Shown piece by piece: positions 1 to 40,664 of a DNA stretch of 40,664 bases. Origin of the DNA: Maritimibacter sp. (lineage in GTDB: Bacteria > Pseudomonadota > Alphaproteobacteria > Rhodobacterales > Rhodobacteraceae); NCBI GenBank assembly GCA_002695005.1, contig NZNT01000018.1, forward strand, positions 1 through 40,664, read 5' to 3'. The stretch's first letter is position 1. Each line of letters starts with the position of its first letter. A model generated the notes under the pieces. It had not been told where the DNA came from and did not search any database. It worked only from the letters and a program-made list of their open reading frames with translations. Position numbers and translations under genes: made by a program.

Positions 1-418
1 CGAGGCTGTCCAGACCGCCGCCGGAGCATCCGTATTGCATCACCATGTCGGGCTCGCTTTCGAGCTGGGTGAAGGTGTCCTGAACGGTCTGGAGGTTCAG
101 GATCTCGCGCTGCGGATCGTATTGCCAGAGCCGGAGGGGATGGCGCGCCAGACCGGCAAAGGCATAGCCGCGCGCCAGCAGATCTTCATAACGGGGCGCG
201 TAGCCCGGGACATGGATGAAGCTGGCGAAATCGAGATCGCGCAACAGGCGGCCGTTCCAGTTCTCCGGGACGCGGATGAGCCAGGAAGTGCCGTCGGGCA
301 GAACGCCGCTATGCTCGCGGAATGGGGTTTTGTCCTGTGCCGAGACAGGGGCTGCAAGGCTGGCCGCAAGCGCTAGGCAAAGCATCTTCTGCCCCGCCCG
401 ATATGAAAATCGAAACAT
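1..418 (-). CDS. secreted alpha/beta-hydrolase-like protein, 3' part outside window
   Basis: The reading frame starts at ATG 418, behind GGAGGAGAACC, and stays open to base 1, giving 139 visible codons. Residues 1-28 form a Sec signal peptide: basic start, LALAASLAAP core, and VSA-QD as the likely cleavage site. The mature part begins with a beta-rich stretch (LPDGTSWLIRVPENWNG) of the kind seen in secreted tannase or polyhydroxybutyrate-depolymerase-like hydrolases. Near the cut edge is YGCSGGG, which resembles a nucleophile elbow with serine preceded by cysteine (G-C-S-G-G). The catalytic Asp and His would lie beyond the window. It is the last visible gene of the leftward catabolic row and could release an acid for the acyl-CoA synthetase next to it, which is inference. 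The class is fairly clear and the substrate is unknown. Confidence 0.7.
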   Translation of the reverse strand, partial: MFRFSYRAGQKMLCLALAASLAAPVSAQDKTPFREHSGVLPDGTSWLIRVPENWNGRLLRDLDFASFIHVPGYAPRYEDLLARGYAFAGLARHPLRLWQYDPQREILNLQTVQDTFTQLESEPDMVMQYGCSGGGLDSL

Positions 419-680
419 GGTTCTCCTCCAGGTTGTGTTTTGGATGGCGCAGAGCTCCTCTCGTCCCGCCATCCTGTCAATAAACGTAGATGGCTAAATT
501 TATGAGTGTCAAGTTCATATTTGCGTAAGGTCAAAGCGTTTTTTTTTTCGAAATTGCGCCAATGCACAACTGCTGATCGGCTCCGGACGTCAGACACAAG
601 ATTTTAGGGCCGTTGCCAAAGCGGAACAGCTGAAAAGTCGCGACGCTGATCTCTTTGATTAATCAGCGTTTATGGTTACT
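419..680. other. gap upstream of the hydrolase gene
   Basis: No gene is visible here. It holds a T-run near 540-550, the likely promoter region of the leftward hydrolase gene, and a small stem-loop (644-668) just after the acyl-CoA synthetase stop. No sure promoter boxes were identified. Confidence 0.5.
644..668 (-). terminator. weak stem-loop after acyl-CoA synthetase
   Basis: Arms CGCTGAT (644-650) and ATCAGCG (662-668) pair perfectly over 7 bp with an 11-nt loop, 13 bases after the stop of the leftward acyl-CoA synthetase gene. On the minus strand the sequence after the stem is TCGCGACTTTT, a short T-run at some distance, so this is only a possible intrinsic terminator. Confidence 0.35.
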
Positions 681-2279
681 CTACCCTTCGAATAATACAG
701 CGAACTCCTCACGCAGCTCACGCTTCAGGATCTTCCCGCTCGCATTCTTCGGAAGGCTGTCCCGCAGGGCGATGTGCTTGGGTGTCTTGAATACGCTGAG
801 CGCGCCGCGGCAGTAATCGGTAACCTCTTCGGCGGTCACATTCTGCCCTGGTTTTGGCACCACGACGGCGACGACGGCTTCGATCCACTTCGGATGCGGA
901 ACGCCGAAGACAGCAACCTCTGCAACCTTGGGATGTCGAAATATGGTCTCCTCGACCTCGCGGCTCGCGACGTTCTCTCCGCCGGTCTTGATCATGTCCT
1001 TCTTGCGGTCGACGACGTAAAGATACCCATCCTCGTCGAACCGTCCGAGGTCGCCACTGTGGAACCAGCCGTTGCGGAACGCCTCTGCCGTCTTATCGGG
1101 GTCGTTATAGTAGCAAAGCGTAAGGTGGGGGCTTCTGTGCACGATCTCGCCAACTTCCCCGACCGGGACCTCATCGTCCTGATCGTTGACCACACGCGTC
1201 TCGACATTCAGGCCCGGACGGCCCGCGGATCCTAGTTTGGTCAGCTGTTCTTCCGGTCTGAGGATTGTCGCGCAGGGCGCCATTTCGGTCTGGCCATAGA
1301 AATTGTAGAGCCGCATGTTCGGCAGTCGCGCCGACAATTCCTCGATGATGGCGGTCGGCATGATAGAGGCGCCGTAATAGCCCTGACGCAGGCTCGACAG
1401 GTCGTGCTTGTCAAACTCGGGATGGCGCAGCAGCAGGATCCAGACCGTGGGCGGACAGAAAAGCTTGGTCACCTTTTCCGCCTCGATAGCGGCGAACATG
1501 GCCGCCGGGTCGGCCCCATCATGCAGGATGCTGGTCGCGCCGAGGTAGAGGTCGGGGGTCAGGAAGCAATCCAGTTGGGCGCAATGAAAGAGCGGAAGGC
1601 AGTGAAGTTCGACAGTGTCCGGCTGCATCTCTCCATCCACGATGACGGTGACGTACTGATCGAGCAGCGCGGAAGTGCTCATCATCGCGCCCTTAGGCCG
1701 GGATTCCGTGCCGCTGGTGTACATCATCTGGATCGGGTCGTCGGGCTGGACATCTGTCCAAGGCTCGGAGGCATCGGCACAGGCAAAAAGGTCTTCGACC
1801 GGGCTCCACCGGTCGGACACCGCTCCGCCCCCATGCGCGATAGAGAGCAGAATGTCGGGGCCGCCCCCGATCCGGTCCAGCGCCTCCTCCGCGACCGGGC
1901 AGAGCGTATCTTGGCAGATCAGGCCACGGGCCCCAGAGTGATCCAGAATGTAGGCGACATCCTCGGCGTTCAGCATGAAGTTGACGGGCGTTGCGATGGC
2001 CCCGATCTTTGCGAGCGCAAAGCGGACGATGACGAACGCACGGCTGTTGCGTGACAGGATGGCAACCCTTTCCCCCTTCGATATGCCAAGCGATATCAGT
2101 GCATTCGCAGTCCGGTTCACCACGTCGTTCAGATCGGCGAATGTGTCCCGGTGCTCGCGGAAGGCGAGGGCGAGCCGGTCTGGATACCGGGCCGCGCTTC
2201 GCCGCAGCAGATCGCCCAGCTGCTGGCTGCGTGCCCTTTGCTGCTCTGCGCCGGTCTGAATCTCGAGACCTGTGTTCAT
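681..2279 (-). CDS. AMP-forming acyl-CoA synthetase / ligase
   Basis: This 532-residue protein has the full set of adenylate-forming (ANL) motifs. The phosphate-binding loop is YTSGTESRPKG, where the usual TTG is TES. YNFYGQTEMAP is the A5 motif, GWFHSGDLGRFDEDGY carries the ATP-ribose aspartate, DRKKDMIKTGGENVASREVE is the hinge and CoA region, and PKNASGKILKREL carries the catalytic lysine. It would activate a carboxylic acid to its CoA thioester through an acyl-AMP in the cytoplasm. The start has GGGAGGG seven bases upstream. Length and motifs fit medium-chain or aromatic acyl-CoA synthetases. The neighbours (flavin monooxygenase, MDR reductase, ThDP enzyme, hydrolase) suggest it activates an acid made in this pathway. 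The substrate cannot be read from sequence. Confidence 0.9.
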   Translation of the reverse strand: MNTGLEIQTGAEQQRARSQQLGDLLRRSAARYPDRLALAFREHRDTFADLNDVVNRTANALISLGISKGERVAILSRNSRAFVIVRFALAKIGAIATPVNFMLNAEDVAYILDHSGARGLICQDTLCPVAEEALDRIGGGPDILLSIAHGGGAVSDRWSPVEDLFACADASEPWTDVQPDDPIQMMYTSGTESRPKGAMMSTSALLDQYVTVIVDGEMQPDTVELHCLPLFHCAQLDCFLTPDLYLGATSILHDGADPAAMFAAIEAEKVTKLFCPPTVWILLLRHPEFDKHDLSSLRQGYYGASIMPTAIIEELSARLPNMRLYNFYGQTEMAPCATILRPEEQLTKLGSAGRPGLNVETRVVNDQDDEVPVGEVGEIVHRSPHLTLCYYNDPDKTAEAFRNGWFHSGDLGRFDEDGYLYVVDRKKDMIKTGGENVASREVEETIFRHPKVAEVAVFGVPHPKWIEAVVAVVVPKPGQNVTAEEVTDYCRGALSVFKTPKHIALRDSLPKNASGKILKRELREEFAVLFEG

Positions 2280-2464
2280 GGTTTTGCCCTCCCTGTCACG
2301 GTCGCCATGCGGGCAACCCTCCTGAAAATCTCTGTGTCGCTTTGATGCCCTGTCCGCCTCGGAATGTTGCGACTATTGCGTTAGGCTTGGCCGGTGGTTG
2401 AGCCGGCCATGCCCTTGAATGCCAACCGCACGCTTGTACGACCGGCAAGTGCAGGGCGCCCGAA

Positions 2465-3244
2465 TTATTGCCGAAGCGATGTCAATGTGGTCACCAGGCT
2501 CTTGCTGGTTTCGTCAGTGATCTCTGACGCGAGTTCGGCAAAGACCGGGTCCCAGGCCGGGGCGAGACGTTGGCGATTCTCTTCGGTCACGCGATAGAGG
2601 TTGGCCGTTGTTTCAACCTGTGTCAGCGCGGTCTCGTTGATGGTGCGCAGGCCTTTCGTTCCACTCAATGTTGTTTCGGAGGACACGCGTTCGACGGTTG
2701 CCCGCTGCTCTTCGCTCAGCGCATCCGAGACATCCATTCCGACAACGGTAATCAAGGCATTGCCGGTCAGCTGGTAGCCCGAGAAATACGGCGCGACCTC
2801 GTACATTGAACTTGCAAGGTAGATCGTTGGAACGGTCAGCGAACAGTCGACGGTTCCAGTCTGAAGTGCGGTGTAGACGTCAGAGGCCGGCAGGGCGACT
2901 GGGCTGCCGCCAAGGATCTCGACCTGCTTGGCCTGCCAGCGTCCGGCTGCTCGGATCTTCTTTCCCGCCCAGTCGTCTATGGTTTCGACAAAGGCGTCGC
3001 GACAGGCCAGCACGCCGCTGCCCACAGCGTCGAGCGCTTCGGGGATCGAGACCAAACCACCATTGAAAGCGGCCTCGAACTGCACCTCTCCGCCGGTGGC
3101 CTCGGCCAGGGTCTCAGCCCATGTCACCCCGATCTGCGAGAATTCGTTCGCGGCATTGAAGGGGAGCGAGTAGGGATGTTCTTCGGCGATCGCCCCCGTC
3201 GCGAGACACAGCGCACTTGCCGATATGACTGCAAATTTCTTCAT
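2465..3244 (-). CDS. DctP-type TRAP binding protein with a 66-residue internal deletion
   Basis: A 259-residue periplasmic TRAP solute-binding protein with an N-terminal signal peptide (cut near AIA-EE). It is a paralogue of the 324-residue DctP at 10268-11242: both have YSLPFN, NEFS, IPE.LDA, the ligand-binding segment AGRWQAKQ, SPV.LPASD.Y.ALQ and YEVAPYFS. Compared with that protein, about 66 residues are missing between residues 77 and 79 (DAVGSGV joined directly to LACRDAF), while both sides align without a frameshift. The lost part covers much of one lobe, so binding is probably impaired. It may be a decaying gene kept in frame. No DctQM partners stand next to it on this strand. The start has GGGAGG upstream. 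Confidence 0.75.
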   Translation of the reverse strand: MKKFAVISASALCLATGAIAEEHPYSLPFNAANEFSQIGVTWAETLAEATGGEVQFEAAFNGGLVSIPEALDAVGSGVLACRDAFVETIDDWAGKKIRAAGRWQAKQVEILGGSPVALPASDVYTALQTGTVDCSLTVPTIYLASSMYEVAPYFSGYQLTGNALITVVGMDVSDALSEEQRATVERVSSETTLSGTKGLRTINETALTQVETTANLYRVTEENRQRLAPAWDPVFAELASEITDETSKSLVTTLTSLRQ

Positions 3245-3347
3245 GTGTTTTCCTCCCTGGTTGGTGCGGGCTGATTGCCGCGCACTTGTATCAGCGAGCG
3301 CGTCTGCCTCCTCCGACAGGCGCGCAGGCCTTCGGCCCCGCGTGTTG

Positions 3348-4838
3348 TCAAACCGATGCAGGACCGGCAGAGTCTGACGCCCTGAACCGGACGCCGGACA
3401 GCGCTTCCTTCTTCACGCGATTGCGGAAGGCTTCGATGGTGTCGGGCCAGTGAGTGAACACCTTGCCGGTGCCGCCGACCCGGTAGTAGGACACGCAGTT
3501 CCCCTGAACGAGGACGCTGGCATCGGCCCTGGCCTGGATATCGTCGTTGAAGGCGGCATAAGCCGCTTCGTCGACCTCGAGGATGTCTGCACCGCGATCT
3601 TCGGCCTGCTTCATTGCATCAAGGATGAAACGGGTCTGCGCCTCGACCATGTCGGTGACCGACGCGCCGCCGCCGTTCGGGCCGCAGATCATGAAGAAGT
3701 TAGGAAACCCTTCGACCATGGACCCGAAATAGGCGTGCGGGACCTCCTGCCATTCCTGCGCGAGGACACGGCCTTGGCTGCCGGTGATGGTCAGGTCGCC
3801 CATCATCCCGGCTGGATCGAAACCGGTGGCCCAGATCACGACATCGACCGGGTAACGCTCGCCGTCCACATCGACGATCGCGTCCTCCGAAAGGCCGGAC
3901 ACACCGCGTCCGATCAATTCGACGTTGTCGCGTTCGAAAGCCGGGTAATAGTCGGTGCTGAAGAGTGGTCGCTTGCACCCGAACCGGTATTTCGGCGCCA
4001 GCACCTCGCGGGCATGCGGATCCTTGACCTGTTCGTCAAACAGCTTGCGCCAAGCCGCTTCCTGTTCCGCGATCACGGCGCCGTTCATCGGAAACCGGGA
4101 CTTGGCGATCACTTCGAAACGGTCGAACCATTCCTTGCGCCGTTCCAGTTGCTGACTGGCAAACTCTTCGCTGTCGCGATCGATATCCGCAAAAGAGATG
4201 TCCGGACGCGGCATGACATAGGAGGGGGTACGCACAAAAACATAAAGCTTTTCAGCATGTTTCGCCGCATAGGGCACCACCTGGATTGAGGTCGCACCGC
4301 CACCGACGACGGCCACCCGCTTGCCGTCGAGGTCAATATCGTCGTTCCAGAAAGAGGTATGGATGGACTGGCCCTCGAACCCGTCGAGGCCCTTGATCTC
4401 AGGCAGGGTCGGCTGCGAGAGGAGGCCACCGGACCAGATCAGCATCCGTGCGGCCCAAGTCCGGCCATCGCGACTCGTCACGCGCCAGCATCCGGCGTCA
4501 TCGTTCCAGGTGGCCTGACTGATGCGAGTGTTGAACACCGTCTTGCGGGTCACGCCATACCGGTCGGCGAGGTCGCGGAGATAGGCTAGTATTTCGCTGC
4601 CTGGCGCGAAATTGGTCGACCAACTGGTGCCGGGGTAGAAGCTGTAGGCGTAAAGGTCGATCGGCGTGTCGCAGGCGATATTGGGATATCGGTGCTGCCG
4701 CCAGACGCCGCCCACGCTATCTGCGGCCTCGATGACGGCGATGTTGTCGTATCCGCTTTCGATCAATTGCGCAGCCGTTCCGACGCCGCCTAGTCCTGCG
4801 CCAATGATGAGCACGTCCAGCAAGGTGTCGTCGCTCAT
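3348..4838 (-). CDS. flavin-dependent monooxygenase, Baeyer-Villiger/FMO type
   Basis: A 496-residue class B flavoprotein monooxygenase. Residues 9-20 hold the FAD Rossmann motif GAGLGG, residues 44-55 the conserved GGVWRQHRYPN segment, and residues 179-184 the NADPH motif GGGATS. Between them at 154-165 is FEGQSIHTSFWN, the Baeyer-Villiger fingerprint FxGxxxHxxxW(P/D) with Asn in the last place. IWATGFDP, typical of the family, is near the C-terminus. It would use NADPH and O2 to insert oxygen into a ketone or to oxidise a soft heteroatom. Its ATG overlaps the stop of a 21-codon ORF upstream (ATGA) and has AGAGGG as ribosome site. With the acyl-CoA synthetase and hydrolase downstream, ketone to ester to acid to CoA is a reasonable but unproven scheme. 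Confidence 0.88.
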   Translation of the reverse strand: MSDDTLLDVLIIGAGLGGVGTAAQLIESGYDNIAVIEAADSVGGVWRQHRYPNIACDTPIDLYAYSFYPGTSWSTNFAPGSEILAYLRDLADRYGVTRKTVFNTRISQATWNDDAGCWRVTSRDGRTWAARMLIWSGGLLSQPTLPEIKGLDGFEGQSIHTSFWNDDIDLDGKRVAVVGGGATSIQVVPYAAKHAEKLYVFVRTPSYVMPRPDISFADIDRDSEEFASQQLERRKEWFDRFEVIAKSRFPMNGAVIAEQEAAWRKLFDEQVKDPHAREVLAPKYRFGCKRPLFSTDYYPAFERDNVELIGRGVSGLSEDAIVDVDGERYPVDVVIWATGFDPAGMMGDLTITGSQGRVLAQEWQEVPHAYFGSMVEGFPNFFMICGPNGGGASVTDMVEAQTRFILDAMKQAEDRGADILEVDEAAYAAFNDDIQARADASVLVQGNCVSYYRVGGTGKVFTHWPDTIEAFRNRVKKEALSGVRFRASDSAGPASV

Positions 4839-4900
4839 GATCCGACCCTCTCATGTCCGTTTTGGAAACCGGTGTCGGGGCGTACCGTGTCGTCCTGCAT
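4835..4900 (-). CDS. possible 21-codon ORF coupled to the monooxygenase
   Basis: Behind a strong ribosome site (AGGGAGGAATAGC) an ATG at 4900 opens MQDDTVRPDTGFQNGHERVG plus one serine. Its TGA overlaps the ATG of the flavin monooxygenase as ATGA. The arrangement is that of a translationally coupled leader. The peptide is hydrophilic and resembles nothing I recognise. It could equally be the leftover start of a deleted gene. Confidence 0.4.
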   Translation of the reverse strand: MQDDTVRPDTGFQNGHERVGS

Positions 4901-4995
4901 GCTATTCCTCCCTATTCGGCGCGGTTCGGCGTCTTCAGGCCAGGTCATTCCGTTCATCCGGACGACGGTGCCGAAAGTCCGATCCGGGCGGGACA

Positions 4996-5015
4996 GTCAG
5001 GCCCTGGGGCCTGAC
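4996..5015 (-). terminator. perfect 9-bp stem-loop after the PEBP gene
   Basis: GTCAGGCCC (4996-5004) and GGGCCTGAC (5007-5015) form a near-perfect hairpin about 70 bases after the stop of the PEBP-like gene and before the monooxygenase unit. There is no T-run on either strand, so it may be an mRNA processing or stabilising structure rather than an intrinsic terminator. Confidence 0.4.
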
Positions 5016-5084
5016 ATCCAGATTTCACCTTAAGATTGCGGGCCGATCTCCTCCTCCGGCCGGTGCAATCGGGCGGCGTCGGGA

Positions 5085-5588
5085 CTAGCGGCCGTAGTAT
5101 GCCGTGAAGGTGGTCGACGCGATCTTGTTCTGATGAACCATGAAGCCGACCATCGCGGCCGAGGCCTGATCGTCGAGCGGCAGAGCTTCAACGCTCAGGG
5201 CGTGTAATGTGAATACATAGCGGTGCGGCTTGTCGCCCGGTGGCGGAACCGGACCGCCGTAGATCGGGGCGCCCCAGTCAGATCGGCCCTGAACAGTCGG
5301 CATCGGAAGGTCGCCGGTCGCTGCGGCGTTTTCCGGAATGCTGGTTGTCCCGGCGGGGATGTTGAAGAGGATCCAGTGCCAGAACCCGCTGCCGGTCGGG
5401 GCGTCGGGATCGTACATCGTGAGGGCAAAGCTTTTGGTCCCATCGGGCGCCCCGCTCCATTCCAAGCCGGGCGACTTGTTGTCGCCGGTGCAGCCCCAGT
5501 CATTGAAGACGAAGGTTTCGGGGATCGTTTCGTTTTCAGGAATGCCTACGACATTTATCTTGAAGGTGCTCGCTGTCGCGTCTGCCAT
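5085..5588 (-). CDS. YbhB/YbcL-family PEBP-like protein
   Basis: A 167-residue phosphatidylethanolamine-binding / Raf-kinase-inhibitor-like protein of the bacterial YbhB class. Family marks are the anion-pocket segment MYDPDAPTGSGFWHWILFNI in the middle, then GRSDWGAPIYGGPVPPPG, HRYVFTLHAL and the C-terminal TFTAYYGR. There is no signal peptide, so it should be cytoplasmic. ATG 5588 was chosen over 5600 because GGAG lies six bases before it. It sits in the leftward row between the MDR oxidoreductase and the monooxygenase. Members often occur in catabolic operons with no known reaction. Confidence 0.88.
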   Translation of the reverse strand: MADATASTFKINVVGIPENETIPETFVFNDWGCTGDNKSPGLEWSGAPDGTKSFALTMYDPDAPTGSGFWHWILFNIPAGTTSIPENAAATGDLPMPTVQGRSDWGAPIYGGPVPPPGDKPHRYVFTLHALSVEALPLDDQASAAMVGFMVHQNKIASTTFTAYYGR

Positions 5589-5626
5589 GGTATACTCCAT
5601 TGTTTGCTGGCTTAGGTTTGGTCTGT

Positions 5627-6589
5627 TCAGGGGATCAGGACGACCTTCCCGAACGGGCGGTTATCTTCGACATGGCGATGCGCCGCGGCAGCTTCGCTCA
5701 GTCGGAAAGTCTTTTCCACGGGCATCACGAGTTCTCCGGCGGCGACATCCGAAAGCAGGCCCGAAATCATTTGTCCGATTTCGGGAAGGTGCATGACTTT
5801 GCCGAAGATGAAGCCTGTGACCGTGACCGCGGATTGTCGGATCGCGGCAGGGTCAAGCGTGGGTTGAACGCCGCTTGCCATGCCGACCATGACCAACCGA
5901 CCCCGGGGGCGAATGGCGGCAAATAAGTCGGAAAACTTGGGGCCACCGACAAGGTCGATCGCTAGATCGACACCATATCCCCGGGTCGCCGCCAGAGTTT
6001 CGGCCCTGATGTCGCCCGTCCTGCCGTCGATACCGATATCGAGACCGAGCGTCTTGAGGGCGGCGATCTTCTCGGGTGAAGAAGCGGTGCCGATCACCCG
6101 GGCGCCGGCCCGCTTGGCGATCTGGACGAGAGCGATACCCACCCCTCCGGAGGCGCCGTGGATCAGTAAAGTTTCACCCGATCTCAACTGTCCGTATTCG
6201 AAGAGCGCCTGATGCGCCGTTCCGAAAGCAACCGGCACTGTTGACATCGCCTTCAGATCGGTACCGGCGGGGACCGGGTAGGCGAAATGTTGGGGAACCG
6301 CGAAGAGTTCGGCATGAGAGCACGAGAAGTTGAACCCCACAACGCTGTCGCCGGGGCGCAGTGATTTGACCTCGGGTCCGACCATGGTGACGGTCCCGGC
6401 GGCCTGATAACCGCCAATCCGTCGCGCTCCGTCCACCGGCGTTATCCGCCGATGCAGGAGATCACCGCCTTCGATGCTGATGGCGCTGACTTTTATCACG
6501 ACGTCCGCCGGGCCGCATGTCGGGTCTTCGACATCGCCGTATTGCAGGACTTCCGGTGCGCCGGTTTCGGTGTAGAAGGCCGCTTTCAT
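5627..6589 (-). CDS. zinc-free MDR oxidoreductase (quinone oxidoreductase type)
   Basis: A 320-residue medium-chain dehydrogenase/reductase. The N-terminal GroES-like half runs to about residue 120. It lacks the zinc-ligand pattern of alcohol dehydrogenases, as expected for the quinone oxidoreductase branch. The nucleotide-binding half starts with HGASGGVGIALVQIAKRAGA (about 144-163), a typical NADPH site. It probably reduces an enone or quinone. It follows the ThDP gene by 126 bases and precedes the PEBP gene by 38, so co-transcription is likely. The ribosome site is weak (GGAT). The substrate is not known. Confidence 0.88.
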   Translation of the reverse strand: MKAAFYTETGAPEVLQYGDVEDPTCGPADVVIKVSAISIEGGDLLHRRITPVDGARRIGGYQAAGTVTMVGPEVKSLRPGDSVVGFNFSCSHAELFAVPQHFAYPVPAGTDLKAMSTVPVAFGTAHQALFEYGQLRSGETLLIHGASGGVGIALVQIAKRAGARVIGTASSPEKIAALKTLGLDIGIDGRTGDIRAETLAATRGYGVDLAIDLVGGPKFSDLFAAIRPRGRLVMVGMASGVQPTLDPAAIRQSAVTVTGFIFGKVMHLPEIGQMISGLLSDVAAGELVMPVEKTFRLSEAAAAHRHVEDNRPFGKVVLIP

Positions 6590-6625
6590 CGCGTATCCAT
6601 TGCTGAAGTCGTTCAGGTCCGGCCC

Positions 6626-6652
6626 GCTGCCGGGCCGTCGGCCCTTGGCAGC
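6626..6652 (-). terminator. GC-rich imperfect stem-loop between ThDP and MDR genes
   Basis: GCTGCCGGGCC pairs with GGCCC-TT-GGCAGC, leaving a three-base loop and a two-base bulge. It lies 64 bases after the stop of the ThDP enzyme gene. There is no T-run, so it may attenuate or stabilise mRNA rather than terminate strictly. Confidence 0.3.
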
Positions 6653-6715
6653 AGGATTAGGGGTCGGGGCCCCGATGGCTTTGATTGATGGCGCCCTCCG
6701 GCGCGCAGGCCGGCG

Positions 6716-8440
6716 CTATTCGCCGACCACCTCGATCAGCCAGGGCCGATTGCTTGCCTTTGCCGTCTTCAGACAGGCCGACAGGTCATCCGCGGTCGTC
6801 ACACGTTTGGCTTCAAGACCCAGGCTCTGAGCGAACTGGGTGAAATCGACCGGTGCGGATTCCCAGGTCCATGCCATTTCGTTGCGTTCCTGAAGACCGG
6901 TCGACATGTCGTAGACCGCATCGATCGCATCCGGGACACAGAGCCAGCCTTGGTTGTTGTTCACCACGAAAACCACAGGCAGGTTCTGCTGCGCAGCCGA
7001 CCACATGCAGGTAGCGCTGAACATGAGGTTCCCGTCTCCGAGGAAGGCGAGAACCCGTCGATCCTCGGCGCCCATCTGCATGCCAATCGCCGTCGGCGCG
7101 CCCCATCCCTGCGCACTGCCTTTTCCAGATACGGCGTGGAAATTCAGAGGGTCGTCGAAGTCGTACATCGTCTCGACATGCCAGCCGAGGGTGCTGCCTG
7201 CCTGAACGATAATCCAGTCGGATCCGCACTGCTTGTACACTTCGCGGATGAGTTTCTTTTGCGGCACTGGGGACTGATCGCCTGGTAGCGCGTCCGCCTC
7301 TTCGATCGCGGTCTGCCGGGCTTGTCTTGGTGCGGCGCAGATCTCGCGGTTGCGTGCCCGTGCGTCTTCGGCGACAGGCGTGTGCTTCAATATCTCGACC
7401 AGCCGGGCGAGGCTTGGTTTCGGATGACCGTGCAGGGCCACGTCCGGCCAGAGTTGCTTGGCGGTCAGCATCGGATCGACCGACAGCGTAACCAGCCGCG
7501 TCCCGGACGGCAGCATCCGCTTTTCATCGGGCACGCCTTTTTCGGTGAACTCATAGCCGATGGCAAAGGCGACGTCTGCCTCAGCTAGGATCGCGGCATT
7601 GTTCGCCGGAGTGCCGACATACTGGTGGTGGCTGGTCGGGAACCCCATGAAGGAAGGATCCTGTTCGGACACAACCGGAGCGCCCACTGCCTCGGCAAGT
7701 GCGACCATCTCGTCGACGGCCCGGAGACGCCCGACCTCACTGCCGCAAAGCAGCACCGGCCGACGCGCTTCGCCCAGAAGCCGTGCCGTTTCCGCCAACC
7801 CGAGTTCGTCCGCGACCGGCGCGTCGAACGTACGCATCCGCGCGTAGTCCTCGCGGGGCGGGGGGCCGGACAATTCGATATCGTAGAGGTCCGAGGGGAT
7901 CGAGATATGGACCGGGCCCATGGGCGCGGTCGATGCGATTTCCCAAGCGCGGGCAAGGATTTCGGGAATGCGCTCAGGCGTCGTGATGTCGTAGTTCCAT
8001 TTGGTGAACTGCGCGCTCATTTCGGTCAATGAGCGAGGAGTCGCGGCATACTGATCACGTCCGCTTGTCGTGCGCGACCCGGTCGTCGACACTATCACCA
8101 TGGGAATATTGTCCGCCCAGGCCGTCGTGACCGACATCATCGCTAGAGCGGTGCCGGAGGCGTGATACACGATGCAGAACGTCGGCTTGCCCGTCTGACG
8201 TGCGTAGCCCTGCGCCATCATGGTCAGGTTCGTCTCGTTCAGATGGCTTACGCAATTTATCTCTTTGCGGCGGGTCATCAGGGCGCGGGCCAGTCCCAGC
8301 ATTCCAAGCCCTGTGATGTTGAATACCTTTTCGGCGCCAAGTCCGACCAGCGTGTCGATCAGCAGGTCTGCCCCGGTGTGAACCGCGTCGGCACGCCGGG
8401 CGGTCTGTGCATCAATGGCGTCGTTTCGAAGGTTTCCCAT
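6716..8440 (-). CDS. ThDP-dependent enzyme of the acetolactate synthase/benzoylformate decarboxylase family
   Basis: A 574-residue thiamine-diphosphate enzyme with the usual three domains. The activating Glu is E69 in SHLNETNLTMMAQGYAR, and the ThDP/metal motif runs from GDG at 468 to NNN at about 494-496. The middle domain holds SVDPMLTAK and related nucleotide-domain-like segments. It should cleave or form a bond next to a carbonyl, for example decarboxylating a 2-oxoacid or cleaving a 1,2-diketone. It lacks features that would fix it as IlvB, Ipdc or cyclohexane-1,2-dione hydrolase. It starts the leftward catabolic row behind GGAGGAGG. The AT-rich gap upstream holds a direct repeat that may be a regulator site. 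Confidence 0.85.
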   Translation of the reverse strand: MGNLRNDAIDAQTARRADAVHTGADLLIDTLVGLGAEKVFNITGLGMLGLARALMTRRKEINCVSHLNETNLTMMAQGYARQTGKPTFCIVYHASGTALAMMSVTTAWADNIPMVIVSTTGSRTTSGRDQYAATPRSLTEMSAQFTKWNYDITTPERIPEILARAWEIASTAPMGPVHISIPSDLYDIELSGPPPREDYARMRTFDAPVADELGLAETARLLGEARRPVLLCGSEVGRLRAVDEMVALAEAVGAPVVSEQDPSFMGFPTSHHQYVGTPANNAAILAEADVAFAIGYEFTEKGVPDEKRMLPSGTRLVTLSVDPMLTAKQLWPDVALHGHPKPSLARLVEILKHTPVAEDARARNREICAAPRQARQTAIEEADALPGDQSPVPQKKLIREVYKQCGSDWIIVQAGSTLGWHVETMYDFDDPLNFHAVSGKGSAQGWGAPTAIGMQMGAEDRRVLAFLGDGNLMFSATCMWSAAQQNLPVVFVVNNNQGWLCVPDAIDAVYDMSTGLQERNEMAWTWESAPVDFTQFAQSLGLEAKRVTTADDLSACLKTAKASNRPWLIEVVGE

Positions 8441-8650
8441 TCGATTTCCTCCTCCAGAATTTTGGATGACCTGACCATGTTCCTGCGTCGTCCTCGCTCG
8501 GCGCCGAATGCGGTCTAGTAATCTGTCATCCTGAGGACAGCGTAGGCATGGCCATCGGTGTTACTCAAATTGATTTAATCTTCAGATAAAATCACGAGGG
8601 TGAATAAAGCTTGTTTCGGTGGATTTTCCAGTCACGTCGCGGCCTAACGC

Positions 8651-8680
8651 AACAATCTGAAATTATTGACGAACAATCTG
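8651..8680. promoter_or_regulatory. direct repeat AACAATCTG, 21-bp period
   Basis: AACAATCTG occurs at 8651-8659 and again at 8672-8680, two helical turns apart, in the AT-rich gap between the LysR gene and the ThDP gene. The placement, about 210 bases before the ThDP start, would suit an activator site. No link to a given regulator can be shown. Confidence 0.3.
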
Positions 8681-8731
8681 CCCCAATGAAAGCAGGCACG
8701 ACACATTCAACATGAAGACATTGGGCACAGA

Positions 8732-9688
8732 TCACCGCGGTTCAATGACATCCTTTACGTTCCAGGCCGCCATCGGCAGCTTCAAGATTTGCTCTCTGAT
8801 CCATGTGTGGCCCTTGTCCATCTCTTGGCGCCGGTGCCAAATCAACAGCACCTGAAGCGTCTCTGTCTCGAACGGCAGGCGCGCCCTGACGAGGTCCGCC
8901 CGTGCCCGAATCGGCGCCACGGCCGGGTCAGGGACCGTGGCAATCAGTGAGGTGCCGAGAAGGATTTCTGAGAGTACGGACGCGTGAGGCAGGGTCAGCG
9001 CTATCTTTCTGGGGCGCTCCATCTGCTTGAGGGTGACATCGACCGGATGGCGATGCGCAGGCGTGGCCCGTGTCAGAACGTTGATATGACGATGTGCCAG
9101 GTAGACGTCGAGCGGGATCGTGCTGCCTTCCGTAACTCCTATCTTCTGCGCGTGTTTGGAGCAAATCAGTGCGGAATAACGGCAACTTGCCATGTGCTCT
9201 CGGCTGAAGCGCTCGGAGATCTCCAGCCGGCCGATGGCGAAGTCGGCGTATCCGTATTCGAGGAGCGTTTCATATTCGTCCAAGGGCGCTTCGAAAACGC
9301 TGATCTCTATGTTCGGCGCTTCGGTCTCAAGAACCTTCATAAGTGCGGCGATATAGGTCTCTTCTCCCACGTCGGTCGCAAGGATGGTGAAGGCTCGGGT
9401 CGACTCAGCCGGGACGAAGGACAACCCTTGCATGATAGAGGTCTCAATTCCCTTGAGTCCCTGTTGCACCGGATTGCTGATCATCTGGGCCAGGGGCGTC
9501 GGCTCCATTCCGTTGCGCGTCCGCACGAAAAGCTGATCGCCAAGCGTCTGCCTGAGCCGGTTGAGGGCGTTGGAGACCGCTGGTTGTGTCATATTGAGTC
9601 GATCCGCCGCGATCGAAACGCTTCTTTCCTGCTGAATCGCGTCGAAAACTTTCAGCAAGTTCAGGTCCAAGTTGTTCAAGCCGTGCAT
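8732..9688 (-). CDS. LysR-family transcriptional regulator
   Basis: A 318-residue LysR regulator. Residues about 3-62 form the winged helix-turn-helix (FDAIQQERSVSIAADRLNMT then QPAVSNALNRLR, TLGDQLFVRTRNGMEPT). The rest is the effector-binding domain, with the NodD/PcpR-like opening AFTILATDVGEETYIAALM. ATG 9688 was chosen over the upstream in-frame codon at 9736 because AGGGGGGAG stands just before it and the HTH then begins at the usual place. It lies between the leftward catabolic row and the rightward dctPQM operon, and probably controls one or both. Direct repeats at 9728-9772 are a likely autoregulatory site. Confidence 0.92.
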   Translation of the reverse strand: MHGLNNLDLNLLKVFDAIQQERSVSIAADRLNMTQPAVSNALNRLRQTLGDQLFVRTRNGMEPTPLAQMISNPVQQGLKGIETSIMQGLSFVPAESTRAFTILATDVGEETYIAALMKVLETEAPNIEISVFEAPLDEYETLLEYGYADFAIGRLEISERFSREHMASCRYSALICSKHAQKIGVTEGSTIPLDVYLAHRHINVLTRATPAHRHPVDVTLKQMERPRKIALTLPHASVLSEILLGTSLIATVPDPAVAPIRARADLVRARLPFETETLQVLLIWHRRQEMDKGHTWIREQILKLPMAAWNVKDVIEPR

Positions 9689-9727
9689 GCTCCCCCCTAA
9701 ATTCACCACGCGAATAAAGCCGCCCCT

Positions 9728-9772
9728 CAATATCAATTTGCATAGCTTAGAAATCTACGCAATATCGAATTG
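9728..9772. promoter_or_regulatory. direct repeats near the LysR promoter
   Basis: CAATATCAATTTG (9728-9740) and CAATATCGAATTG (9760-9772) repeat with a 32-base period, 40 bases upstream of the LysR start and within the divergent region shared with dctPQM. The AT-rich content and spacing of about three helical turns fit a LysR-type binding region. The second copy contains the inverted pair CAAT/ATTG. Confidence 0.4.
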
Positions 9773-10267
9773 AAGGGTGGTTCGACCGCCCGCAAGGGAC
9801 CGCAACACATCCGGACACATCTGGGTTCGCACGTGTTGAACCCTTCAGAGCCAAGGGCAAGACGTCCGGCCGATGAGCGACCGAACCCTGTGCGTAGGGA
9901 GCACGGCGGGTCCGGAAGACCGGCAGTTATCTGGACGAAATCTAACCCGCAGCATCGGCGAGTCCGCAGGCACCGGAGAGGACCGGTGCTGGGGTCAGGA
10001 GAGGGGAGCCGGAGTGTTTGGCCCACAGGGCCACCGCACCGGGAGGAGAGGAAAATGGCAAGGCCTGAATGCCCTGAGGTCGTAATCGACAGCATCGCAT
10101 CATCCATGTTGCTAGCTGTGACGCCACCGGCGCCGCCTCACGAGACCCCCAATGCCGACCAACGCGGCCGGAAGTGAATTCATGCCTCTGCGCTGCGCGC
10201 AAGGCCTGAAAAGGGCGTCAACCGATCGCAGTGACGGGGACAGCCAACCAAATGGGAGGAAACAGAA
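9773..10267. other. divergent intergenic region with a doubtful 40-codon ORF
   Basis: About 500 bases without a clear gene lie between the LysR promoter and dctP. An ATG at 10055 follows GGGAGGAGAGGAAA, a strong ribosome site, and opens a 40-codon frame to 10177 (MARPECPEVVIDSIASS...). Its composition is not convincing and nothing similar is recognised. It may be a leader peptide, or the start of a deleted gene. The rest must hold the dctPQM promoter, for which I cannot name boxes. Confidence 0.3.
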
Positions 10268-11242
10268 ATGACAAAACTGAAGACAGGTGCGCTAATTGCG
10301 AGCATCATCGGAACGCAAGCCGCAGCCGACATGCAGTATTCACTGCCATTCAACGAGACCAACGAATTCTCGAAGATCGGTATCGAGTGGGCCAACGCGG
10401 TATCCGCCGCGACGAACGGCGAGATCACTTTTGAGCCGGTCGCAAACTCGGCCCTAGTGACGATTCCGGAAACGCTCGATGCCATTCAAGGCAGCGTGGT
10501 TCCAGCCGCCATGGGTGTGGCTTCGGCCATGGCTGGTACGATCCCGGCCTTTGGCTATCTGGAGCTGAACCTCAGCGTCCCGGTGAATAATCCGCTGACC
10601 GAAGAGGCGATGCCACAGATCTTTCCCGACGTAGAAAAGCTGTTGGCGCCCCATGATGCAAAGGCGCTCTGGATCATGCCCGCCTTCGGGGGCGGCCTGG
10701 CTTGTACCAGTGAGATCCTCGAATCCGTGGAAGAGTGGAGCGGCAAGAAGGTTCGGACCGCTGGCCGCTGGCAGGCCAAGCAGATGGAAGCGGCTGGCGC
10801 GAGTCCTGTTTCTCTGCCAGCGTCGGACATCTATCCGGCCTTGCAGAACGGCACCATCGATTGCGCGCTGATCTCGGGATCGATCTACCTGTCCAACTCC
10901 CTCTACGAAGTCGCTCCCTACTTCTCGGACTACGGGTTCGCGGGCAACATGTTGATCACCTTGGTCGGCGCGGACGTGTGGGACGACATGACGGACGAGC
11001 AGAAGAAGATCGTCACCGATCTGTCGAACGAGACCACCGTGAAGGGCACCAAGCAGCTTCGCGAAGTGAGTGTCCAGGAAGCCGAGAACATCAAGGCCAA
11101 GGCAACCTACCATAAGGTCACCGACGAAGAGTTGGCAAACCTGCTGCAAACCTGGGACCCGGTTTATCAGGAAGCCATGGGCGAAGTGACCGACGAGTTG
11201 GGCAAGCATCTTGTCGACACGCTTTACGCTTTCGGTCGGTAA
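10268..11242 (+). CDS. dctP: TRAP transporter periplasmic binding protein (DctP type)
   Basis: A 324-residue TRAP solute-binding protein with a short signal peptide (about residues 1-20). The family's ligand region is seen at 155-195: SGKKVRTAGRWQAKQMEAAG, then SPVSLPASDIYPALQNGT, where the arginine of AGRW is the expected carboxylate-binding residue. It captures an organic acid and hands it to DctQM. It is followed by dctQ after 10 bases and is the full-length paralogue of the shortened protein at 2465-3244. GGGAGGAAACAG precedes the ATG. The ligand is probably an organic acid handled by the neighbouring catabolic row, which is inference. Confidence 0.92.
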   Translation: MTKLKTGALIASIIGTQAAADMQYSLPFNETNEFSKIGIEWANAVSAATNGEITFEPVANSALVTIPETLDAIQGSVVPAAMGVASAMAGTIPAFGYLELNLSVPVNNPLTEEAMPQIFPDVEKLLAPHDAKALWIMPAFGGGLACTSEILESVEEWSGKKVRTAGRWQAKQMEAAGASPVSLPASDIYPALQNGTIDCALISGSIYLSNSLYEVAPYFSDYGFAGNMLITLVGADVWDDMTDEQKKIVTDLSNETTVKGTKQLREVSVQEAENIKAKATYHKVTDEELANLLQTWDPVYQEAMGEVTDELGKHLVDTLYAFGR

Positions 11243-11252
11243 GAGTGCCGAG

Positions 11253-11774
11253 ATGGCATTTTACCAATCTCAGCCCTACCTGGGCTTCAAACGAACGGTA
11301 GAGGGCGTAAACGCCCTCTTCACCTTCGTCGCTTGTCTTCTGATCGCCGCCATCGGCTTGATCGTGGTGGGCGCAACCCTGGCCCGCGCCTTTGGCGAAC
11401 CGCAGATGTGGGCGCACGACTATGCTCAGATTGCCTTCACCTACGTTGTCTTTCTGTCGCTGGCACCTGCGCTTCAGTCCGGACAGCATGTAACGGTCGA
11501 GTTGTTCGAAGGCTTCCTTCCCAATTGGATCCGAAAGTACCTCGATCACGTTGCCGCCATCGCCTGCCTCATCTTCGGGATCGTCTTCTGCTGGTACCTG
11601 TGGAAGCTGACGTCCCGCGCCTTTTCCGACAACCGCCTAGCCACTGCGGTGATCGCAGTTCAGCTCAAGTGGATACAGGTCATCGGCCCGATTGGCGTCC
11701 TTCAATTCGTGCTTACGGCTGTGCTCCGACTTTTCGAAGCACAACAGCGGTTCGCCGCCACGGAACAAGACTAG
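11253..11774 (+). CDS. dctQ: TRAP transporter small membrane subunit (DctQ type)
   Basis: A 173-residue protein with four predicted membrane helices (about residues 21-45, 58-76, 97-118 and 137-158), as usual for DctQ. The conserved segment FTYVVFLSLAPALQSGQHVTVELF, including the G-x-H-V turn, is present. ATG 11253 was preferred to an upstream in-frame codon at 11211 because the latter would lie inside dctP and add an odd 14-residue tail. It forms the membrane complex with DctM, whose gene starts 9 bases later. Confidence 0.9.
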   Translation: MAFYQSQPYLGFKRTVEGVNALFTFVACLLIAAIGLIVVGATLARAFGEPQMWAHDYAQIAFTYVVFLSLAPALQSGQHVTVELFEGFLPNWIRKYLDHVAAIACLIFGIVFCWYLWKLTSRAFSDNRLATAVIAVQLKWIQVIGPIGVLQFVLTAVLRLFEAQQRFAATEQD

Positions 11775-11783
11775 GAAATTCAC

Positions 11784-13085
11784 ATGGAAGCCTTGCTTTG
11801 GTTCAGCGCCTTCATTGGCGCACTCATATTCCTGCTGGCGCTTCGCATACCGGTTGCGGTTAGCATGGGTCTCATCGGCATTGTCGGTACGGCAGCCTTC
11901 GTGTCACCCCGAGCCGTCGTCCAGATCGCGAACATCGCATACTCGCAGACATGGAGCTTCGTGCTCGTCATCGTGCCGCTCTTTGTTCTGATGGGCGAGG
12001 TGATTGCGCTATCCGGCCTCGGTGCCGCTCTCTTCCGGGCGGCTGCGATATGGCTCAGGCGGCTGCCCGGCGGCCTTGCCATCGGGACCATTGCCGCAAG
12101 CGCAGGTTTCGCTTCGGTCTGCGGCTCGAGCCCGATCACCGCAGCGACAATCGGCGCAATGGCCGTCCCCGAGATGTCCAAGCACGGCTACGCCCGCAGC
12201 CTGGCCGCGGGTGCTACGGCCGCCGGGGGAACGCTCGGCATCCTTATCCCGCCGTCCGTGCCGATGATCCTTTACGGAGTGATCACCGAAACGTCCATCG
12301 GGGGGCTTTTCCTTGCCGGGATCCTGCCGGGGCTCATGATGGCCGCATTGCTGTCCGGCACGGTGATCCTGCAAGTCCTCATGAACCCGTCGATCGCTCC
12401 GGCTATCACGCATAGGGTCAGCTTTACCGAGCGGGTCAAGACAAGCGCCGAAGCCTTTCCGACGGTCCTGATCGCCGTAATGATCATCGGTGCCCTCTAC
12501 GCGGGCATCGCCTCCCCATCCGAGACGGGTGCCTTCGGAGCGGCAGCGGCGGTACTGGTTGCGCTCGCGCTTGGCAAACTAAAAGGGGGTGTTTTGCCGA
12601 AAGCGCTGCAGAAGACCGTCCGGACGACAGGGATGTTCATGCTGCTTCTTGTCGGCGGGCTCTTCAGCTCTTTCGTTCTGACGCGTCTTGGCGTGCCGCA
12701 GGATATCTCGAACTATCTCACCGGTCTTGATGTCCCGCCATGGGTCATCATCGTGACGATCAACATTCTGCTCCTGATCATGGGTATGTTCCTTGATCCG
12801 CTCAGCATTCTCGTGATCGTGGTGCCGATCTTTCTCGATACCATCGTCGGTCTCGGCTACGACCCGATCTGGTTCGGTGTGATCGTGACCATCCAGATCG
12901 AGATCGCCGCCATCACCCCGCCAGTCGGACTGAACCTATTCGTCCTGCGGACGGTTGTGCCCGACCTGTCGATCACGGAAACGGCAAAGGGCGCGATCGT
13001 CTTCGTGATCCCCATGCTGCTCGGGATCGCCCTACTGCTCGTCTTCCCCCAGATCGCCCTTTATTTGCCAAGTCTGAGGTTCTGA
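11784..13085 (+). CDS. dctM: TRAP transporter large membrane subunit (DctM type)
   Basis: A 433-residue multi-spanning permease of the DctM family. It begins with a hydrophobic hairpin and holds the family signature GFASVCGSSPITAATIGAMAV near residues 105-125, followed by the GYARSLAAGATAAGGTLGILIPPS segment. Near the C-terminus is ITPPVGLNLFVL. It carries the sodium-coupled transport path. AGGAAA stands 6 bases before the ATG. It ends the dctPQM operon, beyond which the sequence becomes gene debris and IS elements. Confidence 0.93.
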   Translation: MEALLWFSAFIGALIFLLALRIPVAVSMGLIGIVGTAAFVSPRAVVQIANIAYSQTWSFVLVIVPLFVLMGEVIALSGLGAALFRAAAIWLRRLPGGLAIGTIAASAGFASVCGSSPITAATIGAMAVPEMSKHGYARSLAAGATAAGGTLGILIPPSVPMILYGVITETSIGGLFLAGILPGLMMAALLSGTVILQVLMNPSIAPAITHRVSFTERVKTSAEAFPTVLIAVMIIGALYAGIASPSETGAFGAAAAVLVALALGKLKGGVLPKALQKTVRTTGMFMLLLVGGLFSSFVLTRLGVPQDISNYLTGLDVPPWVIIVTINILLLIMGMFLDPLSILVIVVPIFLDTIVGLGYDPIWFGVIVTIQIEIAAITPPVGLNLFVLRTVVPDLSITETAKGAIVFVIPMLLGIALLLVFPQIALYLPSLRF

Positions 13086-13375
13086 AGCATGCGTCCAAAT
13101 ATGGAGCTGGGACATCCTAGGTGTTGTCGCATGTTGGGTGGTGTCACGTGAATTCGCTGAATTTTCAATTTGGCATCGGGTTGGCTGCTCAGGCGACATG
13201 CGCCGGCGATTTCCAGGCATCGAAAGCTTCGAGGCGGTGATACCGGATAGTAAGAGCGGTACGGCGCCGGACTTTCTCTTATGAGAGGTCTACGCCGCTT
13301 ACGCACAGATTAACAAACCGGCAACCTCGCCCCCGTGAACGTGACAACACCGCGTGGTCAGCGGACTAAGGCTGA
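13086..13375. other. non-coding debris after dctM
   Basis: No recognisable gene, terminator hairpin or repeat was found in this stretch. It separates dctM from the remnant of a hydantoinase B gene and may itself be eroded coding sequence. Confidence 0.4.
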
Positions 13376-13546
13376 ACGTCGGTGACCGTATTCATCAGTT
13401 CACATCCGGGGCGGGGCGGGTATGGCTCCGCGCTAGAGCGGAGCCTGGAAGCCGTCGTCGATGATTTGTATTCCGGATTGGTTTCTTCGGAACAGGCCCG
13501 ACAGGTCCACGGTGTCGTCTTGTCCGACAAAGCCCAGGTCGACTAG
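13376..13546 (+). pseudogene. C-terminal remnant of a hydantoinase B/oxoprolinase gene
   Basis: In the frame ending at TAG 13544-13546, the plus strand reads SHPGRGGYGSALERS, then LEAVVDDLYSGLVSSEQAR and QVHGVVLSD. This matches the typical end of HyuB-type N-methylhydantoinase/5-oxoprolinase B subunits (PGGGGYGDPLERDP..., V.DGYVSPE.AR..YGVVL). Only about 50 codons remain, and an in-frame TGA (13373-13375) stands just upstream. The remnant suggests that a hydantoin- or oxoproline-type gene once followed the dctPQM operon before deletion and IS insertion. Confidence 0.6.
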
Positions 13547-13596
13547 GCGGCCACTGCGCGACGACGACAGGCTGTCCTGTCAGCGGGTGGTGCGGA

Positions 13597-13668
13597 TCAG
13601 TAGATCACGGGCTCCTGCTCCAGACTGACTCCGAACTTTGTACGAACGGCGTGCACGGCGTCTTGGGT
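13597..13668 (-). pseudogene. short C-terminal gene tail cut by IS21, perhaps MurB-like
   Basis: On the minus strand, directly from the left end of the IS21 element, the frame reads TQDAVHAVRTKFGVSLEQEP, then VIY and TGA (13597-13599). The pattern VRxKFGVxLExEPxI resembles the end of MurB-like FAD enzymes. With only 23 residues this is a weak call. The bases next to the two IS21 ends do not match each other, so this tail and the IS6 debris on the other side were not joined before a simple insertion. Confidence 0.25.
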
Positions 13669-13782
13669 TGTGAACCGGCATGCAAGATTGACCCCTGTAT
13701 TGGGGTAATCGGCGTCCAAAAGTGACCCCCCTGATATTTCTGTTCAGAAGCTTCCTCAAAGGATTGAGGGAGCGATTTGGGG

Positions 13783-15348
13783 ATGTTGGTTGTGGAGACG
13801 ATTGCGAAGATCAGGCGGGCGCATTTCATCCAGGGGAAGTCGATCAAGCAGATCTGCCGGGAGCTGCGGGTATCACGGAACACGGTGCGGAAGGTGGTGC
13901 GGTCCGGGGCAACCGAGTTCAGCTATGACCGGTCCACGCAGCCCCGCCCCAAGATCGACCCGTGGCGGTCCGATCTGGATGAGATGCTGGCTGAGAATGA
14001 CCGGCAACCCAAACGCCAGCGGCTGACACTGGTTCGGATTTACGAAGAGCTGCGCAACCGGGGTTATGACGGCAGCTATGATGCGGTGCGGCGCTATGCG
14101 GCGAGTTGGTCGAAGGCGACCCGGGAAGCTTCCGCCGCTGCCTACGTGCCGCTGAGCTTCGACCCGGGCGAAGCCTATCAGTTCGACTGGAGCCATGAGG
14201 TTGTCCTGATTGACGGCGTGACCACGACGGTGAAGGTTGCGCATGTGCGCCTGAGCCACAGCCGGATGCCGTTTGTGCGGGCCTATCCCAGAGAGACACA
14301 GGAGATGGTGTTCGACGCCCACGACAAGGCGTTTGCCTTCTTCGGTGGGGCCTGTGCGCGGGGCATCTACGACAATATGAAGACCGCCGTTGACGCGATC
14401 TTCATTGGCAAGGATCGGGCCTATAACCGGCGGTTCCAGCAGATGTGCGGCCATTACCTGGTCGACCCGGTGGCCTGTACCCCGGCCTCGGGCTGGGAGA
14501 AAGGCCAAGTCGAGAACCAGGTCGGCGTGATCCGCCGGCGCTTCTTCGTGCCGCGTCCGAAGTTCAAATCCTATGCCGAGTTGAACGCCTGGCTGGAGGA
14601 TCGCTGCCTGGCCTATGCCAAGGCGAACAAACATCCAGAGTTGCGCGACAAGACGATCTGGGAGGTGTTCGAGGACGAGCGCCCGAGCCTTGTGCCTTAC
14701 GTCGGCCCTTTCGATGGATTCCATGCAGTTCCCGCATCGGTGTCCAAGACCTGCCTCGTGCGGTTCGACAAGAACCGCTACTCGGTCGATGCCCGGGCGG
14801 TCGGGCGGCCGGTGGAGATCAGGGCCTATGCCGCCCGGCTGGAATGCTGGCAGGATGGGCAAATCGTTGGCCAGCATGAGCGGGCCTTCGGGCGGGACAA
14901 AACCATCTTCGATCCCCTGCATTACATCCCCGTTCTGGCCCGCAAACCCGGCGCCCTTCGCAACGGGGCGCCCTTCAGGGAATGGGAGCTGCCGGTGCCA
15001 ATCCGCCGCGTGTGGCGCAAGCTGGAACGCCAGCCGGGCGGTGACCGGCAGATGGTCGACATCCTGAGCGCCGTGCTGACCGACGGGATTGATGCGGTCG
15101 AGGCGGCCTGCGCCGAAGCCCTGTCGCACAATGTCCATTCCGCAGGCGTCGTGCTGAACATCCTGGCCCGGCACCGCGAGCCGCCACCACCCCTGACAAT
15201 CACCACCCCGGATGCGCTGAAGCTGGCCTGCGAGCCCATTGCCGACTGCAACCGATATGACAGCCTGAGGAGAACACAGAATGGAAAGATCCGAGGTAAT
15301 CGACGCGATGGGAAAGCTGAGGCTCTACGGAATGAGGGCCGCCTATGA
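13783..15348 (+). CDS. istA: IS21-family transposase IstA
   Basis: A 521-residue IstA. The N-terminus holds a helix-turn-helix ([19 protein letters not shown], about residues 24-42). The catalytic DDE core follows, with the first Asp in YQFDWSHE, the second in IYDNMKTAV and Glu in [10 protein letters not shown]. The C-terminal part [10 protein letters not shown] and [11 protein letters not shown] is typical of the family. ATG 13783 was taken instead of the TTG at 13777. The gene runs 68 bases into istB, so its last 20 or so residues are probably a tail beyond the family's usual end (near YDSLR). Confidence 0.93.
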
Positions 15349-16009
15349 CGAGGTCCTGACCACCGCCGTCAAACGCCAGCACGAGCCGCAACAGATCATT
15401 GGTGACCTGCTGACCGCCGAGATCAGGGAGAAGCAGGCCCGGTCAGTCAAATACCAAATGACCATCGCCAAGTTGCCGCTCGCCAAGGAACTGGAGGAGT
15501 TCGACTTCGAGGCCGCCGAGGTTAACGAGACCCTGATCCGCGACCTGGCCAACGGCGACTTCCTCGACCATCAGCGCAACCTCGTCCTGATCGGCGGCAC
15601 AGGCACCGGCAAAACCCATCTTGCCGTCAGCATCGCCCGGACCTGTATCCGGGCAGGGCGCCGGGGCCGGTTCTTCAACGTGGTCGACCTGGTGAACAAG
15701 CTCGATGCCGAAGCCCGCGCCGAGCGCCAGGGCCGGACCGCCGACCTGATCTCCCGCCTCGACTTCCTGATCCTGGACGAGCTCGGCTATCTGCCCTTCG
15801 CCCAGACCGGCGGCCAATTGCTGTTCCACCTGATCAGCAAACTCTACGAACGCACATCCATCATCGTCACCACCAACCTGGCCTTCGGCGAATGGCCCAG
15901 CGTCTTCGGCGATGCCAAGATGACCACCGCACTGCTCGACCGGCTCACCCACCATTGCGAAATCGTCGAAACCGGTAACGAAAGCTGGCGCTTCAAGAAC
16001 CGCGCATAG
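15281..16009 (+). CDS. istB: IS21-family helper ATPase IstB
   Basis: A 242-residue AAA+ ATPase that regulates IstA. Walker A is [11 protein letters not shown] (about residues 104-114) and Walker B is [11 protein letters not shown]. The N-terminal region [16 protein letters not shown] is the usual IstA-contact segment. The start follows GAGGAGAACACAGA and lies inside istA in another frame, as is common in IS21. It appears intact, so this element may still be active. Confidence 0.95.
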
Positions 16010-16086
16010 CGCCAACCCGAAACCCCGCAGGCCCGCCGCCGCTGCGCTATGTGAGGGCTACGCAGCGCCGGGCCTGCTCACCACCA

Positions 16087-16139
16087 AGGGGGTCAATATT
16101 GGATGCCGATAGGGGGTCAAACTTCAATGCCGATTGACA
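16087..16139. repeat. right terminal repeats of the IS21 element
   Basis: Read on the minus strand, the end starts TGTCAATCGGCATTGAAG, then TTTGACCCCC and TATCGGCATCCAATATTGAC. The same order is found at 40528-40575 in the opposite direction, where the first 28 bases differ only once. Confidence 0.8.
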
Positions 16140-16617
16140 CATGGCGCTTTCCCGTCGTCGGAACGGCAGGTGTCAATTTTCTGCCCGGTTGTTGAGCCAG
16201 TGACCGCAGGTCTGCCGATGGGTGGCGCCCTGATCGTTCAGCGCGGCCCGGTAGGAGCGCAATCGGTCGGTCACGATCTCATCTGCGCGCTCATGCTTGC
16301 GCATTGCTTTTCTTATGAATTTCATGGCGGCTTCCGGTCCCGGGTCTTGGTCACAAAGCTTTCGAGCACCTCGCCTTCATGATCGACCGCGTGCCATAGC
16401 TAACAGCGTTCACCGTTGATTTTCACAAACATCTCGTCGAGGTGCCACCACCAGCGACTGGACTGCATTCCCTCACTCCGACGCTTGCGGATCTCGGCCG
16501 CGAAAAGCGGTCCGAACCTGTGCCACCAATATCGGACCGTTTCGTGGCTCACATCGACGCCGCGTTCGTGGAGCAGGTCCTCGACATTTCGAAGCGAGAG
16601 CGGGAAACGGACATACA
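16140..16617 (-). pseudogene. broken IS6-family transposase
   Basis: Read leftward on the minus strand this is an IS6/IS26-type transposase missing its N-terminus: FPLSLRNVEDLLHERGVDVS, then WHLDEMFVKINGERC (first Asp). A TAG (16400-16402) interrupts it at the place of a conserved aromatic residue. After LWHAVDHEGEVLESFVTKTR comes a frameshift. The next frame reads EIVTDRLRSYRAAL (second Asp) and WLNNRAEN (Glu), then TGA, then HLPFRRRESAM. There the IS21 end cuts it. Two nonsense changes and one frameshift make it certainly dead. No IS6 terminal repeat was found. Confidence 0.85.
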
Positions 16618-16786
16618 AGAACGGGGCCTCCAGGAACTGCTCGTCGATCTGCCGCATCAGGCCGAGGTTCTGTTCGGTCTCTCCCTTCGGCGCGTAGTAA
16701 TAGGACGAGCGCGCGATCGACAGCAGCTTGCACTGCTGACCGATGGACAGCCGGGGATGGTGAGGCTCGATCATGCCGCGCCTCAC
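16400..16786 (-). pseudogene. chimeric transposase: IS3 OrfB head fused to IS6 transposase
   Basis: This 128-codon open frame joins two unrelated transposases. Residues 1-56 are the N-terminus of an IS3-family OrfB (PRLSIGQQCKLLSIARSSYY, LMRQIDEQFLEAPF). From about residue 57 it is an IS6-family protein (RFPLSLRNVEDLL, GVDVSHETVRYW, WHLDEMF). The join, near 16612-16620, is in frame. Its start overlaps the end of orfA by four bases (ATGA), as in an intact IS3. The product lacks the IS3 DDE core and most of the IS6 core, so it cannot transpose either element. Confidence 0.85.
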
Positions 16787-17156
16787 TTCCCGCCCCAGGG
16801 CTTCAGCTTTCGTTCCAAAAAAGAGTTGGCCACCGCCAGCTCCCCGATCTTGGCGTGGAGCTCCTTCACCGGCTCTTCGTAGATCTCGGGTCTCTTGCGG
16901 CCGCCGCGCTCAAACACGCCGGACGCGCCTTCGAGCAAGGCGCGCTTCCATTGATGGATCATCGTCGGATGCACTCCGAACCGGCTCGCCAGCTCGGCCG
17001 CCGTTTCTTCACCTTTCAGGGCTTCCAGCGCGACCTTCGCTTTGAACTCGGGCGCGTGCTCCTTGCGTTTCGACATCTCTGATCTTCTTCTCGTCGAAGA
17101 TCAGCAGACTGCAAATCGTAGTTTACGTCACTGTCCGAATTACGGGGGGTAGCTCA
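16618..17156 (-). mobile_element. IS3-family element, 5' part only
   Basis: Contains orfA, the first part of orfB and the left end. The end reads, on the minus strand, TGAGCTACCCCCCGTAATTC followed by GGACAG (17156 down to 17131), the TG-starting C-rich form usual for the group. The other half of the element was lost where the IS6-type sequence joins. Confidence 0.75.
16783..17076 (-). CDS. IS3-family transposase OrfA
   Basis: A 97-residue IS3-type OrfA. It has the Tnp_1 helix-turn-helix (EFKAKVALEALKGEETAAEL, then ASRFGVHPTMIHQWKRAL) and a C-terminal leucine-zipper-like region (ELHAKIGELAVANSFLERKL). In intact elements a ribosomal frameshift joins it to OrfB. Here OrfB is cut and fused to another transposase, so this is a remnant despite its intact frame. 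Confidence 0.92.
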   Translation of the reverse strand: MSKRKEHAPEFKAKVALEALKGEETAAELASRFGVHPTMIHQWKRALLEGASGVFERGGRKRPEIYEEPVKELHAKIGELAVANSFLERKLKPWGGK

Positions 17157-17283
17157 AGACCCTCCCTTCGAGATCAGGCGCTCGTGTCTCAAATCATCGG
17201 ACGAAGGACACGCGCATATCGAACAAGCCTTCGACTTTCGCACCGAGAGCGTGGACAGAACTAACAGGTTTCACCGCGTAAAT

Positions 17284-17295
17284 TTAGATATGTAA
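17284..17295. promoter_or_regulatory. MarR-type operator copy upstream of the ABM protein gene
   Basis: TTAGATATGTAA matches the island's palindrome TTAG-N4-CTAA at seven of eight fixed positions. It lies about 100 bases before the ATG of the rightward ABM membrane protein, in an AT-rich stretch that probably holds its promoter. The other copies are at 20308, 23652, 23698 and 31539. Confidence 0.5.
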
Positions 17296-17392
17296 GGAAA
17301 TTGTTAAATCCCGTGCGGCTATCAGCTACAAGGAGCTATAGGTCCAGTCTTACCTTTAGAAACATGCTCAAGCTCAGTTGGAGACAGCCTAC

Positions 17393-17962
17393 ATGGTCGA
17401 TGCAAGATTGCTTGAAGATCGGCAGAATAGCCTTCTGGTGGCACTTCGCGTGCGGCACCGCGACGGTGACAGGTGCGCGGAGTTGCTGCAGAAGCTGAAT
17501 GAGGTGCTTGTTCAGACAGAAGGCTTCAAGAGCCTCGACGTCATCCGCCGCGAGGGCGGGTTGGGCACGGATTTCTACGTCGTGGTGAGATTCCGGGACA
17601 GCGCAGCGCTTGATGCGTGGCGCAACTCGCCGAAGCGCGCGGCCGCCTTGGTCGACATCGAGGCCCTGGCGATAACGGACGTTTCACGTCAACAGGCTGC
17701 CGGGGCGAATATCTGGTTCGAGCCGGTTGGCTCACTCCCAAGCACACCACGCCCACCCCTGTTCTGGAAGCGTTGGGCCGTCAGCCTTCTGGCGGTCTAT
17801 CCGGCACTCATCGTCCTGGTGACGGTGTTGTCCCCGCTCACCTCACGCGTTCCCCAAGCCCTGGGGTTGTTGATCGTCGCGGTGATCCTGACCGGCCTCA
17901 CCACCGCGTTCATCGTTCCTTGGCTTACCCGGGCCCTGAATGGTTGGCTTACAGCACGCTGA
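17393..17962 (+). CDS. ABM-domain monooxygenase-like protein with two-helix membrane tail
   Basis: A 189-residue protein of the COG3224 type. Residues about 10-100 form an antibiotic-biosynthesis-monooxygenase (ABM, dimeric alpha-beta barrel) domain (ALRVRHRDGDRCAELLQKLN, FYVVVRFRDSAALDAWRNS). A proline-rich linker (PSTPRPPLFWKRWAV) leads to two membrane helices (about 128-150 and 158-178) and a short basic end. ATG 17393 was chosen because GGAG stands nine bases upstream. The domain often oxidises quinols or aromatics without cofactor, though no function is known for the membrane-bound form. It carries an operator copy upstream like the phthalate genes. Its membrane tail exists again as a separate protein at 20348-20587. 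Confidence 0.8.
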   Translation: MVDARLLEDRQNSLLVALRVRHRDGDRCAELLQKLNEVLVQTEGFKSLDVIRREGGLGTDFYVVVRFRDSAALDAWRNSPKRAAALVDIEALAITDVSRQQAAGANIWFEPVGSLPSTPRPPLFWKRWAVSLLAVYPALIVLVTVLSPLTSRVPQALGLLIVAVILTGLTTAFIVPWLTRALNGWLTAR

Positions 17963-18037
17963 CGCGCCAACCGGTACGGGCCCAGGCAATTGGACTCAAC
18001 TCGGACACACTGAAAGGCGTGGCTTTGGCCGGGCCAA

Positions 18038-18889
18038 TCAAAAATCGAGGCCGAAGTCCACCGTGCCGGCCGAATGGGTCAACGCGCCTGAAGAAATATA
18101 ATCGACGCCGGTCTCGGCAATTTCACGCAGGCGGTCCAACCGGACATTGCCGCTGGCCTCGGTTTTCATTCGTCCGTCAATTCGCTTCACGGCTTCCGCC
18201 ATGTCCGAGCTCGTCATGTTGTCGAAAAGAACAACGTCGGCGCCACCGACCTTGATCACCTCGTCGAGCTGGTCCAACCCGTCAATTTCAATCTCGACCA
18301 CGACCATGTGCCCGGCGTGCTTTTTGACGGCCTCCAGCACCTGCGTAACACCGCCTGCCGCGGCGATGTGGTTGTCCTTGATCAGGATCGCGTCGGACAA
18401 GGAAAATCGATGATTGTGGCCCCCGCCATGAAGAATGGCGAGCTTTTCGGCCAGCTTCAGGCCCGGCGTGGTCTTGCGCGTACAAGTAATGCGGGTCCCG
18501 GTCCCCGACACCGCCTTCACGTATGAGGCCGTCATCGTAGCCGTTCCCGACAGGCGACCAGCAAAATTCAAGGCTACGCGTTCCCCCGCGAGAATGGAGG
18601 CGGCCGCACCTTCGATCTTCATCAGGGTATCGCCGGCCTTGCATGCGGAACCATCGGCAACGATCGTCTCAACGCGCAGTTCGGGGTCGATCAGGCGAAA
18701 GGCAAGCGCTGCCAGTTGCATCCCGGAGACCACGGCGTCCTGCCGGGCGACCATTTCCGCATTGTACTGGGTGCCCTCCGGAAGAACTGCGCGCGTCGTT
18801 ACGTCACCGGCAGTTCCCATATCCTCCATGATCGCGTTGCGCACCATCGGCTCAAGGATGATGTTAGGAACAGAAGCAGCGGTATTCAC
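18038..18889 (-). CDS. nadC: nicotinate-nucleotide pyrophosphorylase (quinolinate phosphoribosyltransferase)
   Basis: A 283-residue NadC that turns quinolinate and PRPP into nicotinate mononucleotide, CO2 and PPi. Family marks are present in order: EDMGTAGDVTT at the N-terminus, the binding segment CTRKTTPGLKLAEK, GGGHNHR, then ILIKDNHI, VEIEIDGLDQ, DVVLFDNM, EASGNV and ISSGALTHS. GTG 18889 is the likely start, with AAGGA 9 bases upstream. It stands alone, without nadA or nadB, directly downstream of the phthalate-type Rieske gene. Phthalate is a known analogue inhibitor of this enzyme. From memory, a linked QPRTase gene was shown to be needed for growth on phthalate in Burkholderia cepacia DBO1. 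A protective second copy is therefore the best reading. Confidence 0.93.
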   Translation of the reverse strand: MNTAASVPNIILEPMVRNAIMEDMGTAGDVTTRAVLPEGTQYNAEMVARQDAVVSGMQLAALAFRLIDPELRVETIVADGSACKAGDTLMKIEGAAASILAGERVALNFAGRLSGTATMTASYVKAVSGTGTRITCTRKTTPGLKLAEKLAILHGGGHNHRFSLSDAILIKDNHIAAAGGVTQVLEAVKKHAGHMVVVEIEIDGLDQLDEVIKVGGADVVLFDNMTSSDMAEAVKRIDGRMKTEASGNVRLDRLREIAETGVDYISSGALTHSAGTVDFGLDF

Positions 18890-18928
18890 GGTTTGAAGTC
18901 CTTCGTATTGAGTTACGGGCGCCAATCA

Positions 18929-18959
18929 CACAGGGCGCGAGTGCTCCTCACGCCCTGTG
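18929..18959 (-). terminator. 9-bp stem-loop between Rieske gene and nadC
   Basis: CACAGGGCG (18929-18937) and CGCCCTGTG (18951-18959) form a perfect stem with a 13-base loop in the gap between the Rieske stop and the nadC start. There is no T-run on the minus strand. It may partly terminate or protect the upstream mRNA, setting a lower level of nadC than of the oxygenase. Confidence 0.45.
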
Positions 18960-18983
18960 AACGCCCTGCTTTGAAAGGGAACC

Positions 18984-20264
18984 CTATTCGGCGGCCTGCG
19001 AGTCAGCCTTCGGGTTGACCAGGGTGCGCCAGTCGACGTCCTTGGAATAGACGCCCTCATGCGAGGCTATCAGCGCTTGCGGCACTTCGGCGTCGGTGCC
19101 GATGGCACGACCGCCTTCGGCGACCTTCTGCGCCGCATCCACCATAAGGCGGCGGAATTCCACGATTGCCAGGTCCGAGGCGCCGAGCGTGTCGGTTTCG
19201 CGCTGCACGCGGCTCCCCATGGACACCCACATGACGATATCCTCGTTAGGGATGCCGTCGACCCCTGTAAAATGCCCTTCCGCCATACGTTCGCGGTCTT
19301 GCAGGAAATCGTTTTCCAGCGTTCGCACGGGCCGCCACTTGTCGTCGACATCGACCCCCGGTACCGCATGGGCAAACTTGCGCCATTCCTCCGTCGAGGG
19401 CACGTTCGGACCACCAAACGCGATAAAGTGGAAGGCGGTCTCGTCATCGTTAATCGGCACGATCACGCTGGCCACTTTGTAGTTGTTGTTCGGCGGGATC
19501 AACGAATAGTAAGGTGCCACGAACTCGGTGATCCGCAGGTAGTTGTGGGTCTTCGCGTTCTTGATCGGCTTGCGGATCGCGGCGTAGTGGAAACCGTAAC
19601 TTGTGGTCTCGGTTTGCATCCGCGGCGACTTGTCCGTCGATGGCCGATACCAGGACTTTTCGTCCGACGAAGCGCCTTCGACCCGCGCCGGAACCATGTT
19701 GGAGGAGTGCAGCGACGAGCTATGCGCGCTGTCGATTTGACCTTCGTGGATCTGCGCCCAGTTAGCCGGCACGCGGATCTTGAGGATCGAAACCTTCGTG
19801 TCTTCCTCGGGGGCGAAGGCCGGCGGCTGGAACTCCGGCATCTCGTCGCGGTCGCCAAGCCAGGCCCAAACGAAACCGCCCCACTCGCGCACCGGGTAGG
19901 CGCGTGCTTTGACCTTGTCCATGAGGGGGCTGCCTTCCGGTTCGGAAGACATCGCAACCACGTTGCCATCCACATCCATCTTCCAGCCGTGGTAGAGGCA
20001 GCGCAGTCCGCAATCCTCGTTGCGGCCATAAACCAGCGACGCTTTGCGATGCGGACAAAGCTCGTCGAGCATGCCCAAGCGGCCCTTGGTGTCGCGGAAA
20101 GCGACATAGCTCTCCCCCAGAACCTCGACGCGTAGCGGCTTGCCGTCGTTCTCGGCTACCTCTTCGATGAGACAGACGGGTGTCCAGTGCTGGCGCATGA
20201 GCTTTGCCATCGGGGCATCCCCGGTCACTCGCGTCAGCAGCTCGTTTTCTTCATATGTCAGCAT
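18984..20264 (-). CDS. pht3: phthalate 4,5-dioxygenase-type Rieske oxygenase, alpha subunit
   Basis: A 426-residue Rieske non-haem iron oxygenase of the phthalate dioxygenase class. The [2Fe-2S] ligands are C70 and H72 (CPHR) and C89 and H92 (CLYHGW). The mononuclear iron site is HEGQIDSAHSSSLH, with D178, H181 and H186, and the C-terminal acidic ligand is probably in NEDIVMWVSMGS. In this class no beta subunit or separate ferredoxin is needed, which fits the single reductase at 30530-31468. ATG 20264 was chosen over a TTG at 20282 because GGAGGAG lies six bases before it. It has its own promoter with an operator (20303-20332). The reaction would be phthalate to cis-4,5-dihydrodiol. An analogous ring diacid cannot be excluded. 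Confidence 0.82.
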   Translation of the reverse strand: MLTYEENELLTRVTGDAPMAKLMRQHWTPVCLIEEVAENDGKPLRVEVLGESYVAFRDTKGRLGMLDELCPHRKASLVYGRNEDCGLRCLYHGWKMDVDGNVVAMSSEPEGSPLMDKVKARAYPVREWGGFVWAWLGDRDEMPEFQPPAFAPEEDTKVSILKIRVPANWAQIHEGQIDSAHSSSLHSSNMVPARVEGASSDEKSWYRPSTDKSPRMQTETTSYGFHYAAIRKPIKNAKTHNYLRITEFVAPYYSLIPPNNNYKVASVIVPINDDETAFHFIAFGGPNVPSTEEWRKFAHAVPGVDVDDKWRPVRTLENDFLQDRERMAEGHFTGVDGIPNEDIVMWVSMGSRVQRETDTLGASDLAIVEFRRLMVDAAQKVAEGGRAIGTDAEVPQALIASHEGVYSKDVDWRTLVNPKADSQAAE

Positions 20265-20302
20265 GTCGTTCTCCTCCAGCAAGTGCAGAAATTTTCCACA
20301 TC

Positions 20303-20332
20303 TATTCTTAGCTATCTAATTTTTTTTGTCAA
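20303..20332 (-). promoter_or_regulatory. Rieske gene promoter with embedded palindromic operator
   Basis: On the minus strand a perfect -35 box TTGACA (20332-20327) is followed after 17-18 bases by AAGAAT/AGAATA as a weak -10. The exact palindrome TTAGATAGCTAA (minus strand; 20308-20319) fills the spacer and touches the -10. A repressor here would block RNA polymerase. The same layout occurs at 31533-31561. Confidence 0.7.
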
Positions 20333-20347
20333 GCTAGGCCGGCGGCG

Positions 20348-20587
20348 TCATCGCTGCAGCCAGCCTGCGAGACAGCGGTGCAGAAAGGGAAGGATCAACC
20401 CAGTGGACAATCCTGTCAGGCACAGGGCAACCAGAAAAAGTACGGCCGGTGTAGGCACGCCTTTTAGTAGGCTGCGCGAGGCGTATACGAGTAGCACAAG
20501 CGGCGGGTAGACCGCGAGCATACTAATGGCCCAACGTTTCCAGAAAGGCGGAGTTCTCGGGGTCGATGTTGCGCGCGTTTCGGCCAC
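20348..20587 (-). CDS. small two-helix membrane protein, free-standing COG3224 tail domain
   Basis: A 79-residue protein starting at GTG behind AAAGGAACAGAC. It consists of a short polar head, the motif TPRTPPFWKRWAISMLAVYP, a first membrane helix, a loop (LLKGVPTPA), a second helix with LTGLSTGLILP and a basic end. It aligns along its whole length with the C-terminal 80 residues of the ABM protein at 17393-17962 (FWKRWA..LAVYP, VP......LLIVA..LTGL.T....P.L.R.L.GWL). The catalytic ABM domain is absent. It lies 72 bases downstream of the TRAP permease, so it may be co-transcribed with the importer. Its function is unknown. Confidence 0.82.
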   Translation of the reverse strand: MAETRATSTPRTPPFWKRWAISMLAVYPPLVLLVYASRSLLKGVPTPAVLFLVALCLTGLSTGLILPFLHRCLAGWLQR

Positions 20588-20659
20588 GTCTGTTCCTTTG
20601 TATCAGCATCGGTAGAAGTCATTCGGTCGGCCGGGCGCAAGAACCGCGCCCGGCCTTTC

Positions 20660-22567
20660 TCAGGCACTGGTCTCTTTCTGTGGGCCACCGCCGCGCATCA
20701 GCAGGGCGTAACGTCCGGCGAATGCGAGGATCACCAGAATCCCGCCCAACGCCACGAGCGTGAAAGGCATCACGGCGGCGGCCGCAGCCAATGTCAGCAC
20801 CAGTCGTTCCACGCGCCCCAGCGGCAACCCGATTGAGCCTTCCACCGACACCGCGATCGCCAGCGTGGCCAGCACCCCGCCAGACACCGCGATGACATTG
20901 AACAGCGGATCCGACAGCAAAAGCAGACCGGGGTTGAACACGAAGGCGAAGGGCAGAAGGAAACCGACGACTGCCAGCCGCACCGCCGAAAACGCGATCT
21001 TGAATGGATCCTCGTCCGCGATCGCCGCGGCCGCGAGAGCCGCGACTGCGATCGGCGGTGTCAGCGCCGACAACACGGCGTAGTAGAGCAGGAACATATG
21101 GCTCTGGAGGATCGGGAATCCGAGTTTTGCCAGCGCCGGCCCCACCAGAACGGCGGCGAGGATGTAGGCACTGGGCGTCGGCATTCCGAGGCCGAGAATG
21201 ATCGTCACGATGGCCGCGATCACCAGTGTCACACCGGGCTGGCCATTACTGATCGTCAGGATCACGTTGGCCGCTTTCATGCCGAGACCGGTCATCGACA
21301 GGCCGCCGATCACCAGGCCGGCGGCCGCACAGGCACCCGCGACCGGCAGAATCCGCAGCGTGGTCTCGCCGAGCCCTTCGACGATTTGCCAGGGCCGCAA
21401 GCGTGTCGCCTTCGTCAGCATGGAGGCAACGACGGCACCGACGACGCCGGCGCCTGCGGTGAAAGTGGGTGAATAGCCTGCGACCAGCGCCGCGACGATC
21501 CCCGCGATGGGGATCAGGAAGACCCAGCCGGTGCGGAAGGTCTCTTTCGCCGTCGGAATCTCGTCGTCCGAGGGGCGCAGGTTGAGACGAACCGCTCGCA
21601 GGTGCACCTGTGTGAAGACGCCCATATAATATAGAAGCGCGGGGACCAGCGCGGCGAAGACCACCTGCTGGTAGGCCACGCCGGTGTATTCGGCGAGGAT
21701 GAAGGCAGCAGACCCCATGATCGGCGGCATGGCACTGCCACCGGTGGAGGCCGCGACCTCGACCGCGGCGGCGAAGCGCGCGCGGTACCCCAACCGCTTC
21801 ATGACCGGGATCGTGATTGAGCCGGTGGCCACCACGTCCGACGTAGGGCTGCCGGACATCGTGCCGTACAGGCCGGAAGAGATGACCGCGATCTTGGCGG
21901 GACCACCGCGCGACCGGCCAGTGACCAACGATGCGATGTTGAAGAAGAACTCTCCACCGCCGGCCTTCGACAGGAATGTCCCGAACATGACGAACAGGAA
22001 GACATAGCTCGCGACGACCTGGATCGGAACACCGAAGACGCCATCGGTCGTGAAGACGAGAATATCCAGAAGGTAGCTGAATTCATCTACGCCATGCCCG
22101 AAGGGAGGGGGCAGCAGGTAGCCGAACAAGTTGTAGACCAGAAAGAGCACGACGACACCGGTCAGACCGAGCCCGGTGGTGCGCCTGGTGGCCTCCAACG
22201 TTAGTAGTAGCAACGCGGTGCCGAAAAACAGCTGCGCCGGTGTGAAGGCATGCAGAAGGCTGATCCGGTCAGCAATAGCGCTCGCGTTTACGAAAAAGAA
22301 TATCCCGCACGCCAAGCTCAGCGCCGACAGCGCCCAATCGTAGAGCGGGATGTGGTCCGGCGCACGAGGCGTGGCCCCGATTGCGCCGAACATGATCGTG
22401 TAGATGCCGCAGACGAAGAGAATCCCCAGGATGAGTGGATCCGAGATCGTGAACAGGTTCGCGTAGATGACCCAGGCCGCGAAAACCGCCGCGACGACGA
22501 TCAACACTCGCTGCGAACCTGCCGCAAGCTTGCGCCTGCGGCCGGTGGCGACGAGAGAACCAATCAC
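20660..22567 (-). CDS. TRAP transporter fused permease (4TM-12TM type)
   Basis: A 635-residue membrane protein in which the small and large TRAP subunits are fused, the usual partner of TAXI binding proteins. The N-terminal quarter holds about four to five helices. The DctM-like part holds GSPTSDVVATGSITIPVMKRL, then GYRARFAAAVEVAASTGGSAMPPIMGSAAFI, and later ALTPPIAVAALAAAAIA. The start is GTG, overlapping the TAXI stop (GTGA), so the two are translationally coupled. It should carry out sodium-driven uptake of an organic anion. The operator-bearing promoter upstream of the TAXI gene ties it to the phthalate regulon, making phthalate or a related acid the likely cargo. Confidence 0.92.
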   Translation of the reverse strand: MIGSLVATGRRRKLAAGSQRVLIVVAAVFAAWVIYANLFTISDPLILGILFVCGIYTIMFGAIGATPRAPDHIPLYDWALSALSLACGIFFFVNASAIADRISLLHAFTPAQLFFGTALLLLTLEATRRTTGLGLTGVVVLFLVYNLFGYLLPPPFGHGVDEFSYLLDILVFTTDGVFGVPIQVVASYVFLFVMFGTFLSKAGGGEFFFNIASLVTGRSRGGPAKIAVISSGLYGTMSGSPTSDVVATGSITIPVMKRLGYRARFAAAVEVAASTGGSAMPPIMGSAAFILAEYTGVAYQQVVFAALVPALLYYMGVFTQVHLRAVRLNLRPSDDEIPTAKETFRTGWVFLIPIAGIVAALVAGYSPTFTAGAGVVGAVVASMLTKATRLRPWQIVEGLGETTLRILPVAGACAAAGLVIGGLSMTGLGMKAANVILTISNGQPGVTLVIAAIVTIILGLGMPTPSAYILAAVLVGPALAKLGFPILQSHMFLLYYAVLSALTPPIAVAALAAAAIADEDPFKIAFSAVRLAVVGFLLPFAFVFNPGLLLLSDPLFNVIAVSGGVLATLAIAVSVEGSIGLPLGRVERLVLTLAAAAAVMPFTLVALGGILVILAFAGRYALLMRGGGPQKETSA

Positions 22568-23547
22568 TTGATCAGCCCCGCTTCCTCATATGCCTTCGCG
22601 GCACCCGGGTGGAACTCGAGCACGCTGGGCGTGGCGAGAAGCTCGGGCGAAAGTTGCTTCATCGAGCTGTGCACGGCGCGCACTTCGTCGATGTTTTTCA
22701 CCAGCGAGCTTGCCAACGAGTAGGCGGTCTCTTCGGACATGGAGTCATTGGCCACGAGCAGCGCGCCGAGCGCGGAAGTGGTCACATCCGCTTCCTGGTT
22801 CGAGTAGCTACTGGCCGGGATGGTCATCGTGCCGGTGCCGAATTCCTCATTGGTGGCCGTGACCACGTCTTCCGGAACTTCGAGCAGAATGACGTCGTTG
22901 TTCTCGTCCACCGAGCGGAACGACGAGTGGTTGATGAAGATCCCGTTCGTGATCATGTCGAGACGACCATCCTGAATCAGGTCCGCCTGCTCGTTGGCAC
23001 CCGCACGCACGAATTGCCCGCCGGCATCTGTGAGGCTTTCCTCGGTCACGCCCGCCTCTTCCAGCATGAACAACGCCACATTGGACGTGATGTTGCCCGA
23101 GCGGTTGATGCCGATGCGAAGCGCCGCGCCGCTGCCGGCGATGTCGTCGAGGCTGTCGATGTCGTACTCCTCGGCCACGGCCTTATCGAGGAAGAAGTGC
23201 ATCGGCGCCCAGTTGTACATGTAGCCGATGGCACGCATGTTCTCGATGGGCTCAGCAAACGGCTCTCCGCCCTGGAGAGCGATCTGCGCTTCGGCGTCGT
23301 GCAACAGGCCCAAGTCGGTCCGGTCACTGCCAAGAAGACCGATGTTGGCGAAGCCGCCACCGGTCGCCTGATACGTGACGACAGAATCGCCGTCGTCGGC
23401 CTTGACGGCACGGTCGATGCCGGCACCCAGAAGCGACCACAGGCCACCCGGGCTGCCACCCGACAGGGTAAGGTTCACAGGATCGGCGGACACCGCCGTC
23501 GATGAGATCGCGAGGCCGAGCGTCGCGGCCAGAATCGAGTACTTCAT
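22564..23547 (-). CDS. TAXI-family TRAP solute-binding protein
   Basis: A 327-residue periplasmic binding protein of the TAXI class. It has a signal peptide (about 1-21, cut at VSA-DP), then LTLSGGSPGGLWSLLGAGI, the typical TAXI opening, GGGFANIGLLGSDRTDLGLL and ALRIGINRSGN. It binds the cargo for the fused permease that overlaps its stop. GGGAGGAGACTC precedes the ATG. The 5' region carries two palindromic operator copies flanking a TTGACG -35 box. TAXI ligands known to me are amino or organic acids, and an aromatic diacid would be new or rare. Confidence 0.93.
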   Translation of the reverse strand: MKYSILAATLGLAISSTAVSADPVNLTLSGGSPGGLWSLLGAGIDRAVKADDGDSVVTYQATGGGFANIGLLGSDRTDLGLLHDAEAQIALQGGEPFAEPIENMRAIGYMYNWAPMHFFLDKAVAEEYDIDSLDDIAGSGAALRIGINRSGNITSNVALFMLEEAGVTEESLTDAGGQFVRAGANEQADLIQDGRLDMITNGIFINHSSFRSVDENNDVILLEVPEDVVTATNEEFGTGTMTIPASSYSNQEADVTTSALGALLVANDSMSEETAYSLASSLVKNIDEVRAVHSSMKQLSPELLATPSVLEFHPGAAKAYEEAGLIK

Positions 23548-23651
23548 GAGTCTCCTCCCTTAGTTTTGCATGAATCGCCTCCCAGCGATTCTCGGTTCGT
23601 GTCTCCATCCGGACGTGACCGCGGGCCGACCCGCCTGAACACGCGAGAATA

Positions 23652-23709
23652 TTAGACGTCTACTTTCCTAGCTGCGATATTTTGCCACGTCAAGAAATTA
23701 GATATCTCA
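23652..23709 (-). promoter_or_regulatory. TAXI-TRAP promoter with two operator copies
   Basis: The minus-strand -35 box is TTGACG (23693-23688) with a poor -10 (TAGGAA). Downstream of it lies TTAGACGTCTAC (23652-23663, with perfect inner TAGACGTCTA). Upstream lies TTAGATATCTCA (23698-23709, inner AGATATCT). Each differs from TTAG-N4-CTAA at one position. Two sites around one promoter suggest stronger or cooperative repression. Confidence 0.6.
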
Positions 23710-23843
23710 ATTATAGCTTCAAACTATTGCTAGATTTCGCCCGACACCGCTCCCGTGATGGTTGCATAAACGCTCCCACACGGCCACTCAAATATGGTCA
23801 ACCCAATCCGGACACGGTCGCGCCGACACCCCGGCGACGCCCG

Positions 23844-24389
23844 TCAAATCTTGGCCAGTGATCGGGTCGGCGGGACACGAAGTCCGCGCGCAGCACCATC
23901 TTTCTCATCTTGTTCGAGATTGCGGATGATGGTCGTCAAACCGTGTCGCAGGACCTTCACTTCGACTTCGCTTAACCCCTTGACCGCGATATCGTTGCTC
24001 TCCACCGCCATCGGCTCAAGCACGTCGCGCAATTCCCAGCCACGCTCGGTCAGAAAGGCATGCACGCGCCGCTTGTTATCGCCGACGTTGCGCCGTGCGA
24101 TGAAGCCCTGCTCCTCCATCCGAAGAAGCGCGGTGTGGGTCGTGGGCTCCGTGAGGTTTGCGCGCTCGGCCAGTTCACGTTGCGACAGGCCGTCCGATTT
24201 CCAAAGAATGCGAAGGAAAATCCATTGCCCGAAGGTCACACCTTCGCTGGTCAGGCGCATCTGAAGCGAACGGTTGAAAGACCGCGCGGCGAGCCGGATG
24301 AGACGAGCGAGACGTTCTTCGTCGTAATCCGGGGCTCCGCCGGCCTTGGGGGCCGGCGTCTTACCCCCTGCCGAAATTTCATCGCTCAT
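23844..24389 (-). CDS. MarR-family transcriptional regulator
   Basis: A 181-residue MarR regulator. After a 25-residue flexible head rich in Ala, Gly and Pro comes a helical dimer part. The winged helix-turn-helix follows (LSQRELAERANLTEPTTHTA, LLRMEEQGFIARRNVGDNKR), about residues 68-112. The C-terminal helices include a charged tail. It sits between the TAXI-TRAP unit and the ThDP-ALDH-pht unit, in the middle of the island. I infer that it binds the TTAG-N4-CTAA palindrome found before four units and is released by phthalate or a catabolite. No clear copy is seen before its own gene. No other intact regulator lies in the island. Confidence 0.92.
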   Translation of the reverse strand: MSDEISAGGKTPAPKAGGAPDYDEERLARLIRLAARSFNRSLQMRLTSEGVTFGQWIFLRILWKSDGLSQRELAERANLTEPTTHTALLRMEEQGFIARRNVGDNKRRVHAFLTERGWELRDVLEPMAVESNDIAVKGLSEVEVKVLRHGLTTIIRNLEQDEKDGAARGLRVPPTRSLAKI

Positions 24390-24507
24390 CGCAGATCAAC
24401 CCCTTGATCGAAAATCCTCTTCCGGCCGGACCGGGCAGTGAAGCGCAGGATGGCCGTTCAGTCCGGGTCTGGCAAGTGCACGTTGCGAAACCGTGATTGA
24501 CCCCTAA

Positions 24508-24533
24508 AGGAATGAGCATACCCGCTCATTCCT
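24508..24533 (-). terminator. stem-loop terminator of the long pht operon
   Basis: AGGAATGAGC (24508-24517) and GCTCATTCCT (24524-24533) form a perfect 10-bp stem with a six-base loop. It overlaps the stop of the second ThDP gene, the last gene of the leftward six-gene unit. On the minus strand a short TTTAGG follows. It should end or weaken transcription before the MarR gene. Confidence 0.6.
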
Positions 24534-26277
24534 GCGTCATTCCTGCCGCCATTGCCTCGCTGTAGCCGGGACGCACGCGGACGTCGACCACCGCGACGGA
24601 TCCACGGCCGACCGCGGCGATCGCCTCGGCAAATACCTCGCCCAAGTCTTCCATCCTGTCCACGGGACCGAAGGCCTCGGCCCCCTGGGCGCGCGCCATG
24701 GCGGCGATATCGATGTCCGGCTCGTCGATGGCCTGGCCTACGTGCTTGTTTTCGACGGGGCGGCCGCGGTCGCGGGCAACACGCTCCTGGTGGATTTCGT
24801 CGTTGAAGTAGGACCGGTTGTTGGCCACCACGATCAGCAAGGGCACCTCGTGATGCACGGCCGTCCATAGCGCCGTGCAGCCCATCAGGAAATCCCCGTC
24901 CCCCAGCACTGCAACCGGCAAACGCCCCTGCCCGCGCAGCGCCAAGGCAGAGCCGACCGCCATGCCGGGGCCAGAGCCGATGCCGGCACCGCCATCGTAG
25001 CCGAGGTAATCCAAGGGTGCCGCGAAGTCACATTTCTCGCCGTTCCAGCTGAGCGTCAACCGCAGGTAGCTGGGCTCATGCCCCCGCACCGCCAGGGCCA
25101 AGGCGTCTGCAAGGCTGTCGACTGAGATTTCGCCTTTCGCCCGTGGCTTGGGATCAGCGACCAAGAGCGCCTGTTCGCCCTGCTCCGCGACGTGACCGAT
25201 GTCGCAAAGCGCTTTGACCACATCATCGGGGCGCGCCAATAGCGTGAAATCCGTGGCTGGCATCGCCTGGTGGTCCAGCGACCAACCGTTCTGAAGAAAG
25301 GGCTCGAGCGTCACGTTAACCACGCGGGTCGCGCCGGGCTTCAACCCGGCCTGATCCAGTGTCCCCGCAAGGTCGACCCAGTCGAAGGAAACGACAAGAT
25401 CCGCGTCCGCGATCACCTTGCCCGCTTCGGGCGAGAGGAAGTAGCCCGGCGCTCCAGCATGCAGCGGATGGCGCGTCGGGAAGGCGGCCGCGACCTTGAT
25501 GTCGGTCACCACCCTGGCGCCGAAGCGTTCGGCCAGCGCAACCCGGCGCTCCCAGTCTCGGCCATCGCGTGAAACCCGCCCCATCAGGAAAACCGGCGCC
25601 TCTGCGCCCTCGAGCATGTCCCACAACTTTTTCGCATCCGGCGCGGCAACAGCAGGAAGCTGCGGGGCCGCGTAGCGCGCCGGGTCGGGAAGCGCCGGCA
25701 GGACATCCAGCTTTTCTTCCTGAACGCTCACGTCGAAACAGACATAGGTGGGCGCCATCGGGGGCGTGGCCGTGATCGACGCGGCGCGCAGCATGGATGC
25801 CAGCGAGGCATCAAGCGAGGCCGGCTGGTCGTCCCACTTCACGTAAGGACGCACCACCGCCGCCTGGTCCCGCGAGGTATGCAACCAGTCGATCCACGGC
25901 CGCCGCTTGGCCGCATCGACCGGTCCGGTAGCGCCGTAGACAAGCATCGGTACCCGGTCGCACCAGGCGTTATATAGTGCCATCGCCGCATGCATGAGCC
26001 CCACGTTGGCGTGCAGGATCACGCCCAGGGGTTGCTCGGTCACCTTGGCCCAGCCGTGCGCGATCGCCACTGCGTGTTCTTCATGCAGGCACAGCAGCAT
26101 CTTGGGATCACGGTTCCCCAAGTGGTTCACGATACTGTCGTGCAGACCGCGAAAGCTGGATCCCGGGTTCAGCGCGACGTAGGGCGTGCCCAGCTCACGC
26201 ATCATCAATGCGATGGCATCGCTGCCGTATACGTCGGTGGTCTCGCAAGGAACCGGGCGGTCGATTTCGTCGCGCAT
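24526..26277 (-). CDS. ThDP-dependent decarboxylase-like enzyme of the phthalate island
   Basis: A 583-residue thiamine-diphosphate enzyme of the acetolactate synthase/benzoylformate decarboxylase superfamily. The activating Glu is around 66 in CLHEEHAVAIAHGWAK, and the ThDP/Mg motif runs from GDGD at 459 to NN at 486-487. ATG 26277 was chosen because GAGGAGGATCGCCCG leads into it. A longer start at 26307 would overlap the ALDH stop (ATGA) but has no good ribosome site. It ends the operon containing ALDH and the pht genes. ThDP decarboxylase plus aldehyde dehydrogenase is the pair that turns an arylglyoxylate or arylpyruvate into an aryl acid, as in mandelate degradation. Here it could feed a 2-carboxylated substrate into phthalate, which is speculation. 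Confidence 0.85.
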   Translation of the reverse strand: MRDEIDRPVPCETTDVYGSDAIALMMRELGTPYVALNPGSSFRGLHDSIVNHLGNRDPKMLLCLHEEHAVAIAHGWAKVTEQPLGVILHANVGLMHAAMALYNAWCDRVPMLVYGATGPVDAAKRRPWIDWLHTSRDQAAVVRPYVKWDDQPASLDASLASMLRAASITATPPMAPTYVCFDVSVQEEKLDVLPALPDPARYAAPQLPAVAAPDAKKLWDMLEGAEAPVFLMGRVSRDGRDWERRVALAERFGARVVTDIKVAAAFPTRHPLHAGAPGYFLSPEAGKVIADADLVVSFDWVDLAGTLDQAGLKPGATRVVNVTLEPFLQNGWSLDHQAMPATDFTLLARPDDVVKALCDIGHVAEQGEQALLVADPKPRAKGEISVDSLADALALAVRGHEPSYLRLTLSWNGEKCDFAAPLDYLGYDGGAGIGSGPGMAVGSALALRGQGRLPVAVLGDGDFLMGCTALWTAVHHEVPLLIVVANNRSYFNDEIHQERVARDRGRPVENKHVGQAIDEPDIDIAAMARAQGAEAFGPVDRMEDLGEVFAEAIAAVGRGSVAVVDVRVRPGYSEAMAAGMTQE

Positions 26278-26303
26278 CGGGCGATCCTCCTCGGGCGCGG
26301 GCT

Positions 26304-27785
26304 TCATTGACCGCCCAGGTTGATGTGAATGTTCTTTTCGTGGGTGAAGGACATCAGTTCGCCGATACCCTCCTCGCGCCCGATCCCCGACTGCTTCACA
26401 CCGCCGAAGGGCGCGCCGAGGAAGTGGCGCCCCACCTCGTTGATCCAGACGAACCCGGCTTCGACCCGGTTCGCGGCCCGGTGCGCCGTGGAAAGATCGC
26501 GGCTCCAGATCGCGCACGTCAGCCCCACGTCGAGCCCGTTGACCTCCGACAGCATCTCGGCTTCGTCGGACCAACGTCGCACCGCCAGGACGGGACCGAA
26601 GATCTCTTCGCGGGCGATGGTCATCCCGGGGGTCACGTCGGCGAAGATCGTGGGCGCGATGAAGCAGCCGTCCTCGAGCGGCCCGTCCGTGACGGCATGG
26701 CCACCGGCCACGACACGGGCGCCTTCCTGCTTCGCGCTGTCGATGAAGCCCATGACCCGGTCGAAATGCGCCCTGCTGACCAGCGAGCCCATCGTGGTGC
26801 CTTCCTCGGTGGGAATGCCAGGCTTGAAGCGCTTTACCTTATCGGCCAGCCGCTCGACAACGGCGTCGTGCAACTCGTCGTGAAGGAACGCTCTGCTGGT
26901 CGAACCGCAGGATTGGCCGCACCAGCCGAAGTTCATCCCCGCGACGATCGCGTCCGCCACCTTGTCTGGATCACTGTCCGGATAGGCGATCAGAGCGTTC
27001 TTACCGCCAAGTTCCAGAAGTACCGGCTTTATCGTGTCGCTGGCGCCATGCATCACGGCCCGGCCCGCGCCCACCGATCCGATCAGGGTCACCTTGGCGA
27101 CGTCCCGATGCGCAGCCAGACCAGCACCCGCTTCGGTGCCACCCGGCAGAACGGAAAAAACGCCAGCGGGCAGCAAGTCCTCGACGATTTCCGCCAGCCG
27201 CAGTGCCGAAAGCGGCGCCTGGACTGGCGGCTTGATGATAACCGCATTACCTGCCGCCAGCGGCGCGGCCATCTTGCCTCCACAGAACATGAACGGATGA
27301 TTGAATGCGAGGATGCGCGCCACCACCCCCATCGGCTCTCGCGTGGTCATGTTCACCCGCTCGGGGCCCATCGGGATCGTGTCGCCCTTCATCTCGGTCA
27401 CGAGGCCGGCGAAGAATTCCATTTGCGCGGCGGCGACGCCCGCGTCCCCTCGCATCTCGGTGTAAGGATTGCCACAGTTGGCCGCGTCGATCAGCGCCAA
27501 CTCGTCGCCGTGTTCGCGCAGCCGCGCGGCGATTTCCTTGAGAATCCGGGCCCGCTCCAGCGGTGCGACATCGCGCCATTCGCGAAAGCCTGCATCCGCG
27601 GCAACCACGGCAGCATCGACGTCGGCCTGAGTGGCCACGGCGACGGGTGCCAAGGCCTTGCCGGTCGCCGGATTCACCGTGTCTTCGTAACCGCCCGCGC
27701 TCGGCTTGTGCCAGCGCCCACCGTAATAGAGATCACGGTGTTTCGGCAGCGATGCCTCGATATCGAGGCGCGATGACTCGCCCAT
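26304..27785 (-). CDS. NAD(P)-dependent aldehyde dehydrogenase
   Basis: A 493-residue ALDH-superfamily enzyme. It contains the cofactor-binding segment FNHPFMFCGGKMAAPLAAGN, with IIKPP, then GSVGAGR. The general-base Glu is E258 in LELGGK and the catalytic Cys is C293 in GQSCGSTSR. The C-terminus has FGGVKQSGIGREEG. ATG 27785 was chosen, with GGAGGAG seven bases upstream. Its closest-looking relatives are betaine- or aryl-aldehyde dehydrogenases. It is cotranscribed with the pht genes and the ThDP enzyme. Oxidation of 2-formylbenzoate to phthalate is done by an ALDH in phenanthrene degraders, so that reaction is a fair guess. Confidence 0.93.
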   Translation of the reverse strand: MGESSRLDIEASLPKHRDLYYGGRWHKPSAGGYEDTVNPATGKALAPVAVATQADVDAAVVAADAGFREWRDVAPLERARILKEIAARLREHGDELALIDAANCGNPYTEMRGDAGVAAAQMEFFAGLVTEMKGDTIPMGPERVNMTTREPMGVVARILAFNHPFMFCGGKMAAPLAAGNAVIIKPPVQAPLSALRLAEIVEDLLPAGVFSVLPGGTEAGAGLAAHRDVAKVTLIGSVGAGRAVMHGASDTIKPVLLELGGKNALIAYPDSDPDKVADAIVAGMNFGWCGQSCGSTSRAFLHDELHDAVVERLADKVKRFKPGIPTEEGTTMGSLVSRAHFDRVMGFIDSAKQEGARVVAGGHAVTDGPLEDGCFIAPTIFADVTPGMTIAREEIFGPVLAVRRWSDEAEMLSEVNGLDVGLTCAIWSRDLSTAHRAANRVEAGFVWINEVGRHFLGAPFGGVKQSGIGREEGIGELMSFTHEKNIHINLGGQ

Positions 27786-27901
27786 CACAGGTCTCCTCCC
27801 CGTTTGTCGGGCGCGCGCCCTCTCCCAGAAGCCACGCCCATGAATTTGTCGTTTCGTGCCATATCGGCCGTCGGCGACGTCGCCACGACGTCTCTGCAGG
27901 T

Positions 27902-28348
27902 TCAGACCGCCATGTCGCTCAAGAGTTGCAGGAAACGCTTTCCGGACATCACTTCACGCAGAGGCAACTTGGCTTGCTCGGCGTCCAGTTCGGCGTCGTA
28001 TGACAGCCCGCGCCCGTCCCAGAACCACCAGTAGACGATCTCGCCCTGCTTGTCGCGGATCGGCATACGGAAGGTAGGGAACGCGCTGTACGCCTCGGGC
28101 ACGGCGACGTTTTCCACGAAACTGCACGCGGCGCCAGCCTGCGCCAGAGCCCGGTCGACCGGGATCATGGCCATGAACCGGGTCTCACCCGCGACCAGGG
28201 TACCAAGATCCGCGGGACGATCTTCGTGGAGCCCGTCCAGCGCGCGAACCACTGGCGGGTAACTCGGGTGCATATGCGTGACCTGCACGTAAGCAAGTCC
28301 GCCGTCGGTGGTGATTTCCAGCACGTCTCCGGGCTTCAGTTCACTCAT
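27902..28348 (-). CDS. uncharacterised 148-residue protein of the pht operon
   Basis: I do not recognise this family with certainty. It starts MSELKPGDVLEITTDGGLAY, a small beta-barrel-like opening (KPGDVLEI..DGG.AYVQVTH) seen in Imm26-like and other SH3-fold proteins. Further on it has YWWFWDGRGL and the end GKRFLQLLSDM. It has no signal peptide and no membrane helix. It lies 12 bases after the pht5-like gene and 117 before ALDH, all leftward. Its place inside the operon suggests an accessory role in the pathway, such as an effector-binding or small enzymatic protein. Confidence 0.75.
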   Translation of the reverse strand: MSELKPGDVLEITTDGGLAYVQVTHMHPSYPPVVRALDGLHEDRPADLGTLVAGETRFMAMIPVDRALAQAGAACSFVENVAVPEAYSAFPTFRMPIRDKQGEIVYWWFWDGRGLSYDAELDAEQAKLPLREVMSGKRFLQLLSDMAV

Positions 28349-28360
28349 CTTGCACCCCTT

Positions 28361-29353
28361 TCAAAGGCTGTAGGCTTCTTGCGTCGACGGATGGAACAAC
28401 TCGTCCACCGAAACGTGTCTCGGCGACAGTCCCTGCGCGTGGTGATAGCCGAGGAACTTCTCAAGCACGTGCGCATTGCCAACGACGCCGTATGTCCAGG
28501 GGTCCTGCCCCATCAGCGCCTGCGCCCGGTTCAGGTTATCCTCGACGAAGGGCATCGTGACCTTGGTCGCCGAGGTATCCTGCAGCGCGTCCTGCGCCAG
28601 CTTTTTCGATTCCGAGAATGCCTTGAGCAGAGCGCCGGGAAGCCAAGGGTGCTGGTCCGCCAGGGTGCGGCGCACTCCGAGCACATGCATGATCGGGAAC
28701 ACTTTGGTACGTCGGTAGAAATCTTCGGCAGCGCTCACGCTGTCGGAGAACAGCCGGCCCACGTGCGGATGCCCTTCGGCAAAGCAGCGCGGCCAGCGCG
28801 GACCGATGAACCCGTCGATCTCGCCCGCTTCCAGCATGCCGTTCAGGGTGGCACCCTCCGGCGCCGCCTCAACGGTCACATCTTCCGGCAGGTCGACCTT
28901 GATCTTCTCCGGACGGCCCGGCGTGTCCATGCCGCCGCGCACCCACGTGACATCCGACGGACGCACACCGAAGTCTTCCTCTAGGATGCCACGCACCCAG
29001 ACGTTGGCCGAAAGCTGATATTCGGCGATGCCGATCCGCTTGCCCCTCAGGTCTTCCGGCTTCTCGATGCCTTTGTCGGTGCGGATGTAGACCGAGGTGT
29101 GGCGGAATGCCCGGCTCAGGAACACCGGGATCGCAACGTAGTGCGGGTCACCGCGTGCAACAGAGATGGAGTACGACGAAAGCGACAGTTCCGAAATGTC
29201 GAAGGCCTGGTGGCGGAAGGCGCGGAAGAACATCTCCTCGGGCGAAAGCAGCATCGGAACCGGGTCCACCCCGTCGATCTTGACGCGACCGTCGACGATG
29301 GCCCGGGTCCGGTCGTAGTTGCCCATGGCGAGGGAAAGGGTCAGGTCGCTCAA
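28361..29353 (-). CDS. pht5: 4,5-dihydroxyphthalate decarboxylase
   Basis: A 330-residue protein of the Pht5/OphC family, which has the fold of ABC-transporter substrate-binding proteins but acts in the cytoplasm. There is no signal peptide. Recognised segments are LSLAMGNYDRTRAIVDGRVK at the start, FDISELSLSSYS, IPVFLSRAFRHTSVYIRTDK and GIAEYQLSANVWVRGIL. It removes one carboxylate from 4,5-dihydroxyphthalate to give protocatechuate. The start is TTG 29353, overlapping the stop of the pht4-like gene and preceded by GGAGGAG eight bases upstream. Operon neighbours are the dehydrogenase and reductase of the same pathway, which strengthens the call. Confidence 0.85.
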   Translation of the reverse strand: MSDLTLSLAMGNYDRTRAIVDGRVKIDGVDPVPMLLSPEEMFFRAFRHQAFDISELSLSSYSISVARGDPHYVAIPVFLSRAFRHTSVYIRTDKGIEKPEDLRGKRIGIAEYQLSANVWVRGILEEDFGVRPSDVTWVRGGMDTPGRPEKIKVDLPEDVTVEAAPEGATLNGMLEAGEIDGFIGPRWPRCFAEGHPHVGRLFSDSVSAAEDFYRRTKVFPIMHVLGVRRTLADQHPWLPGALLKAFSESKKLAQDALQDTSATKVTMPFVEDNLNRAQALMGQDPWTYGVVGNAHVLEKFLGYHHAQGLSPRHVSVDELFHPSTQEAYSL

Positions 29354-30540
29354 GGTGTCATCTCCTCCTTATAAATTCCGCATTGGCGCGTGAGTTCGGC
29401 CGCCACGCCGGTTTCGGCCGAGTGCAGGATTGCGTGGCAAACCTCGAGGCTCGCCCGCCCCCAACGCCCCGTCTGCGCCGGAGGTTTGTTGTGCCGCACC
29501 GCGGCCACCAGCGCATCGATCACTGTCTCGCGCGGGACAGTGCTCAGTGGCGTCTCCTCGAAGTGCCGCGCGAAGTCGCCGAAAACCTCCACACCGTCGG
29601 GAGTGAGGCGCAGGTCACCCCGGTCGCAGAGCACGATGACCGGGCCGAAATGTTCATGGTGACGCGCGGTCGGCGGGGCGTCTCCGGCGCCATAGGTCCG
29701 CGTGGTCTTGAGGCGAGCCTCCGCCTCGGCGTCGAGCCCCTCGAGCGCCCTACGGGCGCGGCCGTAGACTTCCGGTGACTTGTCGCCACCGAGTTCGGCC
29801 ACATTGTTCATCCAGATGTCGCTGTCGAAGTGGGCGTATCCCGAATAGGTCAGAGTGGCGAAGGCGCCGCCATGGAAGTCCATGAGGGCGGAATAGGCGC
29901 CTTCCGTCGGACGCGTCGGGTCCCAGGCCCCTGTCATCGCCGAGACACTGCGCCCGAGTCCGCCGCAGAGTAACCGCACGATGTCGATCTGGTGGACGCC
30001 CTGGCTGAACAACACGCCACCGCCCTCTTCGGTGCGCAACTCTTCGGGTCGGCGGGGACGGTAGAGGAAATCCGTGTAGTTGAAGGCCTGCACCATCCGC
30101 ACGGCGCCCAGCGCGCCGCTGTCGATCACCGCCCGCGCCTGCAGGACCGGCGCATCAAAGCTGTGACTTGGTCCCACGATCAAGTGGACTCCGGCGTCTT
30201 CGGCCGCATTCACCATCCGATCGGCATCGTCGAGCGTGACTGCCAGGGGCTTGTCGACGAGAATGTGTTTGCCATGACGCGCCGCAGCCTCGACGTGTTC
30301 GGCATGCATCTGATGCGGGGTCGCGACATAGATTGCTTCCACCTCCGGATCGGCGGCCATCGCTTCCACGTCCGAATACCCCGTGCCGCCGAACTCCGCC
30401 TCGAAGGCATCTCGGCTCTCGGCCCGCGGCGCGGCGCAGGCCACCAGTCGCACTCGCGTATCGGCGCGGAAGGTGGGCAGCATCAACATGAATGCGCGGC
30501 CCAGGCCCGCCACGCCGATGCGGACGGCGTCAGAGGTCAA
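29350..30540 (-). CDS. pht4: Gfo/Idh/MocA dehydrogenase, phthalate dihydrodiol dehydrogenase type
   Basis: A 396-residue Gfo/Idh/MocA oxidoreductase. The N-terminal Rossmann motif is IGVAGLGRAFML (residues 8-19). EAIYVATPHQMHAEH and GKHILVDKPLAV follow, the latter with the family's EKP-like catalytic lysine as DKP. The second domain includes GGVLFSQGVHQIDIVRLL, with the usual D-x-x-H-like region. Pht4/OphB enzymes of this superfamily oxidise the cis-4,5-dihydrodiol of phthalate to 4,5-dihydroxyphthalate with NAD. The start TTG 30540 overlaps the reductase gene and follows GAGGGGG. The downstream pht5-like gene overlaps its stop. Confidence 0.82.
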   Translation of the reverse strand: MTSDAVRIGVAGLGRAFMLMLPTFRADTRVRLVACAAPRAESRDAFEAEFGGTGYSDVEAMAADPEVEAIYVATPHQMHAEHVEAAARHGKHILVDKPLAVTLDDADRMVNAAEDAGVHLIVGPSHSFDAPVLQARAVIDSGALGAVRMVQAFNYTDFLYRPRRPEELRTEEGGGVLFSQGVHQIDIVRLLCGGLGRSVSAMTGAWDPTRPTEGAYSALMDFHGGAFATLTYSGYAHFDSDIWMNNVAELGGDKSPEVYGRARRALEGLDAEAEARLKTTRTYGAGDAPPTARHHEHFGPVIVLCDRGDLRLTPDGVEVFGDFARHFEETPLSTVPRETVIDALVAAVRHNKPPAQTGRWGRASLEVCHAILHSAETGVAAELTRQCGIYKEEMTP

Positions 30541-31468
30541 GAACGAGTTCCCCCTCTTTGGCTCGCGACACGCAGATCATGATGTTTTCGGACTTCTCCT
30601 CGTCCATGAGCACCATGTCGCGATGGTCTACCTCGCCCGAGAGCAAGCGCGTCTTGCACGTGCCGCAAGTGCCGCTTTCGCACGAACTCACTGTTGCCAC
30701 GCCCGCATCACGCAGCGCCTCGAGGATCGACCGATCCTCAGGAACCGTGACGCGCTTACCGGACTTTTCGAGCACAACGTCAAATGCCTTGTCGTCTTCG
30801 CGCACCACGTCAACCGGCTTGAAGTCTTCGAAGTTCACGCGCCCCTCCGGCCAGTGGCCGGAGATCGCCTCGATCTCCTCCATCAATGGCGCGGGCCCGC
30901 AGCAATAGACATGCATGTTCTTGGGCTCTTCGAAATGGTCCCAGAAATCGTAGACCTTCTCCGGGTCGCCTTCGTCGTGATGCACCAGAAGACGATCCCC
31001 GAAAGCTGCGCGCATCTCGTCGAGGTATGCCGTGTCCTCCGGGCTGCGCGTGCAGTAGATGATATTGAAGGGCTTGCCCTCGCGATCGAGTTGCTGCGCC
31101 ATGGAGTAGATCGGCGTCACCCCGATCCCACCGGCGATCAGCAGATATTCGTTCGCCTCGCCCATGGGAAAATCATTCTCGGGCGGCTCGACACGCAGTT
31201 CCGTGCCGACGGTCGCCTCGTCGTGCATGGACGCAGATCCCCCACGCGATTCCGGCTCCCGCTTGACCGCGATCTTGTACACCTCCGGGGCGCTGCCATC
31301 ATTGATCAGCGAATACCGGCGCATCGCCTTCGATGGCGTCTCTATCGTCACGTGCGCCCCGGGCTCGAACGTCGGCAGCTCGGCACCGTCCAACGGGGCG
31401 AGCGTGAATTCGCAAATCTGCTCGGTCAACGGCCGCCGAGCTTCGACGCGCATGGTCAGATCCGTCAT
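30530..31468 (-). CDS. pht2: phthalate dioxygenase reductase-type FMN/[2Fe-2S] protein
   Basis: A 312-residue electron-transfer protein. The order is FMN domain with RYSLIND (51-57), NADH domain with AGGIGVTPIYSM (112-123) and CCGP (189-192), then a C-terminal plant-type [2Fe-2S] domain with C263, C268, C271 and C299 (CESGTCGTC). This order is that of phthalate dioxygenase reductase and vanillate demethylase reductase. It would pass electrons from NADH to the Rieske oxygenase about 10 kb away. A perfect AAGGAGGT ribosome site lies five bases before the ATG. It is the first gene of the leftward six-gene unit, whose promoter carries the palindromic operator. Confidence 0.88.
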   Translation of the reverse strand: MTDLTMRVEARRPLTEQICEFTLAPLDGAELPTFEPGAHVTIETPSKAMRRYSLINDGSAPEVYKIAVKREPESRGGSASMHDEATVGTELRVEPPENDFPMGEANEYLLIAGGIGVTPIYSMAQQLDREGKPFNIIYCTRSPEDTAYLDEMRAAFGDRLLVHHDEGDPEKVYDFWDHFEEPKNMHVYCCGPAPLMEEIEAISGHWPEGRVNFEDFKPVDVVREDDKAFDVVLEKSGKRVTVPEDRSILEALRDAGVATVSSCESGTCGTCKTRLLSGEVDHRDMVLMDEEKSENIMICVSRAKEGELVLDL

Positions 31469-31532
31469 GAACCACCTCCTTCAAGCGCTCCCGCCGAACC
31501 CCGCGTCATACGGATCGTGGGCGCCGGAGAAC

Positions 31533-31561
31533 ATATATTTAGATTGCTAATTTGTTGTCAA
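31533..31561 (-). promoter_or_regulatory. promoter of the pht2 operon with palindromic operator
   Basis: On the minus strand TTGACA (31561-31556) and ATATAT (31538-31533) are 17 bases apart, a good sigma-70-type promoter. The exact palindrome TTAGCAATCTAA (31539-31550) fills the spacer next to the -10. This is the best preserved copy and the clearest case for repression. Confidence 0.75.
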
Positions 31562-31770
31562 GAGTTATGGAAAAGTTGTTTCCGCCTATGTGTTCGCTTT
31601 TCAGTTGCTACCCTTTGACCTGAAAACGCTCTCCGCAAAACCCGGGCAAGTCCATATCACAGTGCTTCTGTGCCCGTGCGCACCATCACGAAGTCGAAGC
31701 GGGACGACCAGATGGCGTCATCGTCGATCGTGCGGTCGAACGGTGCGACGAGGGATCGTTTGAGGCCGAA

Positions 31771-32340
31771 GACGTTCACCCGGACGTCACGGTCGAATTC
31801 TCGACCCGCATTCCCTCGCAACCTCGCTCCGGCCCCGGCATCCTTCCTGCCGTCATTGAGAAGTTCCGGGGGGGGGGGGATGCTCGTTGAGAACGGCTGA
31901 TCCAACTGGATCTTCGCGCCATCGCGACACCTGAAATTGCCGAAGCCGTGCTTGCCGACGACAAGGACATGCTCCGCCAGACCCACGTTCTGCTGCACGT
32001 CACCGAACGCGTCATCTGGGCGAGCCTTTTCGAGATCCCAGCTCTGCCCGGGCTGCGGTCCCGCCCTCTGCTCACGTTCGAGAACTACACGATGTTCCTG
32101 CAGACGGTATCACGCGGACTAGGCATCGCGCTCGCGCCGGTCCAACTGATCAAAAACGACCTCGCCAAGGGTCGGCTGGTAACGGTTTCCGACATGGCGG
32201 TTAAGTCGCGTAGCGTCGGATACCTGGTCTACCAGCAGCAGATGGAGAACTACCCGCCGCTCGTCGCGTTTCGCGACTGGCTTCGGGAGACCATCGCGGA
32301 CGACATCGCAAGGACGAATGGCGGGGGCGATCGGCAATGA
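31771..32340 (+). pseudogene. LysR-family (GcvA-like) regulator remnant
   Basis: Only the effector-binding half remains. VHPDVTVEFSTRI (31774-31812) is the typical opening strand. A run of 12 G (31868-31879) and an in-frame TGA follow. From ERLIQLDLRAIATPEIAEAV the frame continues as HVLLHVTERVIWAS, then LLTFENYTMFLQTVSRGLGI and YPPLVAFRDWL to the stop at 32340. The DNA-binding domain is missing. Its place, divergent from the pht2 operon, is where a LysR activator of phthalate genes would be expected. It may be a former regulator made superfluous by the MarR protein. The last part (31948-32340) is still an open frame of 130 codons. Confidence 0.75.
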
Positions 32341-32662
32341 TCACGCGGCTCCGGCGAGGCCCTTCATGCGATTTGGGAATGAGTCGCGCATGTTCCGCCT
32401 GCGCTAGCGAAGTACGCTCGCCGCCTTTAATCGCCGCTCGCGCGCAGATACGGCAAGCTGCGCTACAACTGGAGCAACAGGATAGAAATCATGTCCGGCC
32501 GGCTCAAATAACGGAACCCCAAAAATTTCGCACTCATTTCTGATCAGTATCAGGAGTCAAGACCAGTCGGCTTGGTTGATGTTCGCTCCGTGACGGCGAG
32601 GATCGTGCTTAGTGCGTCGACGATGCCAGGGTGATAACATTGGTCTGTGCCGTAGGCGTCTC
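32341..32662. other. gap between LysR remnant and livF
   Basis: No gene, clear hairpin or repeat was seen. The stretch is the 3' side of both the rightward LysR remnant and the leftward liv operon. Confidence 0.5.
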
Positions 32663-33382
32663 CTATTCGTTTTCTGAAGAGACGGCCGACAAGCCGATAG
32701 CACTTTCCAGCACGTCCGGCCGGCCGCGCAACTCATCGGTCGTGCCCGAGAAGACCATCTGACCCCGCTGCACTACCAATGCGCGGTCGCAGAAATCCAG
32801 AACGGTGGCCACGTGCTGCTCGACAAGGACGCAGCCGAGGCCTGTTTCCTCGACCATTTTCCGTACCGACTTCATGACGTCTTGCGCCAGGGTTGGCGAA
32901 AGACCTTCGAGCGGCTCGTCCAGCATTAAAAAGTCGGGCTTCGTCATGATTGCCCGTGCGATGGACAGCATTTGCTGTTCGCCGCCGCTGAGATCGGCGC
33001 CGAGATTCTGCATCCTCTCGCCAAGCCTGGGGAACAGTTTCACCGCCAGCTTGGTCCGATCGCGCTCGGCGCTGGCGACAATGAGGTTTTCGCGCACCGT
33101 AAGCGACCGGAACACGTCACGAGTCTGCGGCACGACCGCGACACCAAGTTGATTGCGTTGGTAGGCCGGCATGCCGGTTACGTCGACCCCGTAGATTTCG
33201 ACCGTTCCGTGGTGGACTTTAGCGTCCCCCATCATGGCGCGCAGGATCGTGGTCTTTCCTGCCCCGTTGCGCCCGAGAATGCCCAGTTTCTCACCGGCGC
33301 TGAGCCGCACCGTGATACCTTCCACCGCAACAGTGCGACCATAGCCCGCATCAACGCTGTTCCATGCGATTTCCTTCGCCAT
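32663..33382 (-). CDS. livF: branched-chain amino acid-type ABC transporter ATPase LivF
   Basis: A 239-residue ABC ATPase of the LivF class. Walker A is GRNGAGKTT (about 38-46), the signature is LSGGEQQML and Walker B is FLMLDEPLEGLSP. The GLSP after Walker B and the final RGQMVFSG are LivF marks. The start overlaps the livG stop by one base (TGATG). It is the last gene of the operon. With LivG it drives uptake through LivHM. The cargo is probably not an ordinary branched-chain amino acid, given the demethylase at the head of the unit. Confidence 0.93.
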   Translation of the reverse strand: MAKEIAWNSVDAGYGRTVAVEGITVRLSAGEKLGILGRNGAGKTTILRAMMGDAKVHHGTVEIYGVDVTGMPAYQRNQLGVAVVPQTRDVFRSLTVRENLIVASAERDRTKLAVKLFPRLGERMQNLGADLSGGEQQMLSIARAIMTKPDFLMLDEPLEGLSPTLAQDVMKSVRKMVEETGLGCVLVEQHVATVLDFCDRALVVQRGQMVFSGTTDELRGRPDVLESAIGLSAVSSENE

Positions 33383-34128
33383 CAGCTTGCCTCACCCAGA
33401 TACATTGCCCGCACGTCCTCGTTCGCTGCGATTTCGTCCGGGGTTCCCGTGCAGAACACCCCGCCACTCACCAGAACGATGATGCGACGTGCAAAGCGGA
33501 ATACGAGGTCCATGTCGTGCTCGATGAACAGGACCCCCAGCTCCGCTGGCAGGTTTTCGATCGCGTCCATGATGATGTGGCTTTCGCTTTGCGGAACACC
33601 CGCCGCCGGCTCATCCAACATGAGCACGCGCGGCTCCATGATCAGCGCGACGCCAAGCTCCACCAGTCGCTGCTCGCCGTAGGCAAGCAGGCTGACATCA
33701 TTGTCCCGGCGATCTTGCAAACGCAGATCGGTCAACACGCGTTCGACGCTCTTCTCGATCAGGTCAGCGCTCCTACCCCCCCAGCCGAAACGATAGGTCA
33801 TGCCGTTCTTCTGAATCGCGGCAACGCGCAGCGTGTCCGCTACAGTCATGCTGTGAAACAACCGCGTAATCTGAAATGTGCGGATCAACCCGCGATGGGC
33901 GCGCTGCCGTTGCGACAGCGCCGTGACCTTGCTCCCGTCGAGCATGACCTCGCCGCCCGTCGGGTCCAGCACACCGCTGATCAAGTTGACGAGCGTTGTC
34001 TTTCCCGCGCCGTTCGGTCCTATCAACGCCACCCGGTCGCCCGGGGCGATCGTCAGATCCACGTTGCGGGTAACCTGCAAGCCACCGAAGGATTTCGACA
34101 GGTTGCGTACTTCCAGAAGATTGTTCAT
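33382..34128 (-). CDS. livG: branched-chain amino acid-type ABC transporter ATPase LivG
   Basis: A 248-residue ABC ATPase of the LivG class. Walker A is GPNGAGKTTLVNL (about 37-49), the signature region is LLAYGEQRLVELG, with the LivG-type YG in place of SG, and Walker B is VLMLDEPAAGVP. The FEHD-like end is IEHDMDLVF. It overlaps livM by four bases (ATGA) and livF by one, showing tight coupling. Confidence 0.93.
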   Translation of the reverse strand: MNNLLEVRNLSKSFGGLQVTRNVDLTIAPGDRVALIGPNGAGKTTLVNLISGVLDPTGGEVMLDGSKVTALSQRQRAHRGLIRTFQITRLFHSMTVADTLRVAAIQKNGMTYRFGWGGRSADLIEKSVERVLTDLRLQDRRDNDVSLLAYGEQRLVELGVALIMEPRVLMLDEPAAGVPQSESHIIMDAIENLPAELGVLFIEHDMDLVFRFARRIIVLVSGGVFCTGTPDEIAANEDVRAMYLGEAS

Positions 34129-35084
34129 GTCCGTGCCCCTTCGCGCAGACGGTTCACCGCGGCTTCGAGGCCACCGAACAGGCCCTTCGGCAGGAACAGG
34201 ACGATCATGACAAGCATCGCCCCGATGAAGAGCATCCAGCGGACCGGATCGACCTCTGCCGCGTAATGGTGGATCATCATGAACACCAAGGCTCCCAGCA
34301 AGGCGCCCCAGAGGCGACCTGTTCCCCCCATGACGAGCATGACAAGAATCTCGGCGGAATACGTGACACTCAGCGTGTTCAGCCCGACCACCTGCACGGT
34401 CTGGGCCGATAGCGCCCCTGCCAAGCCGGCGATACCTCCGGAGAGGGTGTAAAGCGCGACCCTGTGGGCGAAAATACCCCCGCCGAGGGAGGACACGCGA
34501 CCTCCGTCATCGCGCACCGCGCGGGCTGTCAGACCAAAGGGGGAGGCCGCGATGTGACGCAGAAGCAGGAAGACAAGCCACAGGACGACCGCCGCGTACC
34601 AAAAGGCGAGCCGCCCGTAAAAATCGAACTCGAACCTGCCGAAGAGCGGTTGCATCATGATGCCATAGAGCCCGTCATCCCCGCCGGTGACGGCACGCGA
34701 CTTGTTGACGATCTCGTATATGATCTGCGTGATCGCGACGGTCATCATCAGGAAGGTCAGGCCGTGGGCACGCATCAGCATTAGTGCCGAGACCAGTGCG
34801 ACGAGGCCGCCGGCAAGAATGCCTACCACAAGACCGGTCAACGGTTCGGCCCAGACATGCAGGGAATAGAGCGCAGCGGCGTAGGCCCCGGCACCGTACA
34901 TGGCCGCATGGCCCAGCGTTGCAAGGCCCGCGAAGCCGACAACGAGATCGAGCGACAGGACGAGAAGCGCTGTGATCGCGATCTGGGCCAGAAACGCCTG
35001 TTGGTTAGGAAAGATCACGACCAGCGCCACGGCGACGATCGGTATGACCGCGGCGGCGCCAAGGGTTCGTTGGGTGTTTGTCAT
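34125..35084 (-). CDS. livM: ABC transporter permease LivM
   Basis: A 319-residue permease with about nine to ten membrane helices. Family segments are LVVGFAGLATLGHAAMYGAGAY near residues 47-68, GLTARAVRDD, the cytoplasmic EAA-like loop, and VMGGTGRLWGALLGA toward the end. It pairs with LivH to form the channel. Eight bases separate it from livH. Confidence 0.93.
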   Translation of the reverse strand: MTNTQRTLGAAAVIPIVAVALVVIFPNQQAFLAQIAITALLVLSLDLVVGFAGLATLGHAAMYGAGAYAAALYSLHVWAEPLTGLVVGILAGGLVALVSALMLMRAHGLTFLMMTVAITQIIYEIVNKSRAVTGGDDGLYGIMMQPLFGRFEFDFYGRLAFWYAAVVLWLVFLLLRHIAASPFGLTARAVRDDGGRVSSLGGGIFAHRVALYTLSGGIAGLAGALSAQTVQVVGLNTLSVTYSAEILVMLVMGGTGRLWGALLGALVFMMIHHYAAEVDPVRWMLFIGAMLVMIVLFLPKGLFGGLEAAVNRLREGART

Positions 35085-35091
35085 GGCGGGC

Positions 35092-35964
35092 CTAGGTCTT
35101 GGAGCTGCGCTGGAACAGGCCCTCGGGCCGCCAGCTCAGCACGATGAGCATGAGTGCATAGAGCGCGATGGTCGCGAATTCCGGGGCGAGGTATTTGCCT
35201 GCGGTTTCAACTGTCCCGAGCAGGATGGCGGCAACGAAGCTGCCCGCCATATTGCCCGGTCCGCCCACGGCGACGACCGCAAGGAAGAGCACGAGGTACT
35301 TCAGCGGATAATATGGCTCCACAGGCAAGAGCTCCGCGCCGGCGACCCCGCCTAGCCCGGCCAGCGCCGCGCCGATGGCGAATGCGGCGGCATAGACCCG
35401 GCGGGTGTTGATCCCCAGTTCACCCGCGGCACGCGGGTTATCCACGGTCGCCCTCAGTTTGACGCCGAAACGCGTGCGCTCAAACAGAAGCCAGATCCCC
35501 GCGAGTGACAAGAGCCCCAAAACCAGGGGAACGAACCGCTGCGTCGGCATGCTGCGGAAACCGAGATCGGTCGATCCGCGAAGAAACTCCGGCAGACGGA
35601 TCGGGACCAGGGAATTGCCAAAGATCATGCCCGACAGGGCGATCCCCATGAATACGAGGCCGATTGTCAACAGAACCTGGTCCAGCTCGGGCCGGGCATA
35701 GACGCGGCGCACGAGCGCGATTTCAAGGCCGAAGGCAATGATCCCCGCGACCGCCGCCGCGAGAATCAGCGCGAGGACGTAGGGTAGTCCTAGCGCAGTA
35801 ACAAAGGTGGCGGCCGCATATCCCCCGACCATCGCGAACGTCCCGTGGGCAAGGTTCACGAACCGCATGAGGCCAAGAGTGACCGTAAGACCGACCGACA
35901 CCATGAACAGGACGAGCCCGTACGAAATGCCGTCGATCAGGATGCTTGCGATGAGCGAGAGCAT
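35092..35964 (-). CDS. livH: ABC transporter permease LivH
   Basis: A 290-residue permease. The opening IDGISYGLVLFMVSVGLTVT, then LMRFVNLAHGTFAMVGGYAA, is the classic LivH N-terminus. LRATVDNPRAAGELGINTRR is the conserved cytoplasmic loop contacting the ATPases. GGPGNMAGSFVAAILLGTVE is in the last third. It starts 12 bases after livK. Confidence 0.94.
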   Translation of the reverse strand: MLSLIASILIDGISYGLVLFMVSVGLTVTLGLMRFVNLAHGTFAMVGGYAAATFVTALGLPYVLALILAAAVAGIIAFGLEIALVRRVYARPELDQVLLTIGLVFMGIALSGMIFGNSLVPIRLPEFLRGSTDLGFRSMPTQRFVPLVLGLLSLAGIWLLFERTRFGVKLRATVDNPRAAGELGINTRRVYAAAFAIGAALAGLGGVAGAELLPVEPYYPLKYLVLFLAVVAVGGPGNMAGSFVAAILLGTVETAGKYLAPEFATIALYALMLIVLSWRPEGLFQRSSKT

Positions 35965-35976
35965 GCGACCGTTCCC

Positions 35977-37146
35977 TTAGTCCTGCACGCCGTAGTCAGG
36001 CTGTGCTTCGTAGGTCTTGATCTCGCGGTTCACGAGACGACCATTCTCTTCCTGCTCGACCACACGGATATACACGTTCTGGATGATATCCCGAGTTTCG
36101 GCATCGATCGTGATCGGGCCCCGCGGGCTTTCCCAGCTGGCTCCGGAGATGGCGGCGATGGCCGCGTCCGGGTCCGGCTGACCTTCGGTCGCGCGGATCA
36201 TCTCGTAGAGCGCATGAGTGCCGTCGAAAGCCGATACCGTGGCTGGGTTCGGCTCTGCGTCCGGGAACAGCTCCGCGAGCTTTTCCTTGAACGCCTCGTT
36301 CTCAGGCGACTCGTGCGCAGCGGAGTAGAAGTAGCCGGTTTCAAGCCCGATAGCAGCCTCACCCAGTGATTGCAGGTCGACTTCTTGTGTCTCGGACGTA
36401 CCGACGAAGGCGATCCCCGCGTCATCCAGACCGTTGTTTCGGTAAGCGTTGACGAAGCTGTATGTGGGCGGGCCGTAGGGCAGGAACACGAACAGCGCAT
36501 CCGGCTCCTGCAACTGGATCGACTGCAGGTAGGGGCCGAAATCAGTCGTCGAAAGTGGCATGCGGATGGTCTCTAGCACCTCGCCACCTCCCGCTTCGAA
36601 GGCTTTCACGAAACTGGTTTCGGCATCCACGCCAGGGCCGTAATCGCTCACGGCCGTCACCACGGTACGGTATCCCTTTTCGAGCGCGTTCTGCGCCGTC
36701 GGGACGGACACTTGCGGAAGCGTGTTCGAAGTGCGCACGTAGTACGGCGATTGCGACACCACGGCCGAGGCCGACGCGTTGAAGATAACCGTAGGTATTT
36801 TCGCTTGGGCAGAGATGCCCGCTGCCGCAATGGCATTCGGCGTAAACACGAAGCCCGCCAAGTATTGCACTCCGTCACGCGCGACCAGTTCCTGCGCAAG
36901 GGCTCGCGCCCGCCCCGGATCAGGGGCTTGCAGGTCGCGGTAGATGAACTCGACCTCGATGTCTTCTGTTGGCTGCCCGTTCATGGCAACGTAGGTTTCC
37001 ACGCCTTGCCGGAACGGTTCTCCGAACGAGCCTGAAAACGGACCCGAGAAGGGGCCGATCACGCCGACCTTGACGGTTTCGGCCATGAGTGGCGCTGTCG
37101 AAATGGCCGCCACTGCGGCGGCTAGTAGAAGTTTCGTGAGTTTCAT
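35977..37146 (-). CDS. livK: periplasmic binding protein LivK-like
   Basis: A 389-residue type I periplasmic binding protein. Signal peptide residues 1-22 (MKLTKLLLAAAVAAISTAPL, then MA-E) are followed by VKVGVIGPFSGPFSGSFGEP, the typical first strand and glycine loop. ATG 37146 has GGAGG five bases upstream, so a longer frame from 37218 is rejected. Members of this HAAT family bind amino acids, amides, urea or aromatic acids. The demethylase gene just upstream suggests that this one binds a methylated compound, perhaps a methoxy-aromatic acid. Confidence 0.93.
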   Translation of the reverse strand: MKLTKLLLAAAVAAISTAPLMAETVKVGVIGPFSGPFSGSFGEPFRQGVETYVAMNGQPTEDIEVEFIYRDLQAPDPGRARALAQELVARDGVQYLAGFVFTPNAIAAAGISAQAKIPTVIFNASASAVVSQSPYYVRTSNTLPQVSVPTAQNALEKGYRTVVTAVSDYGPGVDAETSFVKAFEAGGGEVLETIRMPLSTTDFGPYLQSIQLQEPDALFVFLPYGPPTYSFVNAYRNNGLDDAGIAFVGTSETQEVDLQSLGEAAIGLETGYFYSAAHESPENEAFKEKLAELFPDAEPNPATVSAFDGTHALYEMIRATEGQPDPDAAIAAISGASWESPRGPITIDAETRDIIQNVYIRVVEQEENGRLVNREIKTYEAQPDYGVQD

Positions 37147-37238
37147 GGGGTCCTCCCTTTCCAATATCCGGTTCGAGCGCATCTTTGCGCCCGCCGGTCC
37201 TATGCAGCGCCCCATCAAGGCAGCGGGACGCTGCTACG

Positions 37239-38507
37239 TCAGTAAGATGCTCGACGGTTGTCCTGCTTATAGGGGGCGGGTTGGACGGTGGCCCGGATGT
37301 TGATCTGCGGGTGTCCCGGGTTGCCCCATACGACTTCCACCTCATTGCCAATCTCGGCCTCGGCCACATCGATCGTGCAAAGCGAGAGCATTTCCCGAAA
37401 GAAATACGAGTAGCCGCGCGAGGTGGTCGTGCCGACGTCTTTGCCGTTCTTCAGAACCCGGTCGCAGTACATGAAGCCGCGCTGATCCCGCGGGATTTCC
37501 ATCCAGTCGTAGGGCGTTTCCTTGCCGAAAAGCGAGGCGAAGACCTTAATCACGTCCTCAGGGTTCCAAACCAGGGTGCGGATCACCCTGCGTGGGTTGG
37601 CTTTTTCTTCGGCCAGCGCGTCGCGACCGATGAAATCGTGACCAAGGTGGATGCGATTGGCCCAGCCCAGTTCAACGGGGCTGCGATACCAGTCCGAAAC
37701 CTTCTGACCCTCAAAGCTGCCCGCGACGTTGAAAGTCGAGGCGAAGGCAGGCATCGCCGAACGGAACTCTTCAAGATACCCGGCCATCTCCGGTTCAAAG
37801 ATCGCTGGGAGGTAATCGGTCACGATGGTCGGGAAGCAGGCTTCGAGGTGGTTGATGAAAGCCGCACGCCCGCCAAGTTTGCGGATGCCGAATTCCTGGC
37901 CGGCCTCGAGGATCGCGTCGTAAACTTCCTGGCTTTTGTTGATGTCGCCTTGAAGCTCGAACCCGAGTTCACCGGCCATGCCCTGACGCAGTGCCACTAC
38001 GTCGCAGCCAGCGATCTTGATGTGGCCGTTATACATGAACTTCACGTCGCGCAGCTTCTGTCCGCAGGCCTTTTCGACGACGTGGATCGCGTCGGGCCCC
38101 TGAACCTGAAAATTGAACCAGTCGTCGGCTTCAGACGTCGCGTTGTAGTCGCCGTGGCGCATCTTGTAGTCGACCCAGAAAGTGCCCCGGCCGAAATGCA
38201 TGAACTCGTCCTCGCCCAGCCGCGTCAGGATGCCCTCGGCGATCAGCTTGCCATTCTCGTCGGTGTGAATGACGTGCTTGGACTGATTGAGCTCGAACTT
38301 CTCGAAGTTGTTAACCGAGGTGTCCGCGAACAGCTTGAGCGCGTCCGGGCCCCGGAACCGGCGCTCCCAAAGGAACGACCAGTCGCCTATGTAGCACCCT
38401 TCCTTCCAGGACATGCTTTCATCCTGCCAGTCGGTGTACTCGGGCTGGCCCCATCGCGTCGTGAAATAGCCTTCCGGCGTGCGCCTCAATGTATCTACTT
38501 GGTTCAT
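37239..38507 (-). CDS. GcvT/LigM-like tetrahydrofolate-dependent demethylase
   Basis: A 422-residue protein of the aminomethyltransferase (GcvT) fold. The N-terminal part, PEYTDWQDESMSWKEGCYIG then DWSFLWERRFRGPDALKL, and the middle HFGRGTFWVDYKMR, QVQGPDAIHVVEK and GMAGELGFELQG are those of LigM/DesA-type O-demethylases. These move a methyl group from vanillate, syringate or 3-O-methylgallate to tetrahydrofolate. Length is a little below the roughly 470 residues I expect for LigM. The DMSP demethylase DmdA is a more distant alternative. It starts the transport unit after gntR, with GGAGGAAGAAGAG before the ATG. Import plus demethylation under one GntR regulator is the likely job. Confidence 0.78.
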   Translation of the reverse strand: MNQVDTLRRTPEGYFTTRWGQPEYTDWQDESMSWKEGCYIGDWSFLWERRFRGPDALKLFADTSVNNFEKFELNQSKHVIHTDENGKLIAEGILTRLGEDEFMHFGRGTFWVDYKMRHGDYNATSEADDWFNFQVQGPDAIHVVEKACGQKLRDVKFMYNGHIKIAGCDVVALRQGMAGELGFELQGDINKSQEVYDAILEAGQEFGIRKLGGRAAFINHLEACFPTIVTDYLPAIFEPEMAGYLEEFRSAMPAFASTFNVAGSFEGQKVSDWYRSPVELGWANRIHLGHDFIGRDALAEEKANPRRVIRTLVWNPEDVIKVFASLFGKETPYDWMEIPRDQRGFMYCDRVLKNGKDVGTTTSRGYSYFFREMLSLCTIDVAEAEIGNEVEVVWGNPGHPQINIRATVQPAPYKQDNRRASY

Positions 38508-38597
38508 CTCTTCTTCCTCCAGTTGACAGCAGGCACAGAATCTCCGTTCGCTTTCGACGAGGTCAAAGCGGTGGGGCGCGCCGGCGATTTCGGGTTA

Positions 38598-39341
38598 TTA
38601 TTTCCTGTTGGCTCTCTTCGCCTTCTCGGCAATCCAAGGAATGGGTTCGTCCTTCGCGCGCAACAGCTGAAGATATCGCGCCGCGCAGAAGGAATGTTCA
38701 TGTGCCAGCCGTTCGGCCCGCGTGGCTTCGCCTTTCCGGATGCACTCCACGATCGCGCGGTGCTGCTCCTGCGCCATGATGAGCACCTTCTTCACCGCCG
38801 CATGGTTAAGCGAAAGCGATTCAACGAAAGCGTTCGGCGAACCGAATGGCAGCGCTTTTATCCGCTCCAGCGACATGGCCAGCATCTCGCTTTCCGACGC
38901 TTCCAGCAAAAGCCGGTGAAATTCATTATTGAGGTGGACGTACTCGGTCTGCTCGCTGTCGGTCGTAAGACGCCCCACGACATCATCGAGCTCCGTCACG
39001 ACGCTCTCCATCACCTGAAGGTGCGAAGCAGAAACATCGGCTTCGGCAGCGAGACGGGCGGCCATGCCTTCCAGTATCCCGCGGATCTCGATCGCCTGGA
39101 ACACATCCTGCTCCGTATACGATTTGACCTCGTAACCGCTTTTCTCGCGCTTCGCGAGGAGCCCCTCTTCGGCAAGCTGTGCCAAGGCGGCACGCGCGGG
39201 CGTACGCGACACACCGAAGCGCTCCACGATCAGCGGCTCTGACACCCGAGACCCAGGGGCGAGCGTTCCATCCACGATGAGCCCGCGCAGCCCGAGAAAG
39301 GCCGTGAGTGTCTGGGACTTTGTGTTTTCCGATTCGCTCAA
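38598..39341 (-). CDS. GntR-family regulator, FCD subfamily
   Basis: A 247-residue regulator. The winged helix-turn-helix (GTLAPGSRVSEPLIVERFGV, SRTPARAALAQLAEEGLL) is followed by an all-helical FCD effector domain (AIEIRGILEGMAARLAAEAD, NNEFHRLLLEA, HRAIVECIRKG), with the Asp/His metal-site pattern partly visible. TTG 39341 is preferred because GGAGGAG lies six bases upstream. An ATG at 39356 has no ribosome site and is buried in the hairpin TATGCTTT/AAAGCATA (39356-39376). It heads the demethylase-liv unit. Two ACGTATACGT palindromes upstream are its probable operators. Confidence 0.85.
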   Translation of the reverse strand: MSESENTKSQTLTAFLGLRGLIVDGTLAPGSRVSEPLIVERFGVSRTPARAALAQLAEEGLLAKREKSGYEVKSYTEQDVFQAIEIRGILEGMAARLAAEADVSASHLQVMESVVTELDDVVGRLTTDSEQTEYVHLNNEFHRLLLEASESEMLAMSLERIKALPFGSPNAFVESLSLNHAAVKKVLIMAQEQHRAIVECIRKGEATRAERLAHEHSFCAARYLQLLRAKDEPIPWIAEKAKRANRK

Positions 39342-39397
39342 GGCGGTCTCCTCCATATGCTTTTTCTTAAAGCATACAGAAGATAGTTCAAGTCATA

Positions 39398-39459
39398 ACG
39401 TATACGTTTGCGCCATATTTGAGCTACAGATGGCGATAGTAACCGCATTACGTATACGT
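39398..39459. promoter_or_regulatory. paired GntR operators ACGTATACGT
   Basis: The perfect 10-bp palindrome ACGTATACGT occurs at 39398-39407 and 39450-39459, centres 52 bases apart (five helical turns), between the truncated dctM and gntR. GntR/FCD proteins often bind short palindromes centred on GTATAC-like cores. Same-face spacing suggests looping or cooperative binding. A third copy at 39619-39628 lies in the dctM codons for NVYVI. Confidence 0.65.
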
Positions 39460-39476
39460 TCTGGCCTTGGCACCGC

Positions 39477-40527
39477 TCAGGGCATAAGGCTGGGTAAGAG
39501 CAATGAAAATGCAGGAAAAATGCTGAGCAGAAGCAATCTGACGAGGTCGGCGGCAAGGAAAGGCATCACACCTTTGAAGATCCCGACCAAACCGATCTCT
39601 CGGTCTATGGAGTTGATGACGTATACGTTCATACCCACAGGCGGTGAGATGAGACCGATCGAGACCGTCATGACGATAATGACCCCAAACCAGATCGGAT
39701 CGAACCCCATCGCGATGACCGCAGGGTATACGATCGGGATGGTCAGGAGGACGATTGCGATTTCGTCCACGAAGGCGCCCAACAGCAGGTAACCCAGCAG
39801 AAGCAACGCCATGATCATCGCTGGCGCCATGTCGAGAGCGATAATGAAGCCGGTCAGATTCTGCGTGGTCCGAGTGATTGCAAGGAAATAGCCGAAAAGG
39901 AATGCACCGATTGCGATGGTGAAGATCGACGCCGTCGTGCGAAGGGCTTCGATCAGACATTCGCGAATGGCGGGGAAGTCCAGACGTCCCCGCAGTACGC
40001 CGATGATCATGGTACCGACCGCCCCAAGGGCCGCCGCCTCGGCTACGGTGACGATACCGAGATACATCGATCCGAAGACGAGCGAAAACAGCAAGAGCGT
40101 CGCCCAAACATCTCGTAGCGCCCTCATCCGCTCTCGCCGCTCGGTGCGCTGCGCAACGGGGAATGCCTCGGGTCGGCGAAACGACACGATCCAGATCGCG
40201 CAACTGTAGAGTGCAACCGCAAGCAGGCCCGGAAGAATCCCCGCAATGAAGAGCGTGGCGACATCCTGCTCCGTCAAGATTGCATAGACCAGCATCGCGA
40301 CGGACGGTGGAATGATGATGCCGAGGGTGCCGCCGGCGGCGATGCTGCCCGCGGCAAAACTCGCTTCGTATCCTTCCCTGCGCATCTCCGGCATGGCTAT
40401 TTTCGTCATGGTCGCGGCGGTTGCGAGGGATGAACCATTGATGGCGGCAAACCCTGCGCAGGCAAGGATCGCCGAGACGGCGAGTCCTCCACGCCGATGT
40501 CCGACGAAGACACGGCTCACCCGAAAT
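39477..40527 (-). pseudogene. dctM truncated at its 5' end by an IS21-family insertion
   Basis: The frame encodes a DctM-type TRAP permease, from GHRRGGLAVSAILACAGFAA (family signature, normally near residue 90) to ISPPVGMNVYVINS and the usual C-terminus. The first roughly 90 residues are absent: the coding sequence runs into the IS end at 40528 after RVSRVFV. No dctP or dctQ remains nearby in the window. A GTG at 40520 could start a shortened protein, but without the first helices it should not work. It is probably the remnant of a TRAP operon once controlled by the same GntR protein. Confidence 0.85.
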
Positions 40528-40664
40528 TGTCAATCGGCGTTGAAGTTTGACCCCCTTTCGGCGTCCATGTTTGGATGCCCCCTTCGATGCAAGGATTTTC
40601 TCTGACTTTTTGAGCGCGTGATCGAGTGCGGTCATGTTTCAGGCCTCTCAGGTGCGGCCAAGAC
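40528..40664 (-). mobile_element. end of a second IS21-family element
   Basis: From 40528 the plus strand reads TGTCAATCGGCGTTGAAG, TTTGACCCCC, then TTTCGGCGTCCA. This is nearly the same as the right end of the element at 13669-16139 (one difference in 28 bases), then diverges. It is therefore a related but distinct element, with its istB side pointing to the left. Its genes lie beyond the window. A frame ending VLAAPERPET and TGA about 105 bases before the end may be the tail of its last gene. Confidence 0.78.

What the first reader, a model, noticed from the sequence alone, without database searches (positions are those of the whole stretch)
17284..31561. One palindrome, TTAG-N4-CTAA, marks four separate promoters of the phthalate island
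Exact copies lie at 20308-20319 (Rieske) and 31539-31550 (reductase operon), both between a TTGACA -35 box and the -10. One-mismatch copies lie at 23652-23663 and 23698-23709 (TAXI-TRAP) and 17284-17295 (ABM protein). A single MarR gene (23844-24389) lies amid them. The inference is a MarR repressor governing a scattered regulon of uptake, oxygenation and accessory membrane proteins. This also brings the two otherwise unexplained membrane proteins into the phthalate response.
Basis: partly seen in the sequence, partly recalled or inferred. Interest (0 to 1): 0.8.

Follow-up and report, generated by a model that had tools for sequence, protein, structure and literature searches.

The report
Shared MarR operator of phthalate genes
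A short palindrome sits in the promoters of a marine bacterium's phthalate uptake and breakdown genes and in the same promoters of many related bacteria, most likely as the switch worked by the MarR repressor encoded among them; this is a well-founded new case of a familiar kind of gene control.

Summary
Exact TTAG-N4-CTAA lies at 20308 and 31539; one-mismatch copies at 17284, 23652 and 23698. The genome has five exact sites, two of them here. Footprinting settles its reality: exact sites in 26 of 27 non-redundant reductase and 23 of 26 Rieske upstream regions, first of 3,328 palindromes for both; 79 of 82 exact sites in 41 loci lie within 200 bp upstream of a cluster gene. The TAXI-TRAP promoter mostly has a pair of imperfect sites (20 of 24 with at least one site). 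The ABM site is weak. The Rieske protein matches phthalate dioxygenase PDO-KF1, with its phthalate-binding residues. MarR and Rieske co-occur (17 of 18 genomes each, among 295). Best explanation: this MarR represses uptake and oxygenation promoters through a SlyA-type operator and lets go on phthalate or an intermediate; binding and effector are inferred. A second NadC, whose human counterpart is inhibited by the quinolinate mimic phthalate, lies in the regulon and entered phthalate clusters repeatedly. New member of a known kind.

The parts
31539..31550 (.). operator, exact TTAG-N4-CTAA, in the promoter of the reductase operon
   Evidence: exact in 26 of 27 non-redundant upstream regions
20308..20319 (.). 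operator, exact, in the promoter of the Rieske (phthalate dioxygenase) gene
   Evidence: exact in 23 of 26 non-redundant upstream regions; promoter
23698..23709 (.). imperfect operator, upstream member of the TAXI-TRAP pair
23652..23663 (.). imperfect operator, downstream member of the TAXI-TRAP pair, 46 bp centre to centre
17284..17295 (.). imperfect, weakly supported site upstream of the ABM protein gene
   Evidence: same site only in the window and the near-identical L069
31556..31561 (-). -35 box TTGACA of the reductase operon
   Evidence: sequence; aligned
20304..20332 (-). Rieske promoter: TTGACA, 17 nt, AAGAAT
23844..24389 (-). MarR-family regulator, the likely repressor
   Evidence: Pfam MarR 44.9 bits against cut-off 24.6; conserved in the cluster
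22564..23547 (-). TAXI solute-binding protein
   Evidence: TIGR02122, 143.1 bits against 84.35
20660..22567 (-). fused TRAP permease
   Evidence: TIGR02123, 552.3 bits against 320.65
18984..20282 (-). phthalate 4,5-dioxygenase-type Rieske oxygenase
   Evidence: PDB 7fjl E 1.9e-173; residues compared with PMC12445078
18038..18925 (-). second NadC (quinolinate phosphoribosyltransferase), 58 bp behind the Rieske gene
   Evidence: TIGR00078, 313.7 bits against 198.4; the other copy G000:C20 is 66% identical
30530..31468 (-). phthalate dioxygenase reductase
   Evidence: PDB 2pia E 4.7e-94
29350..30540 (-). Gfo/Idh/MocA dehydrogenase, likely dihydrodiol dehydrogenase
   Evidence: Pfam; function from place in the cluster
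28361..29353 (-). substrate-binding-protein-fold enzyme, likely 4,5-dihydroxyphthalate decarboxylase
   Evidence: Pfam NMT1; function from place in the cluster, compare PMC9604089
26304..27788 (-). aldehyde dehydrogenase, possibly 2-carboxybenzaldehyde dehydrogenase
   Evidence: Pfam Aldedh; PhdK of Thalassospira
24526..26574 (-). ThDP-dependent enzyme (true start probably later than that of the mechanical ORF)
   Evidence: domain match begins at residue 117
17378..17962 (+). ABM-domain protein with a hydrophobic C-terminal part
   Evidence: Pfam ABM 30.3 bits against 23.1; sequence

Best explanation
TTAG-N4-CTAA is the operator of the MarR-family protein encoded at 23844-24389. Without inducer the MarR dimer sits on the palindrome, which lies in the spacer of the reductase promoter, overlaps spacer and -10 of the Rieske promoter and flanks the TAXI-TRAP promoter in a pair, and so keeps RNA polymerase off. 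When phthalate, or an early product of it, enters and binds the dimer, it leaves the DNA, and uptake, ring dihydroxylation, dehydrogenation and decarboxylation are switched on together. Genes behind these promoters (NadC behind the Rieske gene; dehydrogenase, decarboxylase, aldehyde dehydrogenase, ThDP enzyme and possibly marR itself behind the reductase) follow. Shown here: the sites, their conservation, their place and the co-occurrence with MarR. Inferred: that this MarR is the binder, that it represses, and that phthalate or an intermediate is the effector.
For: Sites confirmed. Exact site in 26 of 27 non-redundant reductase and 23 of 26 Rieske upstream regions (shuffle means 0.045 and 0.055); TTAG-N4 is first of 256 half-sites times 13 spacings at both, the next being its own overlapping form CTTA-N6-TAAG with 8 and 12. 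79 of 82 exact sites in L056-L096 lie within 200 bp upstream of one of ten cluster genes; exact sites before internal genes: gfo 0 of 19, x28 0 of 21, trapM 0 of 26, dcx 0 of 28. Where the aldehyde dehydrogenase stands apart it has its own exact site (5 of 22 non-redundant regions exact, 12 of 22 within one mismatch). MarR at E 1e-20 or better in 17 of the 18 family genomes with the Rieske orthologue and in 18 of 295 in all. In 12 more distant or divergent clusters, the 10 with a MarR orthologue in the genome or record have an exact site before the Rieske, reductase or operon-head gene; the 2 without have no exact site there. The site matches the SlyA consensus TTAGCAAGCTAA (PMC5797941, passages).
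Against: No binding or expression data. Most loci were found through MarR, so co-occurrence in them is by construction; the Rieske-anchored count is the fair one, and its 1e-20 cut for MarR was set after seeing the list. The distant comparison is small (10 of 10 against 0 of 2, Fisher 0.015), partly hand-picked, and G118 has a one-mismatch site without a MarR hit (genome 84% complete). Two related clusters with 39-43% identical MarR but a 30% identical Rieske protein (L054, L055) have no site at all. L057 has no site before its Rieske gene, and 6 of 43 loci have none before the TAXI gene. Another MarR gene of this genome, at G000:C25, has an exact site at its own start, so another MarR protein could read the same word. 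The MarR gene lacks its own site (0 of 34 exact, 3 of 34 within one mismatch against a shuffle mean of 0.8); many MarR genes are autoregulated (recalled).
Confidence: 0.82

Rival explanations
1. The palindrome is a real operator but is read by another MarR-family protein of the genome, the local MarR being a bystander or a co-regulator.
For: A MarR gene at G000:C25 has an exact site at its start, and an acidobacterial MarR locus (L097) has several sites just upstream: the word is not private to this MarR.
Against: The local MarR travels with the cluster (17 of 18 Rieske genomes) and the sites travel with both into other classes. The window's lysR and gntR had no match (E at most 1e-8, at least 40% of the query in one piece) in the 63 loci; a 30% LysR match appeared in L134 alone of 18 loci.
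Confidence: 0.09
2. The MarR protein activates rather than represses, or does both at different promoters (for example at the TAXI-TRAP pair).
For: Some MarR proteins activate (PMC4737184, passage); the upstream TAXI site lies before the -35-like TTGACG.
Against: At the Rieske and reductase promoters the operator lies between or over the -35 and -10 elements, the usual place for a repressor.
Confidence: 0.08
3. The match is chance or a by-product of AT-rich promoters.
For: A short word; the genome has 71 sites within one mismatch; the ABM site alone could be chance.
Against: Shuffled controls and internal-gene controls.
Confidence: 0.01

Closest known systems
SlyA-type MarR operator
   Same: Same half-sites and spacing: consensus TTAGCAAGCTAA, relaxed TTAN6TAA (PMC5797941, passages).
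   Different: In E. coli SlyA activates by antagonising H-NS (abstract in the listing); here the sites are confined to one catabolic island. The protein does not reach the SlyA model cut-off (31.5 against 120 bits).
CouR, a MarR repressor of aromatic catabolism
   Same: One MarR repressor, one inverted repeat at several promoters of one pathway, overlapping a promoter element (PMC4737184, passages).
   Different: CouR's box is cATTGA-N5-TCAATg over the -35 box, one copy serving couR itself, and its effector is p-coumaroyl-CoA; here no site was found at marR and the effector is probably a free acid (inference).
phdK-pht cluster of Thalassospira with a MarR gene and TRAP transporter
   Same: Same enzymes, TRAP transporter and MarR gene (PMC9604089, passages); L094 and L095 are Thalassospira loci.
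   Different: The passages that I read name the MarR gene only; no operator or regulon.
IphR of the isophthalate operon of Comamonas sp. E6
   Same: A repressor of a phthalate-isomer pathway (PMC13040137, passage).
   Different: Other isomer; the passage does not give IphR's family.

Membership tests
MarR family transcription factor | MarR winged-helix domain above the curated cut-off | tested here: met
   PF01047 44.9 bits against 24.6
MarR family transcription factor | binds an inverted repeat as a dimer | not testable with these tools
   no binding data; only the palindrome and its conservation
SlyA proper | reaches the NCBIfam SlyA equivalog cut-off | tested here: not met
   31.5 bits against 120
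HpaR | reaches the TIGR02337 cut-off | tested here: not met
   47 bits against 121.2
SlyA-type operator | TTAG-N4-CTAA palindrome at the promoter | tested here: met
phthalate 4,5-dioxygenase pathway | oxygenase with the PDO-KF1 phthalate-binding residues S182, R207, R244 | tested here: met
   aligned to S188, R213, R250 of the window protein (positions counted by eye); 7FJL is PDO of C. testosteroni KF-1 (PMC12445004, passage)
phthalate 4,5-dioxygenase pathway | PDR-type reductase | tested here: met
   2pia E 4.7e-94
phthalate 4,5-dioxygenase pathway | dihydrodiol dehydrogenase and 4,5-dihydroxyphthalate decarboxylase | tested here: inconclusive
   fold families fit; activity assigned by place in the cluster
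autoregulated MarR regulon | operator of the same kind directly before the marR gene | tested here: not met
   0 of 34 non-redundant marR upstream regions exact

The most novel reading that the evidence does not exclude
The regulon carries an NAD-protection arm. Phthalate is a mimic of quinolinate and blocks NadC, or the dioxygenase eats quinolinate; a spare NadC, placed behind MarR-controlled promoters and recruited to phthalate clusters several times independently, keeps NAD synthesis going while the cell is flooded with phthalate. In addition the transporter promoter keeps a pair of imperfect operators while the enzyme promoters keep a perfect one, so that uptake is derepressed first.
Probability: 0.4. 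Interest if true: 0.62.

Novelty: new member of a known kind. Interest (0 to 1): 0.46.

Why it matters
It gives a precise, cheaply testable operator and candidate sensor for o-phthalate pathways of marine bacteria and, with lower certainty, of some beta- and gammaproteobacteria. A recent review says that known o-phthalate gene clusters offer genetic elements for biosensors (PMC13040137, passages); in its main text the search term for MarR met only an author name. The recurrent second NadC points to a cost of growing on phthalate that simple growth experiments can test.

Tried and rejected
Chance: rejected for three promoters by shuffles and by internal genes as controls. A genome-wide regulon: the three exact sites elsewhere lie near an HNH-like and a DNA methyltransferase-like gene (C2), beside insertion-sequence-like genes (C9) and at another MarR gene (C25); these names are by eye from the translations, and I saw no further phthalate genes in the stretches listed. 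Autoregulation of marR: no exact site. Regulation by the window's LysR or GntR: no match in the 63 loci at its thresholds; a 30% LysR match in L134. HpaR or SlyA membership: below cut-offs. Papers: ten searches of the library showed me no description of this operator or of a MarR repressor shown to control an o-phthalate cluster; I saw listings with the starts of abstracts, and passages of PMC5797941, PMC13040137, PMC9604089, PMC12445078, PMC12445004, PMC4737184, PMC4726147 and PMC11683335; most subscription papers are not held. Rows left out: searches used 51 loci (window, L056-L096, L045-L053); L036-L043 are the same records as named loci; L044 was left out by oversight and has one exact site between the Rieske and reductase genes; L054, L055, L097 and L098 were left out as not orthologous and were looked at. 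Upstream regions were thinned by shared 8-mers. In the NadC tree 2 of 24 matches (L076, L082, under 200 aligned residues) were dropped, and some branches are long.
Full report
The observation. The genome of 4.27 Mb has only five exact sites, two of them in this contig, and 71 sites within one mismatch, nine of them here (Poisson 0.0011 and 4.5e-8). The motif is not common genome-wide: its backward control has more places (9 exact, 545 within one mismatch). The three exact sites elsewhere are near genes that look unrelated to phthalate; one lies at the start of another MarR gene. Four of the nine window sites (486, 9747, 12571, 13358) are not in the promoters named and I take them as background, 9747 perhaps excepted (between lysR and a dctP-type gene).

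The genes. The oxygenase at 18984-20282 matches the crystal sequence 7fjl (E 1.9e-173), which is phthalate dioxygenase of Comamonas testosteroni KF-1 (PMC12445004, passage). The residues reported as key for phthalate, S182, R207 and R244 (PMC12445078, passages), align with S188, R213 and R250 here (counted by eye in the alignment). The reductase matches 2pia, phthalate dioxygenase reductase. With a Gfo/Idh/MocA dehydrogenase, an NMT1-fold enzyme in the place of 4,5-dihydroxyphthalate decarboxylase, an aldehyde dehydrogenase and a TAXI-TRAP transporter, this is the pht pathway; a similar set with a MarR gene has been described in Thalassospira (PMC9604089, passages), and TAXI-TRAP uptake of o-phthalate is known in denitrifiers (PMC13040137, passage). 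'Phthalate island' is a fair name.

Footprinting. I collected MarR orthologues from 295 family genomes (47 with a match at 1e-10; 18 at 1e-20) and 43 named loci from the species collection, and mapped the cluster in them. A site with at most one mismatch is present in 44 of 44 reductase, 42 of 43 Rieske (not L057) and 37 of 43 TAXI upstream regions of 300 bp. After thinning for shared sequence, exact sites are in 26 of 27 reductase and 23 of 26 Rieske regions, against shuffle means of 0.045 and 0.055, and TTAG-N4 is first among 256 half-sites times 13 spacings at both. At the TAXI gene 20 of 24 have a site within one mismatch but only 4 an exact one; 33 of 43 loci have two or more sites there, as pairs 43-47 bp apart like the window's or 14 bp apart as in Pelagimonas and Phaeobacter. 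In the 6 TAXI regions without a site (L045, L048, L049, L051, L094, L095) five have the TAXI gene directly behind the aldehyde dehydrogenase on the same strand, with one-mismatch sites before the latter; L049 is the exception. Internal operon genes are clean of exact sites: gfo 0 of 19, dcx 0 of 28, x28 0 of 21, trapM 0 of 26, tpp 0 of 23; marR 0 of 34 (within one mismatch: dcx 1, tpp 1, marR 3). Where the aldehyde dehydrogenase stands apart it has a site (5 of 22 exact, 12 of 22 within one mismatch). In all, 79 of 82 exact sites in the 735 kb of L056-L096 are within 200 bp upstream of a cluster gene (these loci include near-copies).

The regulator. In the same 295 genomes the Rieske orthologue is in 18; 17 of them have the MarR at 1e-20 or better, and one genome (G128) has the MarR without a Rieske match, its contig ending near the cluster (the cut was set after seeing the list, the next match being 9.9e-17). 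Of 12 further clusters (G118, G177, four genomes of a 398-genome phylum sample, and six plasmid records that I chose from the 40 listed of 45), 10 have a MarR orthologue in the genome or record and an exact site before the Rieske, reductase or operon-head gene; G118 (one-mismatch site, no MarR) and the Sphingobium plasmid (no site near the Rieske gene, only a 32% MarR about 69 kb away) do not. The orthologues of these ten are only 37-50% identical. In the Acidovorax and Pseudomonas luteola clusters the exact site lies before the first gene of the unit, not directly before the Rieske gene. Against the reading, two clusters with a 39-43% identical MarR but a different Rieske enzyme (L054, L055) have no site. 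The sequence matches the SlyA consensus. MarR and Rieske distances correlate at 0.88 over 1,275 pairs, but so do other gene pairs of the cluster (0.79-0.88), so this shows common descent of the cluster, not contact.

Mechanism. The operator lies between the -35 and -10 elements, reaching the -10 of the Rieske promoter, as expected for a repressor that blocks RNA polymerase. The promoter scan itself found no excess of promoter-like sites (1 against 2.4 in shuffles); the boxes are trusted because TTGAC stands at about the same distance from the operator in most rows. That the local MarR is the binder is the best inference from comparison; that phthalate or a product is the effector follows from what the genes do. 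marR lacks its own site; in the window it is the seventh gene downstream of the reductase promoter in the same direction and may be read from there.

The ABM protein. The 17284 site is shared only with the near-identical locus L069. It would pass the relaxed SlyA consensus TTAN6TAA. Gene order speaks for membership: homologues at 61% and 64% identity lie directly behind the Rieske gene in L056 and L058, and in L066 an exact site lies 203 bp upstream of a 60% homologue that precedes the reductase. In the window the gene points towards the Rieske-nadC pair and is not part of that unit. A 79-residue frame between the Rieske and TRAP genes resembles the ABM protein's end (by eye; tblastn matches of that part lie at the same place in other loci) and has no Pfam match.

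A second NadC. The gene 58 bp behind the Rieske gene is a NadC; the genome has another, 66% identical. NadC genes lie in 16 of the 51 loci used, so in a minority: behind the Rieske gene here, behind the aldehyde dehydrogenase with its exact site in loci such as L074, and inside the reductase unit in Thalassospira. Of the 18 Rieske genomes of the family sample, 3 (G000, G229, G161) have any NadC match at 1e-30, and these 3 have both an island copy and another; the other 15 have no NadC match. That fits a spare enzyme needed only where the quinolinate route exists, but three cases are few. Two Thalassospira genomes, G313, G674 and G679 have two copies, one in the cluster; G680 has a single match, the one in the cluster. 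In a tree of 22 rows the island label needs four changes, all forced by well-supported branches (some long branches), so recruitment more than once is likely. Phthalate binds the human enzyme as tightly as quinolinate does (Kd 5.2 and 4.8 uM, PMC4726147, passages). I read this as protection of NAD synthesis; it is untested.

Verdict. A real, widely conserved operator of a local MarR regulon: a new member of a known kind. I found no print description of it in the ten library searches named under Tried and rejected.

Noticed in passing
18038-18925: Second nadC inside the phthalate regulon, probably recruited to phthalate clusters more than once; phthalate is a quinolinate mimic.
   Followed up: partly
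20348-20587, minus strand: 79-residue membrane-like frame (GTG start) between the Rieske and TRAP genes that resembles the C-terminal end of the ABM protein; similar matches lie at the same place in other loci.
   Followed up: partly
31939-32340: C-terminal part of a LysR-type gene behind a run of G near 31870; apparently a broken gene. Described only.
   Followed up: no
L069 and L073 (Maritimibacter harenae): Two copies of the cluster in one genome, MarR 100% and 97% identical to the window's; the matches in L069 are split, cause not examined.
   Followed up: no
13777-17130: IS21-type istA/istB genes and, by eye, further transposase-like remains (no Pfam match above cut-off for 16400-16786) border the island on the ABM side.
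   Followed up: no
9747-9758: One-mismatch site between lysR and a dctP-type gene; not tested for conservation.
   Followed up: no
G000:C25:59781-59792 (L132): Exact palindrome with a one-mismatch neighbour at the start of an unrelated MarR gene: possible autoregulation by another protein.
   Followed up: partly
L097:3926-3996: Four sites within one mismatch, one of them exact, just upstream of an acidobacterial MarR gene.
   Followed up: no
L054 and L055: Clusters with a related MarR (39-43%) beside a different Rieske gene (30%) and no TTAG-N4-CTAA site: the operator or regulator specificity may have changed there.
   Followed up: no
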